From NCBI GenBank assembly GCA_910575165.1, contig CAJTDS010000008.1, positions 1 through 64,000 of the forward strand: a stretch of 64,000 bases of DNA, given 5' to 3'. The notes under the pieces were generated by a model. It saw only the letters and a list, made by a program, of their open reading frames with translations, was not told the origin of the DNA and ran no database searches. This DNA is from Eggerthellaceae bacterium. Its GTDB lineage: Bacteria; Actinomycetota; Coriobacteriia; Coriobacteriales; Eggerthellaceae. Made by a program: the position numbers and the translations under genes. Positions 1 to 64,000 of the stretch are shown here, in pieces (the stretch's first letter is position 1; the number at the start of each line of letters is the position of its first letter).

Positions 1-237
1 GCGCCCCGCCTCGCGAGACGCGCAAGGAGATACTCTACCCTGCCGCCGCCTCCCCGTCAAGGGGTGATTTTCGGATTCTCGGAAATTTCTTTCCGGCCCT
101 CCGGGGCGGCGATGCGCTCTCCTCAAGCGCGAGTTAGTAGATTACTCTTCCCTTCCCGCAGGCGCAAGAACTATTTCCTCATCCATAAGGTCACCATAAC
201 CGCGCATCGAAGGGCCGGCGCCGAGTCGTCCGCCCGG
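1..237. other. Window edge, no gene recognised
   Basis: These bases lie beyond the terminator of the dxs/GNAT operon. I see no open frame with coding character and no recognisable promoter or RNA. A very long plus-strand open frame starts at 64 but only mirrors the minus-strand genes. Confidence 0.5.
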
Positions 238-275
238 AAAACAGCAGCACCCGCACGGCAAGGCGGGTGCTGCTG
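238..275 (-). terminator. Rho-independent terminator of the pycB-dxs-GNAT operon
   Basis: A perfect 13-bp stem pairs 242-254 with 263-275 around an 8-base loop. On the minus strand it is followed by four T residues (238-241). It lies about 60 bases past the GNAT stop codon and closes the minus-strand operon. Confidence 0.85.
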
Positions 276-333
276 GCGTAGTCGCCGGATCGTTGACGCG
301 CCGGGCTGCGGCTCGGCGGCGGACAAAGCGGGG

Positions 334-864
334 TCAGGCCCGCAGCCCCGCGGGACGCTCCATGACGTAGTCGTCCATGATGAAGCCTTCGCCTATGTCC
401 GTTTCCACGGCGTCGATCACCGCGAAGCCCGTTCCCTTGTAGGCGCGCACGCCAAGCTCGTTGTGCTTGTTGACCGTCAGGTACATGGCGCCCAGACCCC
501 GCTCGCGACACAACCGGTCGTAGAACTCCACCACCTGACGGGCGAAACCGCGGCCCCGGTGCGGGGCCAGCAGGTAGATCTTCGAGATGAAGAACCGGTT
601 CGTCTCGGGTTCTTCGTGACCGCCCGTATAGCCCACCACCTGGGGCTGCCCATCTTCGCCGTCGGCCACTACGAACCAGTACTCGTAGCCGTGCTCGGCC
701 ATGTCACGCTCGAAGGCCGAAAGGCTTTGAAAGTTCTCCACCATGTAGTCGGTCTGCGCCTGGCCGATGATGGCCGGCCAGTACTCGTTCCATATCCGGG
801 AAGCAAGCTGGGCGATCTGGCAGCGGTCCTCGGCGGTCTCAACGGGAACGAAGCGCACGTCCAC
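334..864 (-). CDS. GNAT-family N-acetyltransferase
   Basis: A 176-residue cytosolic acetyltransferase-type protein. The acetyl-CoA binding signature is the segment IYLLAPHRGRGFARQVVEF, followed by the AYKGTGFAV strand-turn typical of GNAT C-termini. The substrate is not predictable. Start choice: a TTG at 879 would overlap its own ribosome site. The sequence TTGGAGGATTGCATCGTGG instead places GGAGG eight bases before a GTG at 864, so I take GTG. It begins about 15 bases after the dxs stop and is the last gene of the operon, closed by the hairpin at 238-275. No functional link to isoprenoid synthesis is evident. Confidence 0.8.
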   Translation of the reverse strand: MDVRFVPVETAEDRCQIAQLASRIWNEYWPAIIGQAQTDYMVENFQSLSAFERDMAEHGYEYWFVVADGEDGQPQVVGYTGGHEEPETNRFFISKIYLLAPHRGRGFARQVVEFYDRLCRERGLGAMYLTVNKHNELGVRAYKGTGFAVIDAVETDIGEGFIMDDYVMERPAGLRA

Positions 865-879
865 GATGCAATCCTCCAA

Positions 880-2763
880 TCAAAGCGACAGGTACTTCTG
901 CTCCACGGCCTCGGCGATACCCTTGCCGTCGAGCCCCAAATCGGCCAGCAGCAGGTCGGTCTTGCCCTGGTGGATGAACCTGTCCCCGATGCCCAGGTTC
1001 AGCGCAGGGGCAAGGCAGCCCTCCTCGGCCATGACGGCGAGCACCCCCTCGCCAGCGCCTCCGGCGACCACGCCGCCTTCCACGGTGACCACCAGCTGGG
1101 TTTGGGCGGCGCGGCGGATGGCCTGGCGGTCGAGCGGCTTCACCCAGCGCATGTCCACCACGCATGCCTCGATGCCCGACTCGGAGAGCAGCCGGGCCGC
1201 CTCGAGGGACGGCGACACCATGCGTCCGAATGCCAGGATAGCGACATCAGCTCCCTCGCGGACGAGCTTGGACTCTCCCACGGGCAGCACTTCCGGTTTA
1301 TCGGGCAGCGCAACCCCTTGGCCTTCGCCCCGCGGGTAGCGCACGGAGACGGGGCCGCCCAGGGCCAGGGCCGTATGCAAACAATGGACCAGCTCGGCTT
1401 CGTCGGAAGGAGCAAGCACCTTCATATGCGGGACCATGCGGGTGTACACCAGGTCGAACATGCCGTGGTGCGTGGGGCCGTCCTCCCCCACCACGCCGGC
1501 GCGGTCGATGGCGAACACCACGTCGAGGTCGGGCAGGCAGCAGTCGATGATCATCTGGTCGATGGCCCGCTGCAGAAACGTCGAGTACACCGCCACCACC
1601 GGCTTGGCTCCCCCCAAAGCCAGGCCCGACGCCATGGCCACCATATGCTCCTCGGCGATCCCCTCGTCGAAGAAGCGCTCCGGAAAGCGCTCCGCGAACT
1701 CCTTCAAGCCGGTCCCGCCCTTCATGGCGGCGGTCATGGCCACGATGCGCTCGTCGGCTTCGGCTTCGCGCACAAGCGCCTGGCCGAAAACAGAGGTGTA
1801 GGAGGGGGGCGCCACGGGCTTCTTCACGGCGAGCCCCGTGTCAAGGTCAAACGGCCCTATGCCGTGGAAGGTCTCGGGGTCGCGCTCGGCCGGGGCGTAG
1901 CCTGCGCCCTTCTTGGTGACCACGTGCACCAGCACCGGGCAGTCGGCGGCCAGGGCCACGGCCAAGGTCTCCTTGAGCAGCCCTATGTTGTGCCCGTCGA
2001 TGGGCGCGGTGCACAGGATGCCCAGCTGCTCGAAGATCATGGAGCGCGGGATAGCCATGTGCTTCATGGAATCCTTCACGTTGCGCCCGATCTGCATGAG
2101 CGCCCGCGCTACGGGGCCGTTCTTCTCCATGCGCTCCTGGATGCTGTCGCGCGCCTGGCGGTATTCCGCGGTGGTGCGCATGTAGCCGAGGTGCTTCATG
2201 AGCGCGCCCACGTTGCGGGAGATGGACATCTCGTTGTCGTTAAGGATGATGACCATGGGCGTTTGGGACTGGCCGATCTGGTTGAGCGCCTCGAAGGCCA
2301 TGCCGCCGGCCAGGGACGCGTCGCCTATGAGCGCCACGATCTTCTGCTCGTCGCCTCGCAGATCGCGCGCCTCGGCCAAGCCGTAGGCAACGGACAGGGA
2401 ATCGGAGGCGTGGCCGGAGGGATGGGCGTCGAAAGGGCTTTCCTCGGGCTTGGGAAACCCGGACAGCCCCCCGTAGGTGCGCAGCGAGCGGAACTCGTCG
2501 AGACGGCCCGTCACCAGCTTGTGGGCGTAGGACTGGTGCCCCACGTCGAACACGAACCGGTCGTGCGGGCAGTCGATCAGGGAGTGCACCGCCAAGATGA
2601 TCTCGACCGCCCCCAGCGACGATGCCACGTGACCGCCCGTGCAAGCCGTGGTCTCGAGAATCTGCTCGCGTATCTCGCAGGCGAGGATGGACAGCTCTTC
2701 GTCGGACAACGCCTTCAGGTCGCTGGGCGAGGTGACGACATCGAGAATGCGGTTTCCCTCCAT
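880..2763 (-). CDS. dxs: 1-deoxy-D-xylulose-5-phosphate synthase
   Basis: This is the thiamine-diphosphate enzyme that condenses pyruvate and glyceraldehyde 3-phosphate in the first step of the MEP isoprenoid pathway. The 627-residue length matches the family. Visible features are the N-terminal ASSLGAVE and DVGHQSYAHK segments, the ThDP/Mg motif GDASLAGGMAFEALN...NDNEMSIS (GDA in place of the more usual GDG), the transketolase pyrimidine-binding domain with EGIAEEHMVAMASGLA, and the C-terminal transketolase domain. It lies 18 bases downstream of xseB in the same direction, an order also seen in other Gram-positive bacteria (nusB, xse, dxs). Other MEP genes are not in the window. Confidence 0.97.
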   Translation of the reverse strand: MEGNRILDVVTSPSDLKALSDEELSILACEIREQILETTACTGGHVASSLGAVEIILAVHSLIDCPHDRFVFDVGHQSYAHKLVTGRLDEFRSLRTYGGLSGFPKPEESPFDAHPSGHASDSLSVAYGLAEARDLRGDEQKIVALIGDASLAGGMAFEALNQIGQSQTPMVIILNDNEMSISRNVGALMKHLGYMRTTAEYRQARDSIQERMEKNGPVARALMQIGRNVKDSMKHMAIPRSMIFEQLGILCTAPIDGHNIGLLKETLAVALAADCPVLVHVVTKKGAGYAPAERDPETFHGIGPFDLDTGLAVKKPVAPPSYTSVFGQALVREAEADERIVAMTAAMKGGTGLKEFAERFPERFFDEGIAEEHMVAMASGLALGGAKPVVAVYSTFLQRAIDQMIIDCCLPDLDVVFAIDRAGVVGEDGPTHHGMFDLVYTRMVPHMKVLAPSDEAELVHCLHTALALGGPVSVRYPRGEGQGVALPDKPEVLPVGESKLVREGADVAILAFGRMVSPSLEAARLLSESGIEACVVDMRWVKPLDRQAIRRAAQTQLVVTVEGGVVAGGAGEGVLAVMAEEGCLAPALNLGIGDRFIHQGKTDLLLADLGLDGKGIAEAVEQKYLSL

Positions 2764-2781
2764 GGAACACCTCTCTTGCGC

Positions 2782-3021
2782 TTAGGCGACGCCGTCTCCC
2801 CGAACGGGCTCGTCGCCGCTCTCGGGGGCTTCGCCCACCCCCTCCGTCGGTACCGTGATGTCGCGGTTCATAAGGTCGCTGGCCGCCAACCCCAAGCTGG
2901 CCGCCTCGTCGAACAGCTCGAGCAGCGACTCCAAGGGGGCATCGGCATCCGAGACCGCCTCCACGATCTGGGCGATGCGCTCGCTCGCCTCGTCGAAGCT
3001 GCTCGGCTGGACCTTACTCAT
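2782..3021 (-). CDS. xseB: Exodeoxyribonuclease VII small subunit
   Basis: A 79-residue protein with the XseB core SFDEASERIAQIVEAVSDADAPLESLLELFDEA, a helical hairpin that binds the XseA large subunit. ExoVII degrades single-stranded DNA. The ATG overlaps the 3' end of nusB by eight bases, indicating translational coupling. The acidic tail after residue 55 is unlike most XseB proteins and is probably disordered. No xseA is present in the window, so the large subunit must be encoded elsewhere. Confidence 0.88.
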   Translation of the reverse strand: MSKVQPSSFDEASERIAQIVEAVSDADAPLESLLELFDEAASLGLAASDLMNRDITVPTEGVGEAPESGDEPVRGDGVA

Positions 3022-3547
3022 CGCCCTCGCCCTTTTCGCTCGGCGCCTGCTCGGCAGCCTGCGCAGCGACCGGCTGCGAGTCGCCCTGCGGTGCTGCGCC
3101 CCCTTCCGCGGACGCGGCCGGCTGCTCCAGGGATCGCGCGATGCGCCCGAGCACGCCGTTCACGAAGCGGGGGGAATCGTCCTCGCCGCCGAAGGCCTTC
3201 GCCAGCTCCACCGCCTCGTTGATGCTGACCGAGATGGGAACGTCGTCCACGTAGAGCATCTCGCACACGGCCATGCGCAGGATGCAGCGGTCGACCACAG
3301 GCATACGCGCCAGCGACCAGTTCTCCGAGGTGCTCGCAAGCTGCTGGTCGATGCCTACGCGATGGGCCTCGCAGCGCTGCACCAGCATCGAGGCGTAGTC
3401 GCTGGGCTCGTCCTCGCCGAGGAACGCCTCGCCCTCGATGATCTTAGAGGGCGACTCGCCACGTATCTCGGCGGTGTAGAGCACCTGCAAGGCGCAGCGC
3501 CGGGCGGCGGGACGCTCTTGAACGGCAAGCCTGTCTCGTGATGCCAT
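3014..3547 (-). CDS. nusB: Transcription antitermination factor NusB
   Basis: A 177-residue all-helical RNA-binding protein that joins the NusA/B/E/G complex on boxA of rRNA operons. Diagnostic segments are RRCALQVLYTAEI near the N-terminus and RMPVVDRCILRMAVCEMLYVDDVPISVSINEAVELAKAFGGEDDSPRFVNGVLGR in the core. The last 35 residues are an Ala/Glu-rich extension. The gene sits 17 bases after asp23 and overlaps xseB. Confidence 0.95.
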   Translation of the reverse strand: MASRDRLAVQERPAARRCALQVLYTAEIRGESPSKIIEGEAFLGEDEPSDYASMLVQRCEAHRVGIDQQLASTSENWSLARMPVVDRCILRMAVCEMLYVDDVPISVSINEAVELAKAFGGEDDSPRFVNGVLGRIARSLEQPAASAEGGAAPQGDSQPVAAQAAEQAPSEKGEGDE

Positions 3548-3564
3548 GGATGAACCGCCTTCGC

Positions 3565-3912
3565 CTAGCGGGCGAACTTGATGCCGTCAACGTACACATC
3601 GACGGAATCAACCCGGACGCCCACCTGGGTTGCCAGCGCATCGGCGATGGAGCGGCGCACGTTGTCGGCCACCTGGGGCAGCGAGTATCCATAGAGCACG
3701 TCGATATGGACGACCACCTGCACGGATTCGTCCTCCTCCATGTCCACGCCGATGCCCTGGGTGCTGGGCTTGGCGGTGAACATCTGGCGGATGGCCGACT
3801 CGGCGGCGGACCCGACGAAGGCCACGCCCTCAACTTCCTGGGTGGCGATGGAGATGATGGTCTCCACCACGCCGGGGGCAAGCGTCATGCCCTTCATGCT
3901 CAACTCGGTCAT
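3565..3912 (-). CDS. Asp23/Gls24 family envelope-stress protein
   Basis: A 115-residue protein of the Asp23 family. The core reads [21 protein letters not shown], then [30 protein letters not shown] and a final [10 protein letters not shown] strand, which is nearly the whole family fold. In firmicutes such proteins associate with the membrane through AmaP-type partners; none is visible here. Its ATG overlaps the accC stop codon by four bases (ATGA), as in the conserved acc-asp23-nusB gene order of Gram-positive bacteria. Confidence 0.93.
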
Positions 3913-5261
3913 AGCAAATCTCCCATCTGCGTTTCGATGAAGTCGGTGCGCGCATCGCCGGCTTTGAACACCTCATTATCCAACACCTGGCGATGGAATG
4001 GAATGGTGGTCTTGATGCCCTCGATGACGAACTCGTCAAGAGCGCGACGGGCCCGCGCCAGGGCCTCCTCGCGGTCCTGGCCATGCACGATGAGCTTGGC
4101 CACCAGCGAGTCGTAGTGCGGCGAGATGCGAGACCCGCTGCGCACGTAGCTCTCCACGCGCACACCCGGGCCGGCCGGCGGCTCGAAGCGCGTGACGGTG
4201 CCGGGGCTGGGTCGGAAGCCGAACTCGGGGTCCTCGGCGTTGATGCGCAGCTCGATGGCGTGACCCGCCGGATGAAACGGCGCGCGGCCGGCGCAGCTGA
4301 TCGGCTCTCCGGAGGCGATGCGCAGCTGCTCCTTGATGATGTCGGTGCCGGTGATCTCCTCGGTGACCGGGTGCTCCACCTGCACGCGGGTGTTCATCTC
4401 CATGAAGTAGAAACTGCCGTCGGTGTCCAGCAGGAATTCGATGGTGCCGGCGTTGCGGTAGTCGACGGCCCGCACCGCCTTGAGGGCGGCTACCCCCATG
4501 GCCCGGCGCAGATCGTCGTCGAGGGCCGGGGAGGGCGCCTCCTCGATAAGCTTCTGATGACGGCGCTGCACAGAGCAGTCGCGCTCGCACAGGGCCACGC
4601 GGTTGCCGAAGTCGTCGGCCAGCACCTGCACCTCCACGTGGCGCGGTCGCAGCACCAGCTTCTCCAGGTACACGCCGTCGTTGCCGAAGGCGGCGCCGGC
4701 CTCGGTGCGGGCGGCCTTGTACTGGGCTTCCAGCTGGTCGGGGTCGTGGACCTCGCGCATGCCCTTGCCGCCGCCGCCGGCCGTGGCCTTGATGAGCACC
4801 GGGTAGCCCACGCGCTCGGCGAAAGCTCGGGCCTCCTCCACGGTGTCAAGGCAGCCGTCGGAGCCGGGCACCGTGGGCACGCCGCAGGAGCGCATGGTCT
4901 CACGGGCCGAGCTCTTGTCGCCCATGCGCTCGATGCACTCGGGGGACGGGCCGATGAACACCAGGTCGTTCTCAAGGCAGGCGCGGGCGAAGTCGGCGTT
5001 TTCGGCAAGGAATCCGTAGCCGGGATGGATGGCCTGGGCGCCGGTGTTGAGCGCGGCCTGGATGATGTTACCCATGACCAGGTAGCTCTTCGCCGCCTGG
5101 GCGGGGCCTATGCAGACCGCCTCGTCGGCGTAGGCCACTGGATAGGTGTCGGCGTCTTCCGTGGAGTAGACGGCCACGGTCTTCACGCCCAGCTCCTTGC
5201 AGGCGCGCATGACGCGCAGGGCCACCTCGCCGCGGTTGGCGATAAGGATCTTGTCGAACAT
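3909..5261 (-). CDS. accC: Biotin carboxylase subunit (acetyl-CoA or pyruvate carboxylase)
   Basis: A 450-residue ATP-grasp biotin carboxylase. It has an N-terminal [19 protein letters not shown] domain, the ATP-binding glycine loop [12 protein letters not shown], the catalytic segment [18 protein letters not shown], and a C-terminal domain with [12 protein letters not shown]. It carboxylates biotin on the carrier domain encoded immediately upstream; the two genes overlap by one base (TAATG). Because that partner is a pyruvate/oxaloacetate-type carboxyltransferase, this subunit may form a two-subunit pyruvate carboxylase rather than, or as well as, acetyl-CoA carboxylase. No accA or accD is in the window. 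Confidence 0.95.
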
Positions 5262-7162
5262 TAGGCAGTCTCCGGAGCCGGGGCGGGAGCACCGTGGGGC
5301 TCCACGTAGAACAGCGGCGTGCCGAACTCAACCGGGGAGGCGTCCTCCAGGCAGACCTCGCGCACGGTGCCCATCTGCTCGGCGGTGATCTCGTTCATGA
5401 GCTTCATGGCCTCCACGATGCACAGCGTCTGGTTGGCGGCCACCTCGTCGCCCACGGACACGAACGGCGGCTCGCCGGGAGCAGGCGCCGCGTAGTAGGT
5501 GCCCACCATGGGGGCGGTCACGCAGTACCAGTTGGCGGGACGGGCCATGCCGTCGTCGGCCGGCGCCGACGAATCGGGTGCCTGGGCCTGGGCCTGGGTC
5601 TGGGCCACGGCCACAGGGGCGGCGGCTGCAGCGGGAACAGCAGGAGCAGCGGGCGCGGCACCGGGCATGCGCACAGCGATGCGGGTGCCCTCCTCCTCGA
5701 CGACGATCTCTCCCACGCCGCTCTCCTCGGCTACGCGCACGAGTTCGCGAATCTGGTTGATATCCACGTAATCGTCCTCCTTGGTCTGGCTCGACTCCTC
5801 CTGCATGAGGAAGTCGACCTTTTCCGATGTGCGGTGCTTGCTTAGGAAGGTGCGCGCCTCGTTGGGGAACAGCGCGTACATGAGCACGTCTTCCTCGGTC
5901 TTCGCCAGATCGCCGATCTCCTCGGCAACCTGGTTGTAGGTGGTAGTGACAAGAGAGCCGGGCGCCACGTCGGGCGGCAGCATGGCCGAATCGCCCACCA
6001 CTTTCGCCACGATGCTCTTGTCCATGCGGCCCGGCGCCTTGCCGTAGTAGCCGCAGATATAGTCCTTCATCTCCTTGGACACCACGCCCCAGCGCTTGCC
6101 GGTGAGCACGTTGAACACCGCCTGGGTGCCCACGATCTGCGACAGCGGCGTCACCAGCGGCGGGTAGCCCACCTCGGCGCGCACCTTAGGAATCTCCTTC
6201 ATCACCTCGGGCAGGCGGTCGCGGGCGTTTTGCACCTCCAGCTGGGAGATGAGGTTGCTCATCATGCCGCCGGGAACCTGGTGCGAGTACACCTGCATAT
6301 GGATGAGCGAGGAGACGCCGCGCTTGTAGTGGCCGCGCTTGCGCATCTCCTCCCAGTACTCGGCGATCTCGAACAGCAGGTTCAGGTCGAGCCCGGTGTC
6401 GTAGCGGCTCTCCTGCAGGGCGGCCACGATCATCTCCACCGCCGGGTGCGAGTTGCCGAAGGCAAGCGGGGCGGAGGCGGTGTCGGCAATGGCGGCGCCG
6501 GCTTCGGCGGCCTTGATGATGTTGGCCGGGGCCATGCCGCCGACATAGTGGCAGTGGATGTGCACCGGCAGGCCGATCTCGGCGTTGAACGCCTTGACCA
6601 TGCGCTCGGTGCGGTAGGGCGTGAGCATGCCGGCCATGTCCTTGATGGCGATGGAGTCGGCGCCCAGGTCCTTCAGCTGCTGGCCGTACTCCAAGAAGCT
6701 GTCCAGCGTGTGCACCGGCGACATGGTGTAGGAGATGGCGCCCTCGAAGTGGCCGCCACATTCCTTGATGGCCTCGGCGTTGTCCACCACGTTGCGGATG
6801 TCGTTCAGGGCGTCGAACACGCGGAACACGTGCACGCCGTTGCGTTTGGCGGCCTTGATGAAGCGGTTGCAGATCTCGCGGGAGTAGTGCTTGTAGCCCA
6901 CCAGGTTCTGGCCGCGCGAGAGCATGGACAGCGGGGTGTTGGGGGTCTGCGCCTTAATCGAGCGCAGGCGGTCCCACGGGTTCTCGTCAAGGAAGCGCAG
7001 GCAGGTGTCGAAGGTGGCGCCTCCCCAGGCCTCGATGGCCCAGTAGCCCACTCGGTCCATCGCCGGCAGAATGGGCAGCATATCCCCCACCTGCATGCGC
7101 GTGGCCCACAGGCTCTGCTGGCCGTCGCGGATGGTGGTGTCCATGATTTGGAGCTTTGCCAC
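5261..7162 (-). CDS. Pyruvate carboxylase subunit B-type carboxyltransferase fused to an AccB-like biotin carrier
   Basis: A 633-residue two-part enzyme. Residues 1 to about 470 are the carboxyltransferase of PycB/OadA proteins, with [18 protein letters not shown], the metal/lysine segment [13 protein letters not shown] and [16 protein letters not shown]. The C-terminal part resembles full AccB: an [19 protein letters not shown] helix, an Ala/Pro/Gln linker and a biotinyl domain with EAMKLMNE, whose lysine is near residue 587. The GTG start at 7162 is chosen because AAGGAGG lies nine bases upstream; an upstream ATG at 7264 has no ribosome site and would cross the promoter. It is the first gene of the operon and overlaps accC. 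Pyruvate carboxylation is the most likely reaction; a decarboxylase role would need membrane subunits not seen here. Confidence 0.9.
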
Positions 7163-7237
7163 GAAACCGTACCTCCTTCGAGAGATGGAAATTTGCAAGG
7201 TTCGCCATCGGGCCGCGAAGAGCGCGATGAAACCCGC

Positions 7238-7243
7238 ATTATA
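7238..7243 (-). promoter_or_regulatory. -10 element of the pycB-dxs operon
   Basis: A perfect TATAAT on the minus strand lies about 75 bases before the GTG of the carboxyltransferase gene and just downstream of the terminator of the preceding gene. The -35 region at 17-bp spacing is poor (CCATGC), so the promoter may need an activator. Confidence 0.55.
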
Positions 7244-7246
7244 GAT

Positions 7247-7276
7247 GAAAAGGCGCCCCCGCATGGCAGAGGCGCC
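7247..7276 (-). terminator. Terminator after the deformylase-like gene
   Basis: An 8-bp G/C stem (7252-7259 with 7269-7276, one G-U pair) is followed on the minus strand by TTTT. It separates the deformylase-like gene from the carboxylase operon. Confidence 0.65.
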
Positions 7277-7303
7277 GATTCTACACGGTGAGAGGAGCCA
7301 AAC

Positions 7304-7762
7304 CTACACCAGCTTGCCCTTGCAGTGGTCGATGCCGTGCTGCACGAGCTCCGCCTCCCAACCCTCCAGGCGCTTCTTGCGGCGGACGAGCTGGGCGTCG
7401 GCCGGGGCGGCTTCGTCGGCGGGATGCAGCAGCGCCTCGGGCACCTCGTCGTAGGAGACCTCGATGCGGGCGAAGCGGGTGACCTTCGAGATGGCCTCGT
7501 GGGAGAAGCAGGACTCCTCGGCCTTATAGGGCCCCAGCGCCCGCAGGATCTTGGGGTTCATCATCACGTGGGGGCTGTCCTGCTCGTCCAGGTAGGCGAT
7601 GACCGCCTTGTCGGACCCGATCTGGTTGGCGGCCAGGCTTGCGGCGTTCTCCAAGGAGGCCATGGTGTCCAGCAGGTCGATCGCCACGGAAACGTCGTCG
7701 ATGGTGGCCGGCTGGGCAGGTGCGGACAGCGCCTCCGCGTCGGTCACGATTTCCTTGATCAT
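7304..7762 (-). CDS. Peptide deformylase-like protein lacking the catalytic glutamate
   Basis: A 152-residue protein with the three deformylase motifs in order but altered. Motif 1 (GxGLAAxQ) is ASLAANQIG at residues 41-49. Motif 2 (EGCLS) is EESCFS, keeping the metal-ligand cysteine at 85. Motif 3 (HExDH) is QHGIDH, with both histidines (142, 146) kept but the catalytic Glu replaced by Gly. The three metal ligands therefore survive while general acid/base catalysis should be lost. An AAGGAA ribosome site precedes the ATG. It could be a binding or regulatory relative rather than an enzyme. A canonical def gene should exist elsewhere because the function is normally essential. Confidence 0.8.
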   Translation of the reverse strand: MIKEIVTDAEALSAPAQPATIDDVSVAIDLLDTMASLENAASLAANQIGSDKAVIAYLDEQDSPHVMMNPKILRALGPYKAEESCFSHEAISKVTRFARIEVSYDEVPEALLHPADEAAPADAQLVRRKKRLEGWEAELVQHGIDHCKGKLV

Positions 7763-7859
7763 GGGGTTCCTTTCCTAAACGTGCGGGTTGCCGGTTCATG
7801 GTAGCAGTCTTTCGATGGCGCGACCACAAACTCCACGGTCAGCGAACAACGCGAAGGGC

Positions 7860-8372
7860 TCAGCTTCGCCCGGAAAGATGCTCGGCGAAGCGGCCCGAGT
7901 CGGCCTGGCCGGCGAAGATGATGTCCATGCGCCCGATAAGCCAGCCGCCCTGGGCGCTGCGGCGCATCTCCATGCGGTAGCGGCCGAAGGTGTAGCGGTC
8001 CGCAGGGGGCATCGAGGGCTTGTCGGAGAAGCCCTCCCAAGCCCAAAGCACGCACTCGAGGACGGCGTGGTCGGCGGACAGAAGCGTCACCTGGGGGTTC
8101 GATACCACATGGGTGGAAGACGTCATCTGCGGCAGCAGCTTGCCGTAAAGCTTGCCGATGAGGGCCCTGCCCGCCAGCGGCTCTACACCGGGCTGCGGGA
8201 AGAGCAGGCCGTCGTCGAGGAACAGGGACGCAACCCCCAGGCCGTCCTGGTCGTCGACGAACCGGGCGTAGCGATAGGCAACATCCGTCACGGCCCGCAC
8301 GGCCTCCAACGCGGCGAGCCGCTCCTCGGCCGGCGCGGCATCCCCGTCGGCCGGCCACAGATCCCGATCCAT
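7860..8372 (-). CDS. SnoaL-like (NTF2-fold) protein
   Basis: A 170-residue protein of the NTF2-like superfamily. Residues 20-60 (EERLAALEAVRAVTDVAYRYARFVDDQDG) form the helical start, SLFLDDGLLFP and LAGRALIGKLYGKLLPQMTSSTHVVSNPQVTLLS follow, and the sheet ends with GWLIGRMDIIFAG. Members include polyketide cyclases, ring-hydroxylating dioxygenase subunits and steroid isomerases such as BaiE. Which activity applies here cannot be told. GGGAGGG precedes the ATG. It lies 27 bases after the secreted repeat protein in the same direction. Confidence 0.7.
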   Translation of the reverse strand: MDRDLWPADGDAAPAEERLAALEAVRAVTDVAYRYARFVDDQDGLGVASLFLDDGLLFPQPGVEPLAGRALIGKLYGKLLPQMTSSTHVVSNPQVTLLSADHAVLECVLWAWEGFSDKPSMPPADRYTFGRYRMEMRRSAQGGWLIGRMDIIFAGQADSGRFAEHLSGRS

Positions 8373-8399
8373 GGTTTCCCTCCCATTCGCGGTTTGGGC

Positions 8400-10124
8400 C
8401 TATTCTCCGCCGGCCGCCTCGTGATCTTCCGTTTCGGCAGAGGACTGCCGCTCCTCGTCGCCCGACGCCATCGCGGGCTCTCCCCCGTCGCCATCGGCGA
8501 GCTCGGCGGCTGCGGCCTGCGTCTCCTCGCCGGAGCCGTCTTCCTCCAGGGTCGCCGACAGCGCCTCGGGCCGCTCCAGCTCGTAGTCGGCGCGCACGTC
8601 GGGCTGGGAGGCGGAGCTCGCGTCCACCACGATGCTGAAGTCGGTGACGGTGATGGTGTAGGGGCTCGTGCCCTTCACGAACGTAGCGCCTTCGGGCGAC
8701 TTGATGGTGACGGGACGGCCCTCGGCGTCGGAGAGCACGCCTTCGCAGGAAAGCGAGCTTAGGGTGCTGTCGCCGGTCACCGTCCAGGAGCTGCTCTTGT
8801 CTATGATCAGGTTCGCCTGGCCCTTCGCCATGGCGGCGGTGGGGTTGCCGGCGAAGGAGTCGTCCTTGCCCACCGCGCCCACCAGCTGGCTTCCCTCGGT
8901 CAGAAACACCGTCACCTGGCTGAGAGAATCCCACAGGATGTCGCCCTCCATCAGCTGGCCGATGCCCGTCAGCGAGCACACGGCGCCGTTGCCGCCTGCG
9001 CTGCCCCATCCCCTGCCCCCGGTGTTGCCGCTGCAGCGGAGGAAGAACGCGTCGTCGGCCAACGAGAGGTCCGCCGCCTGCAGCACGATGGTGGCCTGGG
9101 TGTTCGTCACGTAGAACAGCCCGCCCTCGCGGGATGAAAGGCTACCGCCCACCATGTGAAACGTCGTGCGCCCCGTAGAGGTGTCCGTCTCGCTTCCCTG
9201 GTAGAGCACCACGTTGTACCGGCAGTCGTCGTCGGCGCTGCTGCGCGGGCTGCTGGACACGAGGCAGTCGAACAGGCGCACGGCATTCTTTCCCTCGACC
9301 TCCACGGCATGAGACCGTGCCGCGGACAGGGAGCCGTCCAGCACCGTCAGGTCACCTTTGCTCGACAGCACCGGCGACTCCTTGCCCAAGGTCATGAGCG
9401 TGCCCCCCTGAAGCACCAGCGAGCCGCCCTCGTTGCCCACGACCGCCGCCGGCGACTGCTCGCCCTCGGTGCGAACCTGGACGTCCCACGAGCACAGCGA
9501 CGCCCCTTCGACGACCGCAAGGCCGGCCGACGCGCTTTGCTGGGTGGACACGGCGCTGTCGGCGATGAGGGCCTCGCTCCTCTTCCCCAGGACGAACAGC
9601 CCCGTGCCGCCGTCGGCGTTGGTGCTTACGGTGCCGCCGCCGACGAGAAGCTGGCCGGGGGCGACCAGAAGCGCCGAGCCCACGCCGTAGGTGGCAGCCA
9701 GCAGACCTCCGGTGCTCGAAGGGGACCGCCGCTCCACGGTCACGTCCAGCAACGTCACCTGCGCATGGTCGTCGAGCACTGCGACGGCGCTCTCGTCGGT
9801 GCCCGTCGACTCGATGGTCTCGCCTTGCACGAGGCCGTCCTCCCTGAACTCCCGGATGGCCTTGTAGGATGTCGGGCGGCGAGGCGGCTCCCCCTGCTGA
9901 GCCTCCTTCTGGGCCGCGCCGTCGACGGACGGGGCGAAGAGGGTTCCCTCGGCGGGAAGGGCGAAACCGTCGCCGGCCAGGACGCCCTGCGCCTGGCCGA
10001 GCACCTGCGACAGGGGCGAGGGCGCGAAGGTCGACTCATCGAAGGAACCGAGCTGGGTCGCCGCCGCAACAACTACGGCGCCGGCGAGGATCACCCCGGC
10101 GAGGGTCTTTGACTTTCCCTTCAC
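8400..10124 (-). CDS. Secreted protein with parallel beta-helix-like repeats
   Basis: A 574-residue protein that begins MKGKSKTLAGVILAGAVVVAAATQ, a signal peptide or anchor. GTG at 10124 is preferred because GAGGTGG precedes it and it starts just after the activator's stop codon; the longer frame from 10175 would overlap that gene. Residues 110-420 carry irregular repeats such as VTLLDVTVERRS, LLVGGGTVSTNADGG and LVLQGGTLMTLG, the strand-turn pattern of right-handed beta-helix surface proteins. The last 60 residues are acidic and Ala/Ser-rich, with no LPXTG or lipobox. It lacks homology I can name. Adjacency to the sigma-54 activator suggests co-transcription, but no shared function is evident. 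Confidence 0.7.
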   Translation of the reverse strand: MKGKSKTLAGVILAGAVVVAAATQLGSFDESTFAPSPLSQVLGQAQGVLAGDGFALPAEGTLFAPSVDGAAQKEAQQGEPPRRPTSYKAIREFREDGLVQGETIESTGTDESAVAVLDDHAQVTLLDVTVERRSPSSTGGLLAATYGVGSALLVAPGQLLVGGGTVSTNADGGTGLFVLGKRSEALIADSAVSTQQSASAGLAVVEGASLCSWDVQVRTEGEQSPAAVVGNEGGSLVLQGGTLMTLGKESPVLSSKGDLTVLDGSLSAARSHAVEVEGKNAVRLFDCLVSSSPRSSADDDCRYNVVLYQGSETDTSTGRTTFHMVGGSLSSREGGLFYVTNTQATIVLQAADLSLADDAFFLRCSGNTGGRGWGSAGGNGAVCSLTGIGQLMEGDILWDSLSQVTVFLTEGSQLVGAVGKDDSFAGNPTAAMAKGQANLIIDKSSSWTVTGDSTLSSLSCEGVLSDAEGRPVTIKSPEGATFVKGTSPYTITVTDFSIVVDASSASQPDVRADYELERPEALSATLEEDGSGEETQAAAAELADGDGGEPAMASGDEERQSSAETEDHEAAGGE

Positions 10125-10134
10125 AACGGCCACC

Positions 10135-12201
10135 TCAGAAGCGGACGAACGCCGCGATGTCGTCTTCCTCGTCAAGGACGATGCGCGCCTTCATACCGAG
10201 CTTGTCCAGAAGCTCCCGCATGCCCTCCTCGTCCACGCCCAGATGGGCCGCCACCTTCGGCAGGTCGCCGTCGAAGCGACCCACCAGCTCCCGCAGCCGC
10301 GCCCGCGCCTCGAAGAGCCGCAGGCCTTCCAGATGATCGTCGGCTTCGGCCACGCTGGCGCTTGCCGGCCCGTCGGGGCTTTGGTTCGCGCCGCCGGCGA
10401 TATAGAGCGGCAGCGCCGATACGCCCACGTTGGCGCCCTCGCCTTCCATGATCAGGCAGCGCTCCACCACGTTGCGCAGCTCGCGCACGTTGCCAGGCCA
10501 GCTGTAGGACTGCAGCGCCCGCATGGCGGCCTCAGGGAAGGCGGACAGCGGAACGTTGAGCTGCTGGGAGAGCCGCGCGTTGAAGTACTCCACCAGAAGC
10601 GGCACGTCGTCAAGGCGACGCCTCAGCTGCGGCAGGTGGATCTCCACCATGCTCAGGCGGTAGTACAGGTCGCTGCGGAACTTCTTCTCGGCGATGAGCC
10701 GCTGGATGTTCTGGTTGGTGGCGGCGATGACGCGCAAATCCAGCGGCTTGGTGTCGTTTGACCCCAGCTTCGTCACGCTGGACTCCTGCAGCACGCGCAA
10801 CAGGCTCACCTGCATGTCCACCGGCATCTCGCCGATCTCGTCCAGGAACAGCGTGCCCCCGTCGGCGAACTCGAACTTGCCCACGGCCCCTTCCTCGCGA
10901 GCTCCCGTGAACGCACCGCCCTCGTAGCCGAACAGCTCCGTGGCCAGCAGGTCGCGGGGAAGCGCGCCGCAGTTCACTGCCACGAAGGCGCCAGTGCGGC
11001 CGCTGCGGCGGTGGAGCGCGCGGGCCACCACCTCCTTGCCCGTGCCCGTCTCGCCCAGCAGCAGCACGTTGGTCTTCACCGGCGACACCTTGCGCACCAG
11101 CCGGTCGACCGCCTTCCACTCGTCGCTCTCGCCGATGTAGTCGACCTCGCCCTCTCCCAGCGGCATGATCTCGGCTTCGCGGCGCTTGACCGCCTTGGCC
11201 ACGGCCTTCGCCGGCTTTCTGGCGCCGGGGACGGCCTCGTCGGCCGGGGACGCGGGCGCCTCGAACACCAGCAGCATGAACGGCTCGGCGCCGTCGAGCT
11301 CCACCTTCCCGTGGCGGACCAGGGACAGCTCCAGGGCGCCGCGCGAGCGCTTCGGCTTGAAGGCCACCGGCAGGGGCTCCTCCATGCGGTCGGGCAGCTC
11401 CAGCAACTGTCGCAGCAACGAGGAGTCGCTCAGGTAGGCCGATAGCGACTGCGTGCCGTAGGAGTACTTGTCCCAGTCGGGCATGTAGGGACGCATGGCC
11501 ATGTTGGCTACCAGGATGCGGCCTTTCCCGTCCACGGCGACCACCGGCCCCTCGTACAGGGACAGCAGAGGTTTGAAGAAGTCAACCGTGAGCACCGAGC
11601 TGGCCCGCGGGCCCATGTCGTAGAGAGCCTTGGTGAGTTCGACGCTCTGCACGCACAGGTCAAGGGCGCTGGGCGGCAGGAATCCGAAGGGGCTGTTGAA
11701 GTTGAGGGCGCCGAAGTAATGGCCCTTCCCGTCAAGGTAAGGGGCCGCCACGCCGGAGTAGCTTTGGGCGATGGCCCGGTAGTGCTCGAAGCCGTCGATG
11801 CGCACGGGCCTCTTCTCGGAGCACACCAAGGTGGCGTTGCCGGTGCCCACCTCGGCCTCGCGCATGAACGTGCCGAAGGTGCGCGAGTAGGTGTTCAGGG
11901 GGCTGATCAGCTCGAAAACGAAGTTCTCGCCGTCCATGAGCGAGACGTTACAGCCCAGCAGCACCTTCATGAAGCGCATGACGGGCTGGGTGGCCGCCAG
12001 CGAGGGCTTGTAGCGCAGGCGCTTCTCCTGCAGCAGCGCCGAGTTCTCCTTGGCGAAATCGCTCGACCAGGGGTTCAGCCCCGCGTTGCGGCAGCGCTTC
12101 CAGGAAAGGGCGATCTCGGGCCGAACCTTGTCCTGCAGGATCTCGCCGGTACTGACGAAGGTCTTCCACGCCTCAAGCGCATGCTCGGTCGTCTGCGTCA
12201 T
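10135..12201 (-). CDS. Sigma-54-dependent transcriptional activator (AcoR/DhaR-like)
   Basis: A 688-residue bacterial enhancer-binding protein. Residues 1-180 resemble the N-terminal GAF sensor of AcoR/DhaR-type activators ([17 protein letters not shown], then a GTGNATLVC segment). A PAS-like region with [14 protein letters not shown] follows at 218-235. The AAA+ domain has Walker A GETGTGKE (383-390), the sigma-54 contact loop GAFTGA (429-434) and Walker B LFLDEIGE (451-458). A Fis-type helix-turn-helix ends the protein. All parts for ATP-driven opening of sigma-54 holoenzyme are intact. ATG 12201 is used; the upstream extension has no coding character. It lies 61 bases downstream of rpoN, so it is the prime candidate activator for the -24/-12 promoters of the CoA island. 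The inducer is unknown. Confidence 0.93.
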
Positions 12202-12262
12202 CGCACCTCTTCTCTTCCCCGTTTCCGCCTCACCACACTTTACCACGGATGCGGGCGATTCC

Positions 12263-13882
12263 CTACCGTCGCCGCTGGGATTGCCGCCCGATTCCAAGGG
12301 CCTCGCGGTACTTCGCGACGGTGCGGCGCTTGATGTCGACCCCCTCATTGTTGAGCAGGTCGGTGATGGCGGCGTCCGACAGGGGCTTGCGCGGGTCCTC
12401 CTGGGCCACCAGGTCACGAATGCGCGTCTTCACCGCCACGGACGAGACGGCCGCGCCGGGCCGGGAGCTCGAGCTGATGCCGCTGGTGAAGAAGAACCGC
12501 AGCGGGTAGGTGCCCCACGGCGTGAGCACGTGCTTGTCGGCGACGATGCGGCTGATGGTGGACACGTTGAATCCCAGGGCGTCGGCCGCCTGCTGCATGG
12601 TGAGGGGCCGAAGCGCCCGCTCCCCTTCGGCGAAGAAGGCGAATTGCGCCTCCACCAGATAGGTCCCGAAGCGGAACAGCGTCTGGCTGCGCTGCTCGAT
12701 GTTGGCGAGCACCCGCTTGGCGTCCTCGGCATGGCTGGAAAGCCATTCGCTGGCCCCCGAGTCGTCCTTCGCGTCCTGCGCGAGCTGGGCGTAGTCCTTC
12801 GAGAGCACCACCCGCTCCGCAAGCTCGCCCAGCACGCGCACCGAGAAGCCCGCGGGAGTGCGCGCGACGGAGATGTCCGGGATGACGTAGACCGTGTCGC
12901 GACTCTGGGAAAACGATGAGCCGGGGCGCGGGTTGAGCTCGCAGATCAGGCGGCGGACCTCGCCCAGTTCGTCAAGGCTTATCCGGTAGGTGCGCATGAG
13001 CTGGGTGGTGCGGTTGTCCGCCAGATCCTGCAGGCTCTCGGTCACGATGCGGCGGGCGAGCACCGTCACGTCGTCCTCGCCGGCAAGCTGCAGGGCCAGG
13101 CATTCGGCCAAGTCCCTGGCACCGACCCCGCGGGGCTGCAGCCCTTGGACGGCGGCCAGGGCCGATGCGACGTCCTCGAGCGGCACCTGCGCCTCGTGGG
13201 CCAGCCGATGGAGGCTTCCGGCGAAGTAGCCGTTGTCGTCGAGGCAGTCGATGACGGCGAGCACCAGCTCGTAGGTTGCGTCCGGGAGGTTGCGCCCGTC
13301 CACCTGCATGCGCAGAAAGCTCGCCAGGGTCTCGGTCTGGCAGCAGTCGTCACGCAGCCGGCGGGCATCCAGGTCCATGCCGAAGCCGCGGGCCTGGGCG
13401 CGGTCGTGGAACGCGACGTTGGTCAAGGAGGCGCCGAAGGAGTCATCGCGGCTGCCGCCCGAGCCCGGCCGAGGCTCGAACGCGGAGTCCTTCCGGTGGC
13501 TCCAGTCGTCGGCATGCGAGCCCTCCTGCGCCGCCAGCGCGCCGTCGCGATAGTCGTTCGAGCCGTCGCGGACCTGGGCGCGGTTGTGCTCGATGTCGCC
13601 ATGGCCCGAGTACCAGTTCGCCGAATCGTAGTTCAGGTCGCTTTCCGGCTGGTCATCATCGCGCAGGGAAAGCTCGCCGAAGGACAGGTCGCTTGTGGCG
13701 TAGTCAAGCTCGAGCAGCGGGTTCTGCTCGACGGCCTTGGAGATGTAGGTATCAAGGGCGGTGACGGGCAGGGAGAGCACTTCGAGGCCGTGGATGGCGC
13801 TGGGAGCCAGATGGTTCTTCGGCGCGACGGTGGTCCGAGAAGCGGACTGGAGCCGTACGCCCGAGCTTGCAGCACCGTGCAT
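12263..13882 (-). CDS. rpoN: RNA polymerase sigma-54 factor
   Basis: A 539-residue sigma-54. Region I is short and Gln-poor, ending VEQNPLLELDY (usual ELExNPLLE). An acidic region II follows, and then the core-binding domain with LQPRGVGARDLAECLALQL. The DNA-binding part contains AADALGFNVSTISRIVADKHVLTPWGTYPLRFFF, and the RpoN box at 518-526 reads KRRTVAKYR against the canonical ARRTVAKYR. This box reads the -24 element. GGGGAGG precedes the ATG. It is transcribed ahead of the activator gene. Sigma-54 is missing from most Actinobacteria, which makes this locus unusual for such a genome. Confidence 0.97.
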   Translation of the reverse strand: MHGAASSGVRLQSASRTTVAPKNHLAPSAIHGLEVLSLPVTALDTYISKAVEQNPLLELDYATSDLSFGELSLRDDDQPESDLNYDSANWYSGHGDIEHNRAQVRDGSNDYRDGALAAQEGSHADDWSHRKDSAFEPRPGSGGSRDDSFGASLTNVAFHDRAQARGFGMDLDARRLRDDCCQTETLASFLRMQVDGRNLPDATYELVLAVIDCLDDNGYFAGSLHRLAHEAQVPLEDVASALAAVQGLQPRGVGARDLAECLALQLAGEDDVTVLARRIVTESLQDLADNRTTQLMRTYRISLDELGEVRRLICELNPRPGSSFSQSRDTVYVIPDISVARTPAGFSVRVLGELAERVVLSKDYAQLAQDAKDDSGASEWLSSHAEDAKRVLANIEQRSQTLFRFGTYLVEAQFAFFAEGERALRPLTMQQAADALGFNVSTISRIVADKHVLTPWGTYPLRFFFTSGISSSSRPGAAVSSVAVKTRIRDLVAQEDPRKPLSDAAITDLLNNEGVDIKRRTVAKYREALGIGRQSQRRR

Positions 13883-14025
13883 GAAACCTCCCCATCTGGG
13901 TCGTCCCGTGGAAAGGGCCCACAGCTCGCTCGCGCCGCCAAAAGCGCCGTTCGTCTCCCCTTTGCTGGATACTGGGTTGTCAGTTATTCAACAAACGACG
14001 CGAATGGGTACACTTCTGGCAAAAC

Positions 14026-14041
14026 TAGCACGTTTTTTGCT
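14026..14041 (+). promoter_or_regulatory. Sigma-54-type promoter upstream of the GNAT gene
   Basis: TAGCACGTTTTTTGCT has the spacing of TGGCACG-N4-TTGCW and differs only in the second base of the -24 box, one of the conserved GG pair. It points at the GNAT gene whose ATG is at 14100 and lies in the divergent region next to rpoN. Confidence 0.5.
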
Positions 14042-14099
14042 ATCGCCCTTTGGTGGAACACATCTTAGTACTCCGCCACCTTGCGGTCAAGGAGGCTTC

Positions 14100-14588
14100 A
14101 TGGCTGCGCAATCGCCCGCATCCCCCACCTACGCCATCGTCGAATCTGGCAGCGAGCACAGCTCGGCCATCGCCCGCCTCGCGCTGCAGGCGGGGATGGG
14201 AGCGCTCTCCGACCGGGGCGTTTCCTTCGTTGCAGTGGAGGACGGCGCGTCCGATGCGGCAAAGGGCGAAGGCGGCGAAGGCGACGTGGGCAGCGGCAAG
14301 GTGCTCGGTTTCATCCGCATCGTGCGCAGCGCAGGACGCGACTACATCTGTCCCATCGTGGTCGACCCGTGCGCCCAAGGGCGCGGCGTGGGCGTGGCGC
14401 TCATGGACTTCGCCCACGAACGGTTCGGCACGCTGCGCTTCGTCGCCCGCGGGTCGGCCGTGCCCTTCTACGAGTCGCTGGGATGCCGCGAGACCTCTTG
14501 GTCGGACATCGCCCTCGACATCAGCAGCGACTGCGTGGACTGCCCCGACCGCGCCGGGTGCGCCCCCCAGCCCATGGTGTGGGACTAG
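14100..14588 (+). CDS. GNAT-family acetyltransferase
   Basis: A 162-residue acetyltransferase-like protein with the acetyl-CoA loop ICPIVVDPCAQGRGVGVALMDFA and the C-terminal SAVPFYESLGCRE. A cysteine-rich tail (CVDCPDRAGC) follows, which could bind a metal; that is inference. ATG 14100 follows AAGGAGG. The upstream open frame back to 13761 is antisense to rpoN and is discarded. A sigma-54-like promoter lies 59 bases before the start. The substrate is unknown. Confidence 0.8.
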   Translation: MAAQSPASPTYAIVESGSEHSSAIARLALQAGMGALSDRGVSFVAVEDGASDAAKGEGGEGDVGSGKVLGFIRIVRSAGRDYICPIVVDPCAQGRGVGVALMDFAHERFGTLRFVARGSAVPFYESLGCRETSWSDIALDISSDCVDCPDRAGCAPQPMVWD

Positions 14589-14675
14589 GCGCCCCCCTGC
14601 TGCGCGCCTTTCCGTCGCACGCCTTTCCGTCGCGCACCTTTCTGTCGCGCGCACAGCCCCCAAAGACGATGGCAG

Positions 14676-14731
14676 CCCACAGAATCGGCAGCTTGGGGAG
14701 AAAAAGCTCACGAACCTGCCGATTTTGCGGG
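14676..14731. repeat. Interspersed inverted repeat, copy A
   Basis: Arms at 14676-14695 and 14712-14731 match at 16 of 20 positions around a 16-base loop. The inner arm (GAACCTGCCGATT) and the A-rich loop are shared with copies at 38161 and 38362. It lies in a 342-base gap after the GNAT gene. The rest of the gap is a G/C-rich short-period repeat (14735-14850) built on GGGCGGAGCGGCGGGGCGGC-like units. Confidence 0.7.
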
Positions 14732-14734
14732 CTC

Positions 14735-14850
14735 CCGCCCGGCCGACGGGGGCGGAGCGGCGGGGCGGCCGACGGGGGCGGAGCGGCGGGGCGGCCGACG
14801 GGACGGAGCGGCGGGTCGGCTGACGGGTCGGCTGACGGGGCGGGCTGAAA
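14735..14850. repeat. G-rich short tandem repeat
   Basis: About 115 bases made of variations on CGGCCGACGGGGGCGGAGCGG and GTCGGCTGACGG, repeated four to five times. No coding potential is seen. It lies between the inverted repeat and the terminator at 14861, at the convergent end of two genes. Confidence 0.6.
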
Positions 14851-14860
14851 AGAGGGGCGG

Positions 14861-14898
14861 AAAAGGGAGGGGCCCGGCTTGCAGCAGCCGGGCCCCTC
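14861..14898 (-). terminator. Terminator of the CoA-island operon
   Basis: A perfect 13-bp stem (14867-14879 with 14886-14898) has a 6-base loop. On the minus strand it is followed by CC then TTTT. It lies 33 bases past the stop codon of the DinB-fold gene, the last gene of the crotonase/ligase/dehydrogenase group. Confidence 0.85.
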
Positions 14899-14930
14899 TT
14901 CTACTCAAACGTCTGCTCGCGCGGATGCGC

Positions 14931-15728
14931 CTAGCGCTGGCGCTTGGCCTCGGGGGCGGGGTCGGCGGGGCCGGCGTAGGTCTGCACGATGGAGGCGTAC
15001 CTGCGGGCCTCGTCGCCCACCACCTCCAGGTCGGTGTCCATCCAGTTGCGGCGGCGGATGGCCACGAGCGCCCAGTCCTTGGCGGTTCCCTTGATGTAGT
15101 TCTGGTCGTTGGGCTCGCCCTTGGCCCACACCTCGCCGGAGGGCAGCGTCAGCTCCAGGTACATGGGCACCTCGGGGTCGAACTCGAGGCCGTTGACGTT
15201 GTACATGTTGGGGCGGCCCTGCCAGGAGAGGAACAGCGTGGAGGTGATGCGCTCCTTCACGACCGGGTCGATGCCCAGGGCGTCGTAGATGTCCACGCTG
15301 TGGGCCCACAGCTCCATGAGGCGCGCCGAGGCCAGGGAGCGCACGGACATGGGCGGGATGCCGGCGGCCCAGGGCACGCGGCCCTTCGGGCCCAGCTCCA
15401 TGAACTTGTCGCACATGATGGTGCGCTGCTCGCGCCACCAGTTCAGAATCTCGGCGCCGGTCTTGTCCTGGTAGGCCAGCACGTGGTAGTGCTCGTCCTG
15501 CTCGGAGGCGGCGTCGGCCACGGCGTTCACCGACTCGCCGCGCCCGCACAGAAGCTCGGCGGCGCAGTAGTCGAAGAAGGCGATGTGGGTGATGACGTCC
15601 TTGAGGGTCCAGGTGTCGCAGTAGGCGGCCTGGCGGTTCCAGTCCTCCTCGGTGAAGTCCTGCACGAGGGCGTCGATGGTGGACGCCTCGGCGATCAGGT
15701 CGTCGACGGGAGAGAAGATTTCAGCCAT
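14931..15728 (-). CDS. DinB-fold metal-binding protein (TIGR03084-like, maleylpyruvate isomerase superfamily)
   Basis: A 265-residue protein of the DinB/mycothiol-dependent maleylpyruvate isomerase superfamily. The N-terminal helix bundle is EIFSPVDDLIAEASTIDALVQDFTEEDW...TWTLKDVITHIAFFDY, with a further candidate metal ligand in MELWAHSVDIYDALG. The C-terminal half matches the extended TIGR03084-type architecture as I recall it. Relatives often sit beside acyl-CoA ligase and crotonase genes; their reaction is unsettled. ATG 15728 has AAGGAAC upstream, and a longer frame to 15770 is rejected. It is separated from the dehydrogenase gene by about 254 bases of structured sequence. Confidence 0.75.
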   Translation of the reverse strand: MAEIFSPVDDLIAEASTIDALVQDFTEEDWNRQAAYCDTWTLKDVITHIAFFDYCAAELLCGRGESVNAVADAASEQDEHYHVLAYQDKTGAEILNWWREQRTIMCDKFMELGPKGRVPWAAGIPPMSVRSLASARLMELWAHSVDIYDALGIDPVVKERITSTLFLSWQGRPNMYNVNGLEFDPEVPMYLELTLPSGEVWAKGEPNDQNYIKGTAKDWALVAIRRRNWMDTDLEVVGDEARRYASIVQTYAGPADPAPEAKRQR

Positions 15729-15982
15729 GACAGTTCCTTTCGTTCGCTTTTGCAATGGTACAAACAGCAACGCTTCGGCTTAACCCGCCAGCCAGAGGGA
15801 CTCCGAGGCAGCGAGGCCGTCCGCCGGCGCGTCGCGGAGCAACGCGGGGCTCGGCGGAACGGACGGGATGCGAGGACTGTCCAAGCAAGGCGAGTCCCGC
15901 AGCATCCGGCACGCCGAGCTCCGCGAAGGATTGCGAAGCTCGCGGCGTCGGATGGGCTCGCCGCCTCGAAAGCCCGCGCTGG
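15729..15982 (-). other. Structured intergenic region, no gene
   Basis: A 254-base gap between two genes of one transcription unit. It contains imperfect inverted pairs, for example CATCCGGCACGCCGAGCT near 15903 with AGCTCGCGGCGTCGGATG near 15936. It could be a processing or attenuation site. No open frame with coding character is seen. Confidence 0.4.
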
Positions 15983-17161
15983 TTATTTGGCGGCGTAGGG
16001 CTTCTGGATGGCGCGGCCGGCGATGTGAATCATGATCTCGTCGGTACCGGCGCCGATGCGGTAGACGCGCTGGTCGCGCCACAGACGGGAGATACGGCAG
16101 TCCTTGGTGTAGCCGATGCCGCCCATGACCTGCATGGCGGTGTCGATGACATCGAAGGCCGCGCGGCCGCAGTACAGCTTCGCCACGGCGGAGTCGATCT
16201 GCACGGACTCGCCGTTGTCGATCTTCCACGCGGTGCGGTACACCCAGTTGCGCATGTTCTCGATCTTCATGTACATGTCGGTGATGTGCTCCTGGATGAG
16301 CTGGTTCTTGCCGATGGGCTTGCCGAACTGGATGCGCTGGGTGGCGTAGGTAACGGCATCCTCGAAAGCGCACTCGGCGGCACCGAGCGACTGGGCGCAG
16401 GCGATCAGGCGCTCCACCTCGAAGTTCACCATGGCCTGCATGAAGCCGTTGCCCTCGACGCCCACGAGGTCCTTCTCGTCAAGCTCGACGTCGGTCAGCG
16501 TCATCTCGCAGGTGTTGCCCATGTTCCAGCCGATCTTCTCCAGCGGCTCGATCTTGATGCCGGGCATGACGTTACCCTCGTCGTCGTGCAGCTGCACCCA
16601 CCACATGGACACGCGGCTGCGGTTCTTGGGGTCGGCCGGATCGTCGTCGGCATCGCGGGCCACGCACAACATGTACTTGGAGTTCACGGCGTTGGTCATG
16701 AAGGACTTCGAGCCATTGAGGTACACCTTGCCGTCGCGGCGCTTGAAGGTGGTGGCCACAGCCGAGCTGTCGGAACCGGCGCCGGGCTCGGTGAAGCCCA
16801 GCACGAAGCCAGGACGGCCGGCCATGACCTCGGCGAAGCACTGCTCCTGCTGCTCGGGAGAGCCGTACTCGGTCATGTCCTTCAGGGCGCACAGGTTGCC
16901 GTACACGTAGATGGGCGCGCCGTTCTTGCAGATGCGCTCGGAGACCAGCATGAGCGTCTGCACGTCCACGGGCGTGCCGCCGAAGGCCTCGTCAACGCCC
17001 AGCATCTGGAAGCCGTTCTCCAGAAGGGCGTCGGTGAACTCCTGGGGCCAGCGATGCTCTTCGTCGCACTGCTTGAAGTACTCCTCGGTGCCGTAGCGCT
17101 CCATGAGCTCGTCGACGCTCTCCAGCAACAGCTCCTGCTCGTCGGTAAGGCTGAAATCCAT
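15983..17161 (-). CDS. Acyl-CoA dehydrogenase, CaiA-like
   Basis: A 392-residue flavoprotein of the acyl-CoA dehydrogenase family. FAD/substrate signatures include GFTEPGAGSDSSAVATTFKRRDGKVYLNGSKSFMTNA, GNTCEMTLTDVELDEKDLVG and the C-terminal DTAMQVMGGIGYTKDCRISRLWRDQRVYRIGAGTDEI. The pattern resembles crotonobetainyl-CoA reductase CaiA, which reduces a 2-enoyl-CoA during anaerobic growth. No Etf genes are in the window. ATG 17161 is preferred over the longer frame to 17185, leaving a 24-base gap after the ligase gene. Confidence 0.9.
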   Translation of the reverse strand: MDFSLTDEQELLLESVDELMERYGTEEYFKQCDEEHRWPQEFTDALLENGFQMLGVDEAFGGTPVDVQTLMLVSERICKNGAPIYVYGNLCALKDMTEYGSPEQQEQCFAEVMAGRPGFVLGFTEPGAGSDSSAVATTFKRRDGKVYLNGSKSFMTNAVNSKYMLCVARDADDDPADPKNRSRVSMWWVQLHDDEGNVMPGIKIEPLEKIGWNMGNTCEMTLTDVELDEKDLVGVEGNGFMQAMVNFEVERLIACAQSLGAAECAFEDAVTYATQRIQFGKPIGKNQLIQEHITDMYMKIENMRNWVYRTAWKIDNGESVQIDSAVAKLYCGRAAFDVIDTAMQVMGGIGYTKDCRISRLWRDQRVYRIGAGTDEIMIHIAGRAIQKPYAAK

Positions 17162-17185
17162 GCGGCTTCCTTTCCCTTCTCTCAA

Positions 17186-19816
17186 TCACGCCTTCACGGC
17201 GTACTTCCACACTCCGTCTACGAGCGCGCGCTCCACTTCCCCGGTACGGACCAGATGCTCCAGGTAGGCGTCCACTTCGCAGTACATGATGAACCGCTTC
17301 ATGAACGGAACGGACGACCAGGAATCGGTGCGCGTGCTCCATGGAATGGTTTTAGCAACATCCGTGCCAACCACACCGGGCTTGGCCGCGATCGCCCCCC
17401 GAATCTCTTCCAAGCGGCTGCGCACCCTGTCGGCTATGGTCCGCGCGCGCTCCCTCACCTGCTGCTGGGCGAGCACGCGGCGGGCAGGCCCGTGGCCCAC
17501 GAAGCCGCGGTCGAAGTCCAGGCAGGCGATGCGCTCCATGGTGTCCAGCTGCGCCTGCACCAGATCGGCGTCGCTGCCGTCGAAGGAGCCCATGACGCAA
17601 GGGTTCACCTCCATGAGCACCGCGTCGCCGAAGAACACCGAGCGGCTCTGCTCGTGCAGCAGCGCCGCATGGCCCACGGTATGGCCGGCAACCCCTACCA
17701 CGCGAAAGTCCTGGCTGCCCACCGAGATCGTCTCCCCGTCCTCCACGAAGGTGACCCGGTCGCGGTCGAAGCGGCCGCCGCCCTGCTCGGCCACGGCGAC
17801 GTAAGCCGCAAGCTCGGCCATCTCCGCGCTCCCAAGGCCCAGCCGCTCCATCTTTTCCAGCAGCTCCCGGCGAAACGCCTCGGTCTGCTCGTAGGCCACA
17901 GCGTCGGCGTCGGCGCGGGTCATGAAAATGCGGCCGTCGGGTCCGCCCACGGAAAAGGCCAGGCCGCGATGGTCGAAGTGGTGGTGAGTCAAAAACACGT
18001 CCACGCTTTCGGGGGCGAAACCTATCTGGCGTCGGGCCAAGGTGATGGCCTCCAGGGAGCGCTCCTCGCACACGCCCGTGTCCACCAGCAGCGCGCGCTC
18101 GCCGCAATCGACGAAGTAGGCGTTGGTGGGGTCGTGGGATCTCAGCCCCGTGGGCACCGAGATGCAGTAGATGGGCGGATCGTCGACCACCTGGGTGTAG
18201 GACTTCGGGGCAACTTCGTCCTTGGCCCGCTCGAAGCGCTCGGCCACCTCGTCGCGACGCACCTTGCCCGCATCGTCGCGGCCGATGTCGTCGACGAACA
18301 GCACGTAGCGGGGCTTCTTGTAGCTGGCGAGGGACCTCTTGCACCAGTCCTGGATGTCAGCTTTGGACAGCTCCACGCCCGGTTCCGGCTGCACGACGGC
18401 GGCCACGGCCTCGCCCATGACCGGATCGGCGGTGCCCAGCACCACCACGTCGGCCACGCCGGGATGCTCGGACACGACGCGCTCCACCTCGCCGATGAAC
18501 ACGTTCTCGCCGCCCGACTTGATGATGTCCCGCTTGCGGGATACCAGCGTGCAGTAGCCCTGGGCATCGCGCACCATGATATCGCCTGTGCGCAGCCAGC
18601 CGTCCTCGGTGAACGCGCGCTGCGTAAGCTCGGGCTGGTTCCAGTACCCGGCCATCACCGCGCCGGAGCGCACCTGGGCCTCGCCGGCCACGCCGGGTCC
18701 CACCTCGCGCCCTTCCTCGTCCACCACCCGCAGCTCAAGCCCCGTCATGGGCCGCCCCACGCTCTCCAGCAACGGCGACTTGTCCTGCAGCATCTGGCGC
18801 GTGATGACCAGCGTGGTGCCCAGGCCGCTTTCGGACTGGCCCCAGCCGTAGTTGAGCACGGCGTTGGGGAAATGGCGGTAGATGGACCCGATCATGCGAT
18901 GGCTCGTGGCGCCGGCGGCGCTTTGCACCAGCTGCACCGAGGACAGGTCGTAGTCGTCGATGGTGGGACAATGGAGCAGCCGCAGGTAGGTGATGGGCGG
19001 CAGCAGGATCATGTGGGTGACGCGGCGCCGCTCGATCTCGGCCAGGATGTTCTCAGCCGAAAACACCGCGCAGATGACAAGGGTGGCTCCGGCGGCGAAG
19101 GCCATGGTGAACCAGCTGTGGCCGCCATGATGCTCGAGCGGGCACTGGATGAGCACCACGGGGTGCTCGCAGGACTCTATGGCGCTGGAATCCAGCACGC
19201 CGGCCAGCTCCACCAAATCGGCGCGGTGGGTGCGGCGGGCGCCCTTCGGCAGGCCGGTGGAGCCGCCGGTGAACTGGATGCGCGAGAACGACTCGGCGTC
19301 GGCGAACAGCTCGGGCTCGACGGCGGAAGCCTCCCCTCGCGCCCGATCCAGATCGACCACCTCCACGCCGCACAGCGACTTGGCCACCGGCGCCTTGGCG
19401 TTTCCGGCCCGCGTGCAGGCAAGGGCGATCGGGTCGTCCATGAGCTCCACCGCTTCAGCCACCTTCTCGGCGAAGTCGGCCGCGAACACGAGCACCGAGG
19501 CGCCGGAGGACTGCAGCAGGTAGGCCAGCTCGCGGGCGATGTGCTTGAAGTTGATGGGCACAACCGCCGCCCCCAGCTTCTGCGCCGCGTAGTAGACCTC
19601 GAGAATCTCGATGCAGTTGGGAAGCAGATAGGCCACCCGGTCGCCCGCCGCAGCTCCCAACCGGGCGGCAAGCACGTCGGCGGTACGGTTGACCTCGTCA
19701 TTGAGCTGGGCATACGTCAGCTCCTGGTCTTTGAAGACCACGGCCGTCCTGTCGGGAACGCGCCGGACGGAAGCCAGCAGCGGTTCGGCAACGTTGGAGA
19801 AGCGGTCCGTATCCAT
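17186..19816 (-). CDS. Acyl-CoA ligase fused to a metallo-beta-lactamase-fold hydrolase
   Basis: An 876-residue two-domain protein. Residues 1-535 are an AMP-forming acyl-CoA synthetase with the P-loop QFTGGSTGLPKGA (181-193), the A5-type motif YGWGQSESGLG, the TGDIM aspartate near 412 and the catalytic lysine in DDAGKVRRDEV (about 518). Residues 545-876 are a metallo-beta-lactamase fold with HHHFDH (611-616), H712 in GHTVGH, D731 in FFGDAV and H775 in GHGP, so every zinc ligand is kept. The first domain would make acyl-CoA from acid, ATP and CoA. The second resembles glyoxalase-II-type thioester hydrolases, so one chain may both form and cleave a thioester, or the second domain may act on another ester. 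It follows the crotonase by 118 bases and precedes the dehydrogenase by 24. Confidence 0.9.
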   Translation of the reverse strand: MDTDRFSNVAEPLLASVRRVPDRTAVVFKDQELTYAQLNDEVNRTADVLAARLGAAAGDRVAYLLPNCIEILEVYYAAQKLGAAVVPINFKHIARELAYLLQSSGASVLVFAADFAEKVAEAVELMDDPIALACTRAGNAKAPVAKSLCGVEVVDLDRARGEASAVEPELFADAESFSRIQFTGGSTGLPKGARRTHRADLVELAGVLDSSAIESCEHPVVLIQCPLEHHGGHSWFTMAFAAGATLVICAVFSAENILAEIERRRVTHMILLPPITYLRLLHCPTIDDYDLSSVQLVQSAAGATSHRMIGSIYRHFPNAVLNYGWGQSESGLGTTLVITRQMLQDKSPLLESVGRPMTGLELRVVDEEGREVGPGVAGEAQVRSGAVMAGYWNQPELTQRAFTEDGWLRTGDIMVRDAQGYCTLVSRKRDIIKSGGENVFIGEVERVVSEHPGVADVVVLGTADPVMGEAVAAVVQPEPGVELSKADIQDWCKRSLASYKKPRYVLFVDDIGRDDAGKVRRDEVAERFERAKDEVAPKSYTQVVDDPPIYCISVPTGLRSHDPTNAYFVDCGERALLVDTGVCEERSLEAITLARRQIGFAPESVDVFLTHHHFDHRGLAFSVGGPDGRIFMTRADADAVAYEQTEAFRRELLEKMERLGLGSAEMAELAAYVAVAEQGGGRFDRDRVTFVEDGETISVGSQDFRVVGVAGHTVGHAALLHEQSRSVFFGDAVLMEVNPCVMGSFDGSDADLVQAQLDTMERIACLDFDRGFVGHGPARRVLAQQQVRERARTIADRVRSRLEEIRGAIAAKPGVVGTDVAKTIPWSTRTDSWSSVPFMKRFIMYCEVDAYLEHLVRTGEVERALVDGVWKYAVKA

Positions 19817-19934
19817 GAGATGAAACCCGCCTTTCGGGAACGCGACGCCAAAGCGCGCGCAAGCTCTACCCCAGGAGGCGGGGCCGGGATCGCGCGCCCG
19901 GCCCCACTGTACCCTACACGGTTGAAACGTAAAG

Positions 19935-20696
19935 CTACTTGCTGAAGCGCTCCATGGTTTTGGCGTAGGCCGCCGTGGTGGTGCAGAAGGGCGAGGCCGT
20001 GGACTCCGCCTGCATGCACGCGTTCAGGTTGCCGTCGGCCAGGGAGTTCAGGATGCCCTTGGTGATCTGGATGGAAGGCGCGGGCATGGAGGCCACGGTG
20101 CGGGCCAGGTCCATGGCGACGGACTCCAGCTCCTCGGGGGTGGTCAGGCGGTTGACCAGGCCCCAGTCGTGCATCTTCGATGCGGGGATCTTGCCGCCGA
20201 TGTAGAGGATCTCCTTGGCACGCTGCATGCCCACCAGCTTGGGCAGCATGTCCATCATGCCCATCTCGGGGATGATGCCGATCTGGCAGAACGCCGGCAC
20301 AAAGGAGGTGCGCTCGGTCGCCACCACCAAATCGGAGGCCAGGGTCATGGCGAAGGCGCCGCCCACCGCGTAACGGTCCACCATGGCGACGATGGGCTTG
20401 GCCATGGTGCGCATGCGCTGGATGAGGTGCACGTAGTTCAGAAACGTGGCGCGGGCCTCTTCGGGCGTGGGCTTGTGGTCGGACTGGCTGAGGTCTCCCC
20501 CGCTGGAGAACACGTCGCCCTCGCCGCGCAGCAGCACAGCACGCACGTCGTCATCGGCATCGCCGGCGGCCAGCAGGCCGTCGAGCTTGATCATCATGGC
20601 GGCGGAGATGGCGTTCTTCTTGGCGGGCTGGTTCAGGTAGATCACCTGGACGCCGTCTACGGGGGCGTCGGCGTACACAACGTCTTTGTCGGACAT
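19935..20696 (-). CDS. Enoyl-CoA hydratase/isomerase (crotonase family, CaiD-like)
   Basis: A 253-residue crotonase-fold protein. The oxyanion-hole segments are FSSGGDLS and YAVGGAFAMTLASDLVVATERTSFVPAFCQIGIIPEMGMMDMLPKLVG. The usual catalytic glutamate of the second motif is shifted or replaced, since this family varies there, so hydratase, racemase-like or isomerase activity cannot be separated by eye. Context (ligase, CaiA-like dehydrogenase, CaiB-like transferases) recalls CaiD. ATG 20696 follows AAGGAAC; the longer frame to 20756 would swallow its sigma-54 promoter. Confidence 0.88.
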   Translation of the reverse strand: MSDKDVVYADAPVDGVQVIYLNQPAKKNAISAAMMIKLDGLLAAGDADDDVRAVLLRGEGDVFSSGGDLSQSDHKPTPEEARATFLNYVHLIQRMRTMAKPIVAMVDRYAVGGAFAMTLASDLVVATERTSFVPAFCQIGIIPEMGMMDMLPKLVGMQRAKEILYIGGKIPASKMHDWGLVNRLTTPEELESVAMDLARTVASMPAPSIQITKGILNSLADGNLNACMQAESTASPFCTTTAAYAKTMERFSK

Positions 20697-20739
20697 CGGT
20701 CGTTCCTTCCGTTCGGAAAATCCATGCACGACCTTCTTT

Positions 20740-20755
20740 TGCATATTTCGTGCCA
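20740..20755 (-). promoter_or_regulatory. Sigma-54 promoter of the crotonase gene
   Basis: TGGCACGAAATATGCA on the minus strand matches TGGCACG-N4-TTGCW except for A in place of the first T of the -12 box. The predicted start site is about 33 bases before the ATG. It lies directly after the terminator of the reductase gene, so it would restart transcription for the crotonase/ligase/dehydrogenase genes. Confidence 0.75.
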
Positions 20756-20772
20756 ACCTCGCATGTATATGG

Positions 20773-20810
20773 AAAAACGGTCCGCACCCCCGAAGGATGC
20801 GGACCGTTTT
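20773..20810 (-). terminator. Terminator of the OYE-type reductase gene
   Basis: A perfect 13-bp stem (20774-20786 with 20798-20810) has an 11-base loop and TTTTT on the minus strand. It ends the MFS-reductase unit 23 bases past its stop codon. Confidence 0.88.
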
Positions 20811-20832
20811 CGGAATCGCTTCGCGCGAATGG

Positions 20833-22974
20833 CTACAGTGCGCAGGCGGCCACGTAGCCGGCCTTGGTGGCGTCGGCGATGCGGGCGGGCTCGTTGCAGT
20901 CGCCAGCCATGTACACCTCGACGTTCTGGCGGAGCAGCTCCTCGTACAGCTCGTGGTTCTCGCTGAGGCCCAGGGTCACGGCCACGGTCTTGCCGGGCAC
21001 GAACAGGTCTTCCTCATGGGTGACCGGCTTGCCGTTCTCATCCTTGAGCGGCTTGCCGTTGGCGTCCTTCTCGGGCACGGTCGTGATACACTTCACGCCC
21101 TGCTCGGTGATCTCCACCACGCGGGTAAGGGGATGCAGGCTCACGTTCTCGGCCTTCTTGAACTGGCTGGTGAGGCCAAAGCGCTCGGAGGGGCTCACGT
21201 CGTAGCCGATCTTCTTGCCCTCCTCGATGATGCCGGTGGTGCGGCCGGTCTCCATGCACAGGTGCCCCAGCTCGCAACCGGGCAGGCCGCCGCCGATGAT
21301 AGCCACCTCGCGCGAGATGGGCCAGGTCATCTTCGCGGTCATCTCGCGGGCGAACGACGGGGTGTAGTGGGCCTTCAGGAACCAGGAGCCGCCCTTCCAC
21401 ATAATCTTGTTGAACAGGCCCTTCTTGCCCTTGGGCGCATGGCCGTTGAGCATCTCCAGGAAGTCGTGGGACATGACCACGTTCTTGCCGTCGGAGCCGG
21501 GCACGTCGATGCCGATGGGGTTGCCGCCCACGGCCACGATGGCGGCGTCGGGCTTCACCTGGGCCACCAGCTCGGGCGTGACCTTGGTCTTCAGGTGCAC
21601 GGTGATTTCCGGGTGTTCCTTCATCTGATGGGTCAGGTAGTCCAGATAGCGCTCATGGTAGGGGCTGAAGATGGCGCTCATCTTCACGCAGCCGCCGATG
21701 CGGGGACCTTCCTCGTAGAGGTCCACCTTGTGGCCGCACTGGGCGGCGGTCAGCGCGGCGTTCAGGCCGGCCGGGCCGGAGCCGATGACCATGACCTTCT
21801 TGGGATGGTCGGTCTTGGGGTACATGGGGTGCAGCAGCTCGGCGCCCAGGTGCGGGTTCACGCCGCAGTAGACCAGGTCCTTGCCGCGGGAGACCACGTC
21901 GTCGATGCAGCGGCAGCACACGATGCACTTGCGCATCTCGGCGGTGCGGTCCTCCATGACCTTCAGCGGCAGCGCCGGGTCGGCGATGGAGTAACGCAGA
22001 CCGGCGATGACATCGCACTTGCCGTCCCGCAGGTTCTGCTCCATCACCGTGGGGTCGGTGTTGCGGTAGCCCTGGCCCACCGGCTTCTTCGCCACGGTCT
22101 TGATCTGCTCGGAGATGTACATCCAGTGGCCGTCCTCGATGCCCTTAGTGGTCAGGGGCACGCTGGTCTCATGCCAACCCACGGACAGGTCGTGCATGTC
22201 CAGGCCCGCCTCTTCCATCCACTGGGCGATCTGGAGCGACTCCTCCATGGACAGGCCGCTGCCGTTGGCGGTCTTGATGAAGTCCACCGGCGACCAGCGC
22301 ACCACGATGGGGTAATCCGGGCCCACGGCCTCGCGCACCTCGCGGATGATTTCCAGGGTAAGGCGGGCGCGGTTCTCAAGGCTTCCGCCGTACTGGTCGG
22401 TACGGTTGTTGGTGGCCTGGCTCATGAAGCGGCTCATGACGCCGCCCACGCCGGCCATGACCTCAACGGCGTCGAAGCCGGCCTTCTTGCAGACCAGGGT
22501 GGCGTTGACGAACATCTTCTTGAACTCGGCGATCTGCTCGAGCGTCATGGCCTTGAAGCCGCCCATCATGGGGATGACGGCGATGTCGGAGGGACCGTAG
22601 GCGCTCTCCTTGTCCTCGCCCTCGAACTTCAGGTCGTGGACGCAGTAGATCTGGGCGCAGATGAGGCCGTCGTGCTTGTGCACCGGGTCCACCATGTAGG
22701 TCTTCAGCTCGTCGACGCAGCTGTCGTCGTAGGCGCAGGGCAGCGGATGCAGCCCCTCGATGTTGGTGCGCTTCCAAGGGCAGATGGTCTGGATAATCAT
22801 GCCCGTACCGCCGGCGGCACGCTCCTCAAGATAGTTGGCCAGCATCTCGGTGGGATGGTTCTCCCCATCGACGTAGCCCATACCCGGGGACATGGAGGTG
22901 GTGATCATACGGTTGCGCATGGTCACGCCGTTGACCTTCAACGGCGAACCGAGGATGGGGTACTCTTTGCTCAT
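20833..22974 (-). CDS. NADH:flavin oxidoreductase of the BaiCD/BaiH/2,4-dienoyl-CoA reductase family
   Basis: A 713-residue Old-Yellow-Enzyme-type flavoprotein. Residues 1-335 are the FMN barrel, with the family signature QATNNRTDQYGGSLENRARLTLEIIREVREAVG. A 4Fe-4S motif CIVCCRC at 350-356, with C370 completing it, follows. Residues 392 to the end form the FAD/NAD(P) Rossmann region with MVIGSGPAGLNAALTAAQCGHKVDLYEEG. Such enzymes reduce enoyl- or dienoyl-CoA thioesters or enones; BaiCD/BaiH act in bile-acid dehydroxylation. It follows the first MFS carrier by 87 bases and ends at a strong terminator. The substrate is unknown. Confidence 0.9.
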   Translation of the reverse strand: MSKEYPILGSPLKVNGVTMRNRMITTSMSPGMGYVDGENHPTEMLANYLEERAAGGTGMIIQTICPWKRTNIEGLHPLPCAYDDSCVDELKTYMVDPVHKHDGLICAQIYCVHDLKFEGEDKESAYGPSDIAVIPMMGGFKAMTLEQIAEFKKMFVNATLVCKKAGFDAVEVMAGVGGVMSRFMSQATNNRTDQYGGSLENRARLTLEIIREVREAVGPDYPIVVRWSPVDFIKTANGSGLSMEESLQIAQWMEEAGLDMHDLSVGWHETSVPLTTKGIEDGHWMYISEQIKTVAKKPVGQGYRNTDPTVMEQNLRDGKCDVIAGLRYSIADPALPLKVMEDRTAEMRKCIVCCRCIDDVVSRGKDLVYCGVNPHLGAELLHPMYPKTDHPKKVMVIGSGPAGLNAALTAAQCGHKVDLYEEGPRIGGCVKMSAIFSPYHERYLDYLTHQMKEHPEITVHLKTKVTPELVAQVKPDAAIVAVGGNPIGIDVPGSDGKNVVMSHDFLEMLNGHAPKGKKGLFNKIMWKGGSWFLKAHYTPSFAREMTAKMTWPISREVAIIGGGLPGCELGHLCMETGRTTGIIEEGKKIGYDVSPSERFGLTSQFKKAENVSLHPLTRVVEITEQGVKCITTVPEKDANGKPLKDENGKPVTHEEDLFVPGKTVAVTLGLSENHELYEELLRQNVEVYMAGDCNEPARIADATKAGYVAACAL

Positions 22975-23061
22975 GCGGACAGCCTTTCCCTTTCTGTTCC
23001 ATTATCGATCGAGCGGCCGGCAACGAGCCCGAAAGCCCGCCCCAGCCGCGGTGAGCCGAAG

Positions 23062-24327
23062 CTACTTCTTCCACGCCCTTTGCGAGACCTTGATGGTGAG
23101 CGGCACCAAGACTACCGCCAGCACGTACATCGCGATAACCACCAGGAAGCACAGGTCGTAGCTGCCGGTGGTGTCGTAGATCATGCCGTAGACCACGAAC
23201 GAGATAGCGGTGAACACGAAGATGCCCGTAGACACCCAGGAGTAGATCTGGGAGTAGTTGATGGATCCGAAGGCGGTGCGGGCGAGCATGGGCGCGATGA
23301 CCGTAAGGCCCGCGTAGCCGCCGCCGAAGATGACCATGCCGGCGTAGAAGACCATGACGTTGCCGCCGGCGATGTAGGCAAGGAAGATGCCGATGGCACC
23401 GGCCGCGGCGGAGATGATGCCCGTCCAGCGCACGCCGATGATGTCGTTGAGGGCGCCCAGGACCAACTTGAACACGATGCCGCCTACCATCATGATGGAC
23501 ACGGCCATGGCGCCGGCCGCGGCCCCCAGCTCGCCGCGGGTGCAGATGGCGGGAATCTGCTGGAAGAACGCCGCGCACATGACGAAGATGCCGGCAACCA
23601 GCACGAGCATGTACAGGCCCGGGGAGCGGCGCGCCTGCTCCATGGTAGCACCCTGGCCCTCGTACTCGTCGGCCTCCTTCATCGCCTCGGCCTTGGTCTC
23701 GCCGGGCTTGTCGCCGGCGCCGTAGGGAAGCAGCCCCATGACCTCGGGACTCTTGCGCACGAACAGCACCGTGAGCGCCACGGAGACCACGGTGGTGAAG
23801 ATGGACATGATGGAGCGGGCGGTCTGCCAGTCGTACATGGAGATGAGCTGCTGGCCGATGGGGCTGGCGAACGCACCGATCAAGGAGAGCACCGCCGCGG
23901 TGATGGAGATGGCGATGCCAGCATTCTTCTTGAACCACGTGTTCACGAGAACGGGAGCCGCAAGGTACATGAAGAAGCCGGCGGTGATGCCGAAGACCAC
24001 ACCGTAGAGGTTCCACTGCCACAGCTCCGTGGCATAGGCGCTCGCCCAGGAGGCCAAGCCGAAAGCAGCCGAGACGATGGCCAAGATCCAGCGGGGGTTG
24101 CCCTTCTGGAGAATGCGGCCGGCGAACGGGGCGACGATGGCGGACACGATGGGCTGGATGGTCCGATACATGGTGGTATCGGTCTGCGTCCACCCGAACT
24201 GGTCCATGACCGGCGCCACGAAGATGCCGGACGTGTTGGCGATGACGCCCGTGGGAATTGAGTAGAACCCGATGCACCCGAGAACGACGAGCCAGGCCCA
24301 AACGGTTCCCTTCTTGGAAGAGCTCAT
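23062..24327 (-). CDS. MFS transporter, oxalate/formate antiporter (OFA) type, paralogue 1
   Basis: A 421-residue, 12-helix carrier. It starts MSSSKKGTVWAWLVVLGCIGFYSIPTGVIANTSGIF and contains FAGRILQKGNPRW between helices 2 and 3 and SPEVMGLLPYGAG in the central loop. These segments recur in the two paralogues downstream and place it in the OFA branch of monocarboxylate carriers. ATG 24327 follows AGGAGGG. A perfect sigma-54 promoter lies 94 bases upstream. It probably imports or exchanges the acid handled by this island, or its product. Confidence 0.9.
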   Translation of the reverse strand: MSSSKKGTVWAWLVVLGCIGFYSIPTGVIANTSGIFVAPVMDQFGWTQTDTTMYRTIQPIVSAIVAPFAGRILQKGNPRWILAIVSAAFGLASWASAYATELWQWNLYGVVFGITAGFFMYLAAPVLVNTWFKKNAGIAISITAAVLSLIGAFASPIGQQLISMYDWQTARSIMSIFTTVVSVALTVLFVRKSPEVMGLLPYGAGDKPGETKAEAMKEADEYEGQGATMEQARRSPGLYMLVLVAGIFVMCAAFFQQIPAICTRGELGAAAGAMAVSIMMVGGIVFKLVLGALNDIIGVRWTGIISAAAGAIGIFLAYIAGGNVMVFYAGMVIFGGGYAGLTVIAPMLARTAFGSINYSQIYSWVSTGIFVFTAISFVVYGMIYDTTGSYDLCFLVVIAMYVLAVVLVPLTIKVSQRAWKK

Positions 24328-24420
24328 GTACCCTCCTTTGACGTTCCTCTGCGCTGCGCAGCCGCAGCCGCAACTGTCATTCCCGCCTCGCTGCGAGGCG
24401 GATTCCTTAGCGGTAAGTTG

Positions 24421-24436
24421 AGCAAATATCGTGCCA
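24421..24436 (-). promoter_or_regulatory. Sigma-54 promoter of MFS 1 and the reductase
   Basis: TGGCACGATATTTGCT on the minus strand is a full match to TGGCACG-N4-TTGCW. The predicted start site is about 83 bases before the MFS ATG. It serves a two-gene unit ending at the terminator at 20773. Confidence 0.85.
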
Positions 24437-24536
24437 ACCGTCGACGGAAAAGCGGCGCCTAAAGCCTCGCCGCGGCCTGCCGATGACGGAACCGGCAGAA
24501 ACACGGCGGCCGGGAAGCGCCCTTGGTGAAGGCGGG

Positions 24537-25802
24537 CTACACCCAGAGCCTGCGGGCGGAGCGCACCACCACCGGACAGAGGATGGCGCACAGGACGTAG
24601 ATGGCGATGACCAGCACGAAATCGGCCGTGAAGCTGCCCGTGACGTCGTAGAGGAAGGACAGGGCGAAGCCGGCCAGGGCCGACAGGAGCGATATGCCCG
24701 AGGACACCCAGGAGTAGATCTCGGAGAAATGAGCCGAGCCGAAGCCCTGGCTGCCCAGTAGCGGGCTCACGATGGACAGGGCCGAATAGCCCAGCCCGAA
24801 CAGCGCCGTGCCGAGGAAGAACAGCGCGGCGTTCGCGCCGGAGACGAGAATGATGGCTACGCCGGCGGCGCCGAACACGCTGGAGGTGATGCCGGCGCGC
24901 ACGGCTCCCACCTTGTCGGCAAGCCAGCCGAACCCGGGCTTGCCAACGATGGAGCCCACCATGGCGATGGACACCGCGTAGGCGCCCACCATGGCTCCCA
25001 GCTCGCCGGTGGAGCAGTAGGCGGAAAGATGCTGCACCAGCGTGGCGCAGAAGCCGAAGCCGCCCGCCACCAAAATCAGCAGGTAAAGAGCCGGAGAGCG
25101 GCGGGCCTGGGAAGCCGTCGCGCCCTGTTCGACCAACATGACCGACGCCTTCGCCCCCTGGGAACCTTCCTTCGCACGCTCGGCCCGCTCGGGATTCGCC
25201 CCGTAGGGAAGCACGCCCATGGACTCGGGGCTGCGCCGCAACAGCAAGGCCGTGGGCAGCGCGGAGAGCAGCATGCAGGCGACGCTCATGACCACGCGGG
25301 CTGTCTGCCAGCTCGACGCGTCGATGATCACCTGGGTGATGGGGCTGCACACTGCAGCGAACACGCCGATAAACGCGCTCGCCACGCCGATAGCAAGGCC
25401 GTTTCGCTTCCTGAACCAGATGTTGACGATGGTGGGAAGCGCAAGGAACAGGATGAATCCGGCGCACACGCCGTAGACGGCGCCGTAGACGACCCACTGC
25501 CAAGGCTGCGTGTACAACGCGCAGGCCATGGCGTTTGCGCCGAAGACCACCGAGGTGGCCGTAAGCACCCAGCGCGGGTTGAGCCGGGCGAGCACCTTGC
25601 CGGCAAAGGGGGCGGTGGCTGCGGCGACCAGCTGCTGAACGATGAGGTAGAGGGTGGTCTGGGTCCGGGACCAGCCGAACTCGTCCATGATGGGCTGCAC
25701 GTACACGCCCTGGCAGTTGCCGATGACGCCTACGGGCACGGCGTAGAAGGCGATGCACGCCACCAGGATGACCCATGCGTAATGGACTTTCCGACCCGCC
25801 AT
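24537..25802 (-). CDS. MFS transporter, OFA type, paralogue 2
   Basis: A 421-residue, 12-helix carrier clearly related to its neighbours: MAGRKVHYAWVILVACIAFYAVPVGVIGNCQGVYVQPIMDEFGWSRTQT, FAGKVLARLNPRW and SPESMGVLPYGAN. No sigma-54 element lies directly upstream, so it is probably co-transcribed with the CoA-transferase gene 163 bases upstream. The 209 bases between it and the next carrier hold an inverted pair CTGCCG/CGGCAG near 24480 and the next promoter. Confidence 0.9.
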   Translation of the reverse strand: MAGRKVHYAWVILVACIAFYAVPVGVIGNCQGVYVQPIMDEFGWSRTQTTLYLIVQQLVAAATAPFAGKVLARLNPRWVLTATSVVFGANAMACALYTQPWQWVVYGAVYGVCAGFILFLALPTIVNIWFRKRNGLAIGVASAFIGVFAAVCSPITQVIIDASSWQTARVVMSVACMLLSALPTALLLRRSPESMGVLPYGANPERAERAKEGSQGAKASVMLVEQGATASQARRSPALYLLILVAGGFGFCATLVQHLSAYCSTGELGAMVGAYAVSIAMVGSIVGKPGFGWLADKVGAVRAGITSSVFGAAGVAIILVSGANAALFFLGTALFGLGYSALSIVSPLLGSQGFGSAHFSEIYSWVSSGISLLSALAGFALSFLYDVTGSFTADFVLVIAIYVLCAILCPVVVRSARRLWV

Positions 25803-25965
25803 AGAAACGCTTCCTTCCCTCGCGAAAGGCGGGGCGAAGCCCGTGGCCCCGCCCCGCGATCATCATCTGCGCTCGCAAGCGCCTAGCGGCCCTATCCCGC
25901 AAAGCGCCCTCTGCGACGCCTCGCCGCGCACCAGGGCGCAACGGGGAGCCGGCCCTCCCGGCGCC

Positions 25966-27207
25966 TTAGCCGAACGGCGTCTCTTCCTTCTTCAGAAGGC
26001 CGCTCTCGTACATGGCCGCAACCTCGTCGGCGGTGGCGCCCAGCTCTTCCAGGATATCCTCGTTGTCCGCGCCCACGAGCGGCATGCCGCGCCAGATCTG
26101 GCCCGGGTTCTGCTTGAGCTTCGGCACGATGTTCACACCGCGGATGGTGCCCTCGTCGTAGGAGTTCTTCCACTCCGTGAAGCTCTCGCGGGCGATGTAG
26201 TGGGGGTCCTTCTCGGCGATGGCGAAGTTATAGATACGGCTGCAAGGCACGCCGCACTCCAGCATGATCTTCTCGGCTTCCTCGGCGTCGTGCTCGGAGA
26301 AGAACTTCTCCATGGCCGCCTCCAGGACGTCGCCGGCCTCGGTGCCGAAGGCCACCACGGGGGTGCCCACGGGGAACAGGTCGCTGCCGTACTCCAGGCC
26401 GAAGGCGGGGACGGCCTTCTTCACCACGCCGGGGCCCAGGATGAGCACGTAGATGGGCACGCCGTCCTTGCAGATGTAGGTGCCGTAGCCGGCCGAGGAG
26501 GTGGAATGGCTGCCCTCGCGCACGGGAAGGGCCCCGGTGTTGAGGTAGTTAACCGCGTAGAAGCCCTCGCAGCGAAGCATGGCCTCGTACTGGGCAACGT
26601 CGACGCTCTCGCCCTTGCCGGTCTTCTGGGCGTTGATGTAGCCGGCAAGCGCTCCCAGATCGGCCATGAAGCCGGCGTAGTAGTCGCTCACCTGCGGGAA
26701 CGCCAGAACGGGCAGACGGTCCGGGAAGCCGTTCATTTCCATGAAGCAGCCGTAGGCCTGGCCGATGCCGTCGAAGGAGGCGCGGCCGATGTAAGCCGGG
26801 TCGCCGGTCTGGCCGAAGCCGGAGATGTGCACGATGGTGAGCTTGGGGTTGACCTCCCACAGCACCTCGTCGGGCATGCCCCACTTGGCCATCTGGCCGC
26901 CGCGGAAGCCATCCATGAGGATGTCGGCGTCCTTGAGCAGCTTGAAGAAGTACTCGCGGCCCTCGCCCTCCTTCACGTTCATGCACAGGCTGCGCGTGTT
27001 GCGGCGCTCCATCTGGGTGCCCCAACCCTGAAGCTTCTCGTTCTGCGGACGGGAGGTATCGCGCCCAAGGGGACTCTCGATGCCGATGACGTCGGCGCCC
27101 ATGTCGGCCAGAAGCCCGCAGGCGAAGGGGCCGGCGATGGCCATGGTCAGGTTCACGACGCGCACACCCTGCAGCGGTCCGAACTTGGGACAATCTTGCG
27201 TTTTCAT
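25966..27207 (-). CDS. CaiB-like type III CoA-transferase, paralogue 1
   Basis: A 413-residue family III CoA-transferase. It opens KFGPLQGVRVVNLTMAIAGPFACGLLADMGADVIGIE as in carnitine CoA-transferase CaiB. It continues with VLWEVNPKLTIVHISGFGQTGDPAYIGRASFDGI and ends with IVPKLKQNPGQIWRGMPLVGADNEDILEELG, very close in style to CaiB. The catalytic aspartate should be the one in GKGESVDVAQYEAMLR. It moves CoA between acids, here probably from a product thioester to a new substrate. It has its own sigma-54 promoter 32 bases (predicted leader) upstream. Confidence 0.92.
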   Translation of the reverse strand: MKTQDCPKFGPLQGVRVVNLTMAIAGPFACGLLADMGADVIGIESPLGRDTSRPQNEKLQGWGTQMERRNTRSLCMNVKEGEGREYFFKLLKDADILMDGFRGGQMAKWGMPDEVLWEVNPKLTIVHISGFGQTGDPAYIGRASFDGIGQAYGCFMEMNGFPDRLPVLAFPQVSDYYAGFMADLGALAGYINAQKTGKGESVDVAQYEAMLRCEGFYAVNYLNTGALPVREGSHSTSSAGYGTYICKDGVPIYVLILGPGVVKKAVPAFGLEYGSDLFPVGTPVVAFGTEAGDVLEAAMEKFFSEHDAEEAEKIMLECGVPCSRIYNFAIAEKDPHYIARESFTEWKNSYDEGTIRGVNIVPKLKQNPGQIWRGMPLVGADNEDILEELGATADEVAAMYESGLLKKEETPFG

Positions 27208-27249
27208 GCACTTCCTCCTTGTTGTGTTGGGGAACCTGGAAAACCTTCA

Positions 27250-27265
27250 AGCAAAAGCCGTGCCA
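27250..27265 (-). promoter_or_regulatory. Sigma-54 promoter of CoA-transferase 1
   Basis: TGGCACGGCTTTTGCT on the minus strand is a full match to the consensus. Its -24 box lies three bases from that of a divergent element on the plus strand (27269-27284). Confidence 0.85.
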
Positions 27266-27268
27266 CGC

Positions 27269-27284
27269 TGGCATCTCTTTTGCA
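27269..27284 (+). promoter_or_regulatory. Sigma-54-type promoter facing the Hsp70-like gene
   Basis: TGGCATCTCTTTTGCA keeps the invariant GG and GC pairs at correct spacing and differs from the best consensus only after the -24 GGCA. It points at the plus-strand gene at 27398. The leader would be about 100 bases. It is the weaker half of a back-to-back promoter pair. Confidence 0.5.
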
Positions 27285-27397
27285 TGGAAAGAGGGCGTCG
27301 TCCGGCATCGACGGGAGCGCATCCAGGCAGCCGGGGCCGATTGTTTGCTACACTGTGAGCAACGGAGCAACACACCTTCGAGAAAGCGGTTACCAGC

Positions 27398-28162
27398 ATG
27401 GCTCTTTTCAAGAACTCGGCGAAAACCCCCGCCATGGACAAGTGCGACCAGGTCGCGTTCGTCCTGGAACCGGAAAACGGCACGCTGCCCCTGCCCATCT
27501 GCATCGAGATACCGGGGGGTCGCGCCCACGAGGTCATCCCCGCCGGCGTGAAGCTTCCCTACAAGACCACCCAGATTTTCTCCACTGTTGACCCCTACCA
27601 GCTTGCCGCCGAATTCCACCTGGTAGCAGGCACGCGGCCGCTCGTCCGCGACAACATAGAGCTGGGGCGGGTGCGCATCCGCGATGTGAAGTGGGCCGGC
27701 GCGGGCAAGCCCAAGCTCGAGGTCAGCTTCGCCATAGCCAAGGACGGGACGCTCACCGTCAACGCCGACAACCTGGACAAGAAGCGCACGGAAATGCTGG
27801 CCCACGTCGAACGGTCGAGCGTGAGCGCCGAAGAGGCAGCCGCCGCCAAGGCCGCAGCCGAAGCCGCCGCAGAGCACGACCAGTGGATGGAGCGGTGCAT
27901 CGACGAGATGCTGGTGGGCTACGCGCTCATGGATGCCGCCTACGAGCGCTACGCCGTAGCCAAGAAGAAGCTCAATCCCATGCAGAGCCGCGAGTACAAG
28001 CAAGCCCGGCGGCGCCTGCAGAAAGCCCTGAACGTCATGCCGCCCGAGGCTACGCCCGAGACCATGGCCGAGCTCAACGCGGCGCGCGAGGCATTCGACG
28101 CCATCTACGAAAGCCACAAGCCGGTCTACGACGCCGTCATGGCGTGGTTCGACAAGCAGTAG
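27398..28162 (+). CDS. Stand-alone Hsp70 substrate-binding-domain-like protein
   Basis: A 254-residue protein that looks like the peptide-binding half of DnaK without its ATPase. Residues 29-135 follow the Hsp70 beta-sandwich: LPLPICIEIPGGRAHEVIPAGVKLPYKTTQIFSTVDPYQ (compare LGIET-GG and IPRNTTIP in DnaK), then VAGTRPLVRDNIELGRVRIRDV, KPKLEVSFAIAKDGTLTVNA. Residues 140-254 are charged, Ala-rich helices resembling the lid. No actin-fold motif is present, and the upstream bases hold no frame for one. It is the only plus-strand gene inside the island, and a sigma-54-like element faces it. A chaperone-adaptor or sensor role is inference. Confidence 0.75.
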   Translation: MALFKNSAKTPAMDKCDQVAFVLEPENGTLPLPICIEIPGGRAHEVIPAGVKLPYKTTQIFSTVDPYQLAAEFHLVAGTRPLVRDNIELGRVRIRDVKWAGAGKPKLEVSFAIAKDGTLTVNADNLDKKRTEMLAHVERSSVSAEEAAAAKAAAEAAAEHDQWMERCIDEMLVGYALMDAAYERYAVAKKKLNPMQSREYKQARRRLQKALNVMPPEATPETMAELNAAREAFDAIYESHKPVYDAVMAWFDKQ

Positions 28163-28328
28163 CAGGCGATTCGGCCGATAGCTCGACGGGCAGATACGGG
28201 CTCGAAGCAAGCTGCTGGGCATGACCGGGTTCGGGACGAGCGCCCGGCGACCAACGTATGCCCGGACGCAGCATTCCGCCGAGAAACCGCCTTCTCCGCA
28301 TCCCCATAGCGCGTCGGCGCAAAAAAGG

Positions 28329-28354
28329 AAAGCCCCTGCCGAAGCAGGGGCTTT
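28329..28354. terminator. Bidirectional terminator between the Hsp70-like gene and MFS 3
   Basis: A perfect 11-bp stem (28329-28339 with 28344-28354) has a 4-base loop. Minus-strand transcripts meet a T-rich tail (TTTCCTTTTTT), and plus-strand ones meet a short CTTTTCC. It sits between convergent genes. The 160 bases before it hold nothing else recognisable. Confidence 0.85.
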
Positions 28355-28401
28355 TCCGCAGCTCGAGTTTGCAGCCCCGAGCAGTGTGCCTTACGCGAAG
28401 C

Positions 28402-29682
28402 TTACTTCGCCCAAGCGCGACGGCCCATGGGAACGATGATCAGGGCCAGGACGACGATCAGCACGTAGAAGATGATGTTCATCCAGAACGCGCCGGCGTA
28501 GGAACCGGTGATGTCGAAGATCTGGGCGTAGATCAGGGCCGAGAAGCCGGAGAACACGTTCAGACCGGTAGCGACCACGGAGAACACGCTGGCGTAGTCC
28601 TTGTCGCCGAAAGCCTGCTGGCAGGTCAGCGGCGGAACCACGTTCAGAGCGGAGTAGCCGATGCCGAACAGGCCAACGCCCACGTAGAACATCATCTCGG
28701 AACCGCCGGACACCAGAGCCACGGCGGCACCGGCAGCGCCCAGAACGCCAGCCACGATGCCGGACATCTTGGCACCGAAGTGGTCGGAGATCCAGCCCAG
28801 ACCGAACTTGCCGATCATGGAGGTCACCATGGCCACGGACACGGCCAGAGCGCCCACGGCGGCACCGTCGGTGAACAGCGTGTTGGTGGAAGCGTAGCGG
28901 GCCAGCTGCTGCACGAAGGAAGCAGAGATAACGAACATGCCGGCCATGAGGATGAGGAGCCACAGAGCGGGCTGCTTCAGAGCCTCGCCGCGGGTCAGAC
29001 CCTGGGTCTCCTTGACCTCGGTGACCTTGGCCTCGGCGCTCTTGGCGCGGTCAGCCTCGGCGGCGTCGTAGCCCCAGGGCTTCACGCCCATCTTCTCGGG
29101 AGACTCGCGCAGCAGGGCGAAGGTGACGCCAGCGCCGGCGACGAGCACGATGACGGAGCAGATGATACGAGCCTGCTGCCAGCCCCAGGTGGCAATCCAA
29201 CCGCCGATGATGGGGCTCATGATGGCGCCGAACAGCGACACGAACACGCCGATGGCACCGATGACCGAGCCGTTGTTCTTGGCGAACCAGCGGTTGACCA
29301 TCGTGGGCGTGGCGATGTACATCCAGAACGCGGCGGACGCGCCGTAGAGCACGCCGTAGACGTTCCACTGCCACGGAGCGGTGAACCAGGCGCAGGCGAG
29401 GTTGGCCAGGCCGAACACCAGAACGGCGGCGCCCAGGATCCAGCGGGGGTTGTACTTCATGATCAGCTTGCCGGCGAACGGCGTGCAGATGGCGGCCACC
29501 CAGGGCTGGATGGACATGAACAGCGAAGCCTCGGTCTGAGACCAGCCGAACTCGTTGATGACGGGCGTCAGGAACAGGCCCGCATGGTTGGCGGCGAAGC
29601 CCAGCGGCACGGCGTAGAACGCGATGCAGGAGATCGCGATCGCCCAGGCGTAATTACTGCCCTTAACTTGTGAAGATCCCAT
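28402..29682 (-). CDS. MFS transporter, OFA type, paralogue 3
   Basis: A 426-residue, 12-helix carrier: MGSSQVKGSNYAWAIAISCIAFYAVPLGFAANHAGLFLTPVINEFGWSQTEA, FAGKLIMKYNPRW and SPEKMGVKPWGYD. It is the third member of the local OFA group and differs from the others at the end of the central loop (PWGY in place of PYGA). ATG 29682 has AAGGAGA upstream, and a longer frame to 29739 would overlap the sigma-54 promoter. Confidence 0.9.
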   Translation of the reverse strand: MGSSQVKGSNYAWAIAISCIAFYAVPLGFAANHAGLFLTPVINEFGWSQTEASLFMSIQPWVAAICTPFAGKLIMKYNPRWILGAAVLVFGLANLACAWFTAPWQWNVYGVLYGASAAFWMYIATPTMVNRWFAKNNGSVIGAIGVFVSLFGAIMSPIIGGWIATWGWQQARIICSVIVLVAGAGVTFALLRESPEKMGVKPWGYDAAEADRAKSAEAKVTEVKETQGLTRGEALKQPALWLLILMAGMFVISASFVQQLARYASTNTLFTDGAAVGALAVSVAMVTSMIGKFGLGWISDHFGAKMSGIVAGVLGAAGAAVALVSGGSEMMFYVGVGLFGIGYSALNVVPPLTCQQAFGDKDYASVFSVVATGLNVFSGFSALIYAQIFDITGSYAGAFWMNIIFYVLIVVLALIIVPMGRRAWAK

Positions 29683-29734
29683 TCTTTCTCCTTGTCTCTT
29701 GCGTGCCCGCACCCCGCAGGCACGCTGTGCGACG

Positions 29735-29750
29735 AGCAAAAACCGTGCCG
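29735..29750 (-). promoter_or_regulatory. Sigma-54 promoter of MFS 3
   Basis: CGGCACGGTTTTTGCT on the minus strand matches the consensus except for the first base. The predicted start site is about 42 bases before the MFS 3 ATG. Confidence 0.78.
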
Positions 29751-29852
29751 CCAGGCCCTCTGCAACGAACCCACCGGCTACCGTTTCTGCTCATTACCCT
29801 CTCAAGTGCGGGCGCCCCCTTCGAAGCAGCCCGCACCGTAAGGCTAAGCAGT

Positions 29853-29886
29853 TGGCATGGAAATTACAAGACTATATTTTCCATGC
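29853..29886. repeat. Inverted repeat downstream of CoA-transferase 2
   Basis: GGCATGGAAA is paired with TTTTCCATGCC around about 13 bases, just beyond the stop codon at 29895. It could be a T-poor terminator of CoA-transferase 2 or a protein-binding dyad upstream of the MFS 3 promoter. Confidence 0.5.
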
Positions 29887-29894
29887 CGAAAGGG

Positions 29895-31139
29895 TTATTC
29901 GCCCTTCTTGATGACGCCCTTCTCGTAGAGCAGCTCGATCTCGGCGGGCGAGTAGCCGAACTCCTCCAGGATGTCATCGGTATCGGCGTTATACTTCGCG
30001 CCGCCGCGGACCACCTGGCCAGGATGCTTCGAGAACTTCGGCATCATGTTGACCTGCTTGACGTCCTTGTCGGTGATCTCGTCGTGCACCTCGATGAACA
30101 CCTCGCGGGCCTTGTAGTGCGAGTCCTCCAGCATCATGGCGTAGGTCATGTGCGGGGAAACCGGGATGCCCATCTCGGAGAAGGTCCTGTTCACCTCTTC
30201 GACGGTACGGGCCTCGCACCACTCGTCGAGCGCCTTGCGGAATTTCGCGGCGCGCGGCGGCAGCGGGTCGTCCAGGCTCTTGCAGCCCGGGGCGCGGGTG
30301 ATGGAGGCGTAGGAACCCAGCGGCTGGAAGTCCGGGTCGTCGGCAAAGCCGAAGAACTCCACCAGCTTGCGCACGGGACCGGCGCCGCCCACGGCCACCT
30401 GGCAGTAGCCGTCGAGGCACTTCTGGGCACCGGCGCAGGCGCCCACCAGGTCCTCGTTGCCGATGCGCATGGGCTGGATGCCGTGGTTGATGCCGTCGGA
30501 GAGCGTGGCTCCCTGAATGCGCACCAACGACTCGAACTGCGTGCAGTCGATGGACTCGCCCTCGCCGGTCTCACGGGCGCGGATGACCGCAGCCAGCGTG
30601 GCCCACGCGCCCATGAGAGCCGTGGCGAAGTCGCCCGTGAAGGGCTTGGTCACGTTGGGCGGGCAGCCCGGGAAGCCGTTGAGGTTGGAGTAGCCGGAGA
30701 AGGCCTGTCCGATGGGGTCGAAGGACGCCTTGCGGACGTAGTCCGGGTCGCCCCAGTTGCCGAAGCCGGAGATGTGCAGGATGACGAGCGCGGGGTTGGC
30801 CTCCCACAGCACCTCGTCGGTGAGGCCCCACTTGGCCCAGGTGCCGCCCTTGGAGGACTCCACCAGAACGTCGGCCCATTTCACCATCTGAAGCAGGATC
30901 TCCTTGCCCTCGGGAGAGGGAATGTTCAAGGTCATCATGCGCTGGTTGCGGCGGTCGACGGACCAGGCATCGCCGTACATACGGTACATGTCGGGAGCCA
31001 TCACGCTTTCCAGCTCGATAACGTCGGCGCCCTGCTCGGCGAACAGCTCGCACACGAAGGGCGCGGCGATGACTGCACCCGCGTTGAGAACCTTCAGGCT
31101 CTGCAAGTTGCCGAACTTGGGACGATCAGCTGACTTCAT
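29895..31139 (-). CDS. CaiB-like type III CoA-transferase, paralogue 2
   Basis: A 414-residue family III CoA-transferase: KFGNLQSLKVLNAGAVIAAPFVCELFAEQGADVIELE, VLWEANPALVILHISGFGNWGDPDYVRKASFDPIGQAFSG, a catalytic segment GEGESIDCTQFESLVR with the expected aspartate, and NMMPKFSKHPGQVVRGG near the end. Residues 195-300 diverge most from paralogues 1 and 3, suggesting a different acyl substrate. Two sigma-54 promoters in tandem precede it. Confidence 0.92.
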   Translation of the reverse strand: MKSADRPKFGNLQSLKVLNAGAVIAAPFVCELFAEQGADVIELESVMAPDMYRMYGDAWSVDRRNQRMMTLNIPSPEGKEILLQMVKWADVLVESSKGGTWAKWGLTDEVLWEANPALVILHISGFGNWGDPDYVRKASFDPIGQAFSGYSNLNGFPGCPPNVTKPFTGDFATALMGAWATLAAVIRARETGEGESIDCTQFESLVRIQGATLSDGINHGIQPMRIGNEDLVGACAGAQKCLDGYCQVAVGGAGPVRKLVEFFGFADDPDFQPLGSYASITRAPGCKSLDDPLPPRAAKFRKALDEWCEARTVEEVNRTFSEMGIPVSPHMTYAMMLEDSHYKAREVFIEVHDEITDKDVKQVNMMPKFSKHPGQVVRGGAKYNADTDDILEEFGYSPAEIELLYEKGVIKKGE

Positions 31140-31224
31140 AGGCTACCTCCTTGGTATTTGGACGGGACGCCCGATGCGGAATCCCCTCTCTCCGTCGCAC
31201 CTAAACGACGCACTGATCCTTGCA

Positions 31225-31240
31225 AGCAACATTCATGCCA
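31225..31240 (-). promoter_or_regulatory. Sigma-54 promoter of CoA-transferase 2, proximal
   Basis: TGGCATGAATGTTGCT on the minus strand matches TGGCAYG-N4-TTGCW in full. The predicted leader is about 75 bases. Confidence 0.8.
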
Positions 31241-31317
31241 ACTTCTTCCGGAGACGCACCTTCCCTCTGCGCTCCCCTTCCGTCGGCATCTCCTGCTGCC
31301 CGGCTGCTATTCCTCCA

Positions 31318-31333
31318 AGCAACTTCCGTGCCA
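31318..31333 (-). promoter_or_regulatory. Sigma-54 promoter of CoA-transferase 2, distal
   Basis: TGGCACGGAAGTTGCT on the minus strand is a full match, 93 bases upstream of the proximal element. The predicted leader is about 168 bases. It lies about 100 bases past the stop codon of CoA-transferase 3. Confidence 0.8.
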
Positions 31334-31432
31334 AATATCACGGCGAACGGTATCTTTTTCGGGAGCGAAGGGCACAATTCAAGCGGGCAGCGGTTTGCGG
31401 CGAAGGGCGCCAAAAGGCCCTGCAGAAGAATC

Positions 31433-32674
31433 CTACACGCCGGGTTGGAAATAGGGGTGTTTACCCAGCAGGCGGCTTTCGTACATGGATGCTATCTGCC
31501 CCTCGTCAAGGCCCAGCTCTCCTAAGATGTCCTCGTTGTCCTGGCCGATGGAGGGGGCTCCGCGCCACACGCGCCCCGGGAAGTTCGCCGTCTCGGGCAC
31601 CACCTTCACGCCGGGGATGGTGTCGCTGCCGTCGCTGGAGGCCCACTCGGCAATGATGCCGCGCGCCTGGCAGTGGGGATGGTTGCGCAAGGCCTCGTAG
31701 TCCATGATACGCGAGCAGGGCACGCCGCCGTTTGCCAGGACGTCCTCCACCTCGGCCGCCGTACGCGTGGAGATGAAGTCCGCAAAGGCCGCCTCCGCCA
31801 CTTCCGCCGCGCGGCTTCCGTAGGGGATGATGCCCTCCCCTTCCGGGAAAAGCTCGCTTCCGTACTCCAGCCCGATGAGCGGCAGGCCCGCCCTCAGGAC
31901 GCCCGGCCCCAAAAACAGCACGTGCACCTCTTCCCCGTCGGCGCATTCGTAGGTGCCGTAGAGGGCGCAGATAAGGCTGTGGCTGCCCTCCTTCACGTAG
32001 TCGGCGCCGTAGTGCCAGTAGTCGGTGGGGTACTGGGACTGGGTGCGCAGGAGCGTTTCGAACTGGGCGATGTCGAAGGACTCCCCCTTGCCGGTCTGCG
32101 TGCGCTTGAGCAGGGCGGCCACGGTCATGCCGAAGGCGTAGAAGGAGGCCGAGTAGTCGCCGGGAAACACCATGGCCGGCAGCGAGGGCATGCCAGGAAA
32201 GCCGTTCATGCGCATGGTGCCGCTGAAGGCCTGGGCGATGGGGTCGTAGCTGGCGCGCTTGACGTAGGCCGGATCGCCCGTCTGGCCGAAGCCGGAGATA
32301 TGGGCGATGACCAGGCCCGGGTTGCGCTCCCACAGCACCTCGTCACCCAGGCCGTTGCGCTCGAAGCGGCCGCCCGTGGACGCCTCGATGAGCACGTCGG
32401 CGGTCTCGATGAGCGAAAGAAACGCCTCGCGGCCCTCGTCGTGCAGATAGTCCATGGCCAGCGAGCGCATGTTGCGCCGGTCCTGCTGCCAGCTGCCGCC
32501 GTGACCCGACATGCGGCCCATATCCGGCACGGTAGGGTGCTCGATCCAGATGACGTCGGCGCCGTTTTCCGCGTACAGCTCGGCGGCGAAGGGGGCTGCC
32601 ACAGAAAGCCCAATAAGCACCACCCGGTACCCGGACAAAAGTCCGAACTGGGGAATCTCAGACGTTTTCGCCAT
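31433..32674 (-). CDS. CaiB-like type III CoA-transferase, paralogue 3
   Basis: A 413-residue family III CoA-transferase: QFGLLSGYRVVLIGLSVAAPFAAELYAENGADVIWIEHP, VLWERNPGLVIAHISGFGQTGDPAYVKRASYDPIAQAFSGTMRMNG, GKGESFDIAQFETLLR with the catalytic aspartate, and VVPETANFPGRVWRGAPSIGQDNEDILGELG. The opening segment is close to CaiB. ATG 32674 follows GGAGGAGG; the longer frame to 32851 would cross its promoter. It is the first gene of the island on the minus strand. Confidence 0.92.
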   Translation of the reverse strand: MAKTSEIPQFGLLSGYRVVLIGLSVAAPFAAELYAENGADVIWIEHPTVPDMGRMSGHGGSWQQDRRNMRSLAMDYLHDEGREAFLSLIETADVLIEASTGGRFERNGLGDEVLWERNPGLVIAHISGFGQTGDPAYVKRASYDPIAQAFSGTMRMNGFPGMPSLPAMVFPGDYSASFYAFGMTVAALLKRTQTGKGESFDIAQFETLLRTQSQYPTDYWHYGADYVKEGSHSLICALYGTYECADGEEVHVLFLGPGVLRAGLPLIGLEYGSELFPEGEGIIPYGSRAAEVAEAAFADFISTRTAAEVEDVLANGGVPCSRIMDYEALRNHPHCQARGIIAEWASSDGSDTIPGVKVVPETANFPGRVWRGAPSIGQDNEDILGELGLDEGQIASMYESRLLGKHPYFQPGV

Positions 32675-32742
32675 GGGAACCTCCTCCCCGCCCGGCGCCG
32701 CAGCGACTTGGGCGGCTATGCCTTGTGCTTCGCGAAGCATTC

Positions 32743-32758
32743 TGCAAGATTCATGCCA
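32743..32758 (-). promoter_or_regulatory. Sigma-54 promoter of CoA-transferase 3
   Basis: TGGCATGAATCTTGCA on the minus strand matches TGGCAYG-N4-TTGCW in full. The predicted leader is about 58 bases. Confidence 0.8.
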
Positions 32759-32902
32759 AGGGGCGCCGACGCATCGCGGCCCCTGGCAACTGCGGCCGGT
32801 ACGCGCACGCGCACCGTCGCCTTCCCCGCAGCCGCGCGCGCCCGCGCCCATGCCCCGGCGGACTTTTCCGACTATAGTGGGATAAGGTCCGAGTGGAACA
32901 AT

Positions 32903-32926
32903 CTTTTCCTTGTATACTAGGAAAAG
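32903..32926. promoter_or_regulatory. 24-bp palindrome over a TATACT -10 box, upstream of the LuxR gene
   Basis: The 24 bases are symmetric at 22 positions, with arms CTTTTCCT and AGGAAAAG. They enclose the plus-strand -10 hexamer TATACT at 32913-32918. No good -35 is present. The layout fits an operator that blocks or activates transcription of the LuxR gene starting at 33025. Confidence 0.6.
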
Positions 32927-32939
32927 TCGCTCGCGATAG

Positions 32940-33001
32940 ACGCGTCAGGAGGCGGACGCGTTAGGCATGCCCAAAAGGCTCTCGTCAGCGCCGACGAGAG
33001 C
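32940..33001 (+). other. Two hairpins in the LuxR gene leader
   Basis: Two consecutive perfect stems, 7 bp (32940-32946 with 32955-32961) and 9 bp (32978-32986 with 32993-33001), lie between the -10 palindrome and the ribosome site. The second has no T-tract, so it is a leader structure rather than an evident terminator. Confidence 0.5.
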
Positions 33002-33024
33002 TTAGGCACAGCACGAGGAGAAAC

Positions 33025-34476
33025 ATGACGGCCGGTCAGCTGAAAGAAACCGTTTCCGTGGGCCTTCTGGGCTACGGGCTGCTGCGCGCCTGGGTGGTCA
33101 TGTACCTTATGATCGCCCGCCAGCTTTCCGCCGAGCAGTTCTGGTACTCCTTCCTGCTCATGTCCGTCATCGCCCTGGCCGCCCTGCTGGTGGTTCCCTT
33201 GCGCCGCTTGCCGGCCTACGACCGCCACGAGCCGCTGTTCGACACGCTCTTCCTCGCGCTGGGTGTCGCGGGCTCCTGCTTCGTCTTCTTCGGCAACCAG
33301 CTTTGCGCCGGCGAGTACCTGAACGCCGGCTTCGCAGCCATCGGCCTGTGCGGCGGGTACTTCGAAGTGCGGTGGGGCGAGCGCTTCCTCCCCTACTCAG
33401 ACCGCAAGGTGTACTGCAACCTGCTGCTCGCCTTCCTCCTTGCCGCGATCATCGGGATCGTCGCGTCCGCGAACGTCCCGAGCGGACTGACCCTGGCCGA
33501 ATCGCTTGTCCTCGTGGGGGGCATGGGCGCCCTGTACATGAGCTCCCGCCATGCCGACGGAGACCGCGAATCGAACGGGGCGAGCCTGCTGAAGCCGTCG
33601 TCCGATAGCGGCGCCGCGCCGAAGGGCACCGCCAGGACGCTCTTCAACATCACGCTCACCGTGCTGCTGTTCAGCTTCGTCCAGATGTCCTCTACCAGCA
33701 TCTGCTACAGCTCCCTGCCAGTTTCCGACATCTACAACGCCCGGTTCATCGCCAACTTCGCCACAGCGGGCCTGCTGCTGCTCGTCTTCCTGCTACGAGG
33801 CGCCATAAGCGGTCTGGGGCTGCTCAAGGCGTTGCTTCCCATAACGGCCACCGGCCTGTTCCTGCAGATCCTGGACCAGAGCGCGCTTGCCATGGTGCCC
33901 GTGGTGATCCTTTTGGTGGGCAACAAGCTCTTCGACGTGCTCATGCTGCTTCTTGTCATCGAGCTGTCGCAGCGGGGTCGGGGCAACCCGACGCTGAGCT
34001 TCAGCCTGTTTGTGGGCGGCAAAACCCTCGGCTGCGCCTCGGGGATAGCCATAGGCGACGGCGCCGTTGCGCTCATCGGGTCCGACCCCACCCTGCTGTC
34101 GCTGTTCATCGGGCTTCTGGAAGTGCTGCTGGTGGTTTCGTTTCTGTGGATGTTCGGCATCAAGGATATCGCGTCCTCGGCATCGCAAGCCGCAGACCGA
34201 AGCGATGCCGCGGCGCCTGTCGCCTCCCTGCACGAGCGCGCCCTGGCCGCTGCCGGCCGTTACGGGCTGACGCCGCGCGAGACCGAGATCTTGGAGCTGC
34301 TTGCCCGCGGCAAGAACCGCGAGACCATCGCCCGGGACCATCACCTGTCCAAGAGCACCGTGCACACCCACATGATACATATCTACCAGAAGACCGGCGT
34401 GCACGGCCAGCAGGAGCTTATCGAGCTGGTTGAGAGCATCTCCCCTGATGAGTCGCCCTCAACCAGCCCGGTCTAG
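33025..34476 (+). CDS. Membrane LuxR-family regulator (12-TM, MFS-like sensor domain)
   Basis: A 483-residue protein. Residues 1-385 form about 12 hydrophobic helices (start LKETVSVGLLGYGLLRAWVVMYLMI; LLLLVFLLRGAI mid-way). Residues 405-470 are a LuxR-type helix-turn-helix: YGLTPRETEILELLARGKNRETIARDHHLSKSTVHTHMIHIYQKTGV. Such membrane-anchored LuxR regulators are numerous in Eggerthellaceae and usually stand next to the genes they control. Here the flavin reductase starts 158 bases downstream, making it the likely target. GAGGAGA precedes the ATG. The ligand is unknown. Confidence 0.9.
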   Translation: MTAGQLKETVSVGLLGYGLLRAWVVMYLMIARQLSAEQFWYSFLLMSVIALAALLVVPLRRLPAYDRHEPLFDTLFLALGVAGSCFVFFGNQLCAGEYLNAGFAAIGLCGGYFEVRWGERFLPYSDRKVYCNLLLAFLLAAIIGIVASANVPSGLTLAESLVLVGGMGALYMSSRHADGDRESNGASLLKPSSDSGAAPKGTARTLFNITLTVLLFSFVQMSSTSICYSSLPVSDIYNARFIANFATAGLLLLVFLLRGAISGLGLLKALLPITATGLFLQILDQSALAMVPVVILLVGNKLFDVLMLLLVIELSQRGRGNPTLSFSLFVGGKTLGCASGIAIGDGAVALIGSDPTLLSLFIGLLEVLLVVSFLWMFGIKDIASSASQAADRSDAAAPVASLHERALAAAGRYGLTPRETEILELLARGKNRETIARDHHLSKSTVHTHMIHIYQKTGVHGQQELIELVESISPDESPSTSPV

Positions 34477-34633
34477 AGCTTTTTCCGCAAAAATCAACCA
34501 ACCTGCAGGATGACCCTTCCGCCGCCTGGGGCCCATAGTGGCCGCAGCCGCAAAGGACGGCTGCGACGCGAAGCTTCCCGAGGGCCTTCCCGCGGAAGAG
34601 CGCGCCGTGCACGAAGAGAGGAAGGGAGCAGCT

Positions 34634-37156
34634 ATGAAAGACAGCAGCCTGAGCCGCCGCAGCTTCATTATGGGCGGATCGCTTCTGGGCCTGGGCGCCG
34701 CAGCGGGCCTGGCCGGGTGTGCAACGCCGAAGAAGGACGACGACCAACCGACGGCGTCCGCCGAAGAGCCGGGGGCGGACGCGAGCGCCGGCGGACGCGG
34801 CGTGGTGAAGGCCGACTCCACCCAGGCCGGCTACGCCGACGACGTGACCGTGAGCCTGACGGTGGACACCGACACCGGCAAGGTGACCGAGGTGTCCGTC
34901 GAAGGCCCCATGGAGACCCCCAACAAGGGCGGACGCGCCATCCGCGTCATGCAGCAGGCTATGCTGGACGCCCAGTCCGTGGACGTGGACTGCGTCGCCG
35001 GAGCCACCATCACCGCAAGCGCCGTGCTCTCCGCCGCCAAGGAAGCCTACGGCAAGGCCATGATCGGCGAGGGCCTGCGCCAGCGCAAGATGAAGCCCGG
35101 CACCTACACCGCCTCGGCCAAAAGCGGCTTCTGGCGCATCATCGATTTGCCGGTCACCGTCACGGTGAACGAGGACGCCATCCTGAACATCAAGACGCCC
35201 GAGGACCGATTCGAGCACGGCGAGACCGAAGTGGTCATGCAGTCGGTCATCGACCGCTTCTTCCCACGCGTGATCGCCAACCAGTCCATCAACGTGGACA
35301 CCGTCTCCGGCGCCACCCAGTCGTGCCTGGGCGTGCGCAACGCCATGCGCAAGGCCCTCGAGCAGGCCTTCGAGGCCGCCGGCGAGCCCGCCTGCGCCGA
35401 GGCCAAGTTCGAAGAGCCCGTGGATCTGAAGGTGGAAGCCGGCCAGGTTGAGGAAATCGAAGCCGACGTGCTGGTGGTGGGCCTGGGCAACGGCGGCGTG
35501 TTCGCCATGCGCAGCGCCCTTGAGGAGTTCCAGAACCGCACAGCCGGCAGCCTGGGCAATCTGGCGAAGATCGTGGGCATCGACCGGGCCGGACGCATCG
35601 GCGGCAAGTCGTCCATGACCCACGAGTCCTTCATGGTCAACCCCACCCGCTACGCCGAGGTGTTCAACGGCGGCACCCCCTATGCCGACACCGAGGACGT
35701 GCTGGCCGCCTACATGGACTACTGCACCCAGGACGGCAAGATGGTGGGCAAGGCCGAGTGCATCGAGTCCTACATCCGCAACTCCGGCGACACCGTGGAC
35801 TGGCTGTTCTCCCACGGCTGGCACTACGGCACCACGCCTGCCACCAAGGAGAAGGCCCCCTATGGCGCCCCGAACTCGTGCAACTTCAACAACCTGAACT
35901 CCTCGCGCCTGGATCCGGGCACCTACGAGGACCGTCGCAAGATGGTGGTCGGCTGGCTGGAGAGCATGGTGAACGAAGTGGTGTCTCAGGGCGGACGCGT
36001 GCTTCTGGAGACCGAGGGCTACGAAATCATGACCGAGGGCGGCGCCGTGACCGGCGTGAAGGCGCGCAACCTGGTGACCGGCAAGGAGTACGTCATCCAC
36101 GCCAAGTCGGTCATCATGAACACCGGCGGCTTCTCCCACAACTACGAGATGATGAACGAGCTTCTGGACGAGCAATGGCGCGGCTTCTACAAGTGCATCG
36201 GCTTCAGCCAGGACACCGGTGCCATGATCCAGGCGGCCCGCAACGTGGGCGCGAACCTGTTCAACGCCGGCATGCCCATCGCCATGCACTTCGGCACCGA
36301 CCACTGGCTGGAGATGTTCGACGACTTCAAGCCCCTGGAAAAGCTGCAGTACCGCACCGGCCGCTACAACGTGCAGACCATGAACAACATCCCCATGGGC
36401 GTAGCCGGCGACGCCACCTGCATCGCCGTAGGAGGCAAGACGTCTAAGCGCTTCATGGACGAGAAGAACCACACCAACTTCGCCGCAGGCACCCAGGACG
36501 AGCCCTTTACCCACTACAAGGGCGGAGCTGTGTACTACATGATCGCCTCGAAGGACGTGCTGGACGTCATCAAGAACGAGGGCTTCAACACCACCTCCTT
36601 CGACGGCTACAACTCCCAGGGCACCATCGTGAAGGAGACGCCGATTCCAGCGCTCTACGAAGCGCTTGATCAAGCGATTGTGGAGGAGATGGCCTTCAAG
36701 GCCGACACCATCGCCGATTTGGCAAAGCAGTGCGGCCTTGACGAGAAGGTGCTTGTCGAGACCGTGGACAGCTACAACGCCATGTGCGACGCAGGCGAAG
36801 ACACCGAGTTCGGCAAGGCGCCCGAGTTCCTAAAGAAGCTTGTGACAGGACCTTTCTACGCCATTAAGATCCATCAGGCCACCTTCGGCACCATCGGCGC
36901 CCTCGAGGTGGACAAGGATTGGACCGTCATCGACACCAACGGCGACCAGATTCGCGGCCTCTACGCCATCGGCCTGGACTCCATGGGCGTAATCCACTGC
37001 CCCAACCGCACCTACAACGGCTTCGGCGGCACCGCCCAGGGGTGGCTCCACACCGGCGGGCGCATGGCGGGCAAGAACGCCGTGGCGTACGTGGACGAAA
37101 CCTACGGCCTGAGCTTCGCCCCCTACAAGCTGGGCGACGTGGAGGACGGCTTCTAG
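34634..37156 (+). CDS. Tat-exported lipoprotein flavin reductase (two FMN_bind domains plus FAD_binding_2)
   Basis: An 840-residue extracytoplasmic reductase. It has the twin-arginine signal SRRSFIMGG followed by a lipobox LAGC (Cys29). Two FMN_bind domains follow, with attachment motifs AGATITAS (122-129) and SGATQS (225-230). The rest is the fumarate-reductase-type FAD domain starting ADVLVVGLGNGGVFA (277) and ending GFGGTAQGWLHTGGRMAGKNA. Electrons would pass over covalent FMN to FAD and then to an organic acceptor such as an enoate; family members reduce fumarate, urocanate, acrylates or cinnamates. The start at 34634 follows GGAAGGGAG; a longer frame to 34538 lacks a signal peptide at its N-terminus. 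Which acceptor is used is not visible. Confidence 0.92.
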   Translation: MKDSSLSRRSFIMGGSLLGLGAAAGLAGCATPKKDDDQPTASAEEPGADASAGGRGVVKADSTQAGYADDVTVSLTVDTDTGKVTEVSVEGPMETPNKGGRAIRVMQQAMLDAQSVDVDCVAGATITASAVLSAAKEAYGKAMIGEGLRQRKMKPGTYTASAKSGFWRIIDLPVTVTVNEDAILNIKTPEDRFEHGETEVVMQSVIDRFFPRVIANQSINVDTVSGATQSCLGVRNAMRKALEQAFEAAGEPACAEAKFEEPVDLKVEAGQVEEIEADVLVVGLGNGGVFAMRSALEEFQNRTAGSLGNLAKIVGIDRAGRIGGKSSMTHESFMVNPTRYAEVFNGGTPYADTEDVLAAYMDYCTQDGKMVGKAECIESYIRNSGDTVDWLFSHGWHYGTTPATKEKAPYGAPNSCNFNNLNSSRLDPGTYEDRRKMVVGWLESMVNEVVSQGGRVLLETEGYEIMTEGGAVTGVKARNLVTGKEYVIHAKSVIMNTGGFSHNYEMMNELLDEQWRGFYKCIGFSQDTGAMIQAARNVGANLFNAGMPIAMHFGTDHWLEMFDDFKPLEKLQYRTGRYNVQTMNNIPMGVAGDATCIAVGGKTSKRFMDEKNHTNFAAGTQDEPFTHYKGGAVYYMIASKDVLDVIKNEGFNTTSFDGYNSQGTIVKETPIPALYEALDQAIVEEMAFKADTIADLAKQCGLDEKVLVETVDSYNAMCDAGEDTEFGKAPEFLKKLVTGPFYAIKIHQATFGTIGALEVDKDWTVIDTNGDQIRGLYAIGLDSMGVIHCPNRTYNGFGGTAQGWLHTGGRMAGKNAVAYVDETYGLSFAPYKLGDVEDGF

Positions 37157-37173
37157 GAAACTCTTTTTTCGAA

Positions 37174-37208
37174 GACGGTGCCGCCCTTCCCCTCTGGGCT
37201 GCACCGTC
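37174..37208 (+). terminator. Hairpin after the flavin reductase
   Basis: GACGGTGC (37174-37181) pairs with GCACCGTC (37201-37208), with partial pairing inside, followed by GATTT. A second stem at 37223-37244 (GGGCCGTC/GACGGCCC) follows. Together they probably end the plus-strand transcript. Confidence 0.55.
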
Positions 37209-37291
37209 GATTTGGCAGAACAGGGCCGTCCTCGCCGACGGCCCCGCTCTACTATGCACCCCCTCGAAAGCTTTTTCGCCGCAGAATGAGA

Positions 37292-37319
37292 AACGGGCCC
37301 GCAGCTTGGCGGGCCCGTT
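37292..37319 (-). terminator. Terminator of efp
   Basis: A perfect 11-bp stem (37292-37302 with 37309-37319), followed on the minus strand by TTTCTCATT, lies 31 bases past the efp stop codon. Confidence 0.8.
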
Positions 37320-37349
37320 CGATTCTGCGAAGCGATGCGCGACCGGCGG

Positions 37350-37910
37350 CTACACGCGCTTGATGACGCGGCCGTCGCGGGTGTCGATCTGCAGCACGTC
37401 GCCGATCTCGATGAACGTGGGCACCTGCAGCTCGATGCCCGTCTCCAGGGTGGCGGGCTTGGTGGTGTTGGTGGCGGTGTCGCCCTTGAAGCCGGGCTCG
37501 GTGTGGGTGACTTCCAGCTCCACGAACATCTGGGGCTCGATGGAGATGAGCTCCTCGCCGGCGTACAGCAGGCTGGCCTCGTCGTTCTCCTTCAGCCACT
37601 TCGCCGCGTCGCCCACGGTCTCAGCCGGAATCTCCAGCTGCTCGTAGGTGGTGTTGTCCATGAAGTTGTAGTTGGCGCCGTCGTTGTACAGGTACTGCAT
37701 CTTCTTGGTCTCCAGGCGCACCGTGTCGAACTTGGTGCCGGAGTTGAAGGTGTAGTCCACCACGCGGCCGGTCTTGATGTCCTTGAGCTTCGTACGCACG
37801 AACGCACCGCCCTTGCCCGGCTTCACGTGCTGGAACTCCACGATGGTGCACAGCTTGCCGTTGTACTCGATGCACATGCCGTTGCGGAAATCGGCGGTAG
37901 AGATAGCCAC
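37350..37910 (-). CDS. efp: Elongation factor P
   Basis: A 186-residue EF-P, which binds stalled ribosomes and promotes peptide-bond formation at proline runs. The KOW-like first domain reads ISTADFRNGMCIEYNGKLCTIVEFQHVKPGKGGAFVRTKLKD, with a lysine (PGKG) at the tip that enters the ribosome and is modified in many bacteria. Two OB domains follow. GTG 37910 is chosen: an AGGA site precedes it and the longer frame to 38204 crosses the promoter. In this family of gene neighbourhoods, efp follows pepP and aroQ, as here. Confidence 0.96.
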   Translation of the reverse strand: MAISTADFRNGMCIEYNGKLCTIVEFQHVKPGKGGAFVRTKLKDIKTGRVVDYTFNSGTKFDTVRLETKKMQYLYNDGANYNFMDNTTYEQLEIPAETVGDAAKWLKENDEASLLYAGEELISIEPQMFVELEVTHTEPGFKGDTATNTTKPATLETGIELQVPTFIEIGDVLQIDTRDGRVIKRV

Positions 37911-37973
37911 GGATGCTTCCTTTCGCTCACGCTGCAGGCCCACCGGCCATGCCGCGTCCAATTCAACCGCCCT

Positions 37974-38002
37974 ATTATAGCCGCCCGCGCCCACCTGCGC
38001 AA
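37974..38002 (-). promoter_or_regulatory. Vegetative promoter of efp
   Basis: TTGCGC, 17 bases and TATAAT on the minus strand form a near-consensus sigma-70-type promoter 64 bases before the GTG. Confidence 0.8.
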
Positions 38003-38041
38003 AAATTACGGAAGAGGGGACGTGCAGCCACTGGCGACTGT

Positions 38042-38130
38042 CGAGCGGCAAGGAGCGAGGGGGCGCAGCATCCGACAGGGGCGAGCCGCAAGGAGCGAGG
38101 GGCGCAGCGTCCGGCAAGGGCGAGCGGCAA
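38042..38130. repeat. Tandem repeat, about 40-base period
   Basis: Two full units and a 10-base start of a third, each beginning CGAGCSGCAAGGAGCGAGGG, occupy the gap between efp and the AroQ-PepP gene. The 499-base gap also holds two inverted repeats (38161, 38362) and no credible gene. Confidence 0.7.
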
Positions 38131-38160
38131 CCTCCCGCATCGCACCCGAACCGCCCGCAC

Positions 38161-38226
38161 CCAATCCCGCATAATCGGCAGGTTGGTGCAGAAAAATTCG
38201 TCAACCTGCCGATTGTGCGGGATTGG
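38161..38226. repeat. Interspersed inverted repeat, copy B
   Basis: Arms 38161-38185 and 38202-38226 match at 24 of 25 positions around a 16-base A-rich loop. This is the best-preserved copy of the family also found at 14676 and 38362, with a half copy near 45417. Confidence 0.85.
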
Positions 38227-38361
38227 GGCGGGGAAGATCAGGTAGCGGGATGGCGGCGAGGGGTCGGGTCGGCGGGATGCGGGCTGGGGGTTGGGGCGAA
38301 GGGGCTCGCGGTACCAGCGGCTGGAGCGTTGCGCGCAATGCCGCCACTATTGGGTCGGAAG

Positions 38362-38419
38362 TCGTGCATACCAAGCAGGTTGGAGCGCTTTTCCGCACGA
38401 ACCTGCCCGGTATGCACGA
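38362..38419. repeat. Interspersed inverted repeat, copy C
   Basis: Arms 38362-38381 and 38400-38419 match at 18 of 20 positions around an 18-base loop. The inner core GCAGGTT/AACCTGC is shared with copies A and B, while the outer arm differs (TCGTGCATACC), yet the two arms match each other. Compensating change of this kind points to selection for the folded form. Confidence 0.8.
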
Positions 38420-38509
38420 TTGGACCGGCCAAATCAGGCCCCGCGCAAGACGATAGCCTCGTCATCCTCTACGGCCAGGATGCGCACGCTCTCCATGGCA
38501 CCCAAATCC

Positions 38510-40264
38510 CTAGATCACGACCATATCGTGGGTGGAGGCGGTGAACACCGAAAAGCCGTCCTCGGTCACCACGCCGAAGTCCTCCAAGCGCATGCCGAAC
38601 TCGCCCGGCAGGTACACGCCCGGCTCCACGGTGACCACGCTGCCGGCCGCAAGGGGGTTCGGGTTGCGCGGCGAGAGGTTCGGCAGCTCGTGGATGTCGA
38701 TCCCCACGCCATGCCCCAGCCCATGGCCCATCTTCCCCGCGAAGCCGCGCTCGGCCAGAACCTGCTCGGCAAGCTCGTGCATCTGCGCTCCGGTCACGCC
38801 CGGGCGGATGGCCGCCTCCACCGCTTCGTTGGCCGCGCGGATGGCCCGGTAAGCCGCCTCCATGCGAGGGGTCGGCCGGCCCAAAAACACCGTGCGCGTC
38901 ATGTCCGAGCAGTACCCGAAGGCCCGCGCGCCGAAATCGAGCACCACGCACTGGCCTGCCTGCAGCACCGTCTGCCCGGGGATGGCATGGGGGCTCGCGC
39001 CGTTGGGGCCGCACGCCACGATGGAGCCGAACGCGAGCCCCTCGGCACCGCGGGCCAGCATGAACGACTCCAGCTCCAGCTGCACCTGGCGCTCGGTCAT
39101 GCCGGGTCGCATGTACTCGACGATATGGGCGAACGCCGCGTCGGTGATGGCCTGGGCCGCCTTCATGCGGGCAATCTCGACGGCGTCCTTCACGGCCCGA
39201 AGCCGCAGCACCACGTCGTCAGTCTCCCGAAGCGACACGGCCAAGGGCACCTCGTCCGGCTCGGAGATGTTGGAAGCCGCCTTCTCCAGCGCCCGGAACT
39301 CGGCCAGGGCCATGGAGTCCTCGATCCCCAGGACGAAGCTAGCGCCGCACTGAACCGCATCGGGCCTGATGCCGTCGCAGAGCTCGCGGATGCATCCCAG
39401 GGCGAAGGCCCCATGCCCCTGGCGGGAGGAATCCACGGCCACGACATCGCCGCATGCGCGGGCCGCCGAAGCCGCCGCTTCGCTGTAACGCGAATCGGTA
39501 TGGAGAATCGCCTGGTCAGAGGTTACCAGCAGCCCATGGGCCTGCTCGTCGTCGAACACGTCGTCGAAGGCGGTGAGGTAGCGGATGTTGGAGGTGTCGC
39601 GGACCAGGAAGGCCCCAAGCCCCAACTGCCCCATGCGCTCGCGCATACGGCCCAGACGGCATGCCGAAGCTTCAGCGTCGAAGAGGCCCGCTTGGTCGCC
39701 CTCGTCGGCATCGCCGTGCTCGCCGGTGTCGTCGGACACGGCGCCAACGCCCACCGTTTCGGCCGCCGCAGGCGCAGCCACGACGACCTGTCCGGGAGCG
39801 CAGCGCTGCTCGTACCCCTCGCCCAAGCGCTCGGTGGCGCCGCCCAGCAAAATATCCAGCCCGTCGCAATAGCCCTGGAACCCGCGCCCCTTCACCTGGG
39901 CCACGCAGGCGGGGGCGATGACCGAGACCGCACGGAACGGCTCTCGGGCGTCCACGTCGGAGATGTGCACCTCGACGCAGGGCACGTCCACCCCGCCCAG
40001 CGCATCGCGCAGCGCATAGGAGTAATGGGTATGGGCACCCGGATTGTACACGATGCCGCCGTAGACGCCCAAAGCACCGTGGATGGCATCCACCAGCGCC
40101 CCTTCGCTGTTGGACTGAAAGCAGTCCAGCCCCACGCCCTTCGACGCCGCATACTCCCCCACGAACGCCTCCAGGTCCGCCAAGCTGCGGTCCCCGTAAA
40201 CACCCGGCTCACGAACCCCCAGCATATCCAGATTAGGACCGTTCATCAGCAAATACTTCTTCAC
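38510..40264 (-). CDS. aroQ: Fusion of type II 3-dehydroquinate dehydratase and Xaa-Pro aminopeptidase (M24)
   Basis: A 584-residue protein. Residues 1-150 are AroQ: MNGPNLDMLGVREPGVYG, FQSNSEGALVDAIH, NPGAHTHYSYALRDAL and VEVHISDVDAREPFR, the full active-site set for dehydrating 3-dehydroquinate. After a 45-residue acidic linker come a creatinase N-like domain and an M24 peptidase domain. Its five metal ligands are all present: DFGARAFGYCSDMTRTVF, HGLGHGVGIDIHE, VEPGVYLPG and MRLEDFG. aroQ, pepP and efp are often adjacent in Gram-positive bacteria, but here the first two are one frame with no internal stop or ribosome site that I can see. GTG 40264 follows AAGGAATGCT. Two separate enzymes made by cleavage cannot be excluded. 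Confidence 0.9.
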   Translation of the reverse strand: MKKYLLMNGPNLDMLGVREPGVYGDRSLADLEAFVGEYAASKGVGLDCFQSNSEGALVDAIHGALGVYGGIVYNPGAHTHYSYALRDALGGVDVPCVEVHISDVDAREPFRAVSVIAPACVAQVKGRGFQGYCDGLDILLGGATERLGEGYEQRCAPGQVVVAAPAAAETVGVGAVSDDTGEHGDADEGDQAGLFDAEASACRLGRMRERMGQLGLGAFLVRDTSNIRYLTAFDDVFDDEQAHGLLVTSDQAILHTDSRYSEAAASAARACGDVVAVDSSRQGHGAFALGCIRELCDGIRPDAVQCGASFVLGIEDSMALAEFRALEKAASNISEPDEVPLAVSLRETDDVVLRLRAVKDAVEIARMKAAQAITDAAFAHIVEYMRPGMTERQVQLELESFMLARGAEGLAFGSIVACGPNGASPHAIPGQTVLQAGQCVVLDFGARAFGYCSDMTRTVFLGRPTPRMEAAYRAIRAANEAVEAAIRPGVTGAQMHELAEQVLAERGFAGKMGHGLGHGVGIDIHELPNLSPRNPNPLAAGSVVTVEPGVYLPGEFGMRLEDFGVVTEDGFSVFTASTHDMVVI

Positions 40265-40339
40265 AGCATTCCTTTCTACCAGGACGCATCCGCCACAAAC
40301 CGCCGCACCCGCCGCTGCAAAATCGCTTCGCCCGCGCCC

Positions 40340-40565
40340 GGCCGTTGGTCGCGGGAGAGCCGAGCGATTCCGCAGCCGCACAGTTCCACTGCGGCGAAAA
40401 CCCGCACGCGCTCGGCCGTTGGCGGTGGGAGGGCTGAGCGATTCCGCATCAGCAAAGTTCCGCATCAGCAAAACCCGCACGCGCGCTGAGGCCGAGAACG
40501 GAGGGGCTGAGCGATTCCGCAGCAGCAAAGATCCGCAACAGCAAAGCGCAAACGAGCGAGGACAA
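40340..40565. repeat. Tandem repeat, three units of about 75 bases
   Basis: Units begin at 40340, 40414 and 40490 with GGCCG, share GGGAG-GCYGAGCGATTCCGCA, and continue with CAGCAAA/CCGCA stretches. They fill the 448-base gap between aroB and the AroQ-PepP gene. No gene is seen in the gap. Confidence 0.75.
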
Positions 40566-40636
40566 GCGAAGCCCCTCAGTTCTCGGCCTCAGCGCGCCTA
40601 AGCGAGTCGGACAAGCGAAGTCCTCCCACCGCCAAC
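40418..40636. repeat. Nested long inverted repeats
   Basis: An inner pair, 40481-40508 with 40570-40597, matches at 27 of 28 positions. An outer pair, 40418-40432 with 40622-40636, is a perfect 15-base match. Transcripts through here would form a large two-part hairpin. Direct copies of GACAAGCGAAG follow at 40561, 40609 and (as GATAAGCGAAG) 40660. Confidence 0.75.
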
Positions 40637-40712
40637 AACCAAGCGCCTAAGCAAGCGAGGATAAGCGAAGCCCCCTCGCCTCCAGTCGCGGGGCGCCTAA
40701 GCGAGCAGCGGC

Positions 40713-41822
40713 CTAAACCGCCGCCACCCACTCCTCGAGCGCCTCCAGAACCACGGCGTCCTCCACCGCCTGCACCACCCAATCGCCCACATCGCGCGGC
40801 AGCACGAAGCGGATGGACCCGCCGCGGGTCTTCTTGTCGTGCTTCATGGCGGCCAGCATGTCTGCCGCAGGGGCGCGCCACTCGAACGCGGGCAGCCCCA
40901 GCGCGTCCAGCAGCTGACCTTGGGTTTCCACGAACTCCGGCGAGGTGCCCAGCAGCACTTCGGCCATGCGGGCCGCGAAGCGCATGCCCTCTGCCACGGC
41001 GGCGCCGTGCGAGAAGGTGCCGTAGCCGGCCAGCTTCTCGATGCCGTGGGCCAGGGTATGGCCGTAGTTCAGGCACTCGCGCACGCCGCAGCTCTCGGTC
41101 TTGTCCCGAGAGACCACGTTCGCCTTGAACACCACGCAGCGGGCGATGGCCTGCTGCACCACGTCGGCGTTGCGGGCGGCCATGGCGTCGGCGTTGCCGA
41201 GCAGCCAGAAGAAGAAGTCGTCGGAGTCGATGACGGCGGACTTCGCAACCTCGGCGCAGCCGCAGGCCCATTCGCGCTCGGGCAGCGTGGCCAGGGTGGC
41301 GGTGTCGGCGCACACGTAGGCAGGCTGCCAGAACGTTCCCACCAGGTTCTTCCCCGCCTCCAGATTCACGGCCGTCTTGCCGCCCACCGAGGAGTCCACC
41401 ATGGAGAGCAAGGTGGTAGGCACCTGCACCACGGGAAGACCGCGCATGAAGGTGGAGCCGACGAAACCGGCAAGGTCGCCCACCACGCCGCCGCCCAGGG
41501 CCACCACCGCGCTGTCGCGGCCGAGGCCGAGCATGGCCATGGCCTCCCACAGCTCGCCAGCCACGGCCAGCGACTTCGCCTCCTCGCCGGCAGGCACGGA
41601 GATGTCGGCCACGGGAGCGCCGAAAGCGCCGAGCGCATCCTTGGCTTGCTTCAGGCACAGGGGCGCCACGGTATCGTCGGTGACCACCAGCAGCCGCTTC
41701 GCCTTCGACAGCGCCGGCACCTGGGCAAGCTTCTCCCCCAGGCTCTGCAAGATCCCCTGGCCGATGCGCACGTCGTAGGCCTCTTCGCCAGGGATGTTCA
41801 CCACTACTTTTGTTGCAGGCAT
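40713..41822 (-). CDS. aroB: 3-dehydroquinate synthase
   Basis: A 369-residue NAD/metal-dependent enzyme that cyclises DAHP in the shikimate pathway. The nucleotide segment ALGGGVVGDLAGFVGSTFMRGLPVVQVPTTLLSMVDSSVGGKTAVN is diagnostic, and the metal histidines lie in RECLNYGHTLAHGIE and later in the C-terminal helices. It overlaps the aroK stop by 19 bases. The gene ends before the repeat-rich gap that separates it from AroQ-PepP. Confidence 0.96.
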   Translation of the reverse strand: MPATKVVVNIPGEEAYDVRIGQGILQSLGEKLAQVPALSKAKRLLVVTDDTVAPLCLKQAKDALGAFGAPVADISVPAGEEAKSLAVAGELWEAMAMLGLGRDSAVVALGGGVVGDLAGFVGSTFMRGLPVVQVPTTLLSMVDSSVGGKTAVNLEAGKNLVGTFWQPAYVCADTATLATLPEREWACGCAEVAKSAVIDSDDFFFWLLGNADAMAARNADVVQQAIARCVVFKANVVSRDKTESCGVRECLNYGHTLAHGIEKLAGYGTFSHGAAVAEGMRFAARMAEVLLGTSPEFVETQGQLLDALGLPAFEWRAPAADMLAAMKHDKKTRGGSIRFVLPRDVGDWVVQAVEDAVVLEALEEWVAAV

Positions 41823-42394
41823 AGCACGCCCTCCTTCAACAAAGCTCGCCGGACCTCGGAAGCGATGGCGCCCACCGACTTGCCCGCGGTGTCAACCACC
41901 ACGTCGGCCACCTCCGCGTAAAGCGGCTCGCGCTCCTGGTTCAGCGTGCGGGCGGCGTCCAAGTCCTGGAACAGCGGGCGGCTGGAACGGTCGCTGATGC
42001 GCCCGGCCGCCTCGTCGGCGCTCACGCGCAGGTACACGACGAAGCCCTGGTCGGCCAGCAGCTCACGGTTCTCGGGCTGCTTCACCACGCCGCCGCCGCA
42101 CGACACCAGGCGCCCTTCGCCGCCGGCGAGCTGACGCAGCACATCGGTCTCTACGGCGCGGAAGCCCTCTTCGCCCACTTCGGCGAAGATCTCCTTCACC
42201 CGCTTGCCCGCCTGCCGCTCGATGAAGGTGTCCATGTCCACGGCCGCCACGCCGCAGTTGCGGGCGAGCCGCCGGGCGACCGTGGTCTTTCCGGCGCCCA
42301 TGAACCCCACGAAGAAGACCGGTTTGGCAAGCGTGCCCACGGTTATGGGGGCGCGCGATCCGCTTCCCCCCGCGCTCAGCGATACGGCCGTCAT
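41804..42394 (-). CDS. aroK: Shikimate kinase
   Basis: A 196-residue P-loop kinase that phosphorylates shikimate. It shows Walker A GFMGAGKTT near residue 30, the substrate aspartate in DMDTFIE, CGGGVV and the lid arginine in SSRPLF. The N-terminal 20 residues are an extra Ser/Gly-rich stretch. ATG 42394 overlaps the aroC stop (ATGA), showing coupling; the longer frame to 42544 is discarded. Confidence 0.95.
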   Translation of the reverse strand: MTAVSLSAGGSGSRAPITVGTLAKPVFFVGFMGAGKTTVARRLARNCGVAAVDMDTFIERQAGKRVKEIFAEVGEEGFRAVETDVLRQLAGGEGRLVSCGGGVVKQPENRELLADQGFVVYLRVSADEAAGRISDRSSRPLFQDLDAARTLNQEREPLYAEVADVVVDTAGKSVGAIASEVRRALLKEGVLCLQQK

Positions 42395-43563
42395 CGGGAC
42401 ATCGTCTTCAGTCGCTCGCGGTAGGCGCGCAGGGCGCCCCGGATGTCGGTCATGGTGTCGCAGCCGAACTTCTCCTCGTAGGCCTGGGCAAGCACGAAAG
42501 CCACCTCGCCCTCGGCCACCACCGCGGCGGCCGGCACCGCGCACACGTCCGAGCGCTCCTTGGAGGCGTCTTCGGGCTCCAACGTGTCCAGGTTCACCGT
42601 GCGAAGGGGCGTCATGAGCGTGGGGATGGGCTTCATGGCGCAGGTGATGACCAGGGGAAGCCCCGTGGTCATGCCCCCTTCCAAGCCGCCGGCGTTGTTG
42701 GAGGTGCGGGAGAAGCCGAACACGGCGTCGCGCACGATGGGGTCGTGCACCTGGGAGCCGGGACGGCGCGCCGCTTCGAAGCCCAGGCCGAATTCCACGC
42801 CCTTGATCGCGGGGATGGAGAACAGGGCCGCAGCCAGGCGCGAGGTCAGCCGGTCGCGGGCCGTCGCGTAGCCGCCCACCCCGGGCACGAGGCCCTTCAC
42901 CACGATACGGAAGGTGCCGCCCAGGCTCTCGCCCTCGCGTTTCGCCCGGTCGATGGCGCGCTTCATGGCCTCGGTGGCTTCCGGGTCGGGGCAGCGCACC
43001 TCGCTCTGCTCGATGGCCAGCTGGTCGTAGGAGGCGGCAGCGGCCAGAGGATCGTCCTCCTTCATGGCCGCGGGCCCGATGGAGGCGACGAAGGAAAGCA
43101 CGTCCACGCCCAGCTCGGCCAGAAACTCGCGGGGAATGCCCGAGGCGGCCACGCGGGCGGCGGTTTCGCGGGCGCTCGCCCGCTCCAGGATGTCGCGGCA
43201 GTCGTCGGTGTCCACCTTCAGGGCACCCACCAGATCGGCATGGCCCGGGCGCGGCGTCACCTCGCGCACGAGCCCTTCCGGAGCCTCGCCGAAGGCCGCC
43301 ATGCGCTCGGTCCAGTTCTCCCAGTCGCGGTTGGCAACTGCGAGCGCCACCGGCGTGCCGAGCGTCCGCCCGAACCGCACGCCCGAGGTCACCGACACCC
43401 GGTCGCGCTCGATGGTCTGGCGACCGCCGCGGCCGTAGCCGGACTGACGCCGGGCCAGATCCTGGTTGATCTGGTCCTCGGACACCCGAAGCCCGGCAGG
43501 AACTCCCTCGACGATGGCCGTCAGGCAGGGCCCGTGGCTTTCGCCCGCTGTCATGTATCGCAT
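42391..43563 (-). CDS. aroC: Chorismate synthase
   Basis: A 390-residue FMN-dependent enzyme that makes chorismate from EPSP. Signatures are TAGESHGPCL, SGVRFGRTLGTPVALAV, TPRPGHADLVG and RASARETAARVAASGIPREFLAELG. It is the first gene of the aroC-aroK-aroB unit. AGAAAGG precedes the ATG. The last step of the pathway is thus transcribed first. Confidence 0.97.
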   Translation of the reverse strand: MRYMTAGESHGPCLTAIVEGVPAGLRVSEDQINQDLARRQSGYGRGGRQTIERDRVSVTSGVRFGRTLGTPVALAVANRDWENWTERMAAFGEAPEGLVREVTPRPGHADLVGALKVDTDDCRDILERASARETAARVAASGIPREFLAELGVDVLSFVASIGPAAMKEDDPLAAAASYDQLAIEQSEVRCPDPEATEAMKRAIDRAKREGESLGGTFRIVVKGLVPGVGGYATARDRLTSRLAAALFSIPAIKGVEFGLGFEAARRPGSQVHDPIVRDAVFGFSRTSNNAGGLEGGMTTGLPLVITCAMKPIPTLMTPLRTVNLDTLEPEDASKERSDVCAVPAAAVVAEGEVAFVLAQAYEEKFGCDTMTDIRGALRAYRERLKTMSR

Positions 43564-43592
43564 GGGGAAACCTTTCTCACATAGTCGTTCTC

Positions 43593-43621
43593 ATTGTAAC
43601 CCAGTGAAATACCAGGTATTT
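43593..43621 (-). promoter_or_regulatory. aroC promoter region with a 15-bp palindrome
   Basis: TACAAT (43593-43598, minus strand) is a candidate -10 box. AAATACC-A-GGTATTT at 43607-43621 is perfectly symmetric and covers where the -35 box should be, which is itself poor. This looks like a regulator site for the aro unit. Confidence 0.5.
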
Positions 43622-43805
43622 TGCAAGATGACTCAAGGCCGCGAAATGCGCACGGAGAAGGCGGGGCGTGCGGCCCCTCCCCGTTCCGCCCGTCCGCCCC
43701 CTTTGCCGATAACCCTCAAGTCGCATCCTGCGCCGAGCCGCAGTGCTACACTGCTGCAGTTTCGCCTTCGAAAACACAGTCAGGTTCACGGGAGAGGCAC
43801 GGCGC

Positions 43806-45158
43806 ATGGAGCGTATCGCAAACGAATACACGCCCGACTACTCGGCGGCTCGCGTGGCCCCGGACGAGCTTAAAGACTGGAAGCCCATCGCCATCATCCG
43901 TGCCGGAGGGATGTTCAGCGCGCCCACGCTCATGGTGGGAGCGGCCCTGGGCCTGGGGCTCTCCATTCCCGGCGCCGCCGCGGCCGTGCTGCTGGGCTAC
44001 GGGTTCGTGGTGGCCTACATGTGCCTGGTGTCGGCGCAAGCCAGCGACATGGGGCTTCCCACGGTGTACCTGGCCGAGCCGTCCCTTGGGCGCACCGGCG
44101 CCCGCTACCTGGTGGCGCTTATCGTGGGCATCGTGACCATCGGCTGGTTCGGCGTGCAGACGGCCGTATGCGGCTCGTCGCTGCAGATCATGCTGGCAGA
44201 CACCTTCGCCCTGGACGTTCCCGTCTGGGTTTGCTCGCTTGGGCTGGGGCTGCTCATGCTGGCCACGGCTCTTCTGGGGTTCACCGGGCTCGCATGGCTT
44301 TCATCGGTGGCGGCGCCGCTGCTCATCGCCGTGTGCCTTTACGGCGTGGGGGCGTCGCTTGCCTCTAGCGGCGATCTGTCGCTGCTGACGGACTACGTGC
44401 CGCTGCCGGCCGACGCCGTGGGCTTCATCGCCGGCGTGCAGATGGCCGTGGGCCTGTTCGCCTTCGGTGGCGCCACCTCGGGCGACTTCGCCCGCTACGC
44501 CCGCACGCGAGCCGATGCCGTTATCTCCACCATCGCGGGCGTGATTCCCGCCGTGTTCGTGGCCCTTATGACCGCGGCCTGCCTGGCCATCCTCACCGGC
44601 GAGGGCGACGTAGCGGCGCTCATGAACACCGTCGGCTTCCCGGGCCTGGGTGTGATCGCGCTCGTGCTTTCCACCTGGACCGTCAACGCCGGCAACGTCT
44701 ATTCGGCGGGGCTTGGGTTCGCGGTGATGCTGCACGGAGCCGGCGGCCAACCGGAAAGCACCTCGTCGAAGGGAACGCTGCTACCCACGGCGATCTCCGG
44801 CGTGGCGGGCATCGCTTTGGCCGTAGGCGGCATCCTGGACGCGTTCCAGTCGTTCCTGAGCGTGCTCTCGGCGACGGGCCCTGCGCTGGCCGGCACCTTC
44901 ATAGCCGACTACTGGCTGGTGCGGCGCGGTCGGCCCGCCAACGTGCGGGTGCAGCCCGGCGTGTCGGCACCCGGCATCCTGTCGCTTTCCGCAGGCCTTC
45001 TGGTGGGCTGCATGACCGGCGGCGCCTTCGCCGGAGCGCCCCTTGTCGGCATCCTCGACATTCCGTTCTTCGTAGGGCCGGTAAACGGACTGGTCACCGC
45101 CATGCTGGTCTATCTGGCGGCGTTCCGCCTCAGCGGCCGCCAGCGACGCTTCAGCTAG
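43806..45158 (+). CDS. NCS1-family nucleobase:cation symporter (CodB-like)
   Basis: A 450-residue membrane protein with about 12 helices. Family features are DWKPIAIIRAGGMFSAPTLMVGAALGLGL in helix 1, GWFGVQTAVCGSSLQIML in helix 3, GLFAFGGATSGDFARYARTRADA in helix 6 and WTVNAGNVYSAGLGFA in helix 8. It fits the cytosine permease branch more than the hydantoin/allantoin branch. ATG 43806 follows GGGAGAGG. No purine or pyrimidine enzyme is adjacent, so the substrate is uncertain. Confidence 0.88.
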   Translation: MERIANEYTPDYSAARVAPDELKDWKPIAIIRAGGMFSAPTLMVGAALGLGLSIPGAAAAVLLGYGFVVAYMCLVSAQASDMGLPTVYLAEPSLGRTGARYLVALIVGIVTIGWFGVQTAVCGSSLQIMLADTFALDVPVWVCSLGLGLLMLATALLGFTGLAWLSSVAAPLLIAVCLYGVGASLASSGDLSLLTDYVPLPADAVGFIAGVQMAVGLFAFGGATSGDFARYARTRADAVISTIAGVIPAVFVALMTAACLAILTGEGDVAALMNTVGFPGLGVIALVLSTWTVNAGNVYSAGLGFAVMLHGAGGQPESTSSKGTLLPTAISGVAGIALAVGGILDAFQSFLSVLSATGPALAGTFIADYWLVRRGRPANVRVQPGVSAPGILSLSAGLLVGCMTGGAFAGAPLVGILDIPFFVGPVNGLVTAMLVYLAAFRLSGRQRRFS

Positions 45159-45448
45159 AACCCCGGCTCCTTTCCCCTGCACCTCCCGCCGGCCACCCGG
45201 CTAACCGGCGCCCATCTACCCCGGGCTCGCCGCTGCCCTCGCCAGTCGCAGGGCGCCACCAGCCGCGCACTTCGTGCACCTCCCGCTACCCACGCACCTC
45301 CCGCCGCCCGCGCGCCTCCCGCCGCATACCCGAAAAAGGCCGCACAGCAGGCTTTTCCGCCATGTCCTCTGAACAGGCATAATGCAGTGTTTCACCTGAT
45401 GAGAGGCTTGCAGATCAATTACACGAGTTGCCGGTTGTGCGGCCGGGG
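45159..45448. repeat. Gap with short direct repeats and a half copy of the interspersed repeat
   Basis: Between 45179 and 45330 the unit GCACCTCCCGC(CGCC) recurs four times with variation. Near 45417-45444, ACGAGTTGCCGGTTGTGCGG resembles the right arm of the inverted-repeat family at 38161. No gene is seen. Confidence 0.5.
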
Positions 45449-46804
45449 CTACTTCGAGCGGCGCACGCTTGAGAGCACTCCCTTGCGCTTGGGCGGGTCG
45501 GGGCGCCAGATGAGGCGCGGCTCGAAGCTGAATAGGTCATCGGTGGGCACGAAGGGGCTCACGTCCAGGCACTTCTTCAGGCAAGCGTCGGCGCACAGGT
45601 TGCACTGCACACAGTCGGCCGCCGAAAACTCCAGGTAGCTGCCGATGCCACCCTCCTCCTCGCCGTCGCGGTCGGGCACCTCGTCGCTTTTGCGCAGGGC
45701 ACCCGTGGGGCAGAACACCGTGCACATGTTGCAGGAGGTGCACAGCGACGAATCGATGGACACGCTGCCGAACAGGCGCGTGAACACTTCGTCTTCCGCC
45801 GGGCCGTCGGGCTGAGAGAGCTCGTAGAGGGCGTCCAGCGCCCGGGGGTGCCGCTCGGGATCGAACTGCGGAAGCGTCCCCTCAGCCGACACCATCATGC
45901 GCTCGCGCAACGACGCGATCTGGGGATTGTTGCTCTTGAACACCAGCACCTCGGCCGATTTCGCCACCGCATCCTTAGCGCGGTCCTTCGTATGGAAGAA
46001 GAAGTCGCGGCGCGCGTCGCCCAGAAGGCCGTCCACGTCCTCCACGAGCGCGCAGGCGGGAAACTGAGAGGACCGACGCACCCGCGGCGTGGCTCCCATG
46101 GCTTCCACCAGGCCGTTCACGGATTCCACAGTGTCGTCGATACCCTTGTTGCACGCGCGGAACTTGCAGGTAGCGCAGTTGCCATCCACGAACACGATGT
46201 CCTGCACCCCTCGGGCGGCGATGGCCAGAAGCAGGCTCTCCTCCATGCGGGCCAGGCACGGCACCTCGGCGAACTTGCCCGGATCGCCCACGTGCTTGGA
46301 CGCGATGCGGGCGCAGGCGAACACCGCCGTGCCCTCCTCGGCAGCCAGGGCGGCTTCGAAGAGCTCCTGGTCGGTGGGCGCTACTTCGCCGGAGTGCAGC
46401 TCGTCCGTCGCGTCCTGCAACCCGGAAGCAGCAGACGGCGCAGCCCCGCGCTGGGGCCGGTAGTCGCCGCGTGCGAAGGCGGATTCCATCTTGACCTGAG
46501 CCTCGGCCTTGGTGGTGGCGATGCTGGAAGCCACCGCCTCGGCCAGGTCCACATCCAGCGGCGCCAACGGGACCAGGGCCTCGGTGGGGCATACGGTGGT
46601 GCAGGCTCCGCACTTCACGCACTGGTCGTGGTTGAGCCGCAGCTTGTTCTTCTGCGCCCAGACGGCATCGGTGGGACACACGTCCGAGCACTTGGTGCAC
46701 TTCGAATGGCGGTTACGCACAACCGTGCAGCGGTCCTCGATGGTGAGAACGCCCTTGGTCTCAAGGGCTTCGGCGACCTCCATGATGTCGGCCAGGTTCG
46801 GCAT
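45449..46804 (-). CDS. Polyferredoxin-type 4Fe-4S protein
   Basis: A 451-residue cytosolic iron-sulfur protein. Four cysteine clusters are visible: CTKCSDVCP (36-44), CVKCGACTTVCP (62-73), CTSCNMCTVFCP and CVQCNLCADACLKKC near the C-terminus. A middle domain of about 230 residues contains VDGNCATCKFRACNKG and may hold another cluster. It probably shuttles electrons for an oxidoreductase whose catalytic subunit is elsewhere. It follows the molybdopterin-guanylyl gene, so a Mo- or W-enzyme such as formate dehydrogenase is a fair guess. Confidence 0.8.
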   Translation of the reverse strand: MPNLADIMEVAEALETKGVLTIEDRCTVVRNRHSKCTKCSDVCPTDAVWAQKNKLRLNHDQCVKCGACTTVCPTEALVPLAPLDVDLAEAVASSIATTKAEAQVKMESAFARGDYRPQRGAAPSAASGLQDATDELHSGEVAPTDQELFEAALAAEEGTAVFACARIASKHVGDPGKFAEVPCLARMEESLLLAIAARGVQDIVFVDGNCATCKFRACNKGIDDTVESVNGLVEAMGATPRVRRSSQFPACALVEDVDGLLGDARRDFFFHTKDRAKDAVAKSAEVLVFKSNNPQIASLRERMMVSAEGTLPQFDPERHPRALDALYELSQPDGPAEDEVFTRLFGSVSIDSSLCTSCNMCTVFCPTGALRKSDEVPDRDGEEEGGIGSYLEFSAADCVQCNLCADACLKKCLDVSPFVPTDDLFSFEPRLIWRPDPPKRKGVLSSVRRSK

Positions 46805-46825
46805 GGCAGCTCTCCCTATCCGGAA

Positions 46826-46852
46826 GCTTTGGCACTAGCAACGCGCCAAAGC
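46826..46852. repeat. Inverted repeat between mobBA and the polyferredoxin gene
   Basis: GCTTTGGC and GCCAAAGC enclose 11 bases. It has no T-tract and lies 22 bases before the polyferredoxin start, so it could be an operator or a weak terminator. Confidence 0.45.
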
Positions 46853-46937
46853 AGCGATATCTCGAAGGCACAGTGTACACCATCAGGCCCGACTTCCGCC
46901 ATCGCCGCGCAAGCCCTCCGCGGAAGGCCGCCCGAAG

Positions 46938-48209
46938 CTAGCGCTCGAGATAGAACTGCTCCAGCATAGCCAGCTCCTCGGGAGTGTTGGCGTTCATGAA
47001 GCATCCGCCCATGGGCTCGGCGCGCTGAACCAGCTCTTGGGGAAACGGAAAGATGCTCACGCGATCGTAGAGCTCCTGCATGCGGTTGCACCCCGATTCC
47101 ACGAGCTGCCGCACATGGGGAAGGCACGCGTCGCGACGGTACACCGCATGGAACGGCTCGAAGCCGTGCTTGTTCACCGGCACCACCGCGTCCGCTTCCG
47201 ATTCGGCCATCTTGGAGGCCTCCGCCGCCACAAGCGCCGGCGAAGCGAACGCCATGTCGCAAGCCACCAACGCCACGAACGGGTTGCTCGCAGCGGAGAG
47301 CGCCGTCAGAAACCCGGGCAGCGCGCCGCGGCGATTCACGACGTCGGTGACAAGGCGCAGCATCGCCTGAGGGTACTCGTCGTGGAGAAACGCCAGGTTA
47401 TCAGGCTCGTTGGTAGTGATGACCAGCTCGTCGGCCACGGGCAGCATGCGCTCCACCATGTGGCTGATGAGCGGGCGGCCGGCAAAAGGCACCGTGGCCT
47501 TGCTGCGCCCCATGCGCCGGCTCTGGCCGCCCGCCTGGATGACGACGGTCAGCTTCGGGCGGGCGTAGTGGGCCTGCACGAAATCGGCCACGGCCACGAT
47601 GGCGTTGATGTCGAAGACGGGAATGCCGAACGCCTTGCCCGCCTGGGCGGCTTCGGCGATGTCGGTGACCACGGCCACGGTGTTGGAATCGGGCATCTTC
47701 ACGCGCAAGTCGGCCGGCGCTTCAGAGGCATCGCCCCGGGACGCCTCCCGAGCCAGCTGCGAGAAGTCCTCGCCGAGCGACCACCCCTCGCGGGCGCCCC
47801 GGGCGAACAGCTCGGCCACGGAGCGGTCCGCCTCGTTTCCCGAGCGCATGACCTCGATAGTGGGCAGCCCGCTTTTGCGATACCCCTCCACCACCACCAC
47901 GTCGTGCCCGGGCATGGAGGCCACGAGCTCGCGGCATTCCAGCTCGCCCTCGATGGTCTTCATGCGCGCAACCAGCCCAGGAGCCGCCACGACGGTCTCG
48001 GTGGCGCCGGCTGCCCTATGGCGGTAGGAGTCCTTGCCCGGCTTGTCGATGTCGAAGCCGGCATGGCCGTGGTGCTTGATGCTGCCCACGTCCAGCCCGC
48101 GGGCGGAAAGCTCGGCTATGACCGCTTCCACCAGCGTGGTCTTCCCCGAATTATGACGTCCCACCACGGCGATGGCCGGGCTGGGTATAGCGATATGGCT
48201 CGTTCTCAT
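46938..48209 (-). CDS. MobB-MobA fusion (molybdenum cofactor guanylylation)
   Basis: A 423-residue fusion. Residues 1-200 are MobB, a P-loop GTP-binding adaptor (VVGRHNSGKTTLVEAVIAELSARGLDVGSIKHHGHAGFDIDKPGKDSYRHRAAGA). Residues 215-423 are MobA, the nucleotidyltransferase that attaches GMP to molybdopterin (VIQAGGQSRRMGRSKA at 223-238, LPGFLTALSA, VALVACDMAF). ATG 48209 has GGGAGGGG upstream. It shows that the host uses guanylated Mo/W cofactor, that is, DMSO-reductase-family enzymes. Confidence 0.93.
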   Translation of the reverse strand: MRTSHIAIPSPAIAVVGRHNSGKTTLVEAVIAELSARGLDVGSIKHHGHAGFDIDKPGKDSYRHRAAGATETVVAAPGLVARMKTIEGELECRELVASMPGHDVVVVEGYRKSGLPTIEVMRSGNEADRSVAELFARGAREGWSLGEDFSQLAREASRGDASEAPADLRVKMPDSNTVAVVTDIAEAAQAGKAFGIPVFDINAIVAVADFVQAHYARPKLTVVIQAGGQSRRMGRSKATVPFAGRPLISHMVERMLPVADELVITTNEPDNLAFLHDEYPQAMLRLVTDVVNRRGALPGFLTALSAASNPFVALVACDMAFASPALVAAEASKMAESEADAVVPVNKHGFEPFHAVYRRDACLPHVRQLVESGCNRMQELYDRVSIFPFPQELVQRAEPMGGCFMNANTPEELAMLEQFYLER

Positions 48210-48520
48210 TGCGAGGTCCCCTCCCTTGGCAATAACCGCGAAGTATAGCAGACAACCGGGTCCTTCGCACCCGTTCGCGCGCACCGCTTCCCAAAACCGC
48301 CGAGCCCCTCCAAACCGCTGCGGCGTTGGCGGCCGCAGTCGAAGGGCGCGACTCGCCCCGAACCGCGCCGAGCGGTCCTGGCAGACAATGGGCTACCGGC
48401 AGCCTAGGGGCTTGGGCGGGGCAGCCTCGGGCTTTCGGACGGGTGACCTTAGGGCTTTTGGCGGACGATTCGCTGGCCGGGGCGTGCAGCCTCGGGGACC
48501 CGGGCTGGCGCGAAAAAGTA
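48210..48520. other. Gap upstream of mobBA, no gene
   Basis: About 310 bases of G/C-rich sequence between the mobBA start and the small-RNA promoter. I see no open frame with coding character, terminator or clear promoter for mobBA. Confidence 0.4.
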
Positions 48521-48521
48521 G

Positions 48522-48551
48522 TTGAAGCCTGGGCGGCGACGGTGCTATACT
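48522..48551 (+). promoter_or_regulatory. Promoter of the candidate small RNA
   Basis: TTGAAG (48522-48527), 18 bases and TATACT (48546-48551) form a good vegetative promoter on the plus strand, with no protein gene downstream on that strand. Confidence 0.7.
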
Positions 48552-48556
48552 AGCCC

Positions 48557-48682
48557 ATGCGTTTTTTCGGAAAACGCACGAACCTTTGACTTCACTCGAA
48601 GAAAGGGGTCCTGTTTTTGGAGGGGACAGGACTCTTCTTCTAGCAAGAGAAGAGGCGAGCTTTCGGGCTCGCCTCTTTCATT
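48557..48682 (+). ncRNA. Candidate structured small RNA, about 126 nt
   Basis: The stretch runs from just after a promoter to a terminator hairpin (GAGGCGAGC 48652-48660 with GCTCGCCTC 48667-48675, then TTTCATT). In between are an 8-bp UUCGG-capped hairpin (TGCGTTTT/AAAACGCA at about 48558-48578) and a GTCCTGT/ACAGGAC stem whose loop carries GGAGGGG. A CUUCUUCU/AGAGAAGAG pairing precedes the terminator. The first bases also read as a 10-codon leaderless frame (MRFFGKRTNL). It does not match SRP RNA (found at 53348) and I do not recognise it as 6S, 6C or tmRNA. It lies 158 bases beyond the recR stop, on the other strand. Confidence 0.6.
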
Positions 48683-48839
48683 GTATGCCGAACGTACGCA
48701 GGAACGTCGGACAACGGCAAACCGGCGGTATCGGCCACCTGGATACCGAAGGACCAGACAGCGAGGCGCCGAAGCTGTCGGGCATCCGGCCATCGAAGCC
48801 TCCGCGCGACAAACGCACCCCCCTCCCGAACGGCTCGAC

Positions 48840-49436
48840 CTAAAGCGGCCGGCGCCCCTCCAAGGCCCGCCCCAAGGTCACCTCGTCGGCGAACTCCAGA
48901 TCGCCTCCCACCGGAAGCCCGCTGGCCGGACGCGTGACCGGGATGCCCAAGGGCTTGATGAGCCGGGCCAGGTAGGTGGCGGTGGTCTCCCCTTCCACAT
49001 TGGGGTTCGTGGCGATAACCACCTCGCGAACGTCTTCGGAGGCCAGACGGCCCATAAGCTCGCGGATACGCAGATCGTCGGGGCCTATGCCCTCCAGCGG
49101 GGAAAGCGCGCCGCCCAGCACGTGGTAGAGCCCTTGGAACACCGCCGTCCGCTCGATGGGCGGGATGTCGCGCGGCTCGCTCACCACGCAGATGATGCCA
49201 GCGTCGCGCCGGGGCGACTTGCAGATGTCGCACAGGTCGTCCTGGGCGTAGTTGTAGCAGCGGCTGCAGAAGCGCACCTGCTCCTTCACCTCGGCGATGG
49301 CCTGGGAAAGCCGCAGCGCCGTAGCCTTGTCGGCGTTGAGGATCCAGTAGGCGATGCGCTGGGCCGATTTCGGGCCTATGCCGGGCAGCCGCTCCAACTC
49401 GTCGAGCAGCTTCTGTATGGAGGAAGCCGCCTGCAT
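48840..49436 (-). CDS. recR: Recombination protein RecR
   Basis: A 198-residue RecR, which with RecO/RecF loads RecA at gaps. It has the helix-hairpin-helix start [20 protein letters not shown], the zinc finger [16 protein letters not shown] and the Toprim domain [10 protein letters not shown]...[21 protein letters not shown]. It starts one base after the ybaB stop. dnaX-ybaB-recR is a widely conserved order. Confidence 0.97.
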
Positions 49437-49437
49437 G

Positions 49438-49782
49438 CTACATAAGCCCCGGGATGCTCAAGCCGCCGGTCACCGAGCTCATGCGGTCGGAACCCAGCTG
49501 GTTCACGCCGCGAATGGCCTCGTTCACCGCCGCGAGCACCGTATCCTGCAGCATCTCCACGTCCTCGGGGTCCACCGCCTCCGGGTCTATGGTGATGGAC
49601 TTGATGGAGCCGTCTCCCAGAGCCACGGCCTTCACCATGCCGCCGCCGGCGGAGGCTTCGAAGGTCATGTCCTTGATCTCCTCCTGGGCGCGAGCCAGCT
49701 CCGCCTGCATCTTCTGCGCCTGCTTCATCATGGCGTTCATGTTGCCCATGCCGCCGCCGGGAAATCCTCCGCGTTTTGCCAT
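49438..49782 (-). CDS. YbaB/EbfC nucleoid-associated protein
   Basis: A 114-residue protein of the YbaB family: [76 protein letters not shown]. It forms dimers that bind DNA and sits between dnaX and recR as usual. The ribosome site AAAGGA lies upstream. A 150-base gap separates it from dnaX. Confidence 0.95.
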
Positions 49783-49932
49783 CCTGGGGTCCTTTCGGTT
49801 CGTGGTTTGCTCTTCCGCATCGGCAACGGGCCGGTTCCCGCCCGCGCCGCCGTGGATTGCTCTGGTACTGAAACGCCCGACAGCCAGACTGCCGAAGCGG
49901 TGCCGGTTCGCCGAGCCGCAGCGGCGTCAGCG

Positions 49933-52317
49933 TCAGCCTACCGAGCCGCCCGACACGTCGGACACGGTTATAGCCTGTCCGAAGCCGCCTGCAGCCAGCA
50001 CCGACTGCAAGTACTCGGCCCCGCCGCCCTCGCCCGACACCTCCACGGCCGCGCTTCGGGCGGCGCTAGCCGCCGACGTGGTATCCGGCGGTTCGGCCGG
50101 CATGGCCATGGCGGGCGCTGCCGGGGCGGGCTGCGCTTGCAGGCTGGATGCCGGGGCGGACTGCGCTTGCGGACCCGGCGCGGAAGCGCTTGGCTGCACA
50201 GGGGCCGCTGGGGCGCTGGGCCGCGGTGCGGCGACGGCCGCAGCCGCATGCCCGGTCGCGGGGGCCTGGGCATCCCCCTGGGGAGAAGCGCCCGCCGTCG
50301 CCGGCGACGCAGGCACGCCCTGGACGGCCGGCGACGGCGCAGGTGCGCTCTGGCCGGGCGAAGGCTGAGCGGCTACTTGGGTTGCCGGAGCGGCCGGCAC
50401 AGCAGGCGCGGGCGCAGGAGTCGGCATGGCGACAGCGGCCCCGGCCATACCCGCCGCAGGGGACTGCGCGACAGACCGGGAAGCCCCGCCGCCCTGGTTA
50501 GGCTGCGCCGGAGCAGCTGCGGGCTGCGGCGCCGGGCGGGCAGCAGGCGCTGCAGCCACAGCACCCGCCGACCCCAGCGCGAAAGCGAAGGGGACGGGCT
50601 GTCCGAACGTCGCCTGCAGCACCTGGGCCACGAACCGGACGTTCTCGGGCTTCTGCACCTGGTTGTACACGAACTGCTGGCTGCCGTCGAAGGTGGCGAC
50701 GATGCCGCCGGTGGCCGGGCTGTAAGAAGCGCTCGCCCAGCCCAAAAACGTCGCAAGGCCGCCGCCCTGGGCCCGAGCCGCCCCCAGCACCGCCTGCCAG
50801 AGCCGCTGCACTACGGCCGGGTTCGCCAGGCCGGAAGGAGCCGGAGGCTGCGCGGCGGGCGACGCAGGGGCCGCTGGAGCCGAAACGCCCGCTTGAGCAG
50901 CAGTCGGCTGAAGCGCAGGGGCGCCCGCCATCGGCGCCGACGCCGAAGCGGGGGCAGCCTGGACGGGAGCCGAAGCACCCATCTGGGCGGCAGCAGCCGG
51001 CTGGGGGGCGGCGGCGGTGACCGACGCGACCGGACGAGCTGACGCAGCGGCGATTGCAGCGGGGGCCGCAGCAGCAGAAACGGCGGACGCCGGGGCCGGC
51101 GCGAGCGCGGGCACAGCAGGGGCCGCGAAGGTCGCTGGTACCGCAATGGGCGCGGCCGCCCCCGACGACAGCGCGGCGAATCCCCGCTCGAGGGTCTCCA
51201 GGCGCTGGGCCAGCGCCTCCATGGTCAGGTCGGCCTGGGGCCGCACCATGCGGGTAAGGGCGATTTCCAAGGACAGCCGCTGGTTGGTGGAGGTTTTGAG
51301 CTCCACCTGCAGATCGCCCAGCACTCCCAGCATGCGGGAGGCGCGGTCGGGGCCGAAGGCCGGGGCCACCGCCTCCAGCTCGCGTCGCTCCGAGGGCCCC
51401 AAGGGCAGCTCCACCTTGGCACCGGCCAGGCTCATCACGTAGAGGTTGCGCGCGAACTGGGCCATCTGGCGCACGAAGGTGGCTACGTCGGACCCGCTTT
51501 CGGCGAGCTCGTCCACGAACTGGAAGCACGCGGCGGCGTCCTGGTCGCCCACGGCCCTCATAAGCTTCGCCACGCCGTCGGAATCAGCGCCCCCAAGCAT
51601 GCGCTCGGCGGCGTCCAGGGTGACGTTGCCGCCGCAGAACACGATGAGCTGCTCGAGCGACGTGAGCGCGTTGCGCATGCCGCCGTCCGCCCGATGCGCG
51701 ATAAGCTCCAGCGCCTCGGGCTCGCACTCCACTTCCTCAGCCGTACAGATGGCGCCCAGCCGCGAAACCATGGACTCCGAATCGATACGGCGGAAGTCGA
51801 ACCGCTGGCAGCGGGAATGGATGGTCTCGGGCACCTTCTGCGGGTCGGTAGTGGCCAGGATGAACACCACGTGGGCCGGCGGCTCCTCCAGCGTCTTCAA
51901 CAGCGCGTTGAAGGCGGGGACCGACAACATGTGCACCTCGTCGATGATGTATATCTTGTAGCGGCCGCGGGTGGGGGCGTAATGGACGCGCCCGATGATT
52001 TCCTCGCGGACGTTCTCCACGCCGGTGCGGCTGGCGGCGTCCAGCTCGTAGACGTCGGGGTGCTCGCCCTTGGCAACCAGCTCGCACATCTCGCAGGTGC
52101 CGTCGGGCTCGGCCGTAGGGCCGCTCTCGCACAGCAGCGCCTTGGCCAGCAGACGGGCCGTAGTGGTCTTGCCAGTGCCGCGCGGGCCGCAGAACAGATA
52201 GGCGTGGCTTACCTTGTCCTGCTCGATGGCGTTTTTGATGGTGCGCTCGATGTGCTCCTGCCCGACCACGTCCTCGAAGATCTGCGGCCGGTACTTGCGG
52301 TAGAGGGCCTCTGCCAT
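49933..52317 (-). CDS. dnaX: DNA polymerase III subunits gamma/tau
   Basis: A 794-residue clamp-loader ATPase. Residues 1-370 are the AAA+ part: YRKYRPQIFEDVVGQEHI, Walker A FCGPRGTGKTTTARLLAKALLC, a zinc site CESGPTAEPDGTCEMC, Walker B YIIDEVHMLSVPAFNALLKTLEEPP and the sensor segment ILATTDPQKVPETIHSRCQRF. Residues 390-500 and 605-770 are very long Ala/Pro-rich linkers. Between them is a folded segment (NPAVVQRLWQAVLGAARAQGGGLATFLGWA...) that resembles the tau C-terminal region. I see no A-rich slippery site for a shorter gamma form. It starts three bases after the dedA stop. Confidence 0.95.
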   Translation of the reverse strand: MAEALYRKYRPQIFEDVVGQEHIERTIKNAIEQDKVSHAYLFCGPRGTGKTTTARLLAKALLCESGPTAEPDGTCEMCELVAKGEHPDVYELDAASRTGVENVREEIIGRVHYAPTRGRYKIYIIDEVHMLSVPAFNALLKTLEEPPAHVVFILATTDPQKVPETIHSRCQRFDFRRIDSESMVSRLGAICTAEEVECEPEALELIAHRADGGMRNALTSLEQLIVFCGGNVTLDAAERMLGGADSDGVAKLMRAVGDQDAAACFQFVDELAESGSDVATFVRQMAQFARNLYVMSLAGAKVELPLGPSERRELEAVAPAFGPDRASRMLGVLGDLQVELKTSTNQRLSLEIALTRMVRPQADLTMEALAQRLETLERGFAALSSGAAAPIAVPATFAAPAVPALAPAPASAVSAAAAPAAIAAASARPVASVTAAAPQPAAAAQMGASAPVQAAPASASAPMAGAPALQPTAAQAGVSAPAAPASPAAQPPAPSGLANPAVVQRLWQAVLGAARAQGGGLATFLGWASASYSPATGGIVATFDGSQQFVYNQVQKPENVRFVAQVLQATFGQPVPFAFALGSAGAVAAAPAARPAPQPAAAPAQPNQGGGASRSVAQSPAAGMAGAAVAMPTPAPAPAVPAAPATQVAAQPSPGQSAPAPSPAVQGVPASPATAGASPQGDAQAPATGHAAAAVAAPRPSAPAAPVQPSASAPGPQAQSAPASSLQAQPAPAAPAMAMPAEPPDTTSAASAARSAAVEVSGEGGGAEYLQSVLAAGGFGQAITVSDVSGGSVG

Positions 52318-52320
52318 GGG

Positions 52321-53259
52321 CTACGCGCCTCCTTCGCGGTCGGGGGCTGCTCCGTCAGCGGCATCCGCAGCGTCGTCGTCGCCTGCAGGGGCGGCCTGTG
52401 GCTCCGCTTCGTCTTGCTGCGGCGCCTGAAGCTCCTGCTCGACAGCCTGATCGGCGGCCGGTTCGGCACCGTGCTCGGCCAGCACCCTGGCGCGGGCCTC
52501 GTCGCGGGCGGCATGCTCGGCGCGCATCACCTTCTCGCGCACCACGTCGCGGTCGTACTCGGCCTCGCGCACGCGCTCCTCGGCCTGGGCCACCGGGTCG
52601 CCCTCCTTGGCCTTGCGGGAGGACAGCGCCGCCTTCACAGCACCCACCACGGCCGGCGCCACCGACACCGCCACGATGCCGATCACGATGACCTCGAAGT
52701 GCTCCTGCACGAAGGGAACGCCACCGAAGAAGTAGCCCACCAGCACGAACAGGCTCACCCAGGAAACGCCGCCGATGACGTTCCACAGGGTGAAGCGGCC
52801 GAAGTTCATGTGCCCGGTGCCGGCGATGAACGGGGCGAAGGTGCGGAAGAACGGCATGAAGCGCGTGATGACGATGGTGAGGCCGCCGTAGCGCTCGAAG
52901 AAGTGGTCGAGCTTGGCCATGCGCTCGGGCGTGAGGGCCTTCACCTTTCCCGAGTCGATGATACGGCTGCCGAACAGCCGGGCGATCCAGTAGTTCGACG
53001 TGTTGCCCAGCACGGCCGCAGCGTAGAACACCGCAAGCGTGGCCCCCAGGTTCAAGCCGCCCCCCTCGGCCGAGAACACGCCCGCGGCGAACAGCAGCGA
53101 GTCGCCGGGGAGGAACGGGAAGAACACGAGCCCCGTCTCCACGAACACGATGAGGAACAGCGGCGAGTACACCCACACGGGCCCCAGCGCCACGATCCAG
53201 GAAGCGATGAACCCGCGCGGGTCGCGCAGCAGGTTCACGAAGAAGTCCACAATTGCCAT
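52321..53259 (-). CDS. DedA-family membrane protein
   Basis: A 312-residue protein. Residues 1-200 are the DedA (VTT) core: FVETGLVFFPFLPGDSLLFAAG, GNTSNYWIARLFGSRII, FFERYGGLTIVITRFMPFFRTFAPFIAGTGHM and WNVIGGVSWVSLFVLVGYFFG. DedA proteins act in phospholipid flipping and envelope homeostasis. Residues 215-312 are a highly charged Ala/Glu/Asp tail, probably a cytoplasmic coil, which is longer than usual. ATG 53259 is used; the longer frame to 53331 overlaps the region next to the SRP RNA. Confidence 0.92.
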   Translation of the reverse strand: MAIVDFFVNLLRDPRGFIASWIVALGPVWVYSPLFLIVFVETGLVFFPFLPGDSLLFAAGVFSAEGGGLNLGATLAVFYAAAVLGNTSNYWIARLFGSRIIDSGKVKALTPERMAKLDHFFERYGGLTIVITRFMPFFRTFAPFIAGTGHMNFGRFTLWNVIGGVSWVSLFVLVGYFFGGVPFVQEHFEVIVIGIVAVSVAPAVVGAVKAALSSRKAKEGDPVAQAEERVREAEYDRDVVREKVMRAEHAARDEARARVLAEHGAEPAADQAVEQELQAPQQDEAEPQAAPAGDDDAADAADGAAPDREGGA

Positions 53260-53347
53260 GGTATCCCTTGCCGAAATCGGTGTTTTTCCAGATGCCGCCG
53301 GCCGGCTGGCGTACCGGCGCACCGCAATCACCGACCCGGCAAAACGA

Positions 53348-53454
53348 ACTATCCCGGAGGGACCAGGGCGCTCGTCAGCGGTCCCTTATGGCTGCTTCGT
53401 CCCCGACCTGACCAGGTTCGGAACTTGGCGCCGCCCCGGCCCCTCCGGGATAGT
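53348..53454 (-). ncRNA. ffs: Signal recognition particle RNA (small, bacterial)
   Basis: On the minus strand the sequence contains the SRP Alu-less hairpin tip GGTCAGG...GACGAAGCAGCC, the domain IV loop bound by Ffh. The ends pair as ACTATCCCGGAGGG with CCCTCCGGGATAGT. The length of about 107 nt fits the 4.5S type. A TATACT -10 box lies just upstream at 53469-53474. It precedes dedA and dnaX, and SRP RNA near dnaX is also known from Bacillus. Confidence 0.92.
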
Positions 53455-53468
53455 CACGCACTCAGGCG

Positions 53469-53474
53469 AGTATA
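53469..53474 (-). promoter_or_regulatory. -10 box of the SRP RNA gene
   Basis: TATACT on the minus strand lies 14 bases before the start of the closing stem of the RNA. The -35 region is not clear. Confidence 0.6.
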
Positions 53475-53568
53475 CAGGAAAGGGGCGCCCGCAACCGGAC
53501 TGCCCCTTTCCTGGAATCAAAACAACATAAGGCCGCGATGCGCGCCCATGGCCCAAGGCTCCGAAACG

Positions 53569-53644
53569 CCCGGCGAGGCTCCCATACCTCGCCGGGTCCG
53601 TTGTCAGCGCCGCGGACGGCCGCCCCGTGCGCACAGGGCGGCCG
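53569..53644 (-). terminator. Two hairpins after the fourth MFS gene
   Basis: A 10-bp perfect stem (53569-53578 with 53587-53596) and a 9-bp perfect stem (53617-53625 with 53636-53644) lie in the 200 bases between the MFS stop codon and the SRP RNA promoter. T-tracts are weak (GTTTC), so their strength is uncertain. Confidence 0.6.
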
Positions 53645-53676
53645 CTTCCGGGCGACGGGACTGCGGGCGGTTGCGC

Positions 53677-54924
53677 CTACTCCGTGCGCGGCAGGCGCTT
53701 GGCCAGGCGCGCGGCCGCAACGACGCAGACCGCGATGGCCGCGTCGCAGGCGATGCAGAACAGCCACACGCTATCGTAGGTGCCGCTGGCTTGGAAGATG
53801 CCCGTGAGGATGGGCACGCCCATGCATCCCAGGGCATACCCGATGGCCGGCACCAGCGAGTAGATCTTCGCGTAGTCCTTGTTGCCGAACAGAAACGCCG
53901 TCAGCATGGCGATGCCGGTGCCGTAGCAGGCGTACATGGTGTCGTTGAGGCCCGCGCCCACGAAGGCAAGCGCCGGCACGGAGGCGCCGACCATCAGGCA
54001 CACGAACGACAGGATAGTGACGGCGCACCACAGCACCACGCCCTTGGCCGCGCCGAACTTGTCGCAGGTGATGCCGATGAGCGGATTCCACAGGATATCG
54101 CAGATCATGGCCACCGACACCATGAGGCTGCCGATGCCGGCGCCGTAGCCCACCGACTCGGAGAAGCTCACGAACAGCTGGTTGGTGACCGTGGTCATGG
54201 TGATGAGCGTCATGGCCGCCAGAAGCAGGATGAACGCCGGGGACCTCACCGCATCGCGGAAAGACACGCCATCGGTGGGGTCGGCCACGTGGATGCCCTC
54301 CTGCTGCTTGTCGTAGCCGTAGGGAAGCAGGCCCTTGTCCTCGGGCTTCAAGCGCACGATGAACAGCGACGCGCTGCACATGAGCACGAGGCTGGTAAGG
54401 CCCAGCACCACGTAGCCGACGCGCCAGCCCGCCGTGGCGATGACGTCGCTGATGATGGGGCTCATGATGGCGTTGGCCAAGCTTCCAAGGCCCCAGGCCA
54501 CGCCGATGGCGAAGCCCGTCTTCTTCGCGAACCAGTTCTCCAGCACGATGGCCACGCCGATAGAGGTGTTGAATCCCATGCAGAAGCCGATGACCAGGCC
54601 CGACACGTACCACAGGTACAGCTCGCCGTACAGCGCCATGGCCACGGCCGCCAAAGCCTCCACCGCGCAGATGATGGTCATGTGCACCGGTATCCTCATC
54701 TTGGGGATGAGTCGCCCGGCTATGGGGAAGCTGATGGCCTGCCCGATGCACACGAGCGTCATGTAGAAGCCCAGCGACGACTCCGACACGCCCAGGCTCT
54801 CCGAGACGGGGACGTAGAAGTTGCCGGCCACGATGGTCAGAAAGCCGATGGAGCCCGAAACCCACATGCCGCAGCCCAGGACCACGAGCCACGGGTAGAT
54901 CTTCTGTTTCCGAGAAAGATCCAT
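53677..54924 (-). CDS. MFS transporter, OFA-like, fourth paralogue
   Basis: A 415-residue, 12-helix carrier: MDLSRKQKIYPWLVVLGCGMWVSGSIGFLTIVAGNFYVPVSESLGVSESSLGFYMTLV and KPEDKGLLPYGYD. It is more distant from the three carriers at 23-30 kb than they are from each other. It lies 67 bases after carbamate kinase, so it may belong to the same transcript and carry a substrate or product of that pathway. No sigma-54 element precedes it. Confidence 0.88.
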   Translation of the reverse strand: MDLSRKQKIYPWLVVLGCGMWVSGSIGFLTIVAGNFYVPVSESLGVSESSLGFYMTLVCIGQAISFPIAGRLIPKMRIPVHMTIICAVEALAAVAMALYGELYLWYVSGLVIGFCMGFNTSIGVAIVLENWFAKKTGFAIGVAWGLGSLANAIMSPIISDVIATAGWRVGYVVLGLTSLVLMCSASLFIVRLKPEDKGLLPYGYDKQQEGIHVADPTDGVSFRDAVRSPAFILLLAAMTLITMTTVTNQLFVSFSESVGYGAGIGSLMVSVAMICDILWNPLIGITCDKFGAAKGVVLWCAVTILSFVCLMVGASVPALAFVGAGLNDTMYACYGTGIAMLTAFLFGNKDYAKIYSLVPAIGYALGCMGVPILTGIFQASGTYDSVWLFCIACDAAIAVCVVAAARLAKRLPRTE

Positions 54925-54991
54925 TGCTAACCCGCCTTTCCGTTGGAAGGGGGCCGGCCGACGCCCGCGCCGGCCGGTCGGTTGGTATGCG

Positions 54992-55942
54992 CTACTCGTG
55001 GTACGCGAACAGGGTGCCCGTCTGCCCCGCCAGGGCCTCCTTGGCCTTCGACAGGCTAGTGATGATGGCGCGCTTGTTCGGATAGGCGCGCACGAACTTC
55101 ATGCAGGCCTGCACCTTCGGCAGCATGCTGCCGCTGCCGAACTGGCCCTCGTCGCACAGGCGCGCGGCCTCAGCCAGGGACAGCCGATCGAGGTCGACCT
55201 GCTCGGGGGTGCCGAAATTGATGGCCACCTTCTCCACCTCGGTCAGGATGAGCAGGACGTCGGCGCCCACGTTCTCGGCCAGAAGCTCGGCGCCGAAGTC
55301 CTTGTCGATGACGGCCGCAACGCCCTCGAGCGTCCCGTCGGGCTTCTCGACCACGGGGATTCCGCCGCCGCCCGCGCAGACGACCACCACGTCGTCCCAC
55401 AGAAGCTTCACGGCCTCGATCTCGACGATCTTCTCGGGTTTGGGCGAGGCCACCACGCGCCGCCAGCCGCCGCGTGCCTTGTCCTCGCGCATATCGTAGC
55501 CGCGGGTGCGCTCCAGCTCCTCGGCCTCCTCCTTGCCGTAGAAGGGCCCGATAGGTTTCGTGGGGTTGGCGAAGGAGGGGTCGTCAGCGTCCACGACGGT
55601 CTGGGTGACGATGGTGCACACGGGGTAGGCAAGCCCGCGCTTGGCAAGCTCGTGCTTCAGGGCCTGCTGCACGTGGTAGCCGATGTAGCCCTCGCTCATG
55701 GACCCGCACACCTCCAGCGGCATGGGGGGCACCACGTCCTTGGCCGTCTCGCTGGACAGCAGGATGCGCCCTACCTGCGGGCCGTTGCCGTGGACGACGG
55801 CCATCTCGTAGCCGGCTGCGGACAGGTCGGCCAGGATGGAGCAGGTCTGCTTCACCACGGCCAGCTGCGCCTCGGCGGTGCCGTCGCTTTCCTTCGACTG
55901 CAGCGCGTTGCCGCCCAGGGCAACGACGATCTTCTCGCTCAT
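54992..55942 (-). CDS. arcC: Carbamate kinase
   Basis: A 316-residue enzyme of the amino-acid kinase fold: IVVALGGNALQSKES at the start, GNGPQVGRILL, VCAGGGGIPVVEK and DKDFGAELLAENVGADVLLILTEVEKVAINFG. It makes ATP from carbamoyl phosphate and ADP. ATG 55942 is used; the longer frame to 56134 is not coding in character. Together with the carbamoyltransferase at 57733 it forms the energy-yielding end of the agmatine (or arginine) deiminase pathway. Confidence 0.95.
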   Translation of the reverse strand: MSEKIVVALGGNALQSKESDGTAEAQLAVVKQTCSILADLSAAGYEMAVVHGNGPQVGRILLSSETAKDVVPPMPLEVCGSMSEGYIGYHVQQALKHELAKRGLAYPVCTIVTQTVVDADDPSFANPTKPIGPFYGKEEAEELERTRGYDMREDKARGGWRRVVASPKPEKIVEIEAVKLLWDDVVVVCAGGGGIPVVEKPDGTLEGVAAVIDKDFGAELLAENVGADVLLILTEVEKVAINFGTPEQVDLDRLSLAEAARLCDEGQFGSGSMLPKVQACMKFVRAYPNKRAIITSLSKAKEALAGQTGTLFAYHE

Positions 55943-56175
55943 AGGTTTTCCTTTCCTCGCGAAGCGCACCCGGGCGCCCGGCCTGGTCGGACCGCCCCGC
56001 GGAATCATCCGGGGCCGCTTCCGGCAGCGCCATCCCAAGGGCGCCCGGCGTCCTTCGCGAAACTTACGATTGGTGATGAATGGTGAATCCGCAGGCCCGA
56101 GACCCGCCCGAACGCCGGCCGCGGGCTCCTGCAAACCGAGGTGCCCGAACGACCGCTTCGAGCCAGCTGCGCCCC

Positions 56176-57633
56176 TTAAGCCTGTTCCGCAGCAGCCGGC
56201 AGGGCCTCCCCCGCCCCGTCATCGTCCGCTCCGACCGGGGCCTTTCCCACCCAGCCGAGCCTGCGTCCGAAAAGCATGGCGATAAGGGCCACCGCTGCCG
56301 GGTACAGGAAGCAGAACAGGGCGAAGGGCAGGTAGTCGATGCAGGCCACGCCCAGGATGGTGACCATGTAGATGGAGCACGTGTTCCACGGTACCAGCAC
56401 GGACGTGATGCCGGCCGAGGAGTTCACGATGTTCGACCACACGTCGCCGCGCACGCGCTTGCCCTCGAAAGCGTCGCCGTACATCTTGCATGACAGGGCA
56501 ATCGCCGGGTACTGGTCAGGCAGCAGGATGTTGAACACCGCGCCGCTTGCCACCGTGGTGGCCGCCAGCGAGGCGAAGCTCTTCAGCTTCGAGGTGATGG
56601 GCTCGATGAGCGACTGCATGAGACCCGTGTGCTGCAGGATGCCCACGTAGGCCATGACCAGGATGACGATGGCGATGGTGGGCAGCATCTCCTCGATGCC
56701 GCCGGTGCTGAACAGCTCGTCGAGCACCGGGTAGCCCGTGGTGCTCACCACGCCGGTGTTGGCCGCCTCCACCACGGTGGACAGGTCGGCGCCTTGCAGC
56801 AGGGCCGCCTCCACCATAGCCAGCACCACGCCCAGCAGAAACGACGGGATGGCCGGCACCTGGACAACGATGCACACGATCATGACCACCAGCGGAATGA
56901 GCGTCACGGGCCCGATATGGTAGGAGTCGGCCAAGGCGGCCAGCAAGTCGCCCACCTGGGCGGCTCCGGCCTCGGTCATGGCGCCCGTGCCCAAGGTGGT
57001 ACCCATGAAGTAGTAGATTCCCACGCAGCCCAGGCACACGACGGCCACGATGGGCAGGAACTTCTTGCACATGTCGAACACGCCCACGCCTGCCACCGCG
57101 GCGCACAGCACCGGGCCGTCGGTCAGGGGCGAGGCGATCTCGCTCACGTAGGCGCCGGCGATGATGGCGCCGGCCGCCATCCCGAGCGGGATGTCAAGAG
57201 CCGCCGCGATGCCGATGAACGCGATGCCGATGGTGCCGGCCGCACCCCACGACCCCAGCACGATGCCCACCAGCAGCGTGCCCAGAAACGCCACGGGCAG
57301 AAACAGCTGCGGGCTGATGACGCTCAAGCCGTAGTAGATGAGCGTGGGCACGGTACCTGACAGGATCCAGGTGCCCACCAGCATGCCGATGCACATGAGG
57401 ATGAGGATGGCCTCCATGGCGTCCAGAATCCCCTTGAACATGCCGTCGAGCACCTCGTCCCAGGAAAATCCCAGGTACATGGCGATTCCCGCCGCAATGG
57501 CGCAACCGAACACCATGGGGATCTGCGGCTCGCTGCCCAGAACCACCACGCAGAAGAACATAACCGCGGCAAGCGAGAGGAAGGCGAGCATCCCGTGGTG
57601 GAACCGCACTTCCCGCTTCTCTTTCTCGGCCAC
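56176..57633 (-). CDS. NhaC-family antiporter
   Basis: A 485-residue membrane protein with about 11-12 helices. Family segments include CIGMLVGTWILSGTVPTLIYYGLSVISPQLFLPVAFLG, SWGAAGTIGIAFIGIAAALDIPLGMAAGAIIAGAYVSEIASPLTDGPVL and the C-terminal VLVPWNTCSIYMVTILGV. It sits between carbamate kinase and putrescine carbamoyltransferase. A simple Na+/H+ antiporter would be out of place there, so it may exchange agmatine for putrescine (or arginine for ornithine); this is inference from position. About 230 bases without a gene separate it from arcC. Confidence 0.85.
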   Translation of the reverse strand: MAEKEKREVRFHHGMLAFLSLAAVMFFCVVVLGSEPQIPMVFGCAIAAGIAMYLGFSWDEVLDGMFKGILDAMEAILILMCIGMLVGTWILSGTVPTLIYYGLSVISPQLFLPVAFLGTLLVGIVLGSWGAAGTIGIAFIGIAAALDIPLGMAAGAIIAGAYVSEIASPLTDGPVLCAAVAGVGVFDMCKKFLPIVAVVCLGCVGIYYFMGTTLGTGAMTEAGAAQVGDLLAALADSYHIGPVTLIPLVVMIVCIVVQVPAIPSFLLGVVLAMVEAALLQGADLSTVVEAANTGVVSTTGYPVLDELFSTGGIEEMLPTIAIVILVMAYVGILQHTGLMQSLIEPITSKLKSFASLAATTVASGAVFNILLPDQYPAIALSCKMYGDAFEGKRVRGDVWSNIVNSSAGITSVLVPWNTCSIYMVTILGVACIDYLPFALFCFLYPAAVALIAMLFGRRLGWVGKAPVGADDDGAGEALPAAAEQA

Positions 57634-57732
57634 TGGCCCTCAACCTCCTTCTTCGCAAGCCGCTTTCCCTGCGGCCCGGACCGGAAACGGGGCGCCGCAC
57701 CTGCCCAGGCGCGGCGCCCCCTGGCAAATCCG

Positions 57733-58779
57733 CTAGTTGGCAGCACGCGCCAGCACGGCGTCCATGCGGGCCTCGTAGGCGTCGGCCACCGGCGCGTCCT
57801 CGCGTGTGCGGGGGCACAGGTAGGCAAGGATGGCGCGGATGGAGTGCTTGCGGTTCTCGGCCTCGTCCCAGCACAGGCTGCGCTCGGGGTCGTCCATCAC
57901 CTCGTCGGTCACTTCCTCGCCGCGGGTGGCCGGCAGGCAGTGCATGAACTTCGAATCCGGCCCGGCGTAGTTCATCATGTCCATGGTCACCTGGTACTTC
58001 GGGTAGAAGACGTCCATGTAGCTGGACCCCTCCTCCTCGTCGTCGTACAGGCCGTACCACACATCGGTGTAGACGAAGTCGGCGCCCTTGATGCACTCGA
58101 TGTCGTCGGAGATGGTGATGGTGCCGCCGGACTTCTTGCAGTTCTCCTGCCCGATGGCCAGAAGGTCGATGTTCGTGTCCACCTGCAGGCCGCCATCGGT
58201 GATCTGATGGCCCTTCGGCCCGAACTGCACGAAGTCCATGCCAATCTTCGAGGCGATGAACATGAGCGACACGCATACCTGGGTGGCGTCGCCGATGAAG
58301 GCCAGCTTGCAGTCCTCGATGCGCTTGCCCTCGGGCAGGTTCTCCATCATGGTCAACAGGTCGCCCAGCTCCTGGGTGGGATGGTTGTACTCGGACATGC
58401 CGTTGATGACGGGGGCGGCGGAGTACTTGGCCAGGTCGACCACGTCCTTGTGGCGGTCGACACGGGCCATGAGGATGTCCACCAGCGAGCCCATGACGCG
58501 CCCGGAGTCCTCGATGGACTCGTGGCCGCCCAGCTGGATGGAGCCGGGGCCGAAGAACTGCGCATGGCCGCCCAGGTCGGTCATGGCGGTCTCGAAGGAG
58601 ATGCGGGTGCGCGTGGACACCTGCTGGAAGATCATGCCGAGCGTCTTGTTCCTGAGGACCTGCGGATAGCGGCCGCCCTTCACGATCATGCCCTTCATCG
58701 CCTGGGCGAGCTCCACCATGTCCAGCAGCTCCTCCTTGGTGAAGTCGTTGGTGTCGATGTAGTCGCGCTTCGCTGCCAT
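57733..58779 (-). CDS. ptcA: Putrescine carbamoyltransferase
   Basis: A 348-residue transcarbamylase. The carbamoyl-phosphate site is [24 protein letters not shown], with [45 protein letters not shown]. At the acceptor site it has [14 protein letters not shown] in place of the SMG loop of ornithine carbamoyltransferase. Its start [14 protein letters not shown] and end [20 protein letters not shown] are those of enterococcal putrescine carbamoyltransferase as I recall it. It would split carbamoylputrescine into putrescine and carbamoyl phosphate, feeding carbamate kinase. Agmatine deiminase is not in the window. ATG 58779 follows GGGAGAG. An ornithine enzyme is the alternative. Confidence 0.88.
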
Positions 58780-59010
58780 TGCTCTCTCCCATCTACGTGG
58801 TCTGCGGCCCTGCCGTCCCTTCCGGCCCATCCGGATGCCGTGGCGGCGAGCCCTCTGGGCCGGATGTTGACCTTGCGCCCCCAAGTTGGGAAGATGGGTT
58901 GGGGTTTAGGCGGCCCGCAGCGCGCCCCTGAACCGCTTTGCACCATGCAAGCAGCCTTCCACCTGGAATTATCGGAGGAATCCAGCTCGGTTCACCGTTT
59001 TCGCCCCTGT

Positions 59011-59030
59011 AACATAAACCAAGATAAACC
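59011..59030. promoter_or_regulatory. Tandem 10-base repeat between ptcA and the LuxR gene
   Basis: AACATAAACC and AAGATAAACC follow each other directly, one helical turn apart, in an otherwise G/C-rich 363-base divergent region. They resemble a pair of regulator half-sites. Nothing else in the gap is recognisable. Confidence 0.4.
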
Positions 59031-59142
59031 CGAAGTTTCGCCATCTAAACTCCCCCGCGGCCCTGCGCGGCGTTATGATGGCCGCGCACCGCATACGGGG
59101 TTGGGAGAGGCCCGGGAACGCTCGAGGAAAAGGTTCACCGCC

Positions 59143-60117
59143 ATGGAGTCCGCCTTCTACGGTTTCACCATCGTCATCATGCTCGTCTGCATCGCGGCGT
59201 CCACGTCGTGCCTGTCCTCGTTCGCCGTTACGCGCAACCCCGTGGCCCTGTGCCTGGCGCTTGCGTTCCTGCTCTACTTCTTCGACCTCACGTTCATCTT
59301 CCAAAACGAGTACCTCAGCCTGAACAACCTCTCCGAACAGGGAGACGCGCTCTACTACGGAATCCGCAACCCCTACCTGAAGGCGCTCGTATCCGTGGGC
59401 GTGCTCGAGTCCATCTGGCTGGCCCTGCTGGAGTACCTGAACAAGCGCAACATCCTTCTGGCCGTGGCACCCGCAGCGCTGTTCCTGCTGGCCGCGCTGC
59501 TAATCGTGGAGCTTGCGCCCGAAGGACCCCTCAAGCAGTGGCTCTTCTACAGCACCCGCGAGGTGTTCCTCGCGTGGATGATCGTCTACGTGGCGTTCCA
59601 GGCGCACGAGGCGAAAACCACCATCCAGAGGTCGCGCACCCGCAAGCTCGCACGCCTGGCGGCGGTGGCCGCGGTGCTGTGCGCGTGCATCGTGGCGGAG
59701 AACACCTTCATGATCATCGTCTGGAAGCCCGGCCCCGAGGTTGCCCGCTCCGCGCTTCTGCTGTTCTTCAGCGAGCGCAACATATCCGAGAACGTGTTCA
59801 TTCTGCTGTTCGCCCTGTTCGCACTGCGGTGGAGCTTCCGAACCCTGCGCATGCGCCGCAAGGACGCCCCAACCCCGAAGGGCAGGCAGGATGCCGTCTA
59901 CGTGCGCGCGACCATGGACAACGTCTGCGAACGCTACGGGCTGACCGCCCGAGAGCGAGAGGTGCTCATGTCCTTGGTGGAGGGCAACGACTACCAGAAC
60001 ACCGCGAGCAGGCTGCATCTGGCCGTTGGCACGGTGAAGTCGCACATGCACAACATATTCAAGAAGACGGGCACGAAGACGAGCGCGGAGTTGCTGCAGA
60101 TGTTCTGGGGCAGCTGA
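59143..60117 (+). CDS. Membrane LuxR-family regulator (about 7-TM)
   Basis: A 324-residue protein. Residues 1-230 contain about seven hydrophobic helices (FYGFTIVIMLVCIAAS at the start, then NPVALCLALAFLLYFFDLTFIF). Residues 255-320 are a LuxR helix-turn-helix: YGLTAREREVLMSLVEGNDYQNTASRLHLAVGTVKSHMHNIFKKTGTKTSAELLQ. It is divergent from ptcA, the most likely target. ATG 59143 follows GAGGAAAAGG; the very long upstream frame is antisense to ptcA. Confidence 0.88.
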   Translation: MESAFYGFTIVIMLVCIAASTSCLSSFAVTRNPVALCLALAFLLYFFDLTFIFQNEYLSLNNLSEQGDALYYGIRNPYLKALVSVGVLESIWLALLEYLNKRNILLAVAPAALFLLAALLIVELAPEGPLKQWLFYSTREVFLAWMIVYVAFQAHEAKTTIQRSRTRKLARLAAVAAVLCACIVAENTFMIIVWKPGPEVARSALLLFFSERNISENVFILLFALFALRWSFRTLRMRRKDAPTPKGRQDAVYVRATMDNVCERYGLTAREREVLMSLVEGNDYQNTASRLHLAVGTVKSHMHNIFKKTGTKTSAELLQMFWGS

Positions 60118-60161
60118 GAGGCGCCGCGGCCGACGGCAGGGACGGCTGGCGATTGCGCCCG

Positions 60162-60965
60162 CTACCGATGGGCGGCCAGGATGCCCTCCAGCCCCATGGC
60201 AACCGCCGTTCCCACCGAGGCGGAAAGCTGCTCCAGGGGAAGCTCCGAATCGGAGGCCAACCAACGGCGGAACGCCCCCAGAAGCCCGCAGACGAAGAAC
60301 GCCACGCCGTATTCGGCATTCGGGCCCATCTGGCCGGCGATGCCCAGCACGTCCTGCTCGGTGAACACCGCGATGAGCGGGTCCTCTATCTTGTCCAGCA
60401 GCACGTCGGAAGGCATATGGGACAACGTGCGGTCCGTAAGCCACGTTTCCTTGACCAGCGCGTAGGAGAGAAGCTGGAACATCTCGGCCACGTCAACGCG
60501 GCCGTCCGGGTGCGCCGTCTGGCGGTACAGGGCGTCGGCGATGACCAGGGCGCGCTCGCGGACGGCATCGTCGAACACCTCGTCCACCGAGGCGTAGTGC
60601 TTGTAGAACGTCTTGCGGTCGACCCCGGCCTTTCGGGCCACGGCGGTGACGGACACCTTGTCGAAGTCGCATTCCTCCAGAAGGGACAGCAGCGCCGAGC
60701 GTATGGCCGCCTTGCTGCGCCGGGCGCGCTTGTCCTCCTTGCGCGGCCGGGCGGAGCCGTCTCGCCCGTCCTCCCCCGCAGGCTCCGGCTTGCGCGCCTT
60801 GCCCGCAGCGGCACCGGACCGCACGGGTGCAAAAGCCACGGCGCGGGCCTGCGCAAGATCGCCGGGCCCGCCCGCCTCTCCGTCCTGAAGCACCTCTCCG
60901 CCTACCGGGCGCGCCGGGCAGGCGGGAACGACCACGCGTCCGGTTGTGCGTGCGACAGCTTCCAT
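60162..60965 (-). CDS. TetR-family transcriptional regulator
   Basis: A 267-residue regulator. The DNA-binding domain is SKAAIRSALLSLLEECDFDKVSVTAVARKAGVDRKTFYKHYASVDEVFDD, preceded by an unusual 85-residue charged N-terminal stretch. The ligand domain at 140-267 is short. ATG 60965 follows GGGGAG, although a start closer to the helix-turn-helix cannot be excluded. It is divergent from the radical SAM gene, which it probably controls. Confidence 0.85.
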   Translation of the reverse strand: MEAVARTTGRVVVPACPARPVGGEVLQDGEAGGPGDLAQARAVAFAPVRSGAAAGKARKPEPAGEDGRDGSARPRKEDKRARRSKAAIRSALLSLLEECDFDKVSVTAVARKAGVDRKTFYKHYASVDEVFDDAVRERALVIADALYRQTAHPDGRVDVAEMFQLLSYALVKETWLTDRTLSHMPSDVLLDKIEDPLIAVFTEQDVLGIAGQMGPNAEYGVAFFVCGLLGAFRRWLASDSELPLEQLSASVGTAVAMGLEGILAAHR

Positions 60966-61049
60966 GGTTTTTCTCCCCACTTCCTCGGTTCCGTGTTGCC
61001 CATCTTCGCCTGTTTCCAAACTGAAAGCAACGAGGTCACCGTTATTGCC

Positions 61050-61093
61050 TATAATCCACTCAAGCCAGTTACTCCACATTTGGGGAACAACTG
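61050..61093 (+). promoter_or_regulatory. TATAAT box and dyad upstream of the radical SAM gene
   Basis: TATAAT at 61050-61055 is followed by a 28-base imperfect palindrome (61066-61093; CAGTT...AACTG, 10 of 14 half-positions paired). This fits a TetR operator at the start of transcription. The remaining 170 bases to the ATG hold no clear element. Confidence 0.45.
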
Positions 61094-61261
61094 AACCTCG
61101 TTTTCGGGAGCCTCGCACCCAGAGACGACGGTGCCGATTGGCGCGGCACCGCCTCCCCTGCCCAGGAGACCCCGGGGCGGGGTGGGACGGAAGGCGAAGC
61201 CGGCCCAGAAAAGGGATACCGACAGGCACCGCTGGCCGGTGCCGCAGAGAGCGAGGATGCG

Positions 61262-62782
61262 ATGAAGGCGACAGACCAGCTGAAGCACATGGCCTACGAG
61301 AAGGCGTTCGACTACTTCCTGGCCGACCCCGTGACCAACGCCACCAAGATCATGAACGCCCTGGACAAGGTGGCGCCGGAGGGCTTGTTTCCCAGCCAAC
61401 GCGAGGCCTTCCGCACGGCGCTGGACACCAAGAACAACTGGTACCAGCTGATCATGAAGATCATGGACCTGAACCCGGCCGTACGCAACAAGCTGGTGAA
61501 AACCTTCGCCATCGACGGCAACCTGATGGCCTGGCCCGAGCAGGAACGCATGCGCGACAAGTACCAGTGCAACATCCCCTGGGCCATTCTGCTGGACCCC
61601 ACCAGCGCCTGCAACCTGCACTGCACCGGCTGCTGGGCGGCGGAGTACGGCCACAAGCTCAACCTCACCTTCGACGAGATCGACTCCATCATCGAGCAGG
61701 GCAAGGCCCTGGGCTGCCACATATATATCTATACCGGCGGCGAGCCGCTGGTGCGCAAGACCGACCTCATCAAGCTGTGCGAGAAGCACCAGGACTGCGC
61801 CTTCCTGTCGTTTACGAACTCCACGCTCATCGACGAGGAGTTCTGCCAGGAGATGGTGCGCGTGGGCAACTTCGTGCCGGCCATCAGCGTGGAGGGCTTC
61901 GAGGACGCCACCGACGCCCGCCGCGGCGACGGCGTGTACGCCAAGGTGGAGCGGGCCATGGGGCTTCTGCGCGAGCACGGGCTTCCCTTCGGCGTGTCGT
62001 GCTGCTTCACCAGCGAGAACGCCAGCTCCATCGCCAGCGAGGAGTACTTCGACTGGATGGTTGACCAGGGAGTGCTGTTCTGCTGGATCTTCTCCTACTT
62101 CCCCGTGGGCGTGGATGCCCCCAAGGAGCTTATGGCCAACGCCGAGCAGCGCGAGCACCTGTACCGTTTCGTGCGCCAGATGCGCCTGGAGAAGCCGCTG
62201 TTCACCCTTGACTTCCAAAACGACGGCGAGTTTGTGGGCGGATGCATCGCAGGCGGACGCCGTTACCTGCACATCAACGCAGCGGGAGACGTGGATCCCT
62301 GCGTGTTCGCCCACTACAGCAACGCCAACATCCGCGAGGTGTCGCTGCTGGAGGCTTTGCAGAGCCCCATCTTCATGGAGTACTACTACGGCCAGCCCTT
62401 CAACGACAACCTGCTGCGTCCCTGCCCCATCCTTGAGAATTCCGGTCGCCTGACCGAGATGGTGGAGCGCGCCGGCGCCCACAGCACCGACCTGCAGCAC
62501 CCGGAAGCCGCCTGCGACCTGTGCGCCAAGACCCGCGAGCGCTGCGAGGAGTGGGCGCCGGTGGCCGATCGTTTGTGGCACGACCAGTCCGATCCGCAGT
62601 ACGAGCGCCGCTGCAACCCCGACCAGGGCATGGCCGAATCCGACAAGCACAAGTTCGCCCGCATGGGACGCACCATCGACAAGATGGGCGAGCAGACCCG
62701 CGAAGAGCAGATGCGCGCCTTCGCCACCGCTATGGCCGATGCCGCCGTGGCCTTGGTGGAGGACGAGGGCGAAGCCGCCTAA
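61262..62782 (+). CDS. Radical SAM protein with C-terminal cysteine-rich region
   Basis: A 506-residue protein. The radical SAM cluster is CNLHCTGC (117-124), followed by YIYTGGEPLVRKTDLIKLC and ISVEGFEDATDARRGDGVYAKVERAMGLLREHGLPFGVS. A cysteine-rich region after residue 325 (GGCIAGG, DPCVFAHYSN, CPILEN, CDLCAKTRERC) is SPASM-like and may hold extra clusters. The N-terminal 95 residues (AFDYFLADPVTNATKIMNAL) are an extra helical domain. No peptide substrate or partner gene is adjacent. The reaction is unknown. Confidence 0.88.
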   Translation: MKATDQLKHMAYEKAFDYFLADPVTNATKIMNALDKVAPEGLFPSQREAFRTALDTKNNWYQLIMKIMDLNPAVRNKLVKTFAIDGNLMAWPEQERMRDKYQCNIPWAILLDPTSACNLHCTGCWAAEYGHKLNLTFDEIDSIIEQGKALGCHIYIYTGGEPLVRKTDLIKLCEKHQDCAFLSFTNSTLIDEEFCQEMVRVGNFVPAISVEGFEDATDARRGDGVYAKVERAMGLLREHGLPFGVSCCFTSENASSIASEEYFDWMVDQGVLFCWIFSYFPVGVDAPKELMANAEQREHLYRFVRQMRLEKPLFTLDFQNDGEFVGGCIAGGRRYLHINAAGDVDPCVFAHYSNANIREVSLLEALQSPIFMEYYYGQPFNDNLLRPCPILENSGRLTEMVERAGAHSTDLQHPEAACDLCAKTRERCEEWAPVADRLWHDQSDPQYERRCNPDQGMAESDKHKFARMGRTIDKMGEQTREEQMRAFATAMADAAVALVEDEGEAA

Positions 62783-62827
62783 GGGAAGGCTGCCCAAGAA
62801 AGAACCCGCCTGCCCGGCAAAGGCTCA

Positions 62828-62871
62828 AAGCCCCGGCTCTGCGTCGAACGCGGCGCAAGCCGGGGCTTTTT
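62828..62871 (+). terminator. Terminator of the radical SAM gene
   Basis: A perfect 11-bp stem (62828-62838 with 62858-62868) is followed by a run of five T (62867-62871). It lies 46 bases past the stop codon. Confidence 0.88.
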
Positions 62872-62918
62872 CGCGTGCTGGCTCCGACCTGCGCTTTCCC
62901 TAAACCACCTGGTAATCC

Positions 62919-62947
62919 TTGTGAGCGTGCAAGCGAAACGCTATACT
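62919..62947 (+). promoter_or_regulatory. Vegetative promoter of the secreted-protein gene
   Basis: TTGTGA, 17 bases and TATACT form a near-consensus promoter about 100 bases before the ATG at 63051. Confidence 0.8.
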
Positions 62948-63050
62948 GCTTTTCATCCATGCATAACAGTTGGGAAACGATTTGCTTTCCGATTGCTTAC
63001 ACCGCGTTTCGCCGGCACAGGCCGCGGTGACGAGGAAGAAGGAGTACGCC

Positions 63051-64000
63051 ATGGAGAATCGCACGTCGCGAAGCCGGCTCTTCCGCATAGGGATGGCCGC
63101 CGTGCTGACCTGCGGGCTGATGATGCCTGCAGGCGCGTTCGCCGCCGATAACGGCACCCCCCCCCCAGCAATCAATTCGGTAGCTGACATCTTCGAAGGG
63201 CAGCTATCCGACCAGCCGGCACCCGACCAGGGTGCGCCGGCAACCGACGAGGCGGCGACCGAAAGCCCAGCGGCAGTGGCGCAGCCCGTAGCCGCCGACG
63301 AGACGGAAATCCCCGACCAGGGCAGCAAGACCGAAGACCCGCAAAGCGCCGTCGACAGCGAGCAGCAGCCCTCGCCCTCTCTCTCCCTAACCGTGGCGAC
63401 CGCACCCCACGCCGCCCTGGCGCAATTGCTCGCCCCCGACGACTCTCCGCAGGATGCAGATGCAGACACCAGCGAAATCCCGGTTGCCCAAAGCGACGGC
63501 TGGACCGTCACCGGCAGCCTAAAGGTTCTGGGGGGCATCTACGGCGTAGACTACATCTACACCCCCGGCGCCATGCAGTACCGCGGCGGAGACTACACCA
63601 TAGCCGGAACCCCCGTGACCAACGTGCTGGAGATCCTCTCCTCCACCCCGCTCGTCATCCAGGATGCCGCCCCCTTCGACCAGAGCCAGGCGGGGTCGAA
63701 TGCGGCGGCCTATTCCGACACGGGCATCGTCATCCGCGAAGGGGTTCATGCCGACCTCACCTTCGACGGCGTGAACATCCGTCATTACACGCCCGTGAGC
63801 ATCCTCACCAACTCCTACGATACGGAGGACGGCTCGAAAGCCACCGATGGCACCCAGGTGCGCAACCGCACAAGCCTCCACCTCACCTTGGCTGACGGTT
63901 CGTACAACAGCCTGTGGGGCATCACGGTCTACCTCGCCCCCCTCCACTGCGGAGAAGGCTCCGACTTCACCATGGACGACTCGGTGAGAAACGTCGACGC
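63051..64000 (+). CDS. Large secreted protein, cut by the window end
   Basis: The first 316 codons of a longer gene. MENRTSRSRLFRIGMAAVLTCGLMMPAGAFAA is a classical signal peptide. Residues 35-145 are an acidic Pro/Ala/Gln-rich linker. From about 150 onward the sequence (GWTVTGSLKVLGGIYGVDYIYTPGAMQYRGGDYTIAGTPVTNVLEILSSTPLVIQDA...GVHADLTFDGVNIRH) has strand-turn repeats like other surface adhesins. The ATG follows AAGGAG. A run of ten C (63157-63166) lies in the frame at codons 36-39, directly after the signal peptide; the frame is open in this copy. It is distantly similar in style to the protein at 8400. Confidence 0.8.
   Translation, partial: MENRTSRSRLFRIGMAAVLTCGLMMPAGAFAADNGTPPPAINSVADIFEGQLSDQPAPDQGAPATDEAATESPAAVAQPVAADETEIPDQGSKTEDPQSAVDSEQQPSPSLSLTVATAPHAALAQLLAPDDSPQDADADTSEIPVAQSDGWTVTGSLKVLGGIYGVDYIYTPGAMQYRGGDYTIAGTPVTNVLEILSSTPLVIQDAAPFDQSQAGSNAAAYSDTGIVIREGVHADLTFDGVNIRHYTPVSILTNSYDTEDGSKATDGTQVRNRTSLHLTLADGSYNSLWGITVYLAPLHCGEGSDFTMDDSVRNVD

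Follow-up and report, generated by a model that had tools for sequence, protein, structure and literature searches.

A cluster of genes for CoA-dependent metabolism in the 64-kb window analysed here is best read as a sigma-54 regulon in a high-GC actinobacterium. This reading draws on the genome-wide clustering of -24/-12 promoter elements (boxes), on phylogenetic footprints, on the lack of a box excess in relatives without rpoN and on the obligate co-occurrence of the island with rpoN. Judged from the sequence, the island is very probably a substrate-induced regulon in which RpoN and a DhaR/AcoR-like activator would drive carboxylate import, CoA activation and anaerobic reduction. It encodes MFS carriers, an OYE-type flavoenzyme, an ECH family protein, a CoA ligase, an acyl-CoA dehydrogenase, RpoN and the activator (Table 1). 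Boxes were defined by the consensus TGGCAYGN4TTGCW. The analysis was restricted to sites with at most one mismatch, because a two-mismatch scan of the window returned no excess over shuffled sequence (18 vs. 19).

Table 1. Genes and sigma-54 boxes of the island and its flank (window coordinates).
Feature	Position	Strand	Basis or context
Activator (bEBP), DhaR/AcoR type	10135..12204	-	N-terminal sensor (GAF-PAS-like), AAA+ domain with GAFTGA, putative Fis-like C-terminus
RpoN (sigma-54), 539 aa	12263..13882	-	Pfam AID, CBD and DBD all above cut-off
Box TAGCACGTTTTTTGCT	14026..14041	+	One mismatch; 58 nt before GNAT gene
GNAT acetyltransferase	14100..14588	+	Pfam Acetyltransf_7; divergent from rpoN
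TIGR03084 metal-binding (DinB/MDMPI-like) protein	14931..15728	-	Above cut-off; no box of its own
YdiO/CaiA-type acyl-CoA dehydrogenase	15983..17161	-	NCBIfam PRK12341, 634 bits vs. cut-off 537
AMP-forming acyl-CoA ligase fused to metallo-beta-lactamase domain	17186..19816	-	Pfam
Box TGGCACGGATGTTGCT	17354..17369	-	Exact; within 3' end of CoA-ligase gene; dehydrogenase ATG 192 nt downstream
Enoyl-CoA hydratase/isomerase (ECH) family	19935..20696	-	Pfam ECH_1
Box TGGCACGAAATATGCA	20740..20755	-	One mismatch; 43 nt before ECH gene
OYE/2,4-dienoyl-CoA reductase-like flavoenzyme (BaiCD/FadH-like)	20833..22974	-	
MFS carrier 1 (MFS1)	23062..24327	-	NCBIfam SfMCT 2.3e-35, below cut-off; codon usage
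Box TGGCACGATATTTGCT	24421..24436	-	Exact; 93 nt before MFS1
MFS carrier 2	24537..25802	-	Pfam MFS_1
CaiB-like class III CoA-transferase 1	25966..27207	-	Pfam
Box TGGCACGGCTTTTGCT	27250..27265	-	Exact; 42 nt before CoA-transferase 1
Box TGGCATCTCTTTTGCA	27269..27284	+	One mismatch; back-to-back with 27250(-), before DnaK-like gene
DnaK substrate-binding-domain-only protein, no ATPase domain	27398..28162	+	Pfam HSP70 profile positions 390-592 of 599
MFS carrier 3 (MFS3)	28402..29682	-	Pfam MFS_1
Box CGGCACGGTTTTTGCT	29735..29750	-	One mismatch; 52 nt before MFS3
CaiB-like CoA-transferase 2	29895..31139	-	
Box TGGCATGAATGTTGCT	31225..31240	-	Exact; 85 nt before CoA-transferase 2
Second box TGGCACGGAAGTTGCT	31318..31333	-	Exact; 178 nt before CoA-transferase 2
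CaiB-like CoA-transferase 3	31433..32674	-	
Box TGGCATGAATCTTGCA	32743..32758	-	Exact; 68 nt before CoA-transferase 3

Both regulatory genes that the original prediction placed beside the island are borne out. All three RpoN domains exceed their Pfam cut-offs (AID, 24.6 bits vs. 23.8, E = 2.3e-5; CBD, 152 vs. 22.9, E = 1.9e-44; DBD, 171 vs. 22.8, E = 2.1e-50), the protein was aligned to solved sigma-54, and its RpoN box (RRTVAKYRE) is identical in nearly all island RpoNs compared. The activator is identified by Pfam (Sigma54_activat, 5e-64) and by the Walker A and GAFTGA motifs in its translation; its open reading frame reaches 12417, with a likely ATG at 12204. For a sensor model of modest confidence, the top match is E. 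coli DhaR(N) (E = 1.8e-11). The C-terminus appears HTH-like by eye and gave no Pfam HTH_8 match.

The genome encodes a second rpoN, which also adjoins an activator gene (C5), and the two activators are 46% identical. Given this duplication, the boxes might be real but read by both RpoNs, or mainly by the second pair. We consider this unlikely. The 20 kb surrounding the second pair contains no exact or one-mismatch island-type box; TGGCAYGN4GCGCW occurs there instead, before OYE and CoA-transferase genes (two of only four instances genome-wide). Furthermore, most other island genomes have a single rpoN, located in the island. The RpoN variants form separate deep clades in the tree, and the second RpoN could serve some island promoters. 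Also outside the island, a one-mismatch box (TGGCACACTATTTGCT) lies on another contig, 93 nt before an EtfB-EtfA-FixC-ferredoxin operon; in relatives, Etf genes with a box directly follow the activator. The regulon is predicted to be nearly cis-confined; given this FixABCX-type operon and the second rpoN/activator pair, the earlier description of it as self-contained is close to correct but not strictly so.

The eight -24/-12 elements first listed all occur at the proposed positions and strands (five exact, three with one mismatch), as does a ninth, weaker element at 27269(+), which has one mismatch. An exact box at 17354, inside a gene, had been overlooked. All exact matches in the island are on the minus strand. 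Distances were measured from the end of the box to start codons with a Shine-Dalgarno-like sequence in front of them. Across the seven minus-strand boxes on the original list these are 42-178 nt, close to the 33-180 predicted, and the island boxes together lie 42-192 nt 5' of island genes. A one-mismatch match at 29853(+) was rejected as a decoy, since its -12 GC is broken and no plus-strand gene lies downstream.

Boxes are sharply conserved amid unconserved flanks. Eggerthella, Gordonibacter and Adlercreutzia have them at orthologous positions, as Slackia does in part. Relatives keep the same variant as the 14026(+) box (TAGCACGATTTTTGCT), and Eggerthella sinensis (L069) shares the back-to-back pair at 27250/27269. 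At the intragenic 17354 box, A/T wobble is maintained at four codons in 10 of 10 orthologues while the amino acids vary. The island dehydrogenase (at least 82% identity) was found in 15 of 138 Eggerthellaceae genomes, every one of which encodes rpoN (Fisher, 7e-12). Mean box counts are 6.6 in island genomes (control 1.3) versus 1.35 in relatives lacking rpoN (control 1.40).

These data bear on the suggestion that the element is the site of another regulator, resembling -24/-12, and that RpoN is decayed or acts elsewhere. In its favour, a dyad and k-mer search over 44 promoters revealed no convincing shared activator-binding motif. However, the element fits the sigma-54 consensus (GG kept in 9 of 10 boxes, GC in 10 of 10), the box excess is confined to island genomes, all with rpoN, and RpoN is intact, with its RpoN box conserved. 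Thus, we regard this explanation as very improbable. Under the sigma-54 reading, activator binding at the island promoters is putative, because of that search result and because the MFS1 upstream alignment (seven genomes) contains no clearly conserved block other than the 24421 box.

The exact consensus occurs only eight times in the 2.72-Mb genome, and six of these matches are within the 15.4-kb island (P of at least six of eight, 9e-13); a reversed control pattern gave one match genome-wide. Counted to one mismatch, there are 11 sites in 18.7 kb, versus 0.2 expected from the remaining genome. The element, with its GG and GC, is thus found 5' of genes above chance. Two exact matches elsewhere were set aside as chance occurrences, one within a gene on the opposite strand (C5:92720) and one with no clear plus-strand gene downstream (C12:10915). 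Sigma-70-like sites in the island are not in excess (2 vs. 2.3 by chance). Despite the two-mismatch count, chance matches in GC-rich DNA (refuted for exact matches by the concentration of six in one island) or a foreign or mis-binned contig can be dismissed, given orthologous box conservation across many genera, a window on one contig of an assembly that is 99.7% complete and 0.3% contaminated, and the same arrangement in a single-contig relative genome of the same family (almost certainly Eggerthella lenta).

The island dehydrogenase is 52% identical to E. coli YdiO, and the best solved relatives of CoA-transferase 1 are crotonobetainyl-CoA:carnitine CoA-transferase CaiB. We describe these genes as cai-like rather than as an L-carnitine (cai) operon, since the transferases score 335-360 bits against an L-carnitine CoA-transferase cut-off of 413 and the dehydrogenase 406 bits against 540 for the CaiA model. 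A bile-acid (bai) assignment was not adopted (OYE, 297 bits vs. BaiCD cut-off of 825). The TIGR03084 protein shares 77-86% identity with homologs in Eggerthellaceae relatives. MFS carrier 2 is probably transcribed by read-through from CoA-transferase 1.

From the genes, their boxes and conservation, and the linkage to rpoN, we infer the following scheme of transcription, signal, substrate and reducing direction. RpoN and core polymerase would bind about ten -24/-12 promoters. The activator would sense a cytoplasmic signal, probably the pathway substrate or a CoA ester. Through its AAA+ GAFTGA domain, the activator would open the promoters for expression of the carriers, CaiB-like CoA-transferases, CoA ligase, crotonase, OYE-type reductase and YdiO/CaiA-type dehydrogenase. 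The FixABCX/YdiQRST-type operon on the other contig would be co-expressed and should supply the dehydrogenase with electrons. A carboxylate would be imported, converted to its CoA ester and reduced anaerobically, in a manner resembling E. coli cai/fix or ydi. Most likely, then, the regulon controls CoA-dependent carboxylate reduction.

With E. coli caiTABCDE-fixABCX and ydiO-ydiQRST the system shares CaiB-like transferases, a CaiA/YdiO-type dehydrogenase, an AMP ligase, a crotonase and a FixABCX-type ETF, but three MFS carriers replace CaiT, and three transferases, an OYE flavoenzyme and predicted sigma-54 control are present. Classical sigma-54 catabolic modules of the DhaR and AcoR type likewise have a GAFTGA AAA+ activator, a DhaR-like sensor and -24/-12 promoters before catabolic operons. 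Here, in contrast, rpoN itself is in the module beside the activator, almost every promoter falls within 19 kb and the host is an actinobacterium. As in Rhodobacter/Cereibacter sphaeroides, which has RpoN1-4 (PMC12316311), there is more than one rpoN per genome, apparently with separate targets; unlike that case, every rpoN here has a partner activator gene within a catabolic cassette, and the variants are separate deep clades.

The premise that sigma-54 is missing from most Actinobacteria holds for the phylum, where 18 of 396 sampled genomes were above cut-off, in agreement with distribution surveys (PMC3162934, PMC12316311). In the class Coriobacteriia, to which this organism belongs, rpoN is nevertheless common (98 of 398 genomes). 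Those surveys report Actinobacteria as lacking sigma-54, or functional RpoN in the 2025 survey, which suggested GC content as the cause: high GC would stop sigma-54 from distinguishing promoters from background (PMC12316311). In contrast, a complete three-domain RpoN and a regulon are found here at ~66% GC. With the exact consensus so rare, and six of its matches in one regulon, the GC argument fails for this genome. The literature searched here yielded no paper on sigma-54 in Eggerthella.

Oscillospiraceae copies (L070-L073, L076) have the catabolic cluster without an adjoining rpoN. An origin in Clostridia is possible; the RpoNs share a TPWG/TSWG-type motif, and the RpoN tree (93/87) does not decide the matter. 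Tentatively, sigma-54 in Eggerthellaceae may take the form of mobile cassettes rather than act as a global factor: each RpoN would move together with a dedicated activator and a catabolic cluster and act mainly on the promoters of that cluster, and the RpoNs coexisting in a cell would use orthogonal promoter dialects. Candidate dialects are TTGCW (island), GCGCW (second pair) and TTTCA (near others).

Eggerthella lenta, Adlercreutzia, Gordonibacter and Slackia are gut bacteria investigated for drug and polyphenol metabolism. The sigma factor of this system appears to serve specifically the cluster that it accompanies, which is a rare situation. The predicted regulon would be inducible and tightly defined, and its inducer would reveal the substrate. 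Its presence in Adlercreutzia, Gordonibacter, Slackia and the putative Eggerthella lenta makes the system directly testable.

A search of the genome (2,718,829 bases, 41 contigs), run as an exact pattern search for the sigma-54 -24/-12 element TGGCAYGN4TTGCW (here, box), returned eight matches. Six are in the window, all on the minus strand and within 17354-32758; the reversed consensus used as control matched once genome-wide. The probability of at least six of eight exact boxes falling inside 15.4 kb is 9e-13. With up to one mismatch, 40 sites were identified genome-wide, 11 of them in the 18.7 kb of the island (CoA-metabolism and carrier genes, rpoN and activator) vs 0.2 expected. All elements of the original prediction were recovered (five exact, three with one mismatch, plus the weaker 27269(+)); the exact box at 17354-17369(-) had been overlooked.

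Boxes lie 42-192 nt upstream of the start codons of eight genes, each start following a Shine-Dalgarno-like sequence. The remaining genes, which lack a box (encoding the TIGR03084 protein, CoA ligase-metallo-beta-lactamase (MBL), old-yellow-type flavoenzyme (OYE) and the carrier MFS2), are each preceded by a same-strand gene that has one, and thus sigma-54 could transcribe the entire minus-strand island, from 32674 to 14931. No sigma-70-like sites were found in the island beyond the chance number. Boxes 27250(-) and 27269(+) form a back-to-back pair with 3 bp between them, the first directed towards CoA-transferase 1 and the second towards a DnaK substrate-binding-domain-only protein; this pair is also present in Eggerthella sinensis.

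Features of the window and of the second rpoN locus
Feature	Position	Strand	Remarks
GNAT	start 14100	+	box upstream
Dehydrogenase	start 17161	-	box upstream
Enoyl-CoA hydratase family (ECH)	start 20696	-	box upstream
MFS1	start 24327	-	box upstream
CoA-transferase	start 27207	-	box upstream
MFS3	start 29682	-	box upstream
CoA-transferase	start 31139	-	two boxes upstream
CoA-transferase	start 32674	-	box upstream
AMP-forming CoA ligase fused to MBL domain	17186-19816		Slackia and Oscillospiraceae matches span ligase part only
DnaK substrate-binding domain, no ATPase domain	27398-28162		preceded by a sigma-54 box of its own; several relatives have homologues
Dehydroquinase II + M24 peptidase domains	38510-40528		single-frame ORF
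Second rpoN locus (L045)	G000:C5:126000-145999		rpoN2 8816-10309, activator 10353-12215 (locus coordinates)

The block MFS1-OYE-ECH-ligase-dehydrogenase-TIGR03084 / GNAT / RpoN-activator is kept in Eggerthella sinensis, Gordonibacter sp. An230, three Adlercreutzia species and a genome that is almost certainly Eggerthella lenta, and, partly rearranged, in Slackia. Of 138 family genomes, 15 have the island dehydrogenase (at least 82% identity), and all 15 encode rpoN (Fisher 7e-12). The conservation counts given here draw on related genomes and do not represent independent events. Exact boxes average 6.6 per island genome (control 1.3) and 1.35 in 20 rpoN-less family members (control 1.40). Across seven genomes, the sequence upstream of MFS1 shows no clearly conserved block other than the box. 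Within the ligase gene, a box has A/T at four wobble positions in 10/10 orthologues (roughly 20% in most other codons), while the residues over it vary (V/D/T/N/S at one codon, V/L/I at another). This argues that the intragenic box is under selection as DNA, not only through the protein.

As predicted, RpoN has its RpoN box (RRTVAKYRE), and the activator has GAFTGA; the activator also carries a Walker A motif. All three RpoN Pfam domains exceed the cut-off, and the protein can be aligned to solved sigma-54. In a predicted model (mean pLDDT 67.5), the activator's sensor part appears most similar to E. coli DhaR(N); we infer the binding site and signal of the activator. Aligned loci from E. sinensis (L069), L048 and L068 have a TTGAAA-N17-TAAAAT-like sequence upstream of rpoN and in its orientation, close to the box of the divergent GNAT gene. 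It is possibly a sigma-A promoter of rpoN, and is indistinct in the window.

Actinobacteria have been reported to lack a sigma-54 system (PMC3162934, 2011). The expectation that most do held for the phylum (18 of 396 sampled genomes over the cut-off), but in Coriobacteriia 98 of 398 sampled members exceeded it. A literature search of open-licence papers found no treatment of sigma-54 in Eggerthella. In the tree, the island RpoNs group as one clade (98/96). The second RpoN of this genome and three further Eggerthellaceae types represent distinct deep branches, which do not group with the RpoN of other Coriobacteriia families. TGGCAYGN4GCGCW boxes, two of four genome-wide, precede the OYE and CoA-transferase genes of the second rpoN/activator pair (L045). 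This locus also encodes a dehydrogenase with 58% identity to the island enzyme, as well as two DASS/CitMHS carriers. Other Eggerthellaceae rpoN loci (L054, L057, L063) have TGGCACG-N4-TTTCA-like boxes (two each in L054 and L057), with TC, not GC, in the -12 element. In L049, L053, L054 and L057, rpoN and activator adjoin a molybdopterin oxidoreductase, an assignment that Pfam confirms for L049 and L057; L049 also has two MFS carriers. Pfam detects a PAS domain in the L049 activator and HTH_8 in both activators tested.

Oscillospiraceae MAGs also carry the catabolic cluster, with no rpoN next to it; in most of them a near-consensus box lies upstream. In five such loci (L070-L073, L076), the dehydrogenase is 87-89% identical and its neighbours only about 42-63%.

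In relatives, EtfB-EtfA lie directly behind the activator, with a box. Here, the EtfB homologue is on contig C20, where the genome scan identified a one-mismatch box (C20:15787, TGGCACACTATTTGCT) 93 nt upstream of its ATG; the genes that come next encode EtfA, a FixC-like flavoprotein and a FixX-like ferredoxin. On sequence grounds, this operon is a predicted regulon member away from the island. We infer the substrate and direction of the pathway. By analogy with E. coli, where ydiO is paired with ydiQRST (the island dehydrogenase is 52% identical to YdiO), the four Etf operon proteins are the expected partner set for a YdiO/CaiA-type dehydrogenase.
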